DNA of 64,000 bases from Thalassia testudinum (taxonomy: Eukaryota > Streptophyta > Magnoliopsida > Alismatales > Hydrocharitaceae): the NCBI GenBank assembly GCA_037157565.1, contig JAZHRO010000055.1:39463001-39527000 (forward strand), read 5' to 3'. Numbering within the stretch: position 1 is the stretch's first letter; each line of letters opens with the position of its first letter. The translations under genes and the position numbers were made by a program. Positions 1-64,000 of this stretch are shown one piece after another. The notes under the pieces were generated by a model. It ran no database searches and was not told the origin of the DNA. It worked only from the letters and a program-made list of their open reading frames with translations.

Positions 1-674
1 AATCTGACCCCCGTACACTTCGTGAATTTTTAAAAATTTTATACTTGGAATTTTTTAAAATAATGGTGGCGTTTGAAAGATGGTTTGAATATGAAGGTTT
101 GGCCCGAATTTCAGAATTTTTTAATTACTATTTTTTCTGACAATCGAATTTTTAACTCAAGCTTGACATCTGGCCGAAAATTAGGAGATGGTGGAAAAGC
201 TTTTTAAAGAGGTTTGAATTGAAATCTAGGCTTTCCACCAAAGAGGATATTTTTTCTTTCAAAACTTTTGCACATTTTTTTTTTCAAAAAGAATTTTTCA
301 AAAGATTCACAGAAAATATATATATTTTTTTCAAACTAACCTAAGCTCGAAAAGAAATCTAATCTAGATTTTTTTTTTCAAAATTTTCCTTTTTGATTTT
401 TTTTTCTTTTTTCACGAAAATGAGAAAAATCCTTTTTTTTTTGCAAAAGAGATTGCAGAAAGTAGATCTAATCCGAGGGTTCAAAAAATAAACTTAATCT
501 ACGATAGATGATGTGCACCTGATTTTTCATTGCCACGCTCGATGTGTGCGCGGATCCCGTTTTCGTTCCGTGTTGTCTTGCACATTAAAAACAAAGTAGA
601 GGTAGATTTGTCAGTGATAGATTAAAAGATCGAAATCAAGAAAATGATGTTGCCACCCCGGCAACGGCGTCATT
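1..674 (-). mobile_element. Internal leader of Athila-like element C (body continues left of window)
   Basis: This AT-rich, T-tract-rich stretch lies just inside a primer-binding site (656-672, minus strand), so it should be the untranslated leader between the 5' LTR and gag of a minus-strand retrotransposon. No open frame of useful length is visible. The rest of the element would lie left of base 1. Confidence 0.6.
656..672 (-). other. Primer-binding site of element C (tRNA-Asp type)
   Basis: On the minus strand it reads TGACGCCGTTGCCGGGG, close to the TGGCGCCGTTGCCGGGG form that is typical of Athila/Tat elements. It sits two bases from the LTR end at 675, the usual spacing. This fixes the orientation of element C. 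Confidence 0.85.
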
Positions 675-1477
675 TGACAGAAATGCCATTTTCGCGCATT
701 TGGAAGTCGTCGGAAATCGTAGTATAGTCGCGCAAAAACGTTCGTCAAAAATTGATTTCTAAAGATAATGAGACTTGAGTCCCGGTTGTTCGTCTCTGGG
801 AGGCATTGCTTTTACTTTTGAAATAGATCTTTTTGCCGCTCTATTTTGTTTAGAATCGCATGCCGGTTCATGATTATTACGTATTTACGTACGGCATGCT
901 TAGTTGCAAGAATATTAAGAGTTAGAAGCAGGCAACATTAATCACGCAAAAGATAATAGCAATCATTAAGCTCATGGTGATTTCAAACAGATAGAGATAT
1001 ATATATATAAATGTGTTTTCATTCATTCATTTGGGAGTTGTTGTACAAGGAATCTAGAGGAAAGCTTGTACATAAATGCTTGAAAATTAAATCTAGCTAT
1101 CAAAAAATGATCGCATACAAGAATCGATGGGGGGATTTCGCATGCATCATTGGGGGAGAAGTAAGACTACACTACTAAGTAGTAAATAAACGCAGTAAAT
1201 ATACAAAGAGCATAATCTAAATCTAGCATAATGGAAGGGCATTCAGGGGTGGTCCCCGATGGCCTTTGAATGGTTGAGAGAAGAAGGAGGGGCGGCCAAT
1301 GGAACTTAGGCCGACCCTTGGAGAGAGGTTGGGGAGCTGATCCAGCTTCCTGGAGTGGAGATGGTGGCCTCCATGGTGGTGCTCAACTCGTGGAGGTGGA
1401 GTGGAGATGGAAGTAGCTATTCTAAGTGGAATGGATGCCAAGGAAGTGAATGGGTGCAAATGGCCACCCAAGGGGTC

Positions 1478-1486
1478 TTTTTATAG
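1478..1486 (-). promoter_or_regulatory. Putative TATA box, LTR of element C
   Basis: A CTATAAAAA-type sequence on the minus strand, at the same relative place as the CTATAAAAG boxes of the other Athila LTRs and directly downstream of a palindrome cluster. Confidence 0.5.
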
Positions 1487-1498
1487 ACCTAAGGGAAG

Positions 1499-1987
1499 CT
1501 CTCTAGAGAATTATGGAATTATCTAGAGAGGCCTATGGTGGGAGCTCGTGGGAGAGTGAGAGAGAGAGTGGATGGTGGCTTTTAGATCCACCAAATGTGG
1601 ATCTAAAAATTGAATGGCTCTTGGTTGCTATTTTTGGCAACCAAGGCAACCACACATGGTAGAGAGTTCTAGAGAACTCTAGGCTAGATATTTTTGTGTG
1701 GATGGTGTGTGTGGGTGTGTGTGGGTCGAAACTTAGGTGGCTAGGTTGATTAGGTTTGGTTTTAGTGGGTTTAGGTCAAGGTAGGTCTCAAATTAGGGTT
1801 ATAAACCCTAATTCACTAAGGTAAAGTGCAATTAAAATTAATACAAGTTTAATTGGGTGTGTGGAAACTTAATTGAGAGTAAAACAACTCAATTAAGTCA
1901 GGTCTAGGTCAATTGGACTCTCACTGAGTCCAATTGGACAGTGTGTGCTGAGATCAGGGCTCAATTGGACTCAATGAGTCCAATTGA
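1499..1987. repeat. Cluster of seven palindromes in U3 of element C
   Basis: Inverted repeats with exact arms: 1499-1507/1522-1530 (9 bp), 1580-1591/1597-1608 (12 bp, loop 5), 1621-1628/1637-1644 (8 bp), 1663-1670/1673-1680 (8 bp), 1868-1877/1888-1897 (10 bp), 1910-1920/1926-1936 (11 bp) and 1961-1972/1976-1987 (12 bp, loop 3). All lie upstream of the putative TATA box in the element's orientation. Confidence 0.85.
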
Positions 1988-2186
1988 ATAGGCTGATGGA
2001 ATTGACTAAGATCCAAGTCAATTAGGTTTAGTGAGGACCTAATTGAGTCTTTAGGGAGGTCTAGAGGTGATGTACTAGGGTTAGGGCACCTTAATTTATG
2101 TTCCTATGGGGTTGGAATTGGGTTTATGGACCTAGAGAACCAAGATCAAGGCTTAAATCTCAAAACAGGAATTGGAGAGTAGTATC

Positions 2187-2417
2187 AGACGTCTAATAAT
2201 ATAATCAGACATCTTATCCTCAAAAACCAGTAGTCCAGACTTGTTGTCTGGACGTCCAATCAGAGTCAGGAAGGATTTCGGGTTCTGTTTTGGGTATTCT
2301 CCAGAAATTAGACGTCTGAAAAAGTGTCTGGACGTCCAATAACACTGCAGAAGTGGGTTTGAAGTGTGCGGGAGTTGGCTAAGGGTCCTGGACGTCTTAA
2401 AACTTATCTGGACGTCC
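2187..2417. promoter_or_regulatory. Paired AGACGTCT-type palindromes in LTR of element C
   Basis: Copies start at 2187/2207, 2310/2330 and 2390/2410, each pair exactly 20 bp apart. Another lies at 2250. Variants are GGACGTCC, GGACGTCT and AGACATCT. The core has ACGT, which plant bZIP factors can bind, but a function here is only inference. Confidence 0.7.
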
Positions 2418-2899
2418 GGAGAAGGGTTGGAACTAGGGTTTTTGGGCCTCCTTTGGTGTTGTGACCTAATCTAAGGGTGGCTAAGGCTTGGGAAAGTCTC
2501 TAGCTATCCTAGGGCTAGGATGGACCTAAGCTCTTCACATTTTACTGCTTTATTCCTACTTAATAGAATAACAAACTTTTAACCCCCTTACATTATTATT
2601 CCTACATCTAAACTAGGCCTTCTGCTCCAGCTCTGCTACAACTCCTGTTATTCCTGATCCAGCTTCAGATCCAACTCATGATCAACTTATTCCCTGCAAT
2701 CGGCATAATGCACTTAATCAGCACATTATAACATTATTTTATGCATAGCTAATGGAAAGCAGTAAAGATGCAGATAATGCGTGTGCATGCATGAATAACC
2801 TTAACTTATGCTAAGTGCTAGCCTAATTTAAGTCAATTAAGACCTATGATTGCTACGCAATCACTCAGGGAGAATGGAGGGTAAAGGATATCTCAATCA

Positions 2900-4095
2900 A
2901 ATTTGTATCGGTCATGTCGATGAATGGTTTGAGTCTGACCGTTCACGACGAAGGGTTCGGAATCGTGGCTGACTAGATTGATTTTAATCGCAACATTTCC
3001 ATAGATTCGTCAGACTAAGTAGGGTCCAATCCATTTGATCGCAATTTTCCTGGGAACAGTTCGAGTCTGGCATCGAAGAGTAGGGCCTTTTGACCAGGAT
3101 GAAAGATCTTTCTAGATATGTGCTTGTCGTGAAAGGCTTTAACCCGCTCTTTGTAAATTCGCGAGTTCTCATACGCGTTGTAGCGTAATTCATCGATCTC
3201 GCTCATTTGAGGCTTTCTATGGGTTCCAACCTTAGAAAGATCTAGGTTGCAATTCTGTACCACCCAATAGGCTTTTTGCTCCAATTTGACGGGGAGGTGA
3301 CATGCTTTCCCGTACACCAATCTGAAGGGGGACATACCTAATTGGGTCTTGTGGGCAGTCCTATAAGCCCACAAGGCTTTCGGAAGCCAGGATGACCAAT
3401 CCTTCCTGTCAGGTCGAACAATAACCTGGAGGATTTTCTTGATCTCCCCGTTTGATAACTCAACTAGACCATTAGTTTGGGGGTGGTAAGGAGAAGAGAT
3501 TCAGTGTGACACCCCGTATTTGGTCATCAGTGACCTGAACTGAGCATTTGTGAAATGAGTCCCTTCATCGGAAATTATAGCACGCGGAATCTAAACCATG
3601 AGAAGATGTTCTGATGAATGAATTTGATAACAACTTTATGATCATTGGTTCGGGTCGGAATGGCTTCGATCCATTTGGACACATAGTCAACAATGAGTAA
3701 AATGTGCTCAAAGCCGTCTGAGATAGGGAAGGGTCCCATAAAATCAATCCCCCAAATGTCAAAAATTTCGCATACTAGAATCAGCTGTAAAGGCATCATA
3801 TCTCGAAGTCTTATGTTGCCCAAGGTCTGGCAACAGGTACATGCCTTACAGTGATTATACGCATCTTTGAAAATTGTGGGCCAATAGAAGACACACTGGA
3901 GGACTTTCGTTGCATTTTATGACCTGAAAAACGTCCACCGCATGCCTAGTCGTGGCAGAAAGAGAGTATGCCTTGGATTTCTGCTTCCACGACACATCGT
4001 CGAATTATTTGATCAACATTAATGTGGAAAAGATACGGGTCTTCCCAAAAGTAATACTTGGCATCGGAAAGCAATTTGTCCTTCTTGGCCTTTGG
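2900..4095 (-). pseudogene. Athila A integrase remnant
   Basis: This is the 3' part of pol, which would integrate the cDNA. Pieces in several frames show the integrase core ([12 protein letters not shown] at about 3750, then a [14 protein letters not shown] stretch) and the C-terminal part ([29 protein letters not shown] at 3374-3287, given here in outline only), typical of Athila integrase. At least two frameshifts split it: the core lies at 3823-3575, the C-terminal part at 3374-3015. The catalytic region between them is broken, so it is not functional. Homologous residues are seen in element B. Confidence 0.85.
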
Positions 4096-4590
4096 CTAAT
4101 CGGACGGGATTTGATGTGATGCCAAGTAGTTTAGTATATCAGCAAACCATGGAAGCCCTGTATTGATAGTCAGAAGGTGCTCATTAGGAAAATGTTCCAT
4201 GATGGGTCTGGAAGGGTTGATGATCTCAAAAGGAAGGCGGGACAAGTGATCAGCTACCACGTTCTGTTTTCCCGCTTTGTCATGAATCTCGAGGTCAAAT
4301 TCTTGCAATAGCAAGATCCAGCAGATTAATCGAGGTTGCACGTCCTTCTTTGCAAGGAGATGCCTCACAGCTGTGTGATCCGAGTAGATGATAACACGAG
4401 AACCCAAGAGATATGATCTGAATTTTTCCAGGGCAAATACTACGGCTAGCAACTCTTTCTCAGTAATTGTGTAGTTACACTGAGCCTCGTCAAGTGTTTT
4501 GCTAGCATAGTAAATGACCATGGGTTTCCCGTCAATTTTCTGCCCCAATACCGCTCCTACAGTGAAATCAGATGCATCGCACATGATCTC
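4096..4590 (-). pseudogene. Athila A RNase H domain
   Basis: An open stretch of 162 codons at 4584-4096 starts with [15 protein letters not shown], where the DAS motif carries a catalytic Asp of retroelement RNase H, and includes [12 protein letters not shown] and a SDHTAVRHL segment. It ends with a linker typical of the Athila pol. It lies in a different frame from the upstream RT, so the polyprotein is interrupted. RNase H would remove the RNA strand during reverse transcription. Confidence 0.85.
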
Positions 4591-5690
4591 AAAGGTTTGA
4601 GACCACTCAGGGGACTGTAGGATTGGGGCTTGGGTAACTCGGTCACGGAGGATCTCAAATGCTTGAGTGCATCCTTGGAGATCTCAAAAGGTACATCCTT
4701 AGAGAAACGAGTGGTCAGGGGGCGCGTGATTTTCAAAAAATCAGGGATAAATCGACGGTAAAAATCGACGTGCCCTAGAAAAGATAAGATGTCCTTGATC
4801 GAGCTAGGCATAGGGATTTTGGAAATCAAGTTCACCTTGGCTCGATCAACTTGGATCCTTTCTCTGAAATCAGATGTCCGAGGACAATTCCTTCAGGCAC
4901 CATGAAATGGCTCTTTTCCCAGGAAAGAACCAAATTCACTTCAATGCACCGCTTGAGGATTTGGACCAAGTGCAGGAGGCAATCGTCAAATGATGCTTCG
5001 AAAATTGAAAAGTCATCCATGAAGACTTCCAGATAATCACCTACCATATTTGAGAATATGGCAAGCATGAACCGCTGAAAAGTTACAGGTGCATTGCAGA
5101 GACCGAACGGCATCCTTCGGAATGCGTACGTCCCAAAGGGGCAGGTGAAGGTGGTCTTTTCTTGGTCCTCAGGATGGATTGCCACTTGGTTATAACCTGA
5201 GTACCTGTCCAGAAAGCAGAAGAACTTATTTCCCGCTAGTTTCTCGAGGATCTGATCAATAAATGGTAGTGGGAAATGATCCTTCTTCGTGGAGGAATTG
5301 AGTCTTCTGTAATCAATGCAGACTCTCCACGAGTTAGCCACACGGGTCGGTATGACTTCTCCGATTTCAGTCATAATGACGGTGAGTCCTGCCTTCTTAG
5401 GCACAACCTGGATTGGACTCACCCACTGACTGTCAAAGATCGAGTAGATGATCCCTACATCCAACCACTTAATGATCTCCTTTTTCACGACCTCTTGCAG
5501 ATTAGGATTCAAATGTCTCTGCATTTCCCCTGAAGGTTGTGTGCCCTCTTCGGTGTAGATTCGGTGTGTACAATAAGAGGGACTAATGCCAGTCCAATCA
5601 TCGAGAGTCCATCCAATGGCTCTACAATGTTGCTGGAGAATAGTAATCAGGCGGGATTCAGTCAAGTGTGAGTTTGGAGTTGATAATCAC
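4591..5690 (-). pseudogene. Athila A reverse transcriptase
   Basis: The main open part, 5665-4832, holds the Athila signature around NPNLQEVVKKEIIKWLDVG, then PKKAG, an FFCFLDRYSGYNQ block and the catalytic FMDD (YxDD box) in EVFMDDFSIF. The Gly of the usual LDGYSGYNQ motif is Arg here. The next segment (4835-4557, ISKIPMPSSIKDILSFLGH) is the connection domain in another frame, so there is a frameshift near 4835. It would copy the element's RNA, but it is dead in this copy. Confidence 0.9.
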
Positions 5691-6019
5691 AGGAAACGTC
5701 TGATTGGAACCCAAAAAGACGTATTTCAGATAGTTGGGAAGAGGCTTGAGTTCTAGACCAGGTTATCAGCAGCAACGGGTGGTTCAGGGTGTGTGTCAGG
5801 AGCAAGGGAGGGAGTTATGGGTCTATCTAGATCAGGGTCAGACTCCTCTGTTTGCGAGTTTTGATCTTCTGGTGGTTGATAAAAAATAATCAGGTTGTCC
5901 TCGATATACGGTTCATCAACTATGACTTTGATATCACATATTTGTTCTATAACACCGCAATTAATCCCTTGTTGGGCCTTAAAGATGTCAATCTTCAGTG
6001 TTTGGTTCCCAAATTTTAG

Positions 6020-6478
6020 TTATATTTGGCCCTCCTTACAGTTTATATTGGCCCTAGCAGTGGTCAGAAAAGGTGTTCCTAGTATAATCGGTGTATCCCT
6101 TGGGTTTTCAGGTGCATCCATATCCAAGACTATAAAGTCCACCGGGAAGTAGAAATCCCGTACCCTAACAATGACATTCTCGAGTACTCCTTTAGGCGAT
6201 TTGATGGATCGATCAGCTAACTGCAATGTCACCTTTGTCTGTTTAAGCTCAGATTCTTCAAGGTGGTCAAGGAGGGATGTAGGCATTAGGTTTATGGAGG
6301 CACCTAGATCTAACAAGGCTCTGTCGAATTGAGTATCACCAATAGTACATGAAATTAGGGGAGTAGCTAGGTCTTTAGCCTTAGGTAGGAGTTTGCTCAA
6401 GATTACAGAGTTGGCTTGCTCTGACAGTACAATCGGACTCCCACTTTTGGTTCGCGGCTTACGCTTTAGTGTGCACAC
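6020..6478 (-). pseudogene. Athila A aspartic protease domain
   Basis: The open stretch encodes RALLDLGASINLMPTSL; LDLGAS stands where the D-T/S-G catalytic motif of retroelement proteases is found, and DLGAS is the form usual in Athila. Downstream are DFIVLDMDAPE and PIILGTPFLTTARA, the typical flap and C-terminal segments. The protease would cut the gag-pol polyprotein. It lies between gag and RT as expected. The linker from 6479 to 7227 is broken into short pieces. Confidence 0.88.
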
Positions 6479-7227
6479 GTCTTTTAGAAATCATGCGTAA
6501 GCTGGTACGTGGTGGATTGCATCCATCAAGGGGATGTTTATATGGACCTGTTCAAAGAGCTTGACTAGATCCTCCTCAGGAGCCATGGGTTTGGTTATCC
6601 TCTTTCCCTTGGTTAAGGCCTCGGGAAATGGAACCTTGGTTGGTTCCTCTAGAATAGGTCCAGGTTCTTGATCTGGGATAGGGGAGTCCTGGATAACTAT
6701 CCTAGGGCTTGGGTTACTACCAGGTTTGAAGTGGTTTGGATAAGGTGGGTCTTGAGTGCTTTACCATTACGGGTTGTTACGGAGTTTAGTCCTGCCTGGT
6801 TTTGGTTTGGGGTTGGTAAAATAGGTGGCTGCTATTGAAATCCCGCGTAAGATGTCGAAGCTTCCATCCCGTCGGGTGATGGAATAGAAGGGGCTTGATA
6901 AATCATGTGGGCATGGCCTGGATTTGGGTTCATAGTGCACTTCTGGGTCGTCATGTTATTTTGATTCGGCAGAGGTTGCGAAGGGAGTGTGCCAGGTTGG
7001 CGGGAATTCATCATTTGGGCGAGTTGATTACAAACCTCTGTGATCTCGTCCTTGTGCTATTTTTGTATTACCGCATTCATTTTCTGAATGTCAGCCAGAG
7101 TTTGAAGGATAAGAGTCATTTGATTTGCTTGGTTTGGCCCAGATTGATAGGTGGGGTTGGGTCGAGGCTGAGGAGGCTGATATGGACGAGGAGCTTGTGG
7201 ATGGGGTTGATAAGGTGGTCTTTGATT
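6479..7227 (-). pseudogene. Athila A gag-protease linker (broken)
   Basis: Low-complexity Pro/Gln/Asn-rich linker between the gag core and protease, seen as short pieces such as HAHMIYQAPSIPSPDGME on the minus strand (about 6910-6850). The matching part of element B is colinear. No intact frame. Confidence 0.7.
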
Positions 7228-8559
7228 CTAAGAATTTCCTACGCACAGGAAGTTGGGATGATTCCACCATTCAGGGTTATAGGTATTGGAGAATGGGTCA
7301 TTCTGGATGGCGTTGAGGTCCTCGCAGGTCTGAGGAGCCTCAAGAAAATTAGAGTATGAGGGTTTAGAGTTCCCCCAACTAGAATAGGTCAGATCAGAGG
7401 TTCCTCCGATCCTGGAGTCAAACGAGGGTGGATATGGGTCCATCCCCTGAGAAGATCGGTGATAGATGTTTTGCACAGTTTCCCTTACAAGAGGTGGTTG
7501 TGCAAATGAGTTTTGCGTAGAGGTGGCTCGTTGCAGATGCCGAGTTAGCTCGCCTACCTTCTTCTTTATGATAGAGACCTTGTCCAACCGACTGGCCATC
7601 AGTTCCAAGTCGATAGATGTGGACAGGCCCTGCATCTCATGTGCTCCCCTAGGATTCGTTGATGCGCGGGCGTTCGTCCGGTCAAATAGGCCCATGGAGT
7701 CATTATTGATGGAGTTCTCGCACATATTATCGAGAATCTCCCACACTGTGTCTTCGTGTTGACCCATGATGTTTCCTCCGTAGGATGCATTAAGGAACAA
7801 TAGAATATCTTCCTGGAGTCCCTGGTAAAAAGACTGGACTTGTTGCCATTTAGGAACTTCGTGATGGGGGCACTTTCGCATGAGATCCAAGAATCGGTTC
7901 CATGCCTCATGAAGAGGTTCTCCCAATTGTTGAGTGAAGTGAGTGATCTGGTGGCGCAAGGCATTCGTCCGGCCAACGGGGAAGAACCTTTTCAAAAATT
8001 TGGACTGGAGTTCATCCCATGTGTTGATCGGATGCATCTGAGTCTGATACCAATGAGCAGTCTTGTCCATGAGGGAGAAAGAAAATATTTTCATAAGCAG
8101 AATATCCGGATTTTGTACATCTGACCCGAAGGTTTGGGCCAGATGTTTGAGTTGTTTGATGTGCTGGAATGGATCATCGGAGTTAAGCTCATGGAATTTT
8201 GGAATGGCATGAATCATGTTGGACTTGAGTTCAGAATCAAGACCTCCAGCCGAGATTTGGACTCGAGGCTCGATCGCCACCGCAGTGGGATTATAGTGAT
8301 CTCGCATCATAGGACGCTGCGGCGGGTTTACAAAGTTCTGGAATAGATCATTCAAGCACTGAAGTAGGTGTCTGAGGTTGTTCTCTTCTTCAATTGGTTG
8401 TGCCATGATGGAAGAAGGCGAGCTTGGTTTTGATGAATCAGAGGAGAGGTCTATGTGGTGGGGTTGCTGCACAAACACGGGCGTTGAAGCTTGGCCTCGG
8501 CTGGAGTGAATTTCTAAAGGAGGTCTTAAGGATGGTCTTAAGGACCTCCTACCAAACAT
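7228..8559 (-). pseudogene. Athila A gag
   Basis: A 443-codon open stretch that starts MFGRRSLRP. The same start context is seen in element B (ATG at 47203), which supports it. The core (MIHAIPKFHELNSDD, LMKIFSFSLMDKTAHWY, SKFLKRFFPVGRT, FLDLMRKCPHH) matches the retrotransposon gag capsid domain of Athila. A Q/P/S-rich tail follows. It forms the virus-like particle in active relatives. This is the longest intact stretch of element A, but the polyprotein downstream is broken. Confidence 0.9.
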
Positions 8560-9492
8560 GCATTGAAATATTAGATGAGATTAGAATGTGCTAGACCCAA
8601 TTGAGACACCCAAAAATTTGGATAACTATAGAGGTTTGGGGCGGATGATACCCTTTAGTCAGAAAAAGCCGTCCACCTGAGAAATACCTGGGTAGCCAAA
8701 GAGGGAGAGTCCCACAATGACCCGTATACGGTAGAACATCCCCACGAGTTACAGGGTTTCCCCTACCCAACCTCTCTTGCCACTGAGATTCCAGGTAGAC
8801 TAGAATGGGGACCTTGACCTCTTAAGTCTACCACTTTTAATTAGGATCAAGATGCTTAGGGTTTCACTTAAATTTTAGATATTTTGAATGCAAAAAGTGA
8901 CCTAATTTCAAAGTTGGTTGACCTATGGGGTCAACTTCACCTCTTTGTCCTTTGAGAGTTTTTAGGTCCTTTCTTTTAGGGTTCAAGTGACTTGAGAGCT
9001 TGATTTTTTTTAGGGTTTCTCTTAGATAAGTCTTTTCAATCAAGGCCTAGGCACACCTCTTTTTGAAAAATTTTGCTTCTTGCTTCGAGAAGATGTGTCT
9101 CTAAAAACCATTTATTGGAATCCTTAAGTTGGCTCTAATTGGTCCAATTTAGTTGCCACAAAGATGGTATCTAGGGCTCAATTAAGAAGGTGCTAGCCCT
9201 AGTTACCTTAAATGGATGCATAATTCAAAAATGTGTTGAAATTAAAATCAAGAAATTTTGGTGAATTACTAGATATGGAAAGTAGGTAGCCCTAGATTGA
9301 TTTTCTCTTTGTTTTTCCTTTACAGAATTGAGGGGATTAAGAGAGAGGGCGAATGAGAAATTTACCTGCCCTTGGTGTGGTTGTTGTGTAGCTATCTTCT
9401 TTTCTTTCCCTGAAACAATCACAACAGAAGAAATAGATCAAGTTAGTATTGAATCCAAAGTGGTGATCAAAGTTTCTAAATTGCCTGTTGCA
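8560..9492 (-). other. Athila A leader between PBS and gag
   Basis: Untranslated leader with no convincing reading frame. The homologous stretch in element B is 46256-47202. Both share short blocks, for example a segment near 8760-8830 that parallels 46950-47030 in opposite orientation. Confidence 0.7.
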
Positions 9493-9509
9493 CCCTGGAA
9501 ACGGTGCCA
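9493..9509 (-). other. Primer-binding site of Athila A
   Basis: On the minus strand it reads TGGCACCGTTTCCAGGG, a decayed form of the tRNA-Asp type site TGGCGCCGTTGCTGGGG seen in element B. It lies seven bases from the LTR end, four more than in B. Confidence 0.85.
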
Positions 9510-11793
9510 AAATATTTGTTGAAAGCGAAATCGGGTTTATAATAATTGAGTTGTAGTATAACCAAAATCTCTTTGAAAACAAATGAAAATTTATTACTTG
9601 AAAAATATGAATCCAAGGCTGAACACAGGGGGCAAATTGGGATTTAAAAACTAAGAATACAACTTTCAACCTTATAAAATGTAATGATCAATCAAAATTA
9701 TGAAGCAAGAAAAATAGTTTCAATGTATATAGAAGCTCAAAAATATAAAGATGGATGTAAAAATCAGATAATTCTTTCTCTCTTCTTTGCTTCTGGCTTG
9801 AGCTTGCTCTGTTCTTCTTCTTCCTTTTTCATTCTCTGATTTCTGGCTTTGGCTTCTTCTTTCTCTCTTCTTCTTTTTCCTTTCCTCTGATTGCTGGCCT
9901 TGGCTTCTCTTTCTTTCTTCTTTCTCTTTCTCTGCTTCTAACTTTAGCCGAGCCTTCTTCTTCCTTTGCTTTTCTACTGAAGCTTCCTTCTCCTTCCTTC
10001 TTCCTTCTTCTTCCCTTGCAACTTCAACCTTAGCCACTGTTGAGGCTTCTTTCTTCCTCTTCTTCCTTGGCTTCACCCTCCTGGAGAGCAAAACCTAACC
10101 CCTACCCTCCACGCGAACTCTCCTCTCTTTCTTCTCTCTTAGGCTCGCTCTCCCAGAGCCTTTCTTGGGTAAACGGGTCAGGTAAGCACTTTCGTGACCA
10201 GGCCCACCGGTGTGTGTGGTGGGTGAGGAGTGCGCGGGTAGTCGGGTCGAGCACCAGGTTCGCGGGGCGTGGGGCGCGGACGAGGCGTGAAGGGCGAGTG
10301 GGACCTCACCCCATGTCAGGAGGCGCTAAGCCCCTAGCAGTTTTTCAATTTATCCCACGTCGCTTGCTCATAGATTTTCGAGGTGGGACTACATGTCCCA
10401 CTCGCTTCTCGCGCGCACCCGTAGTAGGTCTTCCCTTGATTGCTGAGGCTGCAGGTGCTTTAACCTTCAATTGATGGGCGCAAGTCATTCGCAAGGGGAA
10501 ACCACATGCCTGGGACCTGGGCCCCTGGCACCTGGAGCCTGCTGTGAAGCTAGCAAGCTTCTTCAAGCTTACTTTAATGGCAGGTAAGGGTCCTGTACCT
10601 GTCAACACGAATACGGCCTCGCAGCCTTGTCAAATTACTCAGAAGGCTTCACTGTGACACGGCGAAGGTGGCCCAGGTGCTGGTGTGGTGCGGGACAGCC
10701 TGGGCGTGCTTGCCTTGGTCGTTCTGTGGCCGTGGAATTTGGTGTGTTCGGGGGGAGTGAGTGGAGGTTGTGGCAGTTAATGGAGAGGGGGAAAGTGATC
10801 AGTGGGATGAGGCGATGCTTTCGAGGTGGTTGGTGAGGTGGGTGGGTGCGTGGAGTAATGGATACACCTCGCCGGTGGTCTGTCGGAGGTGGAGAAGATG
10901 GTGGTGGTCTGTGGTTATCGGGGCATGGAATTGGAAATAGACAAGGGGAAAAGAAAGAGTAGAGGAAGGGGACTTATCTGCGAGCAGCTAGACGAAGGGG
11001 GAGCAGAGGGGGCGAACGGTGTGTATATGCCATCACCGAAGACGAAGACCTAGAGAGAGAGGAGGCGTCGACAAGAGGTAGATAGGCGCGGGCGCAGGTG
11101 TGGTGCGACGTGGAAGAAGGAGGAGGAGTCGCTGGAGCTTGTCGAGCTTTTTGGCCGAAGGGGAAGGGTGGAATTTTGTGGGAATCTGAAGCCAAAACAA
11201 GCTTGGAATGACCAGGAGGATCTGGGTGTAGGATCTAAAATATGGAATATATGGCTATGTGCACAAACACTCAAGAACAATATTAGTAATAACAAGAAAG
11301 ATTTGCACAATCAATTCAAACCATAAAAGGACACAAAATGTATAGTGGTTCCCTTCCCTTGGGTACTCTACTACCTAAGCCTCCCAACTTAGGATTTTTA
11401 ACCTGATTCCCTCAACCCTGAGGGAATCAATTTACTAAACCGAGGTAATTAACGAGTGACCTTAAATCAAATACAACAACGGGTTTGTTACAACCCAATG
11501 AGCAACAAGCTCAAAATATAAATAAGAACTGGTGTAAGAAAGAGAACTCTTACAACATGAATTCCTATGCTTCTCAACAATAATTAAAACAATATTACCG
11601 ATTTGAGAGCTTAGGATGAACGTGAATCGCTTCGTAGATGCCTGAGAAAAACACGTCGTTGATCCTGTAAGAATGTAGAGAGAGTGAATGGCAAGCTTCT
11701 TCTTTCTCTCTTGAAAATATGGTGGAAATTTGAAATATAGCTCTAGAAAATTTTCTTCTCTTTTCTTATATGCAAACTAAGTGTCCAAGGGTT

Positions 11794-11802
11794 TATTTAT
11801 AG
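11794..11802 (-). promoter_or_regulatory. Putative TATA box of solo LTR E
   Basis: CTATAAATA on the minus strand, about 110 bp downstream (in LTR orientation) of the palindrome pairs. Confidence 0.5.
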
Positions 11803-11910
11803 AGTTAGGACCTTAGTGGGTTGTCTACTAGACGTTGGGGTTTAAATCCCAACGTTCATATAACAAAAATTAATTTTCTAGCCATTCAGTTTTGAGCCAA
11901 CGACTACCTG

Positions 11911-12145
11911 GTACCGGTACTAAAGTATGGATACTGGTACTTGTTACTTCCAGATTTGGGTTTCAAACTCTTAACACAAATCTGTAACCCACTTGTACCG
12001 GTACTGATAATTAATACCAGTACTCGTTACCTCTAGTACCGGTACTGATCATGAATATCGGTACTCGCAGGGTATAGGTTTGTTTCTTGACAAAACCCAA
12101 ACTTGTTAACCCACATGTACCAGTACTAAACTTTAGTACCGGTAC
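11911..12145. promoter_or_regulatory. Four pairs of GTACCGGTAC palindromes in LTR E
   Basis: Starts at 11911/11931, 11995/12014, 12036/12055 and 12117/12136, so within-pair spacing is 20, 19, 19 and 19 bp. Each pair has one perfect GTACCGGTAC and one decayed partner (ATACTGGTAC, ATACCAGTAC, ATATCGGTAC, GTACCAGTAC); most changes look like C-to-T or G-to-A. Each second member is followed by T then T/C and G. Confidence 0.85.
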
Positions 12146-12523
12146 TTGTGGCTTAACAAGTACCTTTTTTAAGTGATTTAATCAATTACGTTCTTTGAAA
12201 ATGATTGCAATATTAATCCTAATTTATCTCTAATTATTTTTACGATATAAGTTATATTCCTTTGTTAAGAGGCATATACAATCTATAAATAAAAAAATCT
12301 AAACTAGAAACACTAAAGGTTGAAGATGATTTTCTCCTCCTTGATTATTCCTTGTCATCTTGCCTCATTATCATGATCTTGTCCTTTTCATCAAGCCTCC
12401 ATCATTTCGTGTTTGCCTTAATCTTCACCTAAATCTAAAAAGAACTCAATTGCAAACATTAATTTATAATAATTTTGTTAACACCAAAACAAGATGTGGA
12501 ATAAGGTTCCAACACTGGGGTCT

Positions 12524-12532
12524 CTTTTATAG
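12524..12532 (-). promoter_or_regulatory. TATA box of Athila A LTR
   Basis: CTATAAAAG on the minus strand, identical to the B 5' LTR box at 44478-44486 and aligned with D (16421-16429). Confidence 0.65.
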
Positions 12533-12550
12533 TCGTAGGCAGAGGGCCTT

Positions 12551-12735
12551 GTGCTTGGAAGGCAAGCTTCCAAGCACGGAAACCTCGTCCGTCATGGAAG
12601 GTCAATATATACCCAACTCTCTCATGCATTCGCATGAGAGATTGGGTGGAAATCAAAGCTCATAATTGGGTTCATACGAATGGAAATTCCTCAGAGAATC
12701 TCTCTTTCAAATTTGAGAGGGATTCTTTGAGGAAT
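12551..12735. repeat. Three-hairpin series upstream of TATA in Athila A LTR
   Basis: Inverted repeats at 12551-12561/12567-12577 (11 bp exact arms), 12611-12627/12632-12647 (one extra base in one arm) and 12686-12710/12711-12735 (about 25-bp arms with a few mismatches). The same three, in the same order relative to the TATA box, occur in both LTRs of B. Confidence 0.85.
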
Positions 12736-13467
12736 CAAGGGGATATCCCTCTTGAACTCTCGCTGGAGTAGGATTCCTCTGCTGTAATGGAAGAGGGACC
12801 TAATTGCAAAGAACGACGAGGAAGCTAGCGGGTGTCTGCAAGGGTTTTCAAAAGCTAGGGGCATAAATGTAATTGGGTTGGCTTGTTTTGCAAAGTAGGC
12901 CAAGGTGAACTCCCCTTAGGTCCAAATTTTGGTATAAACCTAATTTGGACCTAAGGAATCCAATGGTGAAGTTGTATTTTAGGTTTGACTACGTTTGACT
13001 AGGCATTTTACACAAAAACCTAATTTAGGGTAAATATTTGACTAGGACCCCTATTTAGGCCAAAATAGGTTCTAAAGGCCAAATTGAAGGTTCTAAACCA
13101 TAGAGGATATTTTCCCATGAATTTTAGAGGATTAGTTGAATTTTATCCTGACCAGAACTTTGTTAAATTAAGTAGGTCAGTTTTAGGGTTACAAGAAGTC
13201 CTTTAATTCCCAGATTTCACATTAACCCTTTTCTAATTGAACCAACCCACTTTTTATCTTGTTAAGATCATTTGTCCTATGTTTAGCCCCTAAGAAATCC
13301 CGTTGTTGTACTGTAATGGTAAAATTGGAGTTTTACCCTTTGTTTCTTACTTTTCTCTCAAACCAGTTATTCCTTGAGTTAGGCCCTTCACTTGGTTATG
13401 TAGTAGATTTTGTTCTCCTTTCTAGGTCAAAATGAGCTAGTTAGGGCTCGTGATGGTGTTCCCATCA

Positions 13468-14295
13468 ACAGGGTTCTAGTGTATGGCCATCAGACAACAT
13501 ACAAGACGTCTGGCACAGGGTCTGGACGTCTGAAAACCTATTTGTTCTGCGGAAATGGATTCCCAAGGAAGATAACGGTTGGAAAATCTCTTAAAGGAGA
13601 TTTTAGGTCAGTCGAGGCAAAACAGTTACATATCAGACGTCTGGGGTCCTCTACAGACGTTTGATATAAGGATAATGGTCATTTTCCTCAACGTTTATAT
13701 GGGCAGCCAACGTTCCACTAATTAGATGTCTAGCAAAGGCATCAGATATCACCTAAGACGTCTAGACTAAGGTATGGACGACTGATTCTAAAAGACAGAA
13801 CCTATTAGGTCCGGCGTAGATGTTTTGGACATCTGATCAAACAGTCAGACGTCTTAAAAGTCACTATCAGACATCTGATTTCCAGATTGGACGTCTGATA
13901 AGGCTGTCTGAACCCTATTTTAGTTTTCTAAGTTCTTTATAGAAAACCTAAGTATCCTAGGATTTGTGTAAGTGTTCCTAGGACTACTATTAGGGTGCTT
14001 TGAGGCTCTTTAACAAGAATCTAAGAAGTAAAATAAGGAGCAACAAAATATAAAGTACAATAGAAAGGAAAGCTATCCTATTCTTCATCTCCTTCCTTCT
14101 TCAAGATTTTGCTCCTCACAAAGCTTCTATGCCTCTGTCAAGCTCCTCCAATCCGCCTTGGATGCGAGCTCGAACTCCGTTTAAACACCTGTCTCCATTT
14201 GCAATTTGACTTGAAGACTAAGACTCAAAAGCAAATGTTAAAAGACATGTTTTGTTATCATCAAAATAAACGATCATGGTGCTCTAGCACCAACA
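13468..14295 (-). mobile_element. Copia-type LTR fragment F
   Basis: On the minus strand it starts at 14295 as TGTTGGTGCTAGAGCACCA and soon shows TTTTGATGATAACAAAA, the usual start of SIRE/Angela-like Copia LTRs. It is cut at 13468 by Athila A, so its other end lies left of A and outside the window. ATATC (14296-14300) may be its TSD. It carries five pairs of AGACGTCT-type palindromes. Confidence 0.75.
13503..13896. promoter_or_regulatory. Five pairs of AGACGTCT-type palindromes in LTR F
   Basis: Starts at 13503/13523, 13635/13655, 13756/13776, 13827/13847 and 13869/13889: every pair exactly 20 bp start to start. Variants are GGACGTCT, AGACGTTT, GGACGACT, GGACATCT and AGACATCT. Confidence 0.85.
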
Positions 14296-14724
14296 ATATC
14301 CCTTTTGTAGGGAAAGTGAGCTAGCCCTCATGTACGTAGTACCGAGGAGGGCTACCGTCACTTTAGTGTAGGGGGGAGCTAGCTACCCTTGGGTTGAGAC
14401 CCGGGGTTAGGAATGGCCCCCTGTATCGACTCTGGTTCCTTTAGTATAAGGGAGAGCCAGCCACCCCATGGGGCCTGAGGTTAGGACTGGCCACCCTACA
14501 CCGACTCTTGTTAGGCCTGTTGGGCAAACCAGGATAGTCGGGCGAGGGTGTGCAGACTGTTGAGGGGCGTGACCTTTGTTCTAAGAGGGCAAGGCCCTAT
14601 TCTGTGCTATACGTTTGGGCGTACATGCTAGCAGAAACAACTAACCGCGTGTCACTATGGGGTAGCTACTCGTGTGTTTATTGCACGTGCCATTGTCATC
14701 GCTACGCCGCGACCGAGACCTTGG
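14296..14724 (+). repeat. Tekay-like LTR fragment G, left piece
   Basis: Related in wording to the central part of the element J LTR (27820-28225): shared blocks around TGTACGTAGTACCGAGG, TAGTGTAGGGGGGAGCTA and GAGGGCAAGGCCCTAT. It is cut on the left by Copia F and on the right by the Athila solo LTR D. Bases 14325-14724 are repeated right of D at 17356-17755. Confidence 0.8.
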
Positions 14725-16420
14725 GGTTCGGGCGCTAAATCGATGTTTTAAAATTGTCGCGTTGCAGTATAGCCAAAATAGTGCTCAAACAAATAATTTT
14801 ATTACTTGAAAAAGTTTCGAGGTCAAACACAGGGAGCAATATGAAATTCAGTTCTCAAAATTGCAATTTAAGACAAGAAAGTTATGATATTGTAAACAAA
14901 AACTATTTCAGAATAAAGTAGCACTAGCATCGAGTGTCAAACTGCAAAAATAATGGAGTAAAATGGAGATTTAGATCACCAAATACTCCTTACAATGATA
15001 GCTAATAACTCAATGTATATATGTATGAAATGCAATCAAACCAATCATCTAATTTACTAATCAGACGGCTTAAATCGCTCAAGCCTCTCTGTTCTTCTTC
15101 GTATTTTCTCTTTCTCTTCTCTGCTTCTCTTCTTCCTTCAGCCCTTCTTCTTTCTCTGGCTTTCTTCACACAGCAGGGGAAGCTTCTGAATTCAACTAAG
15201 TGTTAGCCGGATCTCACCAAGAGCAAAACCCTCCCCCTACCCGCGCAGGCTCTCATTCTCTCTTTCTTTCTTTAGGATCCGCTCTCCCAGAGCCACAGGG
15301 GTAATTGGGCTATCAGTTCTAGAGTACCCGGGTCCAGGGCTGTGGGCGTGATCGCAGCCGAGTGTAGGCTTGGGTAGGTTAACGGGTCAAGCTAGGTCCG
15401 CGGGCAGAGGTCACGGATGAGGCGGTGCCTGGGTGAGAGGGACCTCACCTCGTGTTTAGAGGCGAAAAGCTTCTTTCACTTTTTCCACTTATATGCCTTG
15501 GATGCGTTTTCTACTCACGATGTGGAACTATCCCACATCACTTTTCTTCACACAATAGCAGTGTTTGATGCTTCACCAATTAGGTGAATTGCAGCTTCTG
15601 GGTCTTTGATTGGAGGATCTGGGAAGGGTTTTGGGGGTGATGCGCACAACCTGGAAGTGGAATTGAGGGGATTGCGGCTAGAGAACTGCGTTCATGGTCG
15701 GAGACAGAGGTAGCGACGGCGATGGACGGTGAGTACCTGAAAGCAAAAATACAGTCTTGTAGCCCAATTAAACTCGCTCAAGACCTTCGTCGAACCACAG
15801 CGAATGTGTAGGTGATGATCTTGTGGCGTGAGAGGGCGTATGGGGGGCAATCGGTGACAGAGGAGATGAATGGAAGTGGGTTTGTTCAGTGGAGCATTGG
15901 AGGGGGAAATAGGGTGAAATAGGAGAGGGGAAATGAGAGGAGAGGTGTGGCGGAGGATTTGAGGTAGTCGGCGAGGGGTTTGGCGGGGTATGGAGAGAGA
16001 TGTACCTCACCGGAGGTGTGGCCGGAGTGGTGGTAGACGGAGTCGTGGAGACGTGGTCAAGGTCGAAACGGTGTGTAGAAAGTGTTGATGTGATCAGGAA
16101 GAGTTTAGGGATCAGTTGAATGTACTAATGGACGAAGTGGGAAGGAGAAGGCACCGATTGTGGTGTTGCCGGCACCGAAGAAGAGAACAGCTCCAGAAGA
16201 GGGAGACGGCGAGGAAGGAGATTAGGGAACCGGCTGGTACAGCTCGATGCGGGAAGAAACGAGGAGAATGACTCCGCTGCTGGTACTGTGAACGGAGGGC
16301 GAAGATGGACGGAGGGGCTCGCCGGACGTCGAGGAGCTTTCGGCAGAGAGAGAGAGAGAGGAATTAGTGGGGAATCTTGGCCAATTTCGAGTGTAGGGAG
16401 AATGGTCTAATCAGGAGGTT

Positions 16421-16429
16421 CTTTTATAG
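16421..16429 (-). promoter_or_regulatory. TATA box of Athila solo LTR D
   Basis: CTATAAAAG on the minus strand, aligned with the boxes of A and B. Confidence 0.6.
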
Positions 16430-16563
16430 ACCTTAAGAGGAAGTTTTGGGTGCTTGGAAAGCCTGTCGAAGTTGCGAAATTCCTTAATACCCAAATCTTT
16501 AACGTTTTTTCTTGAGAGATTGGGTAAGTTTTACGGTGTGAGATTTAGTTCAAAAGGAAGGGA

Positions 16564-16613
16564 ATTTCTTAACGAACTTCCCTTTCAAATTTGAAAGGGA
16601 TTCATCAAGAAAT
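16564..16613. repeat. Long hairpin in Athila solo LTR D
   Basis: A 50-bp inverted repeat centred on TTTCAAATTTGAAA at about 16588, homologous to the hairpins at 12686-12735 (A), 44275-44324 (B 5' LTR) and near 55245-55295 (B 3' LTR). The two shorter hairpins of the series are decayed in D. Confidence 0.8.
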
Positions 16614-17355
16614 GGAGTTCTTTCCAAATCAAGTTCACCGGAGCAAGTAGGAATAGGTTTAATGGTGGTAGGGACCTTTTTGTGAGGACTATGGCAAAGT
16701 TAGGGGTTTGTTTGAAAATATTTTGAAAGTTAAGGGCATAAATGCAATCAGACAGAACCAAGTTGCAAACTAGGTCAAGACAAACTCATCTTGGGTATAA
16801 ATTTTGGTACAAACCTAATTTGGACCTAAGGAATCTAATGGTGAAGTTGGATTTTGGTTTTGACTACGTTTGATTGGGTAATTTTTGTAAAAACCCAAAT
16901 TAGGGCAAATGTCTGTCTGAGACTCTATTCTGGGTCAGAATGGGTTCTGATGGTCAAATTGAAGGTTCCAAACCCTAGAGAATATTTTTCTATGAATTTT
17001 AGAAGGTTTAGGTAAATTTTATCTTGGCCAAAACATCAATTAATTAAGCGGGTCTATTTTTAGGGTTTCAAAAGTCATTTAATTCTTAGAATATGTGCAA
17101 ACCCTTTTCTGTCTGTTTTATTCCACTTGTTATCCTTTTAAGACCATTTGAACCTCAATTAACCCCTAGGAAAACCCGTGGTTGTACTGCATTCATGATA
17201 TGATGGTAAAATTATAGTTTTAACCCTACTTTCTAGTTTTTTCCCTCAGAATGATTATGTAGTGAACTGTGACTCTCTAGCAATTATGTAGGAGCATTTA
17301 CTGACTTAATTGAATCAAAATGAGCTAATTATGTCTCATGATGGTTTTTCCATCA

Positions 17356-18453
17356 CCCTTGTGTACGCAGTACCAAGGAGGGCTACCGTCGCTTTAGTGT
17401 TGGGGGGAGCTAGCCACCCTTGGATTGAGACTTGGGGTTAGGAATGGCCCCCTGCACCGACTCTGGTTACTTTAGTATAGGTGGGAGTCAGCCACCCCAT
17501 GGGCCTCGAGGTTAGGACTAGCCACCCTACATTGACTCTTGTTAGGCTTGTTGGGCAAACTGAGATAGTCGGGCGAGGGTATGCAGATTGTTGAGGGGCG
17601 TGACCCCTGTTCTAAGAGGGCAAGGCCCTATTCTGTGTTGTACGTTTGGGCGTACCCGCTAGCAAAAACAACTGACCGTGTGTCACTACGGGGTAGCTAC
17701 CCGTGCACTTATCATGCGTGCCGTTGTTACCGCTACATCGCGACCGTGACCTCGGGATGGTAGATCGGGTGTAGGACTACCATGGGGGCTCTCCCGGCGA
17801 GGAGAGTGCCACATGTACATCCTACATCACGGAATAAAGTGTAATCAAGATCGTTCCCTTAGGGAACAAGAGGATTAAGAAATGTTGTGGATCCTTATTA
17901 GAATAACGAAAACAGAAACACCTGGTTGAGATAAATGGAAATGAATAATTAGTTATATGCTTGTTTATTTTTGTTAAAGTATATGTAAATGGCTTAACTA
18001 CCACTCTACTCAGCGTTAGCTGACTACGGGTTATATAACTATGTTCAGGTCAGGGAGTTGAGTAGCCAGAGCCACCGGTTGCTGAGGGTGCTGGGCCCAG
18101 CCGAGCCTAATCGTAGTATTTTTCCCTTTCTGTTTCGGAGCTCTATTGTAGTAGTGAGTACCTTTAGCATGTATTAGATGTTCTGTTATATTTCTGCTTG
18201 TGTTATATTTTCCTCTATTGTAATTATGATGGCTATGTATGTTGTAGTACTCTTACGCTTATGACATGTAATATTTTGAGACTTATCGTTCTATTTTCTA
18301 TTACTGCCTTTTATTATTTCTACTTAGTTACATTGCATGGGTGATTTTAATATTTTCTACTTTTGATTATTTCTCGTTAGACATCTGGGTCTTGGGCTTA
18401 GTCGAGACGAGCCGATCTCGGGTCCTATAGGGAGCTGGGATCGAGTCGTAACA
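17356..18453 (+). repeat. Tekay-like LTR fragment G, right piece with LTR end
   Basis: Starts by repeating 400 bp already seen left of D, then goes on to the LTR 3' end, where GATCGAGTCGTAACA (ending 18453) parallels GACCGAGTCGTGACA at the end of the J 5' LTR. The next bases (18454-18466, AATGGTAAAGCT) look like a decayed tRNA-Met type PBS (compare TGGTATCAGAGC in J). No internal coding sequence follows, so the element is truncated. Confidence 0.78.
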
Positions 18454-19754
18454 AATGGTAAAGCTGGCAATGTGATAAACGTTTGTTGTCATGTATCTAG
18501 ATATAATAAATATTAGATAGTAATACAACTTGACGCTTATATGCTAGTTAAAGGTCAAAATTCACTGACCACCTTTCACCAAGGGAAGATAACTACACAT
18601 GCACAAAGCCTTTTAGATTCAACTTTTGTGGTCTGCTATATCATATGCCGACAATAATTTATGCATTAAGGTAGCAGTTTATGTGTTGTTATACTATATC
18701 TTACATATGTTGCAGATCATTCCATTAGTATACAATATCAATAGGAACAATGAACATTTATTTATTTGAATATGATAAGTCAATAACATCTTAAAAAATA
18801 ATAGCATATTGAATTCAAGAAATTGAGTGGTGAATTATCAATTAATGTTGAAGATTTTTTTTTCCAATAAAATCAGTAGCATATCTTATTCACCCCTTGC
18901 TCCCTAGAGAATTAATGTTGAAGATTATTACTTAGTAACTTAGATTAAGCATTAGATAGTTGATTTAGATCTAATTCAAGTATACCCAAGAAGTTATAAA
19001 GGTAGCCTTTCTTAGGTAGGTGCAAATCTACATTTACGAAATGTTATTACGGCCAAACTTCTTGTAGAAGGAAAATGTTGTCAAAGCAATGGGACCGCTA
19101 CTAATAAAAGGACTCTAAAAAAAGACTAACCACAAATTGATCCCTTCTATAATTGGAAGTAAAGCAACTAACAATATCAAAATAAGAACATTATTAATGA
19201 TGGAAGATTTTCTCAAATCAAGAAAAGATCTAATTAAGGAAAATGTGAGTAAAATCTAATACAAGACAAGGATTAAGGCTAGCTTAGTGAACTTGGTACT
19301 TGACACCAAAAGCACTAAATGATCTAAACATGGCAAATCAATAAAATCTAATACAAGGCAAGGATTAAGGCTAGCTTAGTGAACTTGGTAGTTAACACCA
19401 AAAGCACTAAATGATCTAAACATGGCAAATCAAACAAGAAACCACTTAAATATTCCTCAATGAAGTAATTAAGAGGTACGACTCAAACCCATTGCCTAAG
19501 ACACACCAACACAACAAAAGCCCACTTAGTTTATCAAAGAAGCCACATCTGCACGAGAAGTGAGGTAACCTTAGCTTTAGTCTCACATCTTAGATCAACC
19601 CACAACAATGAAGTCCACCACAATGGATTGATGTTCTATATGGAAAAAATGGGCCTATGGATGAAGGGCCATGTCAACACCTTGAACTTTTGGTGGAAAA
19701 ACATGTGTCTAATCATCTTATCACTTGTTATGAACCCTTTCGATTGCTTATATA
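18454..19754. other. AT-rich interval, nothing recognised
   Basis: No open frame, RNA gene or mobile-element terminus could be supported. It holds a 92-bp tandem duplication at 19250-19433. Confidence 0.6.
19250..19433. repeat. 92-bp tandem duplication
   Basis: Two adjacent copies, 19250-19341 and 19342-19433, differing at only a few positions (for example GACAAGG versus GGCAAGG). A recent local duplication. Confidence 0.9.
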
Positions 19755-21150
19755 TGAAATCAGCACAATAGGGAGGTGAATTGTGCTCAAATTAAAAATA
19801 TAAGCAATTAAAAATCAATCCAATACAAATGAACACAACAATTTATAGAGGATTTTTTTTTTTAAGAAAAAACCTCTACCTAGATTTCTCAATCTAGAAT
19901 GTTATCCCAACCAAAGTTGCAATCACTAATGCCTCACTACTTCAAGTGAGAGTTGTGTTCCTCAAGTACAATTTCCATTCTTAGATGGCTCCAGAAAGAC
20001 TTTGTCCCTTTCTTTTTAAGAGAGACAAAAAACCCACAACCAAGGTACCTACGACTACACTAAAATCTGAATGAATATCAAAATAAAATGTAAAAGTCCA
20101 ATAAAGCCTTGTATAACATGATAGTGCATGTGATAGGATTTAGAAATAATCCTTTTAGCTTCCCTTAGGTATGATTTGAAGTGAAATGACTAAAGGAAGT
20201 GAAGGATCGAAGTACAAGAGCCTTGATGTAGAAGTTCAAACAGAACTGACAAAAGCAAATAATTGTCAATTTGAATGTTTGGAGACTAAAAGCAAGAGAA
20301 AGTAAGTTTTTTTTTTACCTTGAGACTTTTAGGATATTTATAGAGGTTATTCATGCCTTACAAACCAATTTCTACAATTTTACAATGAAAAGATTTTGAA
20401 AAGAGAAGATACATCCTTTAAAAGTTAAGAAAGATTTTGAATTTTCTAAAAAACTCTAAAATTAACCAACTAGGAGAACACATTAGTCAATTAATTTTCA
20501 GTTTATTAAACATTTAAGAGAAGCCATTAAACATATATGGGGAACAATATTCTCCAGCAAGAGCATCCTTTCGGAAATTAATTGATTAAGATTGTCGATT
20601 AATCAATTAACCTCAGACTTTCATTTTTACTAGTTACTAACTAATTGATTAACTCTACATCTTTAACCAATAAATTTTGTGAAAGTTAGTCATTAACAAA
20701 AACCATAAAAAATTTAAAAGATGCATCTTTTCAAAAGTTAATGTTGCATTTTCAAATTAAAAATCAACTGTTTAGCATATTTGAGCATAAAAGCATATTA
20801 TAAAAATAATTTTCTATTATGTGAATAGATTTGAAAATACAAGTTTCAAGATGCTAAATGAATGGTCGAGCGATTACATAAAATGATTAATTTACTCTTA
20901 AGACAATACTGAAAGGAATATTTTGAAATCCTTTGGAGCTTTACTGGGTTCTATGATTTACTTAAGTGTTTAGTGACCTAAGTTATGTGAAGATAAGTGC
21001 ATCACTAGGCTCTTTATCATTAAATCCAAAAGTAAAAATAAAAATAAAAATAAAAATGCTGAGCCTTCTTTGCATGTGTTCTTTATGAATTAGTCATCGT
21101 TTTGAGCACCCTTATTTATTCGTTTGGATCTTTAATCTTCTTGTTTGAGT
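19755..21150 (-). repeat. Copia-type LTR remnant H1
   Basis: Its left part (ATCAGCACAATAGGGAGGTG) parallels the left part of H2 at 24033-24052, with shared blocks through the R/U5 region and a TATA box at 20335-20343. TTAATTGATTAA and TTAATCAATTAA at 20578/20599 are 21 bp apart. The right boundary near 21150 is uncertain. No coding region is attached. Confidence 0.6.
20335..20343 (-). promoter_or_regulatory. Putative TATA box of LTR remnant H1
   Basis: CTATAAATA on the minus strand, identical in form and position to that of H2 (24610-24618) and E (11794-11802). Confidence 0.45.
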
Positions 21151-22410
21151 TGAGCATAGATCAATTCATTTTTTATTTCTGAAATGCTAGTTCTCAAAAA
21201 AATATATAGATAATCAATTATAATGTTCCTCTCCTAATTATTTTGTAAACGTTGAAATTAGGATCATTAGCGCTCCTGTCACTAATAAAAAATAAAACCT
21301 TGAAGGACATAAACTTAATTAAGAACAATTTCAGTTGACAACACACTACCACTTGTAAGGAAAACCCATGCTCAAATTTTCTTGTAACATTTCACATATA
21401 GCACTAATTAAGAGAGAGCACCCCTTATTAGGATGTGGTGTCTTTAAGAGGCAAATCTAGTTAAAATTTCCAATGCTGTGTATACAACTAAACTTCCCTA
21501 TGCAAACCTTTGGAAAATGAGTATAGGTTCTAATTAGCCCAACCTAGATCTAACAATTACATATCAAGGAGGGTAGATTGTAATAGCGCTAAGAATAGTA
21601 CCACATTGGAAACTTAAAAAACCATAGTGGATTGTACGTATAAAGGAACAATACATGATAACTTTTGTTTAATCAATTTGGATGGTTGATCCCCAATAAT
21701 GCATGCTAATCTAATGAATTAATTGTAAAAGATAATTTCTCTCAATTAGTATTGGGTCCTAGCCAAAGTCATTACAAGTCATCTTTCATTGCTTTCCCTT
21801 TTGTATTTTACATTGTATGATATATGCATGCATGCACATTTATATGCAAAGGTGTATATATATATGTATGTATGTATTAAATGTACGTTTATCAAAAATT
21901 ACCAACTAGACACATTCCATAAAAAAGAAGAGAGAGGCACACATTTGTACGCCAAAATATGAAAAGACTACCTCATTTATAAACATTCCTAAATATTTTA
22001 AAGATAAACTATCAATTAGCTTTCCGAGTGATTATGTTTTTTTTTCTCAAGAAATATTCATTTTGCATTTGAAATGTAGTTCAAGACATAATGAGGATCT
22101 TAAACATCATAAAACTTAGAAAAATTGAACAAAAACTAAGCCACTAGAATGGCATTATCCCTTTAAAGATTTGACAACTTTGAACATAAAATTTCAATGA
22201 TGCAAAACAAAGGAAAAGATAAGGATCCCTTCTACATTTCTGTGAAAGCTTTCTTTCCATTACTGATGAATCCAATAAGTGATTGTCTTCGTTAGAGGCC
22301 TACACTGTCCAATGATAATATAATCTCCCACATTCAAATGAAAGCAAGGAGAGATGTGGGAATAGTTGTAGTTGTATAAGTAATTAAGCACCTCATTTAT
22401 CTTTAATTAA
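21151..22410. other. AT-rich interval, nothing recognised
   Basis: Low-complexity AT-rich DNA with a short TATATATA/TATG microsatellite near 21853-21876. No gene or element end could be supported. Confidence 0.6.
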
Positions 22411-23757
22411 TGGTTTTGATTATAACAAACATCTCAAATCATTGGGATTAAAATAAAAAATTTTATTGTGCTTGCAAGAATTTCAATTTTCAGGATAGCC
22501 AAGTGTTGAGATTTGAATTCAAGGAGAGCTTAAGGTGTTGAATTCAATACAAAAATTTCACGATGGAGACCAAATGCTTAAAGAGCTTTTCAAAGACTTC
22601 GAGTTAGGTCGATTTGTAACATAGGACATTAAGTCATATGCTTACTTTGTTTGCTAGATTATAAGGAGAGCCCCAATATAGATCTTTTTAGACAAACATT
22701 AGGGGTCTCTTACATAACTTTTACATGAGCACCTTCACATGACCCAAATAGGTCTAATCAACCTTTACTAGGTCATTAAGTGCTAATTAAGTGTTAAAAA
22801 TCACTTAGATATATTAAGAAGATTAATTGTACTTGATTTCCCTTAGGTAGGCTGAAGATAGCCTATCAAAAGTTAGGTAATAATGACCTAACGTTTGATC
22901 AAGAAGTTTGGGTTGAGCCAGAGCCTTTCAGGAACTAATGAACATTGCATGGAATTGAAGGCCTAACATTAGTAGTGGACCTAATGTTAATCACCTTTAT
23001 CTAATGCTAGGTAAAGCACTTTTTAACCAACTTATTAGCCGTTGGCTTAGCACGTGAGGTGGAGGATTTGAACATTGGAGGGCATGCTCTTGACCTATTT
23101 TAGTCTCCAACTAACCTCTTGAAATATATTCATGGCCTCCCATCATTTTGCAGCACTTAGATAACACATATACATCATTTCTCAATTAATCAAAGCCCTA
23201 TGCACTTATTCTCAACTATTGTTCTCTTTGAAGCTCTTATGCACACTCTCAACTCTTTTGGAGCTCCTCAAAAAATTCTCCCTACTATACTACACACTCC
23301 TACACCTCAAGGGAGCAATTTCTTGCTTTCCTAGATAGCTCATAATCATTAGAATTACATATTTATTTGGGGCTGTTCATAGCATTATATTGAGTTGTTT
23401 TTATTCATTTCTACTCTATCTATCATGTAATTCGAGGGCCCAAGTTGTGGGTCCCTTTTCCCTTAAGGGAGATGGGCTTTTAGTCTTGATTGGGGAATCA
23501 AGAGTGGTTATAATAAAGGTTTGGTATCTCACAAGTATCGGTTGGTTTTCTAAGGTTGACTTGGGGCAAAATCCTAGGTTGGGAGACCTAGGTAGTGGTT
23601 TTTCACTATTTAGGATTTTCCACTATAATTTTGGTGTTGTGGGTTATGCATATCTATTTTTGTTGGATTAGCTTAGTTTAATTTCTACTCAATTTTTGAA
23701 TTAGCTTTTAATTTCTCCTTAAACACTATTCACCCCCTCTAGTGCTTCTAATATTAT
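22411..23757 (+). repeat. Copia-type LTR remnant I
   Basis: Starts TGGTTTTGATTATAACAAA and carries CACCCCCTCTAGTGCTTCTA near its end (about 23730-23750), both typical of SIRE-like plant Copia LTRs. A block with CTAGGTTGGGAGACCTAGG (about 23573-23592) parallels a GTTGGGAGGCTTAGG block on the minus strand of E. The ends are approximate and no TSD was found. Confidence 0.6.
22868..23012. promoter_or_regulatory. CCTAACGTTAGG-type palindromes in LTR I
   Basis: Half or full sites centred at about 22871, 22892, 22939, 22967, 22985 and 23005. Several adjacent centres are 18-21 bp apart. All are variants of CCTAACGTTAGG with changes mostly at the central CpG (CCTAACATTAG, CCTAATGTTA). Confidence 0.55.
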
Positions 23758-24019
23758 TTGAGTACGTCTTCTCATATCTTTGGTACTTTTTGACACAATG
23801 TAACTGGTTCCTACAAACAATGATGGTCCTGTTCATCTTGGCACTATGACATGTGCTAGCCACACCATAATTCCAGTGAATGGGCATTTGTTATTAATGT
23901 AAGTTCCTTCAATGGCCTCTCGAGGGGTCTTGAACCTAAGTTTGATGTTCTTTCAGAACCTATTCCTACCCTTCATAGGCCTCTTCCTCTTTACGTGCAT
24001 CCTTCGAGAGCATCTTCTC
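23758..24019. other. Short interval between LTR remnants I and H2
   Basis: No recognised feature. If I is a 5' LTR, this could be a fragment of its internal region, but I see no PBS and no convincing protein similarity. Confidence 0.4.
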
Positions 24020-24609
24020 TGTCTGCTCTAAAATCAGCACAAGAGGGGGGTGATTTATGCTTAAAATAAAAATAAAAATTTAAAAATCACACCACACAAA
24101 TTCAAACCACAAATTAACACAAGGATTTAGAGAGAACCTAAACTAGGAAAAATCTCTACTTAGTTATCCCTAACTAGCATTTTTCCTCGCAATTGCAAGA
24201 ATCACTAAAACTGCACCACAAATTCAAGGGTGGTGTACCTTTTGTATAACTTAACTTCTTGGACAACCCCAAGAAGTCTTTTATATTATTCCTCTAAAAT
24301 AAAGAATGGAAAGCCTACAGCTTATGCACCCAACAAAATGAAATCTAAATGTAACAAGTACAATGAGTCCTATAGAGCCACAAATATGTGTAATTGAAAG
24401 TGTAAACAAATGGTACTCGAAAATTACTCCCTTAAACTTCCCTTAATCGTGATTGCAATGTGTGGTATGAAGGAAGTAGAGTAGAAATTCTTTCATTGTT
24501 GGAAGAGAGAAATTGAGTGCTTTATAATCACTTTGCAAATCTTAAGAATGATGGAAATTTAGAGCAAGAGAGAGTATATTAAGTGTAAAAGTCTTAATTC
24601 ATCATAAGG

Positions 24610-24618
24610 TATTTATAG
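24610..24618 (-). promoter_or_regulatory. Putative TATA box of LTR remnant H2
   Basis: CTATAAATA on the minus strand, about 110 bp downstream of the nearest palindrome pair in LTR orientation. Confidence 0.5.
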
Positions 24619-24726
24619 AGAGTGTTTTGAATCTTAGCAATCACTTGGGTTCGAAATCAAATGTTTAAAATTTAGATGAAAAGCTGTAATTTTGAAAAGA
24701 TACAATTCAATTCACAAATCCTGAAA

Positions 24727-24993
24727 TTAATCGATTAACGCTCATATTAATCGATTAATGAAGAGAAAATTGATCGATTAATTTCTGCACATCTTAGTTC
24801 AAAACAAAGCATGAAATCCCAAAATTAATTGATTAAGCGATTTTCTTAATCGATTAACCCAAGTCCAAGAGCATCTTGATGTTTGGTTAATCAATTAATT
24901 TATAGTCCTAATTGATTAGTTTTTGTGTCAAATACTTAATTTTTGTACCCAATACTGAAATTAATCGATTAACCATTTCTCTTAATAAATTAA
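24727..24993. promoter_or_regulatory. Paired TTAATCGATTAA palindromes in LTR H2
   Basis: Pairs start at 24727/24747 (20 bp), 24825/24846, 24887/24908 and 24961/24982 (21 bp each), plus a further copy at 24770. Perfect copies are at 24727, 24747, 24846 and 24961; the others differ mostly at the central CpG (TTAATTGATTAA, TTAATCAATTAA). Confidence 0.85.
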
Positions 24994-25450
24994 CTTTTTA
25001 TTTTGAATGTTGTATAATTTGAAAGATGTGTCCTTTTAAGAGAGTATTATTTCAAACTCATAACTAGCCTTCTAGATGATGCTAAAATATCTCTATTCAA
25101 TTAATTTTGAATGTTTATGAATTTCTAAGTGTTTTTTTGGATAAGTGCGAAGTTTTTAAGTGCTATACAATGGCTCTTCTACCAGGCTTCTAGAAAAACA
25201 AATAAAATAAATACTTGAGGCTTCTTTTGACTTGATGAAGTCTTGAAATGTATGCCTTGGTCCTCTTGACATTCTTGAGCTTCCTTGAGATAATCTAAAT
25301 AGGCTATTGCCTCTTTTGCATTCTTTAGCTTCATTAAGAAGTATACAACTTTATACTTTGATCATCTTCATCTTGATCTTTTACTTATCTTTGAAATACA
25401 AAGTTAGATCAATATACCTTATTTTGTTGACATCAAAATCTGGTTAATCA

Positions 25451-26459
25451 GTGCTTAATTTGCATTGACATGCTTTGCCATGATGAATCGAGGAGGTGGG
25501 TGGTGGTTGCTGCCACGAGGGAAGTGTAGGGGAGTTTAAATGTGAGGGCTTAACGGTGGAACTGCAAGACGTCCAAGTGATTATGTTGAAAATGGAAAAT
25601 TTCTAAATTGAGGTATGTGTTGTCTATTAATGAAAATTGTATCACAAACTAGCATTACTAAAAGAACCAGTGGATAGCATTGTATTTCATAAATTAAACC
25701 TATAATACAATCATGAAAACTATAAATATAACTACTTTATCTATTAATGAAGATTTATTACAAACTAGTAATACTAAAAGAACTATTGGAATATATGTTA
25801 AACTTGTGTTATAGTAATAAAAAGGGAATACGACTACTGTATCAATTAATGAAAGTTGTATTGAAAACAAGTATTATAAATAGAATTAGTGGAATCTATA
25901 TTATAAATATGTGAACTAACTTCTACTTCGGTGATGAAACTTGGATTACAATTACAAAAATCGTAATTCTCAAGAAAGAGACTGGAATTGACAATAAGTT
26001 ATAAGTGGAAGTTGTAAATAGGCTATAATTGACATGATTAATTAAGTTTGGTTGTAATATATTCTAATAATGGATGGTGAAAATTCTATAAAATTGCAAG
26101 GTGGATTTAATCAGCATGAAAGATCATCCAAAGAGAAATAATTGGTGCTGATTTTGTATCTTCTGTGCACAACACTCAAAAAATACATACATACATACAT
26201 GTATGTAAAAAGTATCTTATGAGTACTATACCCAGAAGATACAAAGAAAAGTACCATATACCAGCTGTTGGATTTGTATTGGGGTTGATGGAATCGACCT
26301 TTGCGATGGTTGAGTGGTTTACAAAAACACTTTTTATTTTCATAAAGATCCCCAATCAATTATTAAGGAATGTATAGAAAGACTTCAGTGTCCATTTTTA
26401 TATTTTCATCCTCCTGCTTCTGCTCTATCAACCATTATGCTTTTTTGTTTGATGTCTTT
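25451..26459. repeat. AT-rich repeat locus, left flank of element J
   Basis: It holds three degenerate units of about 100-118 bp starting near 25622, 25740 and 25842. The end (26380-26459) joins in wording to the sequence right of J, and the junction resembles a second copy at 36540-36580. So this is the left part of the repeat locus that J entered. No gene. Confidence 0.6.
26153..26245. repeat. Inverted repeat with 13-bp arms
   Basis: TTTGTATCTTCTG (26153-26165) and its exact complement at 26233-26245 enclose a 67-bp loop with CATA repeats. Both arms resemble the hairpin ends of the inverted-repeat element at 62918-63838. Confidence 0.75.
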
Positions 26460-26490
26460 TGAAATGACCCACCACCCCATTGGTCATTTA

Positions 26491-27158
26491 AGACATCTGG
26501 GACGTTCACCAGACCTCTGTCAGGACGTCTGGGATGTTCAGCAGACATTTGAAAATACTTTTTAGTGCGGAACGTACGTACGCCAAACTTCATCACCGCA
26601 CCTCACCGCACCACCACCTGTGACACCACTCTGCACCATGCTTCGCCTTTCCGCCCCCCTCACCTCCTCTCCCTTTATAAACCTCTCCCCCTCCTCTTCG
26701 TTGCCCACCCCGTAGCTGAGAGCAGAGCGAAGGCGAGAGCAAGTGAAGAGCGGAGAGCTTGAGCGAGAGGAAGTGCAAGAGCGGAGGGTGCAGCACCATT
26801 CTGCTGCAGCACCTGCAGGCAAGGGGAGCCAGAGCAGTTTCGCGGAAGTCATTTTTCCGTGGAATCAGACGGCCGAAGAGACACCCAGACATCTTACCGG
26901 ACGTCTGAAGGTAGAGCAAGATGCCTGGTAGAGATCTACTTTCCGTACTTTCTCTCTCTGACAAGTCCTGACAGCATACGTATATGTACCAGAAGGCGAA
27001 AGCTTAGCCGAGGCAGTTTCAGACGTCCGGGAGCACCCCCAGACGTCTGACGGAGTTATGGGATGTCGACATTGAGTTCCAGACGTTTGATAGCGGAACA
27101 TCGAGAGAGGTATCCCTGAGAACTATTTTAGGACGTTTGGGACCTTTCCTAGACGTCT
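26491..27158. promoter_or_regulatory. Paired AGACGTCT-type palindromes in J 5' LTR
   Basis: Pairs start at 26491/26511, 26523/26543, 27021/27041 and 27131/27151, each exactly 20 bp apart; single or closer copies are at 26887, 26899 and 27081. The first two pairs are upstream of the TATA box, the others downstream. In the 3' LTR the first two pairs recur at 33934/33954 and 33966/33986 with the same spacing. Confidence 0.85.
26674..26681 (+). promoter_or_regulatory. TATA box of J 5' LTR
   Basis: TTTATAAA in a pyrimidine-rich context, conserved in the 3' LTR at 34110-34117. Confidence 0.65.
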
Positions 27159-28861
27159 AATTTCCGTCTGATAGCGTGTTTTGGGCAGTGTAAGGCCCTA
27201 TTGTTATCATTTTTCCACAAACGAACCGTCTCTATTTTCCGTACGAGTTTGTCGGTATAATGATACCTTGTTTATATCTTTTTGAACCTTTTGGCCCATC
27301 AATCTATGTTTTAGGTCTCCAGTCCGTCGGGTGTACGGGACCTGTGGAGACGTCGGGAGCCACTGTACGAGCCCCCATTCCACCCGGTTACCCAAGTAGA
27401 GTGGTTACAACTTTAAATCTCTAATTGCATACATGCAAGTAAGTAATCATAGGACTTGAGATGAACCCTAGGAAAGAATAAACGTATACTCGAAAATAAA
27501 TTCTTGAACCCTAGGTCTTGGCATAAACACTAGGGTTAGAAGAAACTGCATGTGAACGATTGAGTAATCAAAAGCTTCCTATTTTTATGGACCCCTACTG
27601 TAATAAAATGGAATTTGAACTGTTTGTTCTGAACATTCCAGCCCGGATGTGAAAAAGAAACTCCTGTACGAACCCCACAGGGAAAGTAAATAAGAACACT
27701 GTACTATGGAGAACCAGATGGTTCTGGGAATTCGCTGCCTATGGGAAGCTGTTAAGGGAGGTAAGGTGACCTTCGTGTACGTGGTACCGAAGAGAGCAAC
27801 TATCCCTTGTAATGTAGAGGGGAGCTTGCCGCCCTTGGGTTGGGACCCAGGGTGGGTTTGGCCACTCTACGACGACTCTTACTGGCCCTCGTGTACGTGG
27901 TACCGAGGTGAACTACTTAGTGTAGGGGGGAGCTATTCGCCCCAAGGGGCCCGGAGCTAGGTATGACCACCCTACACTGACTCTCGTCAGCCCATTGGGC
28001 AAACTGGGGTAGTCGGACGAGGGTACGTGGACTGAGGAGGGGCGAGACCCTTGAGGGGCAAGACCCCTATTCTATTCTGAGAGGGCAAGACCCTATACTG
28101 TTCCGCACTATACGTTGAGGCGTACCCGGTAGTGAAAATGACTGACCGCATGCTAGTGCGAGGTAGCTACCCGCATGCTTATCACGTGTGCCGTAGTCAT
28201 AGCTACGTCACGACCGTGACCTCAGGGTGGTAGACCTAGTATAGGACTACCACGGTGGGACTCCCCCGGCCAGGAGAGTGCCACGTTGGCATCCTATATC
28301 ACGGGAAGCTGCAAGCAAAATCATTCCTATAGGGAACAAGAAGATTAAGTAACAAATCCTAATTAGAGATCTCTACGCACCCACATGTATAATATAATTG
28401 GAAAATGAAAAATTTTATGTTAACTACTTATTAAATGTATGTTACTTCTTAGCCACCACTCTACTCTTATTAAATGTATGTTACTTCTTAGCCACCACTC
28501 TACTCAGCATTAGCTGACTCGAGTTAAATAAATTCTGTACAGGTCAGGGATTTGAGCAGCCTGAGCCACCGGCTGCTGAGGACACTGGGCCTAGTCGAGC
28601 CTAGCTTTAGTTCTACTGCTTGATAGTGAGTTTTTATAGCTTTGTCTTCTGTTACATGTACTCGTTTGATGTGATGGCTGTAATATTACTATTCTTTTTT
28701 CCCCCTGTTGTAAATTTCTTTTTTCTTAGTTATTGTACTTGTGTGATTGTGGTTTGTTGAATGTTACTTGGTTATTTCTTGTTGGACGACTGGATCTTGG
28801 GATAAACCAAAGTGAGTCGGTCTTAGATCCTGTAAGGGTTTGGGACCGAGTCGTGACAAGA

Positions 28862-28873
28862 TGGTATCAGAGC
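28862..28873 (+). other. Primer-binding site of J (tRNA-iMet type)
   Basis: TGGTATCAGAGC, the usual initiator-Met site of plant chromoviruses and Copia elements, three bases after the LTR end. Confidence 0.93.
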
Positions 28874-29043
28874 AAGGTCATCTCGAGAAATGAGCCAAGT
28901 AGTCCGGAAAACACCACACTTATACATGTAACTAAGATAGCCATCACAACCTTTTCTCTTGGTTATTGTATCCGAGTCTCATGTCTCATCTTTGGTTGAA
29001 CAGGCACCAATAATCTCGTTCCTCTTCAATCTTTGGGTAGGAA

Positions 29044-30310
29044 ATGCCTCGCTAGGGAGCTATTGTGGCAGGCCGCGGATGTGGTCGTGGCCGAGGACAT
29101 GGTCACAGGGGAGGACGAGCGATGGCCGAAGATAGAGTCGCTCCACCTCTCCTCTTGGACATCTAGGCCCCAGACCTCACCCAACTAATCCGGAGTCTTA
29201 TACGGGAGGAGCTCCATCAGCCTCCTCCTCAGCCTTCCCTTCTTGGGGATGCGGAGGGGGAATCCTCCGTGGGGCAGGCAAGCCGCCACGGCACTGGACG
29301 AGCTGGAGGGGGAGGGGGTGATCCTTTATCACCCCCTTCAGGCATTTCGGGGCACGAGTCATCCTTGCCTGGAATTGCACCCCTTCCTCCGCTGCGGCTA
29401 CACCATGAGGTTTTTAGCCAATTCAGGAAGCTGAAGCCCCCCTCTTTCAAGGGGGAGGGAAGCCCGTCTGAGGCAGAAGATTGGCTGGAACAAATGGAGA
29501 AGATCTTCGACACCCTCTGTCCTCCTGCAGAATGCCGCGTGGCCTTCGCCACGTATCAGCTGGAGAGTGTAGCCCACAGGTGGTGGAAGGCAGTTAGAGG
29601 ATAGGAGGAGGGAGAGCTGACGTGGGACCGGTTTGTGGCGCTCTTCTGTGAGCAATACTTCCCACAGACTTAGTAGGATCAGAGGAGGCAGGAGTTCCAC
29701 ACTCTTCATCAAGGGGCAATGACAGTTAGCGCATACCGTATGTGTTTTCTAGAGTTGTCACGCTTCGCCCCGACAGCCGCATCCACCGTGGAGGAGCGCC
29801 TATGGAGATTCACCGAGGGTCTCCGACTCGCCATTCGAGGGTACGTAAAGCCCCTGAAGCTACCTACCTTCTCCCGTGTAGTCGAGGCTACCATGACCTA
29901 CGAGGAGACCAACCCGTCCACACGAGATATTGATGGAGGAGGACGAAAGAGGCCCTATCTGTAGGAACACTCACAGGGCTGCCGAGAGAGGAGGCACCAA
30001 ACACCAGCAGGGGAACCGTCCCATTTTGTGGGTCCACCAGGGACCTACGGGGGTCCCCGACAGGGATCAGCCGACTGCAGCAGACCCCCGCCCAGTCACC
30101 AGCAGGGACAATAGACAGAGGGAAGTCACGTACCCCTCTACTATCAGTGTGGCCAACCAGGTCACATACGGAGAAATTATCCATCTAGGACTAGAGTACA
30201 ACCAATGCTCCCATCATTGAGCACTGGAGGCCGATCTGGCAGTCACGGATACCAGACCCGAGGAGGAGGACAACAGTCATAAGGAGGGTACCGGCCCGCT
30301 GCCTCCCGCC
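29044..30310 (+). pseudogene. J gag
   Basis: The reading starts at ATG 29044 and stays in one frame through the protease, but has a stop after three codons (29053) and more stops near 29602, 29670 and 29962. A Gly/Arg-rich N terminus is followed by the capsid core (FSQFRKLKPPSFKGE, EDWLEQMEKIF, AFATYQLESVAHRWW), typical of Tekay gag. The zinc knuckle at about 30133-30190 reads YYQCGQPGHIRRNY: the first and last Cys of C-x2-C-x4-H-x4-C are Tyr. Gag would package the RNA; this copy cannot be translated in full. Confidence 0.9.
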
Positions 30311-30745
30311 CGACCCAGAGCATGGCTGTTTCTTCTGCACCGAGGACTGAAGGGCGTGTTAATGCCCTAACTCACGGAGATGCCAGAGCTTTGGGCTCCG
30401 TAGTGGCAGGTATGGTTACTATTTCCGGCAAACTCGTTTACACTCTTTTCGATTCTGGAGCCACGCATTTGTTTGTTTCTACGAGTTTTGCTGTCTGCAC
30501 GGGAGTGAGCAGTGTGCTTTTAGAGGAGCCCTTCCTGATTAGAGGACCAGGTGGGTAGGTATTTGTTGTCGAAGAAGTTCTCACTGATTGTGAGGTCATG
30601 ATAGGGGGATACAATCTTCTGATAGACCTGATCATGATCCCGATGGATGACTTCGGTGTAATCTTGGGGATGAATTGGTTGGCCGCATACCACACCCTTG
30701 TAGATTGTTTTGGGAGGAATATTGTCTTCTCGATACCACGGTTGC
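30311..30745 (+). pseudogene. J aspartic protease domain
   Basis: In frame with gag. It holds VYTLFDSGATHLFVS, with the catalytic DSGA motif intact, and farther on GGYNLLIDLIMIPMDDFGVILGMNWL, the C-terminal part of the fold. One stop lies near 30556. A frameshift at about 30740 separates it from RT. It would process the polyprotein. Confidence 0.88.
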
Positions 30746-32260
30746 CCCATTCGAGTTCCACGGCCAGCCTGTAGACAGAGGATTCAGATGCATCTCTGCA
30801 CTTCGGGCAGCGAAGCTACTGAGTCAAGGGTGCGAGGGCTTCCTTGCTTGCATTCTAGCAGAGCCCGGCCCCGTGGACAGTATACAGAGTATTTTGATGG
30901 TCTGTGAGTACCCCGATGTCTTCCCAGAGGAGCTGCCAGGACTGCCACCTGAGCGCGAGATCGAGTTCGAGATCTCACTGATACCGGGGACAGGCCCCAT
31001 TTCTTCAGCATCATATTGAATGGCCCCGCTTGAGTTGTGAGAGCTCAAGACACAGCTACAGGACCTGCTAGAGAAAGGCTTCATAAGGCCCTGCGCCTCT
31101 CCATGGGGAGCCCCCGTCTTATTCGTGAGAAAGAATGATGGTACTCTTTGGCTGTGCATTGAATACAGACAGTTGAACTAGGTCACCATCAAGAACAAGT
31201 ACCCGTTACCATGCATAGATGACCTCTTCGACCAGCTGAGGGATGCCACGATATTTTCAAAGATAGATATGAGGTAAGGATACCATCAGCTGAGGATTAG
31301 GGAGACCATCGTCTCCAAGATAGCCTTTCGTACACGGTACGACCTCTACAAGTTCTTGGTCATGCTATTTGGATTGACCAACACCCCTGCCGCTTTCATG
31401 GACTTGATGAACCACATTTTTCGGCCATATCTGGATCAATTTGTGGTTGTTTTCATCGATGATGTGCTCATTTATTCACGAGACCAGACGCAGCATAAGC
31501 AACACCTTCACATGGTCTTGGAACCTTGAGACGGCACAGGTTGTACGTCAAATACAGAAAATGCAAATTCTGGTTGAGACAAGTCACCTTCTTAGGCCAT
31601 GTAATCTCAGAGGATGGTTTAGCTGTGGATCCAGCTAAGGTAGAGGCAGTACTCAGGTGGGAGAGACCGCATTCGGTGACAGAGATAAGCAGTTTCCTGG
31701 GGTTGGCTAGTTATTATAGACGATTTATCCAAGGGTTCTCACAGATTGCCTGTCCTCTTACTCATTTGACTCGGAAGTACGTACCCTTCGCCTGGACAGA
31801 CGAGTGTGAGTCTTGCTTTCAGAAGCTGAAGGAGAGGTTGGCCTTAGCTCATGTAATCACCATCCCTGACAACATCGGTGGATTCGTCGTCTACACAGAT
31901 GCCTCATTGCAGGGATTGGGGGGTGTACTTATGTAGCGGGGTCATGTTGTCGCATATGCTTTGCGGCAACTAAAGCCCCACGAGCATAACTACCCCACTC
32001 ACGACCTAGAACTAGCAGCAGTCGTCCTAGCATTGAAGACCTGGAGGCACTATTTGTACGGAGAGACGTTCGAGATTTTCATTGACCATAAGAGCCTCAG
32101 ATATCTGTTTGACCAGAAGGAACTCAACATGAGGCAGAGATGCTAATTGGAACTCCTGGAGGACTACGATTGTAGCATCTCCTACCACCCAGGAAAGGCC
32201 AATGTGGTAGCTGACGCCTTGAGCCGAAAGGCACCCACCCACGTGGCTTGCTTACAAGCA
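30746..32260 (+). pseudogene. J reverse transcriptase and RNase H
   Basis: The segment opens with EYPDVFPEELPGLPPEREIEF, the usual N-terminal lead of Tekay RT. It then has [38 protein letters not shown] and the catalytic box [12 protein letters not shown] (about 31443-31478). Stops lie near 31018, 31180 and 31275, and a frameshift at about 31520. The connection (FLGLASYYRRFI) and RNase H ([41 protein letters not shown]) follow, with stops near 31934 and 32144. It would make cDNA from element RNA. Confidence 0.93.
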
Positions 32261-32479
32261 CAAAGTTGGAGACTCATGGAGGAGTTGAGCAGCTGGCGAC
32301 TTCAGGAGACACAGGGGTATTGCGGGGCAGTGACAGTCGCGAGGCAGACACGACCAGAGCTGGTGGATCGCATCATGGTTAAACAAATGACGGAGTCATA
32401 TCTATGGGCACAGCGAGACCGAGTATTGGTAGGGAACCCAGGAGAATTCTCTTTCACTGATGGAGTTCTGCGTATGAGG

Positions 32480-33660
32480 GGATGCTTGTGCGTTCCTAGA
32501 GATGAGGAGCTGTTGAGGGAACTCTTGACTGAGGCTCATGGATCCAGATTTACCATACATCCCAGCAACACGAAAATGTATCATGACCTACGACGTGATA
32601 TTTGGTGGAGAGTCATGAAGCGAGATGTTGGCCTTTTCGTCCAGCAGTGTCTAATATGCCAGCATGTGAAGGCCGAGCATCAGAGGCCTGCAGGGCCATT
32701 GTAGTCACTTCCCATTCCAGAATGGAAGTGGGAGAGTGTCACTATGGATCTGGTAGTAGGGTTACCTGTGACACAGAGAGGGCACGATGTAGTCTGGGTG
32801 GTTGTGGATAGATTAACAAAGATGGCACGATTCCTGCCAATCCGAGTCACTTATGGACCAGCACAGTTGGCAGAGAGATACATCAGAGACATAGTACGCT
32901 TTCACAGGGTTCCCCGCGAAATTATTTCAGACAGGGACACTCATTTCACCTCCCAGTTCGGGGCAGAATTTCAGCGAACCTTGGGGACTTATCTGAAGTT
33001 TAGTACAGCCTATCACCCTCAGACAGATAGACAGTCGGAGCGCACCATTCAGACCCTTGAGGACCTTCTACGCGCTTACGTACTGGACTAGAGAGGCTCC
33101 TGGGAAGAGCATTTGCCTCTGGTAGAATTCGCATACAACAACAGTTACCACTCGAGCATCGGCATGGCACCATATGAAGCTCTGTACGGAAGAAAGTGTA
33201 CAACTCCCTTGAGTTGGGTAGAGGTGGGGACCAAGTGGGAGGTCGGCCCCCGTCTGATACGCCAGAGTCAGGAGGTGATCGAGCAGATCCATCGACGATT
33301 GCGTACTGTCCGAAGCAGGCAAAAGAGTTACGCCTATCTGAAGCGTAGGGAGGTACAATTTGAGGTTGGAGGTGACGCTTTCCTCCATGTTTCATCGATG
33401 AAAGGCTTGCAGCGGTTAGGGATGAAAGGGAAGCTTGCACCAAGATATGTGGGACCCTTTGAGGTCTTAGAATGGGTAGGACCCGTTACTTATCGGCTTG
33501 CCCTTCCTCCCCAACTTTCTGGAGTACACAACGTATTTCACGTGTCCAACCTCAGAAGATACATCGTCGACCCCAGCGATGTCGTTAGCCACGAGAACAT
33601 CGAAGTGGGAGATGACCTGACCTACCCCAAGAGATCGGTACAGATACTAGACTGAGCCAT
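32480..33660 (+). pseudogene. J integrase
   Basis: A His/Cys zinc-binding domain (HPSNTKMYHDLRRDIWW, then CLICQHVKAEHQRP, about 32555-32700) precedes the DDE core: [60 protein letters not shown]. The three acidic positions look retained. The C-terminal GPFEVLEWVGPVTYRLALP matches the GPF/Y module. Stops near 32702 and 33089 break the frame. It would insert the cDNA into chromosomal DNA. Confidence 0.93.
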
Positions 33661-33800
33661 TCGAAGGTTGAGGCGGAAGGAAGTACCCTTAGTGAAAGTC
33701 CTGTGGAAAAGCTAGCGGTACGAGGAGGCAACTTGGGAGCTTGAGTCGGCGATGCGAGATTAGTACCCGGAACTCTTCGAAGGTATGACTCTTCTGACCT
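33600..33800 (+). pseudogene. J integrase C-terminal chromodomain-like tail
   Basis: DDLTYPKRSVQILD, then RRLRRKEVPLVKVLW, then EEATWELESAMRD. This is the order seen in the chromodomain of Tekay/Del integrases, which in known chromoviruses targets chromatin. In-frame stops near 33653, 33711 and 33760 break it. Confidence 0.82.
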
Positions 33801-33811
33801 ACTTCAGTCCT

Positions 33812-33902
33812 CTTTAAGTTTGTTATATGCTGCTACGTTATATTTCTCGCACCCTAGTCAGTTCAAGTTTCGGGGACGAAACTTCCTTTAAGTTTGTTAT
33901 AT
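33812..33902. repeat. 17-bp direct repeat replacing the polypurine tract of J
   Basis: CTTTAAGTTTGTTATAT occurs at 33812-33828 and again at 33886-33902, the latter touching the 3' LTR. A G/A-rich tract should stand here in Tekay elements (after CGGGGACGAAACTTC, present at 33871-33885) but is absent. Confidence 0.8.
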
Positions 33903-36237
33903 TAAAATGACCCACCACCCCTTTGGTCATTTAAGACGTCTAGGATGTTCACCAGACATCTATTTGGACATCTGGGATGTTCACCAGATGTCTGAAAATA
34001 CTTTTCAGTGCGGAACGTACGTACGCCATACTTCCTTCCTCACTGCACCAGCTCCTGCGACGCCACTCCGTGCAATGCTTCACCTTTCCGCCCCCTCACC
34101 TCCTCTCCCTTTATAAACCTCTCCCCCTCATCTTCGTTGCCCACCCCATAGCCGAGAGCAGAGCGAAGGTGAGAGCGAGTGAAGAGTGGAGAGCCTGAGC
34201 GAGAGGAAGCATGAGAGCGGAGGCTGCAGCGCCGTTCTGCTGCAGCACCTGCAAGCAAGGGGAGCTAGAGCGGTTCTACGGAAGTCATTTTTCCGCGGAA
34301 TCAGACGGCTGGAGAGACACCCAGTCGTCTTACCGGATGTCCGAAGGTAGAGTAAGACGTCTGGTAGAGATCTACTTTCTGTACTTTCTCTCTCTGACAA
34401 GTCCTGACAGCGTACGTGTATGTGCCAGAAGGCGAAAGCGTAGCCGAGGAAGTTTCAGACGTCCGGGAGCACCCCCAGATGTCTGACAGAGTTATGGGAT
34501 GTCGACATTGAGTTCCAGACGTTTGATAGCGGAACACCGAGAGAGGTATCCCTGAGAACTATTTTAGGATGTTTGGGACCTTTCCTAGACGTCTAATTTC
34601 CGTCTGATAGCGTGTTTTAGGCAGTGTAAGGCCCTATTATTATCGCTTTTCCGCAAACGAACCGTCTCTATTTTCCGTACAAGTTTCTCGGTATAATGAT
34701 ACCTTGTTTATATCTTTATGAACCTTTTGGCCCATCAATCTATGTTTTAGGTCTCCAGTTCGTCAGGTGTACGGGACCAGTGGAGACGTCGGGAGCCACT
34801 GTACGAGCCCCCATTCCACCCGGTTACCCAGGTAGAGTGGTTACAACTTTAAATCTCTAATTGCATACATGCAAGTAAGTAATCATAGGACTTGAGATGA
34901 ACCCTAGGAAAGAATAAACATATACTTGAAAATAAATTCTTGAACCCTAGGTCTTGGCATAAACACTAGGGTTAGAAGAAACTGCATGTGAATGATTGAG
35001 TAATCAAAAGCTGCCTGTTTTTATGGACCCCTACTGTAATAAAATGGAATTTGAACTGTTTGTTCTGAACATTCCAGCTCGGATGTGAAAAAGAAACTCC
35101 TGTATGAACCCCACGGGGAAAGCAAACAAGAACACTGTACTATGGAGAATCGGATGGTTCTGGGAATTCACTGCCTATGGGTAGCTGTTAAGGGAGGTAA
35201 GCTGACCTTCGTGTACGTGGTACCGAAGAGAGAAACTATCCTTTGTAATGTAGAGGGGAGCTTGCCGCCCTTGGGTTGGGACCCGGGGTGGGTTTGGCCA
35301 CTCTACAATGACTCTTACTGGCCCTCGTGTACGTGGTATCGAGGTGAGCTACTTAGTGTAGGGGGGAGCTATCTGCCCCAAGGGGCCCGGAGGTAGGTAT
35401 GGCCACCCTACATCGACTCTTGTCAGCCCATTGCCAAACTGGGGTAGTCGGACGAGGGTATGCAGACTGAGGAGGGGCGAGACCCCTGTTCTATTCTGAG
35501 AGGGCAAGACCCTATACTGTTCCGCACTGTACGTTGAGGCGTACCTGCTAGCGGAAACGACTTACTGCGGCTAGTGCAGGGTAGCTACCCGCACGCTTAT
35601 CACATGTGCCGTAGTCACCGCTACATCACGACCGTGACCTCAGGGTGGTAGACTTAGTATAGGACTACCACGGTGGGACTCCCCCGGCTAGGAGAGTGCC
35701 ACGTTGGCATCCTATATCACGGGAAGCTGCAAGAAAAATCGTTCCTATAGGGAATAAGAAGATTAAGTAACAAATTCTAATTAGAGATCTCTACGCACCC
35801 ACATGTATAATATAATTGGAAAATGGAAAATTTTATGTTAACTACTTGTTAAATGTATGTTACTTCTTAGCCACCACTCTACTCAGTATTAGTTGACTCC
35901 AGTTAAATAAATTCTGTACAGGTCAGTGATTTGAGCAGCCCAAGCCACCGGCTGCTGAGGACGCTGGGCCTAGTCTTGCCTAGCTTTAGTTCTACTGCTT
36001 GATAGTGAGTTTTTATAGCTTTGTCTTCTGTTACATGTACTCGTTTGATGTGATGGCTGTAATATTACTGTTCTTTTTTCCCCCTGTTGTAAATTTCTTT
36101 TTTCTTAGTTACTGTACTTGTGTGATTGTGGTTTGTTGAATGTTACTTGGTTATTTCTTGTTGGAAGACTGGATCTTGAGATAAACCGAAGCGAGCCGAT
36201 CTCAGATCCTATAGGGGTTTGGGACCGGGTCGTGACA
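33903..36237 (+). repeat. 3' LTR of J
   Basis: Starts TAAAATGACCC (5' LTR has TGAAATGACCC) and ends GTCGTGACA. TATA box at 34110-34117. It lacks the 39-bp duplication of the 5' LTR. Confidence 0.95.
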
Positions 36238-37270
36238 TCTTTTTGTTGCACATAGGTTGTATTACGATGATTAAATAATTGTATCACAACTCCATATGTT
36301 TTTCTTTTGTTGCATTACAATTATCAAAGTTGTATTACAAGTATCACACTTAAAATTTTATCTAATTGGTGTATTACAATACTATTTTCATGCATCCTAT
36401 AGTTGTATTCCAATCACCATACAATAATACAAATTGAATTATTGTTGTATTACAATATCAATTTATTACAACTCCTCAATCAATTATTATAAATTTTATA
36501 GCAAGACATCAATTTTCATTTTTTTTTTTCATTTTTTTGCTTCCATGTTTCTTTTGGTTTAACATCTTTTAGTTTCACATAGGTTGTATTACAACCACTA
36601 AAGTAATTGTATTACAGCTCACATTTTTCCTTTTGCTATATTACAATTATACAATTATTACAATTGTACTACCAATCACAGTTAAAATTTTATTTAATCG
36701 ATATATTAAAATACTATTTTCTTGCATCCTACAGTTGTAATCATATAGTAATGCCAATTAAGTTATTACTATTACAATATCAATTTATTACAACTTTTAT
36801 AAAATTGTATTACAAGTTGTATTGTAGTCACCACATAAATATGCACCAATACTTTTTGGAATGTGTTATTACAACATGGATCTCTTATTATATCAAGTTT
36901 GGAAATTGATGTTGTTTATGGAGTTTTAACGGTATCATTTATAGTAACCTCACTAATCCAATGCAAAATCCAAACCACTTTCGTATTCTTTAGTGGTAAT
37001 AATCACATTGAATCATCATCAATTGGCCAATTTTTAGTGCCTTTTAAAATGATTTTGAGTACAACACTAGAATACATATATATAGAGGAAAAGCATCTTA
37101 CAGTGTTCATAAATCTTTCAAGAAGGATGTAATTTTATACATTGGATCATTTTTTCTTTCTCAAAACCACTATAATATATATGGAATTTTATTAATTAAT
37201 ATTATTATATTCATTTATGACATTTTCAAATATGAAAATTGACATTCATCTTGTTTTGGTGTTTTCAATT
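36238..37270. repeat. About 330-bp tandem repeat with TTGTATTACAA motifs
   Basis: Two units, starting near 36241 and 36571, share blocks such as CACATAGGTTGTATTAC and ATATCAATTTATTACAAC. TTGTATTACAA-like motifs recur within each. The reverse complement of part of this unit is found at 63220-63640. No gene. Confidence 0.75.
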
Positions 37271-37561
37271 TTCATTACTTCATTTGTTCATTACTACTTT
37301 TTTTTGTCCTTATATAGTAACAAATTCGTTACATTTTGTGCATTATAAGTGTACATGTAACATAATTTTTAAATTATAATTTTCACAACTAAATTAGAAA
37401 TCTCTTCTTTTGTATTATAAATATGCATGCAATGTATTTTTGTATTACAAATTTCACAACCAAAGTGTACAATGCATTTTTGCATTACAAGTGCCCATGC
37501 AATGTAATCTTGTAATACAAATTTCGTAATAGATGCATATAAAGCAATCTATATTACAAGT
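37271..37561. repeat. Degenerate repeat array of about 100-bp units, left part
   Basis: Recurring wording: TTTTGTATTACAA, GTGTACAA, GTGCATGCAA. The array is interrupted by 37562-38075 and goes on at 38076-38574, then after the CACTA element at 62199. Confidence 0.7.
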
Positions 37562-38075
37562 GTGCATTCCCCATAAGTTTGTGCCTCCCCTCCCCTCCCC
37601 ATAAGGAGTAGTACAGTTGGTGCCTCCCCTCCCCATAAGTGCCTCCCTCTTGGGGGGCGTGGTTCAAGTCTCCATCTTCTCCCTTTATGGTAAAATTGCT
37701 CCATCTCCCATCCCCTCCCCAAGTGGTCGAGCTCGGTTCTCGCTTTGGGTTGCAGGTCCGATCTCTCATGTGGTCAATTGACTCGCCGCCTGCAGCAAGC
37801 TGTAGGTTCGCATCTCCAACCCTGATCAAGTGGTTCTCCGATGAATTGGCTTACTGCCCTCGATCAAGTGGTTCTCCAATGGCTCAATGCTTGCGGCAAG
37901 ATGTAGGTTCCCACTCCTGATCAAGTGGTTCTTTGATGATAAAAGTGTGGTGATTCATCACACTATCAGCACCTACAAGTGCAGCAGCCGTGCTGTCATC
38001 ATGCCCCAATCTTGTTGATGCAATGTTGGTCACAATCATGAGGTTGTACTTGCTATTTCCAAGTGTAACAACTGA
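37562..38075. other. Unidentified GC-richer insert in the repeat array
   Basis: Not part of the TTGTATTACAA array. It has three copies of GATCAAGTGGTTCT (near 37822, 37861 and 37918), several GGTTCNNNTC stretches reminiscent of a pol III B box, and on the minus strand a 44-codon open stretch (about 38073-37942) that includes GNSKYNLMIVTNIASTRLG. I do not recognise this protein. It may be a captured gene fragment or a SINE-like piece. Confidence 0.4.
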
Positions 38076-38574
38076 AAAAATTAAGATAAATAAAAAAAAT
38101 TAAAAAAAATCTATATTACAAGTGTGCATTCAAATTAATTTTGTATTACATTTTTTGTAACCGAAGTGTATAGCATAATTTTATATTACAAATATGCATG
38201 CAGCATAATTTTGTATTACAATTATATAATCCAAGTGCGTAGCGCTTTTGTATTATAAGTGTGCATGTAATAGGATTTTGTATTGCAATTTTTCGTAATC
38301 GAAGTGTACAACATATTTTTGTATTACAATTTTCATAATATAAGTGTGTAGACCAATTTACATTACAAATATGCATATAACTTGATTTTGTATCATAATT
38401 TTATAATCGGTATTACAAATGTCCAGGTAATGTAATTTCGTAACATACGTGTACAGACCAATCTATATTACAAGTGTACAGCAAAAGTTTGTATTACAAA
38501 TGTGCATGCAACGCAATTTGTATTATAATTTTATAAATGAAGTGTACAACACTTTTGTATTACAAGTGTGCATG
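38076..38574. repeat. Degenerate repeat array, right part, up to the CACTA insertion
   Basis: Same repeat as 37271-37561. It ends with ATG (38572-38574), the 3-bp TSD of the CACTA element. Confidence 0.75.
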
Positions 38575-38589
38575 CACTAGTAGAAAAAG
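38575..38589 (+). repeat. Left terminal inverted repeat of CACTA element
   Basis: CACTAGTAGAAAAAG; pairs with 62184-62198. The match is good over the first 12-13 bases. Confidence 0.9.
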
Positions 38590-38597
38590 TACTATTC

Positions 38598-39110
38598 GCG
38601 ACGGAAATTCTCGACCATTCAAGTAACGGTCGGTAATAAACATATTCTCAACTGTTATAAGAGAAACGGTTGCCAAAATTCTGGTCATTAACTTTACTAC
38701 CTGCAAAACAGTCGAGGAGGTTGAGACCATTTTTGACTGATATGAACGATCGAGAATAAAATTTTCATCAACCGTTCTTATGTAACCAGTCGAGGATAAA
38801 TAACATCCTCGACTTTCAAATATATAAGGGTCGAGCAAGTGAAGTAATGTTAAGATGTCTGGTTGACACCATTGTCGACCATTGATAATGGTCGAGAATA
38901 ATAATATTGTCAACGGTTTCCATATAACGGTCGATCATAATGTTTTATAACTCGCCGGTGCGGGTTGCCAAATTTTCAAAGTCTATTGTCGACCGTGTAT
39001 TTATAACAGTCGAGAAAAGCTTTATTTCCTACTGTTTTTAATGGTTGGTAATAATCTTATCTTCGACCGTTTATTAGGAACAGTCAAGAATGTTGAGTAA
39101 ATTCCCTACC
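38598..39110. repeat. Left subterminal repeat array
   Basis: Many copies of CGACCGTT and its complement AACGGTCG with variants, spaced a few tens of bases and often as inverted pairs. In En/Spm such subterminal motifs bind TNPA; that role here is inferred by family. Confidence 0.85.
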
Positions 39111-39800
39111 GTACACCCGACTCCCTCCCCCTTTGTCCCAAACCCTCCTCATAACAGCCGCGCAACCCCCTCCCCTTGGTTCCTCCTCCGCAACCGTCGC
39201 TGCGGCGCCTCCTCTGCCTCGGCTCCTCCTTCGCAACCTCAAGGTGTACTCATCCTCCTTTTCTTCTTCCTCCTCCCTCCCTGCCGCCCACCTCCTCCTT
39301 CCCCATCCCCTCGTCGCCAGCCTTCCCCTCCCCCTTGCCCACCACCACCACCAGCAGCCACCCGCACCACGACCATCCATGGCCACCACCAACACCACCA
39401 CCACCCGCCGCCACCACCATCCTCCTCCCTCCCTTCTACCACCACCCTTATATGTCCTCCTCCCTCCTTGCTGCCCACCTCCTCCTTCCCCTCCCCCTCA
39501 TCGCCAGCCTTGCCCTTCCCCTCCCCCTTGCCCACCACCAGTCGCACTAGGACCACCCGCCACCAACACCACCACCTGCCACCAACACCACCACCACCAC
39601 CTTGCAGCCACCACCACCACCACATTGCAACCACCACCACCAGTACCCTATACCATCCCCCTACCTCCACCCGTCCTCCTCCTTCCCCTTCCCCCAGCCC
39701 TCCTCCACCTTCCCCTCCCTACCACATCCCCCTCCTCCTCCCCCTTACCATGGCTAGGCCCCCTGCCCCCTCCTCCTACACCCCTTATTTAATTTTTTGT
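39111..39800 (+). repeat. Pyrimidine-rich CCT/CCACCA low-complexity block in CACTA
   Basis: All three forward frames are open and Pro/Ser/His-rich (a 248-codon stretch at 39090-39836), which is expected from composition. A segment of about 100 bp (39280-39370) is repeated at 39468-39560. I treat it as a low-complexity 5' region of the transposon rather than a gene. Confidence 0.65.
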
Positions 39801-41497
39801 AAAATTTTATTTGATCATTTTTATTATTTTTGTTGATAGTGCAAATAGTTCATAATTGTTTAATTTAATGTGAAATTTGATCTAAATTATTTCATGTTAA
39901 TTGAATTTGATGTTAAATTTCTCGTTTGAATTAAATGTGAATGTAATGTGACATGTGGGGTATGCTCACATGTTCAATTTGATTTATTTATAGTAGTAAG
40001 ATGTGGGATGTGTTTAGGGTTTAAGAGTTAGGACATAGTTTTTGGTATTTGGTTTAGAGTTAGGGTTTAACTTTTAGGTTTTGGTTTAAAGTTAGGGTTT
40101 AGGTTTTAGGTTTTGGTTTAAAGTTAGAGTCCAAGATTTAGGTTTTGGTTTAGAGTTTGGGTTTAGGTTTTATGGTTAGGTTTGATTTAGGTTATGTTCG
40201 GAAGGAATTCAACCAACTAACAAACTTTGAGTAGAAACGGGGAGTTTAGGGTTTTGTGGTGGGATGCTTTAATTGAGGATGTTAGGTGAGTCGAGATGGG
40301 GAAGGGAGGAGAAGGGGGTTGTTACCATTGTAGAAATAAGAGCCTCCGTTTAACATGAAAGATTTGATGGGGAACGAAGTGGAGGTTAACCATAAATGTC
40401 ATTTCGTTAGTCTTTTATTGGTGAGTGGGTTAACCCTACTTCACTTAGATGGGAACTAGTTAGGGCGCACATTCTTATGTCCCCGTTTCTGCTCAAACAT
40501 TGATTTAGGTTTAGGTTTAAAGGGTTAGGGTTTGGGTTTGGGTTTCAAGTTTATGGTTTCAGGTTACAATTGAGTGTTTTAAGGTTTATCATTCATGATT
40601 GCAAACGTATTTTTGATGAAGAATTGGAGCTTTAAATTAAAAGGAGATGGTATGATTCATGTTTGGACAGTAGCAGCTACTTCATGACGAGATTGACTAT
40701 CATAAGTAGCTACATGTTGAAACAATGTTGGTCATGTGTTTTTAATAACTGAACTGAACTAAATTGCATGTTTATATTGTGTTCCCAAATTGTTTGAATT
40801 ATTTGATATTTAAGTTTGATTATGAAATTTTTATTACAACTTTGTAGATATACACACTTGCATAAATTTAGATACACTTCATGGCAAACAATAGGAATTC
40901 TAACTCCTAGGTAATAGGTTGTGGGAGGGATATAATTGTATCAAAATACTAACCTATCGAGACTTATGATTATGTTATACGGACAATGCAGAGTGTGTGT
41001 ATACCTCACTTACATGCATGATGCGTTGTCTTTATAACATGCCATAATTGTTGTTGTCCTTTTGTTCAGAGAAGTTCTGAACAAAGGGGGGTCCTTGAAA
41101 ATTTGATCACAACTTAGGATTATTTCTTGCATGTAGCTAGTGTTTAAAGAAATTTCGATCGCATTTTCTCGCTCTTCTTCGGTATACCAACTAATCTTAA
41201 CTCCGTTCCCGAAGTGCCCTTTAATGGGGGCTATTGGGGATGCAGTTAAGGTTAGTTTTAGGGGCTATACTGGAGAAGTGAGGGGAAATGTTGCCGAAAT
41301 TTCTTCAAACACTAGTTGTATGTAAGAAGTAATGTTGTGATCAAATCTTCAAGGATGGGCTATCAAGTAAAAATCTTCTTAAAATACACATTTCTTCCTT
41401 ATTCGAGTCTAACATATGAGTGATATTAAAATACACATTTTTATCTTATTCGAGTTCAACTTATGAGTGGTTGTCTTCTATATTTAAGTTAATTATC
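39801..41497 (+). other. CACTA 5' noncoding region with telomere-like repeats
   Basis: No supported gene. At 40010-40200 and 40500-40565 it holds degenerate runs of TTTAGGG, GGTTTAGGGTTT and related heptamers, like interstitial telomeric repeats. Confidence 0.55.
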
Positions 41498-43531
41498 ATG
41501 GGTAAGTCATGGATCAGTATGAGGAATTCGAATTACCACGGATACAAGAGTAGAGTGATTTTGTTTCTGGAGTGGGCATTTCATGATAATAGGAAGACAT
41601 TTAGATGAGGTGTATTCCTTCAGCTGATTTTATGCCCATGTAGACACTGTTTGAATGGATTTTTCTATGATCGAGACATAGTTTTGGTGCATGTGATATG
41701 TAACGGTTGGTGGCAACATTATGTAAATTGGACAAGTCATGGTGAGCAATTGAGGGAAGTTAGAAATGAGAGAATTGAAGCCTTTGATGGAAGTGATGAT
41801 AATCAAGGAGATGAATTGGATGAAATGTTACATGATATGAGAGCAGCAAACCTTGAGGATGCAGAAAACGATGAGACATTACGAGATTGTAATGAGTTGT
41901 ACGATGTAGTCAAGGCAGCAAAGGATCCTATTGCTCATGGAATAACGTCAATGTCAAAGTTGTCATTCCTTCTGAAATTATTTCAGATGAAAGTTATGAA
42001 CAGAGCCATAGCGAAATTAATGCCTGACGTTTTGGAATTCATTGGAGATCTGCGAACAATCATGCTGGGTATCTTAAGTCGTGGTATGATGCAAAGAAGC
42101 ATATACATGAGCTCAGACTGAAATGCGAGAAGATTGATGCTTGTTGTAATGATTGTGTCCTATATAGAAATGAGTACTCCGGATTGATTAATTGTCTTGA
42201 ATGTGGTGAGGAGAGATATAAGATGGGTAAGTCAACAAACACCGGCGGGAAGAAACAACTGGAGAAGGTTCTCCATTATTTTCCACTGATCCCTAGGCTA
42301 CAACGCCTATTCATTTCCCAGTAAAACAGCAAACTGATGTCGTGGCATCAGGATAATAAATCAAAAGATGGATACATCCATCATCCAATAGATTCTGATG
42401 AGTGGAATAGATTTAACGAGAATCACGCATTATTCATGGAGGAGGCACGAAATGTGAGACTAGGTCTTGCAAGCGATAAATTCAACCCATTCAAGAGATG
42501 TATCCATCATATTCCATATGGCCGGTGGTCATGGTAACTTATAGCTTACCCCTATGGCTATGCATGCAATCTGTATTCATGATGTTGACACTCCATATCC
42601 CAAGACCCAAGCAACCAGGAAATGCAATAGATGTTTATCTCTAGCCATTGATTGATGAAGCGAAAGTCTTGTGGTACAGTGGTGTTCAAACATATGATGC
42701 ACAGAAGAAACAGTTCTTCCAGTTGCATGCAGCATTACTGTGGACAATTAATGACTTTTTAGCATATGCGAATTTGTCAGGATGGAGTACGAAGGGGAAG
42801 TTCGCCTGTCCAATCTCTATGGATGATACTCATCACTTGAGATTGCCTGAAAGCAAGAAGTTCTATTACTTAGGGCACCGTAAGTTTTTACCCATTGAAC
42901 ACAAATGGGGAACGTCACAATTTAAGGATAGATTTGATGGTAAAGCATGTCAATATTCGTCGAGGAATCCGAAGAATAAACTCAGTACATGTTCTATTAG
43001 GCTAGTCGGGATGAAAATTATGGAGACATTGAACAGTTGGAGAAATACGTTTGGGTCATCTTTTCAAGAATGACTTGGCTTCCTTGCAACATTCAGGGTT
43101 TAGGAAAAAAGCATATTTTTTATGGAGCTTCCATATTGGAAGGATTTGACAGTGCGACACAATTTAGATGTTATACATATCGAGAAGAATGTAATTGACA
43201 ACATTCTTGATGTATTAAACCTAACAGACAACCTGAAGGATACAGTTAAAACAAAGAATGATATGAAAATTTTGGGTATCCGTCCTGAGATGCACATTGA
43301 AGGAGGGTCTCACTTTCTAGAAGCTATATACAGTCTTACCGGAGAGTAGAAACAAAGGATTTTCTCATTCCTTAAAGACATTTAGGTTCCAAATGGATAT
43401 CTATCGCAGCTTTCACATTGCATAAATGAAGCACAAAAGAAGATTATTGGGTTAAAAATTCATGATTCTCATGTGTACATGCAAATCTTATTCCCACTAG
43501 CGATACGTGGAGTGATGCCTGATCCGGTAGT
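41498..43531 (+). pseudogene. CACTA TNP2 transposase, 5' part
   Basis: The reading starts at ATG 41498 with MGKSWISMRNS and, past a stop at 41606, goes on in the same frame with LILCPCRHCLNGFF and a CNGWWQHYVNWTSHGE block, the Transpos_assoc N-terminal domain. Then come KCEKIDACCNDCVLY and DGYIHHPIDSDEWNRF (42130-42430), and the Transposase_21 core at 42648-43350: VQTYDAQKKQFFQLHAALLW, NDFLAYANLSGWSTKGK, then LPYWKDLTVRHNLDVIHIEK. Several frameshifts are present. At 43531 it is cut by Athila B and resumes at 57202. TNP2 cuts the transposon ends. Confidence 0.92.
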
Positions 43532-44274
43532 TCATGGGGACACCATCATGAGCCATAACTAGCTCATTTTGACCCAATTAAGTCACGAAATGCTCCTACA
43601 TAACCGCCAGAGAGTCATAAGTCATTGCATATTCATTTTGAAAGAAAAATAAGAAACTAGGGCTAAAACTGCAATTTTACCATCTCATCATAAATGTAGT
43701 ACAACCAAGGGTTTTCTCAGGAGTTGAATGAAGTTCAATTGGTCTTAAAAGGATAATAAGTGGGAGAAGACAGACAGAAAAGGGTTTGCACGTGTTCTGA
43801 GAATTAAATTGCTTTTGAAACCCTAAAAACAGACCCGCTTAATTAACTGCGGTTTTGATTAGGATAAAATTCATCTAACCCTTTAAAATTTATATAAAAA
43901 TATTCTATAGGGTTTATAACTTTCAATTTGACCATCAGAACTCGTTTTGACCCAAAATAGAACCATAGACAGACATTTGCCCTAATTTGGGTTTTTGCAT
44001 AAATTACCCAGTCAAACATGGTCAAAAATAAAATCTAACTTCACCATTGGATTCCATAGGTCCAAATTAGGTTTTTATCAAAATTTGGCCCCAAGATGAA
44101 TTTGTCTTAACCTAGTTTGCAAATAGGCCTTGTCTGATTTCATTTCTACCCTTAACTTTCAAAATCCTTTCAAACATTCCCCTAACTTTATCGGTGTTCT
44201 CACAAATAGGTCCCTTCTACCATTAAACCTATTCCTACTTTCTCCAGTGACCTTAAAAAGAAATGAACTCCTTG

Positions 44275-44460
44275 ATTTCTTGATGAATCCCTTTCAAAAT
44301 TGAAAGGGAAGTTCGTCAAGAAATTCTCTTCCTTTTGGACCTAATCCTAAACCATAAAACCTACCCAATCTCTCATGTGAACACATGAGAGATTTGGGTA
44401 TCAAGAAACTTCCAACTCCGGTGAGCTTTCCAAGCTTGGGAAGCTTGCTTCCAAAGCTCT
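44275..44460. repeat. Three-hairpin series upstream of TATA, Athila B 5' LTR
   Basis: Hairpins at about 44275-44324 (centre TTTCAAAATTGAAA), 44363-44399 (ACCCAATCTCTCATG against CATGAGAGATTTGGGT) and 44424-44458 (around CCAAGCTTGG). The same series is near 55245-55435 in the 3' LTR, where the last hairpin has exact arms GCTTGGGAAGC/GCTTCCCAAGC. Confidence 0.85.
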
Positions 44461-44477
44461 AACCGACTTTTGATGAC

Positions 44478-44486
44478 CTATAAAAG
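44478..44486 (+). promoter_or_regulatory. TATA box of Athila B 5' LTR
   Basis: CTATAAAAG. In the 3' LTR the matching site (about 55449) reads CAATAAAAG, so its T of TATA is lost. Confidence 0.65.
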
Positions 44487-46237
44487 ACTCCCCAGATCAC
44501 AACGGATTCCCTAAGCTTGAATTCGGCCAGAGATTCCCTCTAATTCATCTCCCCTCCTCCAGCCGATTTGCTCTTCAAGCTCCGACTATTCTCCTTGTCT
44601 ACCCTCATCATCTGACCACAATAGCTGTGGCAGGTTCTTCATCCTTATCTTCTTCCGCGTCATGTAGCACCTGCCGATTCACCTGCCCCCTTCATCCTCG
44701 CCGATCGCCTCCCTTTGAGCATCTTCGTCTCCAGTGTTGGCCACACCTCAACCGGCACCAACTCCGCTCCCTTTCATTTGCCTCCCCTCCTAAACAACTC
44801 CTCAACTTCCCCTTTTCATTTTCAGACCCTCGTCGCCTCATTTCAACCGCCGACTCGCCCCATTGCCCTCCATCCTCCACCTCGTCGGTAGACCTCCGGC
44901 AAGCCCTAGCAGCTTCCACACTTGCCCAACCGTGTCGCTTCCATGCTCGTCACCATCGCCTCGACTCACTAGCCAAAACCCCTCAAGTAAATGAGGGGAT
45001 TGGCTTCTTTATCACCCCCCGACTCACACACTCTCACACACAAACCGCGAGATCGACAGAACTCCACAACCACTCGTACGTGACGCCACTACCTTAGCTG
45101 CATTCGCTGACGTCTGGCGAAGCTCCCAAACTGTTCTAATGTGGCCACGATGCCTTATTTCTTGTTTCAGGTGTGCCATCCTCCTCCGCTGTTGCTGCAA
45201 CAGCAGCAAGCTTGCTTAAAGCCCTCATCACGCCTGCAGGTTCCAGGCGCCGATCCCAGTCACTACGGATTACCACTAGGAGCATCCTTGCGCAGTTAAT
45301 TGCAACCCTTTGACCAAACCTCTGCGCCAATTCGACGAAGGAGGTCGCTGCAGTTGCGCACGAAGGAAGGAGGTGGGATTAGTCCCACATCGGTTGTGGC
45401 AAAGCCCCTACGCCTGCATAAATTGTAAAAGTGTTGGTGGCTATTTGCCTCCAAACATGGAGTGAGGTCCTTCTCACCCACACACACCTCGTCTGTGACC
45501 TCTGCCCACAGACCTGGCCTGACCTGTTTACCCGCCTAGGCAAGCACTCCTCGGCTACTACCCCACTACAGGAAGCCCTGGACTCGGGTGCATGTGTACC
45601 CGGTAACCCGATATCCTGAGAGAAGGCCCTAGGATGGTGGAGCCTAAGAGAGAGAAGAAAGGGGAGATTGTGCGGGGGTAGGGGAGGGTTTTGTTGTTGA
45701 AGACATTGGCTGACACTTAACCAATCTGAGAAGTTCCCCTCCCCTGTGAGAGGAAGGAGAAGGAAGTAAAAGGAAGAAGAAGAAGAGAAGGAGGAGCCGC
45801 AACAAAGAAAGAAAAGAAGAGAAAGAAGAAGTTGAGAGAGGAAAAAGGAGGCAATGCACTATAGCATCAGACATTTAAGTCGTTTGATCCCACTTTCAGA
45901 CATCTGATTTGAGTTTCTAAAGATATAATAGATATAATTAACTCTGATATTGTGCTTCTATTTGCTATTAATGTATAAGGTAATTGGTGATTTAAATCAC
46001 CATTTTACCCTCTTCATTTTCCACATTGATTATTGATTTTTATATCATTCTGCTTTAAACTTTTACTTATATATTGTGCTGAGTTATGAATTGTGATATT
46101 GAGCTTTAAATTCCATATTGCTCCCTGTGTTCGACCTCAAAATCTTTTTCGAGTGAAAAAATTTATTTGTTTAAACGCTATTTTGGCTATACTGTAATGC
46201 GACATTCTTAAAATACCGATCTAGCATTCGAACATTT

Positions 46238-46255
46238 TGGCGCCGTTGCTGGGGA
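46238..46255 (+). other. Primer-binding site of Athila B
   Basis: TGGCGCCGTTGCTGGGGA, three bases after the 5' LTR. It is complementary to the 3' end of tRNA-Asp as in known Athila elements (established for the family). Confidence 0.93.
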
Positions 46256-47202
46256 GAAACAGGCAATTTAGAACTCTTGATTTCAATTCCTGATTCAAAT
46301 TCTAACTTGCTATATCCCTTTTGCTGTGGTTGTTTCAGGGAGAAGATTCATTTAAGGAAGATCAACTGCACAACAAACACACCAGGGGCAGGTAAGTTCA
46401 AACTCTCTCTCTTAAGTCCCTCATTCTGCAAAGGATAAAGGAAAAAAATCAATTAGGGCTACCTGCATTCTTTCCATGGATAATTCATTGAGTTGCCTGA
46501 GTTGATACATTTTTATTTGACAACAAATCCTGATTTGTGCACTCACTTAAAACTTAAGGTATCTAGGGCTATCACATTCTTATTTGAGCCCTAGGTACCA
46601 CATTTGGACAAATTAAAGTGGACCAAATTAGAGCTAATTAAGGATTTTAATTTAGGGTTTTTAGAAATACACTTGCTTAATCAAGAAATCATTTTCCGAA
46701 ACAATGTGTGCCTAGACCTTGATTGAACTAATCTATTCAAGCAAAACCCTAAAATCAGGCTCTTAAAATCATTTGAACACTAAAAGAGGGACCTAAATTT
46801 TCAAGGACAATACAGGTTAAGTTGACCCACCTTGTTTGGGTCAACCAATCTTCAAATTAGGTCACTCTTGCACTCAACACATCTTAAAATTCAAGTGAAA
46901 TTCTAAGCACCCTTGCTTTTAATTAAAACTAGTAGACTTAAGAGGTAAAGTCCCCATTCTAGTATACCTGGAACATCAGTGACAAGAGAGGTTGGGTGAG
47001 GGAAACCCTGTAACCCGTGGGGGCACTCTACCGTATAGGGGTCTTTGAGGGACTCTCCCTCATTGGCTGCGTAGGTAATTCTCAGGTGGACGACTTTCTG
47101 ACTAAGAGGTATCATCCACCCTGAACCTCTATAGTCATCCAAAATTTTTGGGTGTTTTGATTGGGTCCATCACATTCTACCTCTCATCTACTCCATCGGT
47201 GC

Positions 47203-48960
47203 ATGTTTGGGAGGAGGTCTCTAAGACCATCCTTGAAGCCTCCTTTAGTCACTCATTCACATCGAGGCTAAGCCTCGACCTCCTTGTTTGTACAACAACT
47301 CAATCCTATTGATATCGCTTCTGAGTCATCTGAACCTAATTCTCCTTCATCCATCATCATGGCATAACCCACAGAAGAAAATAATCTCGAAAATCAACTC
47401 TAGCGCCTCAATGATCTATTCCAAGCCTTCATGAACCCACCGCAGCATCCAATAATGCGAGATCACTACAATCCCGCTGCGGTAGCAATCGAACCTCGAG
47501 TACAAATCCCCGCTGGAGGTCTTGACATTGAACTCAAGCCCAACATGATTCATGCCATTCCCAAATTCCATGGGCATAATTCTGAAGATCGTTTCCAGCA
47601 TATCAAACAACTCAAGCATCTGGCCCAGACCTTCTGGTCAGAAGCTCAAAATCGAGATATTCTACTCATGAAAATGTTCTCCTCTCTTATGGATAAAGCT
47701 TCTCACTGGTACCAAACCCAAACACATCCGATCAACACCTAGGCAGAACTTCAATCCGAGTTTCTGAGAAAGTTCTTCCATGTAGGCCGAACAAATGCTT
47801 TACGGCACTAGATCACACATTTCACACAACAAGTAGGAGAACCACTTCATGAAGCATGGGATCGTTTCCTGGATCTCATGCGAAAGTGCGCCCATCATGG
47901 AGTTCCTAAATGGGAACAAGTCCAGTCTTTTTACCAGGGAGTCCATGAGGATATTAGATTATTCGTCAATGTGACCTACGAAGGAAACATCATGGGTCAA
48001 CAAGAAGACACCGTGTGGGAAATTCTCGAGAATATGTGCAAGAATTCCATCAATAATGAATCCATGGGCATGTTCAATCGGACGAGTGCCCGTGCATTGA
48101 CGAATCCAAAGGGAGCACATGAGACGCAGGGCCCGCCCTCTTCCGTCGACTTGGAACTGATGGCCAATCATCTGGACAAGGTCTCTATCATTGAGAAGAA
48201 GGTGGATGAGCTAACTCGACATTTGCAGTAAGCCACCTTTGTGCAGAATCGGTTCACACAACCACCCTCTGGTAGGGAGGTCATGCACGACATCTATCAC
48301 CAACCCTCTCAAGGGATGGACCCATATCCACCCCCGTCTGATTCTAGCTACAGAGGAAACTCTGGATCCACCTACTCTAGTTGGGGGAACTCTGAACCCT
48401 CATATTCTAATTTTCCCGAGGCCCCTCAGACCTGCGAGGACCTCAACGGCATTCAAAATGATCCATTCTCAAACACCTACAACCCTGGATGGTGTAATCA
48501 TCCCAACTTCACGTGGTCAGGAAATAATCAAAATCAAAGACCTCAATATCCGCCCCGACCACAAGCTCCTCATCCATATCAGCCGCCTTAGCCTCGACCT
48601 AACCCAACTTATCAATCTGGGCCGACCTAGACAGATCAAATGACTCTTATCCTTCAAACTCTGGCTAACATTCAGAAGACAAATGCAGCTATGCAAAAAC
48701 AGCATAGAGACGAGATCACAGAGGTTCGCAATCGACTTGCCCAGATGGCAAATCCTCACCAACCTGGTGCACTTCCTTCACATTCTCTGCCTAATCCGAA
48801 TAACGTGCCGAACCATAGACGCGTTATGAACCCAAACATGGGCCAAGCTCACTTTATTTATCAGGCCCCTTCTACTCCATCACCTGATGGGATGGAGGCT
48901 TCGACATCATACATGGGTTACCAATAGCAAGCACCTCTTCTACCCACTCCAAACCAAAAC
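47203..48960 (+). pseudogene. Athila B gag
   Basis: The frame from ATG 47203 (MFGRRSL) runs on without a frameshift through the whole gag and is broken only by stops: near 47365, 47401, 47741, 47809, 48229, 48589, 48628 and 48926. Core motifs: MIHAIPKFHGHNSEDRF, QHIKQLKHLAQTF, MDKASHWYQTQTHPINT, GEPLHEAWDRFLDLMRK. Compared with gag of A, several stops stand where A has Gln or Trp codons. Gag would form the particle. Confidence 0.92.
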
Positions 48961-49794
48961 TAGGCAGGATTAAATTCTGTTACTACCCACATTAGCAAAA
49001 CAACACAAGACCCACCTTATCCAAGCCAGACCAAGCCTGGTAATACAAACCCTAACCCAAGGATAGTTATCCAAGACCCCTCTATCCCAGATCAAGAACC
49101 TGGACCCATTCTAGAGGAGCCACCTAAGGTTCCATTTCCTGAGGCCTTGACCAAGGGAAAGAAGATAACCAAAATCGTGCCACTTGAGGAGGACCTGGTT
49201 AAGTTCTTTGAGCAGGTCCATATAAACATCCCCTTGATGGATGCGATACACCACATACCGGCTTACACACAATTTTTGAAAGGCGTATGTACACCAAAGC
49301 ATAAGCTGCGAACCAAAGATTGGAATCTAATTGTACTATTAGAGCAAGCCAGCTCTATCATTTTGAGCAAACTCTCGCCTAAGGAAAAAGACCCAGGCAC
49401 CCCTTTGATCTCCTGTGAAATCAGTGATATACGATTTGACCGAGCTTTATTAGACTTAGGAGCCTCCATAAATTTGATACCCACATCCCTGCTAGACTTC
49501 TTCGAGGAATTTGAACTTAAACCGACTGAAATGACTTTACAACTAGCACATCGATCAATTAAGTCACCAAAAGGAATTCTCGAGGATGTAATGGTTAGGG
49601 TGCTTGATTTCTATTTCCTAGTGGATTTCATTGTTTTAGACATGGATGCTCCTGAGAATGTGAAGAATACACCGATCATATTAGGGAGACCTTTTTTGAC
49701 CACTGCTAGGGCCAATATCAATTGTGAGGAGGGTCAAATTGAATTGAAATTTGGGAGAAAGACACTAAAGATTGACATCTTTAAGGCCCAATAA
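48961..49794 (+). pseudogene. Athila B protease and linker
   Basis: Same frame as gag. The open stretch 49147-49794 holds FDRALLDLGASINLIPTSL (catalytic DLGAS form) and PIILGRPFLTTARANINCEEGQ. A Pro-rich linker precedes it. The protease domain alone is free of stops. Confidence 0.9.
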
Positions 49795-51150
49795 GGAATT
49801 AATTACGGAGTCATAGAACAAATTTGCGATATTGAAGCAGTGGTTGACTACTTCATAGAGAAGCCAACTATTTCTGATCAACCACAAGAGGATCAAAACA
49901 CGCAATTAGAGGAGCCTGAACTCAACTTAGACACACCCATAGCTCCTTCCTTTGCTCCTAACACCCATCCGGAATTACCCGCTACTGCTAAAATCCCGAT
50001 TTTGGAATTAAAGCCTCTTCTCAATCATCTCAAGTACGTCTTTTTGGGTTCCAATCAGACGTTTCTTGTGATTATCAACTCCTGACTTACACATGATTAG
50101 GAAACACCCCTGATTTCTATTCTCCAACAACATCGAAGAGCCATTGGATGGACTCTCGATGATCTCACTGGTATCAACCCCTCATACTGCACACACCACA
50201 TCTACACTAAAGAGGGCTCACGACCATCCCATGAAATGCAGAGATGCCTGAATCCCAATCTGCAGGATGTCGTGAAAAAGGAGATTATCAAGTGGTTAGA
50301 TGTAGGGATCATCTACCCGATCTCCGACAGTCGGTGGGTGAGTTTGATCCAGGTTGTGCCTAAAATGGCAGGGCTCACCGTCATCACGACTGAAGCTAGA
50401 GAAGCCATACCGACCCGTATAGCAAACTCATGGAGAGTCTACATTGATTACAGAAGATTCAATTCCTCCACGAAGAAGGATCATTTCCCACTACCGTTCA
50501 TTGATCAGATTCTCGACAAACTAGCGGGAAATCGATTCTTCTGCTTTATGGATGGGTACTTCGGTCATAACCAGGTTGCAATCCATCCCGAAGACCAAGA
50601 AAAGACCACCTTCACCTGCACCTTCGGATCTTACGCATTCTGAAGGATGTCGTTCGGTCATTGCAATGCACCCACTACTTTTCAACGGTGCATGCTTACC
50701 ATATTCTCAGATATGGTAGGTGAGTACCTTGAAGTCTTCATGGATGACTTCTCAGTTTTTGGTGAATCATTTGACGATTGCCTTTTGCACTTGGTCCAGA
50801 TCCTCAGGCGGTGCATCGACGTGAACTTGGTTCTTTCCTGGGAGAAGAGCCACTTCATGGTACCTGAGGAAATAGTCCCGGGACATCTTATCTGTGAAAA
50901 GGACATTCAGGTTGATCGAGACAAGGTGAATTTGATTTCCAAAATCCCTATGCCTATCTCGGTTAAAGACATCTGATTCTTCCTAGGGTACATCAGTTTT
51001 TATCGTCGATTCATTCCCGGTTTCTCAAAAATCGCATGCCCCCTGACTAATCTTCTATCTAAGGATGTCCCTTTTGAAATCACCAAGGAATGCACTCAAG
51101 CATTTGAGATCCTGCGTGATTGAGTTACCCAAGCACCTATCCTGCAGCCC
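49795..51150 (+). pseudogene. Athila B reverse transcriptase
   Basis: Still in the gag frame. CLNPNLQDVVKKEIIKWLDV opens the conserved part; then SWRVYIDYRRFNSSTKKDHF, FFCFMDGYFGHNQVAIHPED, and the catalytic box EVFMDDFSVFGESFDDC (about 50732-50780). Stops lie near 50641 (A has an Arg codon there), 50974 and 51121. SGYNQ is changed to FGHNQ. It would copy the genomic RNA. Confidence 0.92.
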
Positions 51151-51867
51151 CTTGATTGGTCCCAACCCTTTGAGATCATGTGCGATGCATCGGGTTACGC
51201 CGTAGGTGCGGTACTTGGGCAGAAAATAGATAGGAAACCCATGTTCATTTACTATGCTAGCAAGACACTTGACGAGGCTCAGCGTAACTACACAATTATT
51301 GAGAAAGAGCTGCTAGCCGTAGTATTTGCCTTGGAAAAATTCAGATCGTATCTTTTGGGTTCCCATATTATCATTTACTCAGATCACACTGCTGTGAGGC
51401 ATCTCCTTGCGAAGAAGGATGCGAAACCTCGACTAATCCGCTGGATCTTGCTGTTGCAAGAATTTGATCTCGAGATTCATGACAAGGTGGGGAAACAAAA
51501 TGTGGTAGCTGATCACTTATCTCGCCTTCCTTATGATATTATCAACCCTTCCGGACCCATTACTGAACATTTCCCCGATGAGCACCTCCTGACTATCAGT
51601 ATAGGACTTCCATGGTTTGCTAATTTAGTAAACTACTTGGCATCACATCAGATACCGTCCGATTGGCCAAAAGCCAAGAAGGAAAAATTACTTTTCAATG
51701 CCAAATACTACTTTTGGGAAGCCTCGTATCTCTTCCACATCAGTGCTGATGTAATCATCCGACGATGTGTTCCAGAAGTGGAAATTCAAGAAATTTTATC
51801 CTTCTGCCATGACGAGGCAAGCGGTGGACACTTCTCTAGTCATAAAATCGCAGTAAAAGTCCTCTAG
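51151..51867 (+). pseudogene. Athila B RNase H and integrase N-terminal region
   Basis: A 229-codon open stretch from 51178. MCDASGYAVGAVLGQ carries the DAS motif; [18 protein letters not shown] and ADHLSRLP follow. Its end (EVEIQEILSFCHDEASGGHF) leads into the His/Cys region of integrase. Stops close it near 51865. Confidence 0.9.
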
Positions 51868-52850
51868 TGCAGCTTCTATTAGCCTACGATTTTCAAAGAC
51901 GCATACAATCACTGTAAAACATGCACTCGTTGCTAGACCTTAGGCAACATGAGCCACAGTGATATGATGCCTCTACAGCCGATTCTTGTATGCGAAATCT
52001 TCGATGTCTGGGGGATTGATTTTATGGGACCTCTCCCTATTTTGGATGGCTTTGAATACATTCTTCTCGCTGTTGACTACGTGTCCAAATGGATCGAAGC
52101 CATTCTGACCCGAACCAAAAATCATAAGGTGGTTATCAAATTCATTCATCAGAACATCTTTTCTTGATTCGGGATTCCATGTGGCATAATCTCTGATAGA
52201 GGGCCCATTTCACGAATGCTCAGTTCAGATCACTGATGACCAAATACAGGGTGTCACACCGAATCTCTACTCCTTATCACCCCCAAACTAATGGTCTAGC
52301 TAAGTTATCGAATCAGGAGATCAAGAAAATCCTCTAGGCTTATAGGACCGCCCACAAAACCCAATTAGGCATGTCTCCCTTCAAATTGGTGTATGGGAAG
52401 GCATGTCACCTCCACGTCGAATTGGAGCACAAAGCCTATTGGGTAGTACGGAACTGCAATCTCGATCTTTCTAAGACAGGAACCCACAGAAAGCTTCAAA
52501 TGAGCGAGATTGATGAATTACACCATGACACGTATGAGAACTCGTGAATTTACGAAGAGTAGGTTAAGGCCTTTCACGACAAGCACATATCCAGAAAGAT
52601 CTTCTTTCCTGGTCAGAAAGTCCTACTCTTTGACGCCAAACTCAAATTGTTCCCAGGAAAACTCAGATCAAAATGGATTGAACCATACCTTGTCTAACGG
52701 ATCTTTGGAAATGGAGTTGTCGAAATCAGTCAACTCAGCCACTATTCAAAACCTTTTGTCTTGAACGATTAGAGACTCAAACCGTTCATTGAACTCACTG
52801 ATACAAATTTGGCTGAGATATCATTTACCCTCCATTCTCCCTAAGCTCAT
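51868..52850 (+). pseudogene. Athila B integrase
   Basis: CKTCTR-like zinc region, then the core [35 protein letters not shown] (51990-52110), a stop at 52165, and a frameshift near 52205 in the SDRG region. The C-terminal half ([39 protein letters not shown]) goes on in another frame to about 52850. It would insert the cDNA. Confidence 0.88.
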
Positions 52851-54501
52851 TGCGCCTAGCTGATGACGTTAAACTCAGCGCTTAACAGGTGGCAGCCTGT
52901 CATTTTTGAAAAAAAAGCCCGAAACCCTTCCTGACACATCCTAGGCTGAACTCATATTGCACTTTAGGGTTCATCCACTAGAACAGTTGACTCCACCTTT
53001 GGTACCTGTACCCGAGCTTGAAATCGTCCACAACAGCCATCCTGACCCATTCACCCACTAATCACTTGTTCTAATGAATGATCTAAGCTGAACTCGAACC
53101 CACCTAATTTACAATGACATTACAAATCGTAGGCATGGGGGGTAGTAAAGTGCAAAACACCGTGAAAATCATTTCACAGGAAAGGGTTTCATCAAAAAAA
53201 TCACATATTCCAAAAATACCTAAAAAATAAAAAATTCTTGAAAAAGAACAAAAATATTAGAGGAGAGGAAATTTTGATTGCATATCAGATTTTGAGGAGA
53301 AAAAGGGAGGAAGACAAAAATGTCAAAAAGGAGCACAATTTGAAAAGAAAAGAAAAAGTAGTGATTAGTAAAAAATTAAGGAATTGACTTATTTCTAGAC
53401 CATATCAAAAAAAAGAAAATGAAAGGCAAAAAGTGTTAATAAAATAAAAAAAGAGATTAGTAGGAACACTGATTTTAGGCCTCTTGGGCTGGAATCCTAG
53501 GCTTAAAAATTCAAGTACCCACTAAGATCTGAATAGTCCTCAAGAGGTTGAGGAAAATGAGAAGCTTAAGTATTAGGTCTAAGACTTACGGGTTATCCGG
53601 CCTCGTTAACTGACCTCTGGTTTGTGGGACTTGGTAACCTAAGCGCCCCAATCCACACACAGTCTAATTTAGTGCGCCTAAGTATCAAAATCATGCAAAT
53701 GCGTTTAAATTGTTCTGAAAAAGGCACCTAGATTAGGAACGGCTGATCAACACAAGTTGATTTGGACGAGTTCCAGGAGCAAAGAAGCAGGAAATTCCCC
53801 TCGAAGATGTGCAATAACATATCGTTTCCTCAGTGCTTGTCCCCTAGGATATCTACATATCCTATCGGGGGCATGTAATCACCCTGTGTTGGTTCAAATG
53901 CCATGGGTGGCATTATCCCGAAATGTCGATTATCAAGGTCTGGATTTAGCTACAGAACACCATGGGTGGGATTATCTCAAAATCTCGAAAGCCAGGGTTC
54001 TGCGGGTTGCCATGGGCAGTGCTATCTCAAAGCATCGATTGCCAGGGACTTTGCGAGGATTGATGGTGGGGACTAGGAATTCGATGCAGACTGTGTTGTA
54101 AAGCTAATCCGAAGCTAGAAATAAAAAGAAAAGAGAGAGAAAACTCTCCAAAAATAAAAGAAAAATTCCTTTGTTTCTCTCTGACAAAAATGCACTACAA
54201 ACTGAACCGAGGATAAAACATGTTACAAGCACAGGTGCTTTAACCGCAGAGTTTAACGAACCTTAGGTTAATTCCTGTGGGCCTTAGAAACCTTCGCGGT
54301 GAATTGATGCTAGAGCTGGTCAGGTCCGGATCTTGGTTGGTACTTGAGTACCTCTAGGCTTACTATCGGCATTCTAACCTAATCTACAAAAGGAAGCACA
54401 CAACAAAGTTATTAAGCATCAAAAGATTTTATGGTCTAGAATCAAAGTTAATACCTTGAAATTTTGCTAAGGGACTAGCAAAAGCTAGGCACGAGGGGAT
54501 A
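52851..54501 (+). other. Athila B 3' noncoding region
   Basis: Between pol and the 3' LTR. A-rich at 53190-53470. It holds a degenerate tandem repeat of 50-60 bp, with copies starting at 53901, 53960 and 54010 (CCATGGGTGG or CCATGGGCAG). No env-like frame is seen. Just before the LTR a short GAGGGGAT tract (54493-54500) is the likely polypurine tract. Confidence 0.65.
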
Positions 54502-57201
54502 TAATAGGAACACCATCATGAGCCATAACTAGCTCATTTTGACCTAATTAAGTCAATAAATGCTCCTACATAACCACCAGAGAGTCACAAATCATTGCAT
54601 ATTCACTTTGAAAGAAAAATAAGAAACTAAGGCTAAAACTGTAATTTTACCAGCTCATCATGAATGCAGTACAACCAAGGGTTTTCTAAGGGGCTGAATG
54701 AAGGTCAATTTCTCTTAAAAAGATAACAAGTGGGATAAGACAGACAGAAAAGGGTTTGCATGTGTTCTAAGAATTAAATGATTTTTGAAACCCTAAAAAT
54801 AGAATCGCTTAATTAACTGAGGTTCTGATCAGGATAAAAATCATCTAAACCCTCTAAAATTCATAGAAAAATATTCTATAGGGTTTAGAACTTTCAATTT
54901 GGCCATCAGAATCCATTTTGACCCAAAACAAGACCATAGATAGACATTTGTCCTAATTTGGGTTTTTGCATAAATTATCCAATCAAACATGGTCAAAACC
55001 AAAATCCAACTTCACCATTGGATTCCTTATGTCCAAATTAGGTTTTTATCAAAACTTGGACCCAAGATGAATTTGTCTTGACCTAGTTTGCAAATTGGTT
55101 CTGTCTAATTTCATTTCTACCCTTAACTTTCAAAATCATTTCAAATAGGCCCCTAACTTTGTCGTCATTCTCACAAACAAGTCCCTGCTGCCATAAACCT
55201 ATTCCTACTTGCTCCGGCGACCTTACAAAGGAAAGAACTCTCTAATTTCTTGACGAATCCCTTTCAAAATTGAAAGGGAAGTTCGTCAAGAAATTCCATT
55301 CCTTTTGGACCCAATCCTAAACCATAAAACCTATCCAATCTCTCATGCAAACGCATGAGAGATTTGGGTATCAAGAAACTTCCAACTCCGACGAGCTTTC
55401 CAAGCTTGGGAAGCTTGCTTCCCAAGCTCTAATTGACTGCTGATGACCAATAAAAGTCTCCCCAGATCACAATGTATTCCCCAAGCTTGAATTCGGCCAA
55501 AGATTCCCTCTAATTCTTCTCCCCTCCTTCGACCGATTTGCTCTTCAAGCTCCGGCAATTGTCCTTGTCTTCCCTCGTCGTCTGACCACAATACCTGTGG
55601 CAGATTCTTCATCCTTATTTTCTTCTACGTCGCGTAGCATCCACCGACGCACCTGCCCCCCTTCATCCTCGCCGATAGCCTCCCTCTGAGCATCCTCGTC
55701 TTCGACGCCAGCCACACCACAATTGGTGCCAACTCCGCTCCCTTTCATCTGCCTCCCCTCCTAAATAACTCCTTGACTTCCCCTTTCCATTTTCAGACCC
55801 TTGCCACCTCGTTTCGACTGCTGACTCGCCCCGTCGCCCTCTATCTTCCACCTCACTGGCAGACCTTCGGCAGGCCCTAGTGATTTCCACACTCACCCAA
55901 CCGTGCCGCTTCCATGCTCCTCACCATCTCCTTGACACACCAATCAAAGCCCCTCAAGTAATTGAAGGGATTGGCCTCTCTATAACCCCCCGACTCATGC
56001 ACTCACACACAAACCGCGAGGTCGATAGACCTCCACAACCACTTGCATGAGACTTACTACCTTAGTTGCATTCCCTGACGTCTGACAAAGCTCCCGAACT
56101 GTTCTAATGTGGCCACGAGGCCTTACTTCTTGTTTCAGGTGTGCCAGCCTCCTCCGCCATTTCCGCAACAGCAGCAAGCTTGCTTGAAGCCCTCATCACG
56201 CCTACAGGTTCCAGGTGTCGATCCCAGGCACTGCGGATTACCTCCAGGAGCATCCTTGCGTAGTCAATTGCAACCCTTTGACCAAGCCTCTGTGCCAATT
56301 CAATGAAGGAAGTCACTGTAGTTGCGCGTGAAGGAAGGAGGTGGGATTAGTCCCACATCGGTTGTGGCAAAGCCCCTACTCCTGCATAAATTGTAAAAGT
56401 GTTGGTGGCTATTTGCCTCCAAACAAGGGGTGAGGTCCCTCTCACCCATACACGCCTCGTCTGTGACCACTGCCCGCGGACCTGGCTTGACCCGTTTACC
56501 TGCCTAGCCAAGCACTCCTCGGCTGCTACCCCACTACAGGCAGCCTTGGACCCAGGTGAGCATGTACTCGATAACTTGATATCCTGAGAAAAGGCCCTGG
56601 GAGGGTGGAGCCTAAGAGAGACAAGAAAGGAGAGATTGCACGGGGGTAGGGGAGGGTTTTGCTGCTGAATACATTGGCTGACACTTAGCCAATATGAGAA
56701 GTTCCCCTCCCTTGTGAGAAGAAGGAGAAAGAGAAGGAAGCAAAAGGAAGAAGAAGAAGAGAAGGTGGAGCCGCAGCAGAGAAAGAAAAGAAGAGAGAGG
56801 AAGAGGCTGAGAGAGGAAAAAGGAGGTAGTGCACTATAGCATCAGACGTTTAAGTCGTCAGATCCCACTTTCAGAAGTCTGATTTGAGTTTTTGAAGCTG
56901 TAATTAACTCTGATATTGTGCTTCTATTTGCTATTACTGTATAAGGGTAATTGGTGATTTAAATCACCAATTTACCCTCTTCATTTTGCACATTGATCAT
57001 TGATTTTTATATCATTCTGCCTTAAACTTTTACTTATATATTGTGCTTAGTTATGAATTGTGATTTTGAGCTTTAAGTTCCATATTGATCCTTGTGTTCG
57101 ACCTCGGAATCTTTTTCAAGTAAAAAAATTTATTTGTTTAAATGCTATTTTGGCTATACTGCAACGTGACATTCTTAAAACACCGATCTAGCGTTTGAAC
57201 A
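54502..57201 (+). repeat. 3' LTR of Athila B
   Basis: Starts TAATAGGAACACCATCA and ends TTTGAACA; 2,700 bp. AGACGTTT near 56844 keeps the CpG that is lost in the 5' LTR. Confidence 0.95.
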
Positions 57202-58370
57202 GTAGTTGTTTGTTTCACGGAGATGAGCAGATGTTTTAAAGTCATCTGCTCAAAGAGATTAGATCTCGAATTGTTAGACTATTGGGATAAACAAATTATG
57301 ATCACACTTTGCAAAATGGAGTAGATTTCTTGCTTGCATTCTTCGACGTGATGGTTCATGTCATGCTTCATCTTTTGAATGAAGTGAGAATTGCTGGACC
57401 CATACAGTACAAATGGATGTATCCAATTGAATGATATTTGAAGAAACTGAAAGATTATGTCTTGAACAAGGCTAAGCCAGAAGGGTCAATCGTTGAAGGC
57501 TATCTCGTAGAAGAATGTATTAACTTCTGTGCCATGTACATGAATGAAATAGAAATCGATTTAATCATCTTGAACGGAGCTATGAAGGAGAATTTAATGG
57601 TAATGATGAAGATTGTCTATCCATATTTAAATCGAAGGAAGGTTTAACTCATCTCGGAAATGGACCAACGATTGGCACACTTGTACATTCTGAAGCAAAT
57701 TCCAGAAGTAGATGAATTTTACATTGAATTCAAAGTATCCTCTGTGCCATCTAGATATGACTTGCAATTCCTTGATTGGTTCAAGGATTGTATAAATAAA
57801 CTGAAAGAAGATGGGGATCAACGGTGGGTACAAGATTTTGATATAATTGTAGATACATCTTTAACATATGGACGTTATCATTCGGGATACATAATTAATG
57901 GTTTTAGATTCAAAGTACGATTAATTGATGATGCGAAGGCCATGCAATAGGTGATAGTTGTCGTTAGTTGTGACCTAAGCATTGGTTGTGATGGGTATTA
58001 CAATCAAATTGAGGAGATTATGGAAATGAGTTTCAGGTTTGACCGTAAGGCGGTTTTATTTAAGTATGATTGGTTTGATATTTTTAAAGAAGGCATTGGA
58101 TTCAAAGTCAATAAGAAATACAGTTTCTTGAGCTTAAGTAAGAACCGTCACATCCTCCAATCATCATAACCATTCATACTAGCTTGTCAAGTAGCACAAG
58201 TATTATACGTTCCTGATAATAGTAGAAACGGGTGGATACTAGTTAGAGCTCAACCGCATCAACTATACGATGCGAGAAATGATCTACACCCAGATGTTGA
58301 ATCTGAAGCATATCAACAAAACCCACAAAGTGAAGAACTTGACCCTGGTGCAGCTGACATTGACATATAA
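57202..58370 (+). pseudogene. CACTA TNP2 transposase, 3' part
   Basis: It resumes straight after Athila B: LELLDYWDKQIMITLCKME, then MKKLKDYVLNKAKPEGSIVE and EECINFCAMYM (57438-57560), the DUF4218 region; RYDLQFLDWFKDCIN (57755-57800); and YYNQIEEIMEMSF with KAVLFKYDWFDI (57990-58080), the DUF4216 region. The end, FILACQVAQVLYVPDN, closes at TAA 58368. Stops and frameshifts break it. It confirms that 41498-43531 and this part were one gene. Confidence 0.9.
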
Positions 58371-58739
58371 GGTAATTTATCAAAAATATTAATCCATAAC
58401 CATAAATATAAATAGTTTAAGAAATTCTTAGTTATCTGTTTTGTTTAAATTCCCTTTAAATTGTTTTATCTTTTATCAAAGCTTATGTTCATTTATATTT
58501 CAAAGCTGAAATTTTTTTTATTGCCTTTTCACATAGGATCTTCGCATTCTCCTATTGTTTCTTCATAGTTTATGAATCATTTTGTCACTATGGTGAGTTT
58601 CTTACTACTTTTTTCTTTAAAATGATGTTATCATGTTAAATGTGGGGTGTACCCACTTAGGTTTATTTTTTATATGGGGTGTGCCCACTTAGATTTATTT
58701 TTTGTGTGGAATGATGCATTTATTTACTTTTTGTATATT
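58371..58739. other. CACTA spacer between TNP2 and the purine-rich repeat
   Basis: AT-rich, no feature. A short repeat GGGGTGTNCCCACTTAG occurs near 58645 and 58677. Confidence 0.5.
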
Positions 58740-59405
58740 GAATGTTTTCTTTTGAATATGGAGAAGGAGTAAGGGAAATGGAGGAAAAGAGAAGAGGTAA
58801 GAAAAGGTGGAGGGAAATAGAGGAGAGGGGAAGGGAAATGGAGGGATGGGAAGGAGAAGGGAGAGAAGGAGAAGAAAGAGGAAGGGAGAAGTGGAGGGAA
58901 ATGAAGGGGAGGATAAGGGAAATGGAGGGATGGGAAGGAGAAGGGAGAAAGAGAAGGAGAAGAAAGAGGAAGGGAGAAGTGTTGGGAAATAGAGGAAAGC
59001 AAAAGGGAGATGGAGGGATGGGAAGGAGAAGGGAGAAAGAGACGGAGAAGAAAGAGGAAGGGAGAAGTGAAGGGAAATAGAGGAGAGGGGAAGGGGAATG
59101 GAGGGTTGGGAAGGATAAGGGAGAGAAGGAGAAGAAAGAGGAAGGGAGAAGTGGAGGGAAATGATGGGAAGGATATGGAAAATGGAGGGATGGGAAGGAG
59201 AAGGGAGAAGGAGAAGGAGAAGAAAGAGGAAGGGAGAAGTGTACGAAAATAGAGGAGAGGGGAAGATCAGGGAAATGGAGGGGATTGGAAGGGAAATGGA
59301 GGAATGGGAAGGGGAAAGGGGAAGAGAAAAAGAGAAGGAGAAGAAAGAAGGGAGAAGGGGAGGGAAATGGAGGGGAAGGGAAGGAGAAAGGGGAAGGGAG
59401 ATAAC
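58740..59405 (+). repeat. Purine-rich tandem repeat, 83-94 bp units
   Basis: Units marked by ATGGAGGGATGGGAAGG start near 58838, 58922, 59010, 59099 and 59182, with a weaker one near 59276. The plus strand is almost pure G/A. Open frames on both strands here are compositional. Confidence 0.9.
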
Positions 59406-59559
59406 ATTTTATTTTTAGTTTCATTTATATATGCTTATTTCATTTTCATTTATTTGTATACTTATTTTATACTTGATTTTTGATATATCACAATATATAG
59501 GGGAAATGTTGCCAATTTTTTTTAAAAAATATCTAATTATTTGTGATGTTTTTACGTAG

Positions 59560-61508
59560 GTTAATTTCAAGCAGAAGGTTAATAGGAGTCGCAGGGAGGA
59601 GGCTCAGGCCTCCCAGCAGCCTGAAGGCCCCCCTAATAGCCTTAGCCTCAGCCTCAAGCTCACTGCCGGTAGCAGCCCACTCAGCCCCAGGAAACTCGCC
59701 AGTAGTTTTTGAGGCCTGGAGATGTGGCTCGATATTTCCAAAGTCAAGGGAGGGGCGGTAGGGGGAAGGGGAAGAGTCTGATGCCTCCTCCGATAGATCT
59801 ACCAGCAAAGGATTCTCACTATGATGAGGATGCAGCCACCGATGAGAAGGATAGTACTTCAGTTGATGAGGTGAAAGTTGACTTGGATGATCAGCTAGAG
59901 CAAACTGCTGACCCAGATCCTTCTCAGCCGAGATGTTCTGCACCACCACCACCCTTCCGTAGTTTAGGTATGAATTTAACGTTAGGTAAATGTTACGATT
60001 TATTTATTTATTTGTTATTTAATTCTATGTTATATTTTGTCTTATAGGTGATGTAGGAGAAGAGGTCCCACGTGGAACGGGGACTTAGAGAGAATTTTGC
60101 ATGGGATTCGCATTGTAGTGCAAATCACACCAGCATATTGGGTACGCTGATGAAGGTGATCATCCCACTGTCCTACTTCGATTGGAGGAAGGTGTCAAAT
60201 GGCCTGAAAATGTAGCTCATTCGAGAGTTAGAGGTAATTAGTAAAAATTAATAACTTATGTACATTGCTTTATATAAGTTTAATTTATGTAACAATTTCT
60301 ATTCTCTTACTAATGCAGGCTACCTTCGATTGGGGCGATGATCTGAACATCGCCAAATATATCCTTAAGTACCCAGCGAAGATTCATAAAGATTGGAGAT
60401 TGGAGATGAATAATAAGGTAAAAGATAAATTTTAACTGTATTTGTTTATTGCCTTTACCATAATTCAAATATTATTTCTAACATTACAATTATATTTTTT
60501 AGTTTTATAGGAAAACTAATTATGATGAGGCATAGCATAATACTCCTTTAATACAACTGCACACTTGGAAGGAAGCGTGCGAGCATTGGCATGATCCCAC
60601 GATGTAGGTAAAAGTATTACATATGTTATCATTTATTTAACTAAATTCTAAGTTAATAAATTAATTGTACCTTTATTTCAACAGCAGGCTAAGAAGAATA
60701 AGGAAAATATGCTAAGGCTCCATCGAAGACCCATGTCTTCGGTAGGAGAAGCATAAGCTCAATGAAATTCATATACGTAAATACCTTTAATTATTATTTT
60801 CTTTTAAACCTTACAAAAATTTCTAATTTTGTTAAAATTAACTATTTCAAATTATTGTAGTCTGCCAAGTATCAAGGTGCTCAACTTGATTGGGTGGGAG
60901 TATATGAGGCCACTCATAATAAGATGAGTGATAATGGAAATAGAGAGTAACTTCACGATACATACCAACAGAGACATGTAAGTTAAAAAAGATAATACTT
61001 TTATTTGATTTCGTAATTATATAATTAAATGAAATTACTTAAAGTAATTTAATATCTTTCAGAATAATATAATCAACTTAATGCATCATCTTGAAGATGC
61101 CAACTCTGCTACAGTTCAGCAGCCACTGACAGCAGAGGAGGCCTACCGAACCGTCATGCCACCTGAGCATGGTGGGTACGTCCGTAGTGCAGGGAGGAGC
61201 AAGATCGTCTCGGGGTGGTATCGGAGAAGGGGAGCATCATCCTCTTCAGCTGAGGTGCATGAGATAAAGAAGGAGATTGCGGCATTACACCGCAAAGACG
61301 AGGAGAATGCCCAGCGGATCGATGAGTTGACGACACTAGTAAGGGACAACACGATGCAAACCAAGGAATCCAACAAGACCATCAAGGACCTACTGGCATG
61401 ACTTCAGAAGGGAGGTATTGATCACCCGTCCCTTCATCAGTATAGAGATTATCGTGATGACGATGATTTAGGTGGTAGCAGTGTTGGAGGCATTGGTGCC
61501 ACAACATG
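59560..61508 (+). pseudogene. TNPA-like gene of the CACTA element (Transposase_24 type)
   Basis: Exon-like blocks separated by AT-rich GT...AG introns: 59560-59980 (VNFKQKVNRSRREEAQ, then a Gly/Arg and Pro-rich stretch in another frame), 60050-60232, 60320-60418 (ATFDWGDDLNIAKYILKY), 60503-60606 (TWKEACEHWHDP), 60686-60775, 60862-60980 (DWVGVYEATHNKMSD) and 61063-61508 (TAEEAYRTVMPPEHGGYVR, then a C-terminal coiled coil EVHEIKKEIAALHRKDEENA). This layout matches Ptta/En/Spm Transposase_24 proteins. Several stops occur. By family it would bind the subterminal repeats. Confidence 0.75.
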
Positions 61509-61734
61509 ATTATATTTTTTATATACATTATCATTTGTAATGAACTCTGTATACGCTATTTCATATATAAAATTTTTATTTTGATTTCGTGTGTTTCAAG
61601 TAAATGTAAAAATGTTTTAAGTTGTATGATTGATTATATTTTTTTACTAGATTTGTGGTTTTTTACAAATCATCCACATAAATTAAACACATTTGAAAAA
61701 AAATGTTTTATTAACCATTTTTAACGGACAAAAA

Positions 61735-62185
61735 TATTAGTATTGTCGACCATTATTTTAGAAACGTCGACAACATTAATATTCTCGACCGCTCGAGAAC
61801 GGATGAGAATATTGCAATTTCTGACAGTTATATGTGAATGGTCGAGAATATTAATATTCTCGACCATTCACAAACATAAGAAAATAGGAACATTCTCGAC
61901 CGTTATTGATAAACGGTCGATAATATGATTTTAGTCGATTGCCTAAATACCGATCGAGGTAAATTTTTCATCGACCATTTATTTATAACGATCGAAAAAA
62001 ACTTTCGCAACTGTCTAAAACAGACGAGAGAAATAACCAAACGTCAAGTGGTGGTCCTCCTTTTTCCCGACAGTATTGTTGTAAAATGGTTAAGAAAATC
62101 TAATAGCGACGGTACATTCCTTGACCCTTTTTATCGACGGTTATTTTAACATTGCCGACCGTTTTTAACGGTCGACAATACGCAT
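61735..62185. repeat. Right subterminal repeat array
   Basis: Copies of CGACCGTT, CGACCATT and AACGGTCG at short intervals, mirroring the left array. Confidence 0.85.
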
Positions 62186-62198
62186 TATTCTTGTAGTG
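62184..62198 (-). repeat. Right terminal inverted repeat of CACTA element
   Basis: The complement reads CACTACAAGAATAAT; pairs with 38575-38589. Followed by TSD ATG at 62199-62201. Confidence 0.9.
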
Positions 62199-62580
62199 AT
62201 GTAACATGATTTTGTATTGCAGTTTTTCGTAATCAAAGTATACAACACATTTTTACATTAAAATTTTTGTAATTGAAGTATATAAGCTAATTTATATCAC
62301 AAGTGTGCATATAATCCGATTTTGTATTACAATTTTATTATGAAGTGTATAATAAAATTTTGTATTACAAGTATTCATACAACGTAATTTTATAATACAA
62401 TCTTTTATTGTAACATAATGTAACTATTTTTGTTTACATATTTCGTGTTTCATATTGGTTACAACATACATATGTTTCTTCTACAAAATACATGTTTAGT
62501 TATTATAAATGCATGGTTTATTTGTTATAATATATTATCATTACAATTACAAGATTTTGTAAAGTAACATACTTGTAGTG
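62199..62580. repeat. Degenerate repeat array, right of the CACTA element
   Basis: The array of 38076-38574 goes on, with the same TTTTGTATTACAA and GTGTGCAT blocks, so the CACTA insertion split it. Confidence 0.75.
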
Positions 62581-62917
62581 TATCCATCCCTATAATTTAC
62601 TCTCAAAGATCTTTTATTCCTCTTATGATCAACTCTTTCTTTTCTTGTTCTATATAGAATGCTTTTAATGACCACCATTTTTATGGTGCCATTCATTTGA
62701 ATATTTCATTATTTTATTTTATTTTAATGAAAAGTGAGTGGTTGTGATGCATGTTATATTGATAATAAATGGAAAGCACCCGCTTAAATTGATTCCGTGA
62801 AATCAGATATCCGAATATAAGTGGTTTTTATTTGAGCTTTAGGATTGATATCCAACAATTGTTACTGTATGCTCGTCTGACTATTTATGAGCACTTTGCA
62901 TAGTGGATACAACCCAT
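62581..62917. other. AT-rich interval, nothing recognised
   Basis: No feature supported. Confidence 0.5.
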
Positions 62918-63838
62918 ATATATAGGGGACAAATCTTTTGTGCACTGTGCTCATAAAAGGTCATATGAGCACAACTTCTCCACCAATAGATCATAATCTG
63001 ATGGTTATAAATGAAACCACCATGTTTAGAGAAGAGTGGTTTCTCAATCACATATTTAATGTAAAAATGCTAAAAATAGAAACGACACAATCAATTATGT
63101 AGGAATTTTCCTTAAAAGAACGATGTTACTGGCAATCGTAAATGAAAAATTAAAGCTAATTATGCATAAAAAAATTAAAACATTCTTTAAAGAGCACGTT
63201 GACACCTCACATAATAGAATTCGAGTTGTAATACAATCATAATACAATTGTATGAAAAAGAGTTGTATTACAACTACATATAAGTTGCAATACATCGATT
63301 AGATAAATTTTTAACCAAGATACCTAGAATACAATTATGATAATTGTAATACAATTGTAATACAATCACATAAAGAGTTGTAATATAACTATATAGAAGT
63401 TCTATATAGTTGCATTATAACTATATAGACATTGTAATACATCAGTTAGATTAACTTTTAACTATGGTACTTATAATATAACTTCGATAATTGTAATACA
63501 ACTTCATTTTGGTTCAAAGAAGAGAGTTGTAATACAATTAAGTATTAATACAAGATATTTACTTTCCAATAATAACATAATGATTGATTATATTCCAAAT
63601 ATGATTCATGGGAAAAGTTGTAATACACTTGCCATTTATGTGAAACGATGCTTTCTAAATATGGTGTAATAATTGACTAAGTACATTCCAAATACCAAAT
63701 ATGGTTTTCTAAACCAACCTTTGACATATACGGTAATTTGCATCAATGGCAATAATGATCCAACAGACATGATTATGTGCTCATTTAATATCTTTTGAGC
63801 ACAATGCTCAAAAGATACTTTTCCTACATATATATATA
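62918..63838. mobile_element. Inverted-repeat (MITE-like) element with hairpin ends
   Basis: About 62-65 bp inverted repeats at 62918-62983 and 63776-63838. The right one holds a perfect hairpin TCTTTTGAGCA/TGCTCAAAAGA with a 3-base loop (63791-63815). The interior 63190-63620 is the reverse complement in outline of 36240-36600. No transposase. The TSD is not clear because the ends are TATATA runs. Confidence 0.6.
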
Positions 63839-64000
63839 GGGAAAGGGAGTGTGCAGGTGACCTACACATAAGTTACGTATAGTTGTGGCAATATCTCTCA
63901 CTATGAGTGATGTTTTGGACTGAAAATTTAGAAATTGAGATCACTTTATATGAACCTATTATACATCAAATTTAAAGTCAATACGACACTCCTAACACCT
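63839..64000. other. Window end, nothing recognised
   Basis: AT-rich. It may be the start of another inverted-repeat element, as GGGAAAGGGAGTGTGCAGG follows a TATATATA run, but the window ends. Confidence 0.35.

Follow-up and report, generated by a model that had tools for sequence, protein, structure and literature searches.

Long terminal repeats (LTRs) in a 64,000-nucleotide stretch of the 4.26-Gb Thalassia testudinum genome (the window) contain palindromes placed about 20 bp apart, which raises the question of whether this spacing reflects a regulatory layout common to different retrotransposons or the way in which the repeats arose. Spacing was examined within the window and across the whole genome.

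Palindrome clusters within the window

The CG-centered palindromes AGACGTCT, GTACCGGTAC and TTAATCGATTAA, together with decayed copies of CTAACGTTAG, were found clustered in LTRs of the window, with gaps of 19 to 21 bp between neighbors. The relevant features are as follows.

660 to 672, minus strand: putative Athila-type primer-binding site (PBS), 1 mismatch to the Athila motif (tRNA-Asp type); the element that it suggests runs off the left end
2187 to 2417, minus strand: cluster A, 7 RGACGTCY sites (at most 1 mismatch), three pairs at 20 bp
11911 to 12145, minus strand: Copia E LTR, 8 GTACCGGTAC-type sites, gaps of 20, 64, 19, 22, 19, 62 and 19 bp
12473 (E), 22414 (I) and 25422 (H2): Sirevirus-like motif
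13468 to 14295, minus strand: Copia F partial LTR, limits placed by eye; 11 RGACGTCY sites within 13504 to 13896, five pairs at 20 bp
20578 to 20610, minus strand: H1, a single decayed TTAATCGATTAA pair at 21 bp
22866 to 23011, plus strand: Copia I LTR, 5 decayed CCTAACGTTAGG sites, gaps of 21, 75, 18 and 20 bp
24727 to 24993, minus strand: H2 LTR, 8 TTAATCGATTAA-type sites, gaps of 20, 23, 55, 21, 41, 74 and 21 bp
26459 to 28858, plus strand: Gypsy element J, 5′ LTR, palindrome array at 26491 to 27158, PBS at 28862
32147 to 33655, plus strand: J pol remnants, Integrase_H2C2 and SH3_Tf2-1 (Gypsy)
33902 to 36237, plus strand: Gypsy element J, 3′ LTR, array at 33934 to 34594, with 20-12-20 modules at 33934 and 34303

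All sites named in the preliminary description are present in the sequence, at most 1 bp from where it had placed them. Its portrayal of them as palindromes with a central CG applies to 27 of the 42 sites; perfect CG palindromes account for only 18 of the 42, and both members are perfect in only 2 of 21 pairs. The form given for Copia I, CCTAACGTTAGG, is absent from the window in its exact state, the best match in element I having 2 mismatches, but has 1,044 genomic occurrences against 129 for the reversed control.

Cluster A lies in LTR-like DNA on the minus strand, upstream of a TATA box at 1485 and the PBS at 660 to 672. It had been assigned to element Athila C, but the element with the PBS at 660 to 672 is the more likely owner. 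Within the window, no coding region or protein evidence was found for that element.

In placement tests, for which motifs and mismatch limits were chosen after the finding was seen and in which the two J LTRs represent one element, pairs at 19 to 21 bp exceeded the null mean in clusters A (3 versus 0.42; P = 0.004), E (4 versus 0.58; P = 0.0009), F (5 versus 0.71; P = 0.0002), H2 (3 versus 0.58; P = 0.013) and I (2 versus 0.33; P = 0.03) and in the J 5′ (4 versus 0.51; P = 0.0009) and 3′ (5 versus 0.51; P = 0.0001) LTRs. The count for H1 was not significant in the same test (1 versus 0.14; P = 0.13). A motif-free scan of the window for 8-base near-palindromes peaked at a distance of 20 bp, with 13 pairs against a mean of 2.7 per distance and a maximum of 5 in eight shuffles. 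Together with the placement tests, this bears out the nonrandom spacing of about 20 bp first proposed from the sequence.

Retrotransposons carrying the palindromes

A Sirevirus-like mark (only the LTR-side arm of an inverted repeat, with 0 to 2 mismatches) was identified in E, F, H2 and I within the window. Locus L026, to which the partial LTR of Copia F has a 77% match, has its PBS at 2129 and inverted-repeat arms at 3634 and 3690 on the two sides of the GGGGAGATTG junction, the first of them with 1 mismatch; it is classed as Sirevirus type on the inverted repeat flanking the junction of the polypurine tract and 3′ LTR and on the AT/TG attachment. Locus L025 encodes RVT_1, RNaseH, Integrase_H2C2, SH3 and Chromo domains (Chromo barely above the cutoff), as in a chromodomain Gypsy element, and its internal region shares 76% identity with J over 4.6 kb. 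Among Gypsy pol domains, J retained only Integrase_H2C2 and SH3. J and L025 are probably of the Tekay type, and Del is another name for Tekay. Arrays of AGACGTCT are present in the LTRs of both J and L025. The "unrelated clades" of the preliminary description therefore stand for Sirevirus-type elements versus the chromodomain Gypsy type (J) but not among E, F, H2 and I, which all carry the Sirevirus-like mark.

Spacing across the genome

Exact palindrome pairs were counted genome-wide over 31 possible distances (12 to 42 bp for AGACGTCT) and compared with a reversed-pattern control. Pairs of AGACGTCT numbered 379,078 (control, 1,007), with 6,412 for GTACCGGTAC (control, 9), 173 for TTAATCGATTAA (control, 1) and 576 for CTAACGTTAG (control, 6). 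Distance profiles, resting on 50 to 100 pairs per palindrome from the first contigs with copies included, were quantized: among the matches listed, AGACGTCT pairs lay at 12, 20, 22 or 32 bp in 96 of 100 cases, GTACCGGTAC pairs at 19 or 20 bp in 47 of 50, TTAATCGATTAA pairs at 19 to 23 bp in 32 of 50 and 41 to 42 bp in 13 of 50, and CTAACGTTAG pairs at 19 or 21 bp in 44 of 50 and 20 bp in none of 50. Pairing at about 20 bp is common to the families, but the identical geometry claimed earlier is not, as each family has its own values, and AGACGTCT repeatedly shows gaps of 12 and 22 bp as well.

One unrelated palindrome, ACTCGAGT, served as a control, and the published Tnd-1 palindrome was counted as well. 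Genome-wide, ACTCGAGT showed no excess (69 pairs versus 218 for the reversed control) and, among the matches listed, no 20-bp peak (1 of 50), its mode being 24 bp (29 of 50) with spacers alike; the Tnd-1 palindrome formed 0 pairs in this genome. On the result for ACTCGAGT, the single control palindrome that formed pairs, palindromes in general were rejected as an explanation.

When one exact site was required, 10 of 25 neighbors of RGACGTCY (at most 1 mismatch, within 120 bp) lay at exactly 20 bp, around 18 sites in twenty evenly spaced 10-kb genome samples, and 16 of 20 CTAACGTTAG loci had a neighbor at 19 to 21 bp. Gaps between AGACGTCT sites other than 12, 20, 22 and 32 bp fell near multiples of 10.2 bp, a period obtained by scanning periods (R = 0.73, n = 23; 0.65 at 10.5 bp). 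It may be that the longer phased gaps add up from steps of 12, 20, 22 and 32 bp, with decayed sites in between. In a 200-kb sample, the count at 10 bp (16 pairs) exceeded those at 20 and 21 bp (14 pairs each) in an 8-base scan; a clear 20-bp peak was absent from the 10- and 12-base scans of that sample. De novo scanning of 21 loci of 10 kb with 10-mers identified clusters in L025, a chosen locus, and in 2 of the 20 loci that had been sampled, all of them AGACGTCT; no fifth palindrome family was found in these loci. Cluster A was missed by the 10-mer cluster scan.

TATA box position and CpG decay

Among the Sirevirus-type LTRs, a TATA box lies shortly downstream of the array in E (TATA at 11801) and H2 (TATA at 24617), at a distance of ∼110 bp, and in L026, at ∼120 bp. 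The distance is 236 bp in H1, and cluster A lies ∼700 bp upstream of its TATA box. No TATA box was found by the same pattern in I, J or L025. The J 5′ LTR has a TATA-like TTTATAAAC at 26674, inside the array span with sites on both sides, and some sites in J and L025 lie at least 500 bp into the LTR.

The CpG centers have decayed. Of the 32 phased RGACGTCY sites with one mismatch, 18 had changed from CG to TG/CA, against 41 of 251 unphased sites; in family I, this change accounts for 40 of 75 mutated positions. This pattern lends indirect support to the methylation switch suggested in the preliminary description.

Comparison with known LTR motifs

That description knew of no named element of this kind, but palindromic "repeated motif" (RM) boxes of Sirevirus LTRs have been published. 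According to excerpts of Bousios et al. 2010 (PMC2829016), RMs are present in at least 8 copies per element and clustered in the LTR with a TATA box shortly after; they contain CpG, differ in sequence by family and form predicted CpG islands, and no common binding factor could be named. The palindromes described here are likewise multicopy, LTR clustered, CpG containing and family specific, and resemble the RMs of Tnd-1 (ACAATCGATTGT) and Usier (central ACGT) given in those excerpts. With one or two mismatches allowed, the copy number of RMs is reached by E (8 sites), F (11), H2 (8) and J (12 per LTR) but not by A (7), I (5) or H1 (4). The excerpts also report a CGG-CCG core in all RMs except that of Tnd-1, whereas this core is missing from AGACGTCT, CTAACGTTAG and TTAATCGATTAA, and GTACCGGTAC has CCGG only. 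RMs were called Sirevirus specific and absent from classic (other Copia) elements, the authors having tested Copia, whereas the palindromes here also occur in the Gypsy LTRs of J and L025. In contrast to the quantized spacing found here, fixed spacing is not mentioned in the excerpts of PMC2829016.

Excerpts of Cruz et al. 2014 (PMC4029996) describe plastic 5′ CpG islands in LTRs of Del, probably the lineage of J; a point in common is a stretch in the 5′ LTR half that is rich in CpG and variable in length. The island was absent from the eudicot group studied there, and the string "palindrom" does not occur in the searched text. No literature on paired spacing of LTR palindromes was found, including in excerpts of PMC3414828, PMC4963935 and PMC12844716, although Bousios 2016 and Krawczyk 2002 may describe spacing.

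Proposed function and alternatives

We consider it probable, judging from sequence, that the LTR arrays are cis-regulatory sites for a cooperative DNA-binding dimer, probably a methylation-sensitive one. Each CG-centered palindrome would be a candidate site for one dimer, with the next dimer some two helical turns away (19, 20 or 21 bp, depending on the family) and additional sites at close to whole turns (12, 22, 32 and 40 to 42 bp). Since the spacing approximates whole helical turns, the sites would face about one side of the DNA and binding would probably be cooperative; because the palindromes are centered on CpG, methylation probably blocks or alters binding. The array could then act as a switch between silenced and transcribed states, with a putative promoter function. 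Of the helically arranged, cooperative dimer sites proposed at the outset, the helical spacing is supported by the small number of distances that each of four palindromes uses genome-wide, by the AGACGTCT gaps near multiples of about 10.2 bp and by the lack of any trace of tandem duplication, and cooperative protein binding is what we infer from it. Counting against this explanation, the distances do not share one universal value, cluster A is far from its TATA box, sites in J and L025 lie deep in the LTR, the 200-kb sample has a 10-bp peak, the de novo scan yielded no fifth palindrome family and missed cluster A, and the Tnd-1 palindrome formed no pairs.

A special case, which we regard as possible but tentative, is that the arrays are ordinary host enhancers for bZIP factors of the TGA type. 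A single host factor would account for a motif common to Copia and Gypsy LTRs, and the C-box GACGTC lies within AGACGTCT, as does the T-box AACGTT within CTAACGTTAG. The tandem sites of as-1 are spaced 12 bp apart. In excerpts of PMC9360754, TGA factors bind C-box and T-box, and two TGA dimers can occupy the neighboring as-1 sites, with spacing altering binding and activity; as-1 has a TGACG core, unlike the palindromes here. The ACGT core is missing from GTACCGGTAC and TTAATCGATTAA, and therefore one bZIP cannot explain all families.

It is doubtful, though conceivable, that Copia and Gypsy elements converged on a geometric code in which the sequence names the family and one type of protein sets the helical spacing. 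The protein would be a host-encoded or VANC-like anti-silencing factor acting in trans, and unrelated elements would acquire the motif to use it. Excerpts of Hosaka et al. 2017 (PMC5735166) describe VANC target motifs of VANDAL transposons as short, family specific and repeated in noncoding DNA, also in the unrelated AT9TSD1; unlike the palindromes here, such motifs (e.g., YAGTATTAY) are nonpalindromic, and they are bound by an element-encoded protein. Of 17 frames of L025, the 4 scanned gave gag-pol domains only, or nothing.

We think it unlikely that the palindromes act as RNA, paired sites forming stem-loops in LTR transcripts that feed small-RNA silencing, a case that has been made for maize Sireviruses. 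Palindrome-rich LTR regions of maize Sireviruses are described as hot spots of small RNAs (Bousios et al. 2016, as cited in excerpts of PMC10760457 and PMC5311732) and, as here, form a palindrome-rich cis-region with strong predicted secondary structure, although their palindrome, CACCGGACNNNGTCCGGTG, differs from those here. In ten stretches, folding of the palindrome clusters surpassed that of 100 dinucleotide-shuffled versions per stretch (z = −3.5 to −10.4), but any repeated palindrome folds well, so these scores do not separate the readings. Flank covariation for AGACGTCT, seen at positions 2 and 3, is suggestive of hairpins but confounded by family; none was seen for GTACCGGTAC (p = 0.32 to 1.0). 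A hairpin needs only a second site that is the reverse complement of the first, yet every site is itself palindromic, and helical spacing beyond a pair would be unnecessary.

Least probable among these readings is a neutral history in which arrays grew by slippage of 12-, 20- and 32-bp modules and the spacing was inherited without selection. The two LTR arrays of L025 do differ by a single 12-bp module, Copia E pairs have flanking bases in common (spacer identity up to 0.78), and the listed AGACGTCT pairs are often copies (71 distinct of 100). Set against this, the spacers vary freely while their lengths are exact, both for the 12-nt spacers of AGACGTCT (10 clusters among 38 distinct) and for the many unlike 9- and 11-nt spacers of family I; four different palindromes arrived at 19 to 21 bp, and ACTCGAGT, the sole control palindrome with pairs, behaves otherwise. 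A simple 20-bp tandem duplication per family, raised in the preliminary description as the origin that would undo its claim, is ruled out because spacers differ while lengths are kept, 150 of 522 spacer positions being identical to the stretches directly up- and downstream (28.7%, versus 25.9% at random).

Implications

Relative to the literature found, the arrays are partly new: the fixed, family-specific spacing and the occurrence of one motif in both Sirevirus-type and chromodomain Gypsy LTRs are additions, and in part they extend to further families a feature known from one plant retrotransposon group. The exact spacing and the motif shared by Copia and Gypsy allow a direct test for a dimer that prefers 20-bp pairs and unmethylated CpG. 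Finding such a dimer would put a name to a cis-switch associated with the spread of ∼379,000 AGACGTCT pairs (12 to 42 bp apart) in one genome and would bear on why CpG-rich, easily silenced DNA persists.

Palindrome sites in the window

Positions proposed for the palindromes in the preliminary description were matched in the sequence to within 1 bp. As CG-centred palindromes, 18 of the 42 listed sites were perfect and the remainder imperfect, both members being perfect in 2 of the 21 listed pairs; CCTAACGTTAGG, reported for the Copia element I, was found in a decayed form and not in its exact form. Neighbor gaps of 19 to 21 bp exceeded random placement in seven of the eight clusters (which include two LTRs of one element). 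A motif-free scan of the window peaked at 20 bp with 13 pairs, whereas distances averaged 2.7 pairs and eight shuffles reached at most 5. Other repeats observed in the window were as follows.

40018-40193: degenerate array composed of TTTAGG words that resemble telomeric repeats
58758-59313: purine-rich minisatellite with a period of ∼88 bp

Genome-wide pair counts and spacing

Exact pairs of each palindrome were counted across 31 distances in the 4.26-Gb assembly, using the pattern read backwards as a control.

Exact pairs in the genome (repeat counts from the pair search may be lower bounds) and distances in bp, with numbers of pairs in parentheses, among the first places listed, which lie in early contigs, copies of the same element among them
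AGACGTCT: 379,078 pairs, control 1,007; 100 listed, every one within the first 0.5 Mb of contig C1: 12 (15), 20 (58), 21 (1), 22 (12), 30 (1), 32 (11), 40 (1), 42 (1)
GTACCGGTAC: 6,412 pairs, control 9; 50 listed: 19 (38), 20 (9), 29 (1), 40 (1), 42 (1)
TTAATCGATTAA: 173 pairs, control 1; 50 listed: 19-23 (32; mode 21, 15 pairs), 41-42 (13), other (5)
CTAACGTTAG: 576 pairs, control 6; 50 listed: 19 (14), 20 (0), 21 (30), 29 (1), 30 (1), 39 (1), 40 (3)

The geometry had been described as alike in all families; among the listed pairs, each family instead had its own spacing, tight in three and broader for TTAATCGATTAA. The unrelated palindrome ACTCGAGT gave 69 exact pairs versus 218 for its backward control, with 20 bp in 1 of the 50 pairs listed and 24 bp in 29 that had similar spacers, and the published palindrome of the Sirevirus Tnd-1 gave no pairs in this genome. 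Because these controls lack it, the spacing effect is confined to particular palindromes and is not general. The 24-bp ACTCGAGT pairs represent a small dispersed repeat of this genome.

Less conditioned tests used twenty 10-kb stretches of contig C4, one every 4 Mb. In this sample, RGACGTCY had 18 exact sites; of their 25 neighbors within 120 bp (≤1 mismatch), 10 lay at exactly 20 bp. In a separate set of 20 exact CCTAACGTTAGG sites, 16 had a neighbor at 19 to 21 bp. Pairs of 8-bp near-palindromes in the C4 stretches lay at 19 to 21 bp in 6/47 cases for CG centers, 1/85 for GC, 5/128 for AT, and 3/76 for TA, and in a looser CG-centred scan all seven pairs at exactly 20 bp were of the AGACGTCT type. 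When no center was imposed, 8-base words gave 14 pairs at 20 bp, 14 at 21 bp, and 16 at 10 bp (mean, 5.6); no clear peak was found for 10- and 12-base words. De novo cluster scanning identified AGACGTCT alone, in two of the 20 sampled loci and in L025, a locus selected beforehand (shuffled, 0/21); in the window it recovered E, F, H2, I, and J and missed cluster A.

Origin of the pairs

Tandem 20-bp duplication, which the preliminary description had raised as a possible source of the pairs, was ruled out by near-random spacer identity: spacers matched the adjacent up- or downstream stretch at 28.7% (150/522) versus 25.9% for random sequence (24 pairs from five window families, including one misregistered J pair at 26511 whose +20 partner is not a site). 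Within families, spacers were 0.56 to 0.78 alike in E and 0.92 in two J pairs, and therefore some pairs are copies of one another. The 12-nt spacers of AGACGTCT among the listed pairs comprised 38 distinct sequences, which grouped into 10 dissimilar clusters without any difference in length. Larger AGACGTCT gaps lay close to multiples of 10.2 bp (23 gaps; R 0.73, compared with 0.65 at 10.5), a period chosen by scanning, with some gaps possibly sums across decayed sites.

Elements carrying the arrays

Locus L026 is a copy of the F type (77% identity over 859 bp) with a PBS at 2129, a TATA box ∼120 bp past the last palindrome, and the Sirevirus inverted repeat surrounding the PPT/3′ LTR junction; the LTR-side arm of this repeat also occurs in Copia elements E, F, H2, and I with 0 to 2 mismatches. 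Palindromic motifs clustered ahead of the TATA box have been published for Sirevirus LTRs and termed Sirevirus specific, being absent from the classic retrotransposons compared (PMC2829016). The portion of that article available for comparison makes no mention of fixed spacing. Del LTRs carry plastic 5′ CpG islands (PMC4029996), and the string "palindrom" does not occur in the available part of that text.

Element J has an LTR pair, a PBS at 28862, and Gypsy integrase domains. The internal region of L025, which encodes Gypsy pol domains plus a chromodomain, is 76% identical to J, and the LTRs of the two elements align piecewise at 73 to 76% in their later parts. No alignment match was found between their palindrome arrays, yet the L025 array near the LTR end reads 20-12-20-12-20 and its counterpart in J 20-12-20; thus, array geometry outlasts sequence. 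Within L025 itself, the arrays of the two LTRs (941-1045 and 8658-8762) differ by a single 12-bp module, which leaves the sites in register.

On the basis of its PBS, which is of the Athila type, a further element is the probable source of cluster A.

43534-57201: long element whose 2.7-kb LTRs share 87.9% identity; Athila-type PBS at 46238

No RGACGTCY pairs at 12, 20, 22, or 32 bp were listed in the LTRs of this element.

CpG decay and putative binding

Among one-mismatch sites, CG had become TG or CA in 18 of 32 in phase with an exact site and in 41 of 251 out of phase. In family I, this change accounted for 40 of 75 mutated positions. Such a pattern is the one expected from decay of methylated CpG and does not demonstrate methylation-sensitive binding.

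A palindromic site is what a putative dimer would be expected to bind, and near-integral helical turns between sites would be expected if dimers touch on one DNA face. Action through RNA hairpins seems unlikely: such hairpins are predicted over the palindromes, where folding z values for ten stretches lay between −3.5 and −10.4, but repeated palindromes fold regardless of purpose, and GTACCGGTAC flanks lacked covariation among the listed pairs. As to an element-encoded factor, four of the 17 L025 frames were scanned, of which three contain gag-pol domains and one lacks a Pfam match. Two of the palindromes contain bZIP cores (C-box and T-box), which are bound by TGA factors according to the part of PMC9360754 available. 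Since two others lack such cores, several host factors, or one diversified factor class, would be needed.
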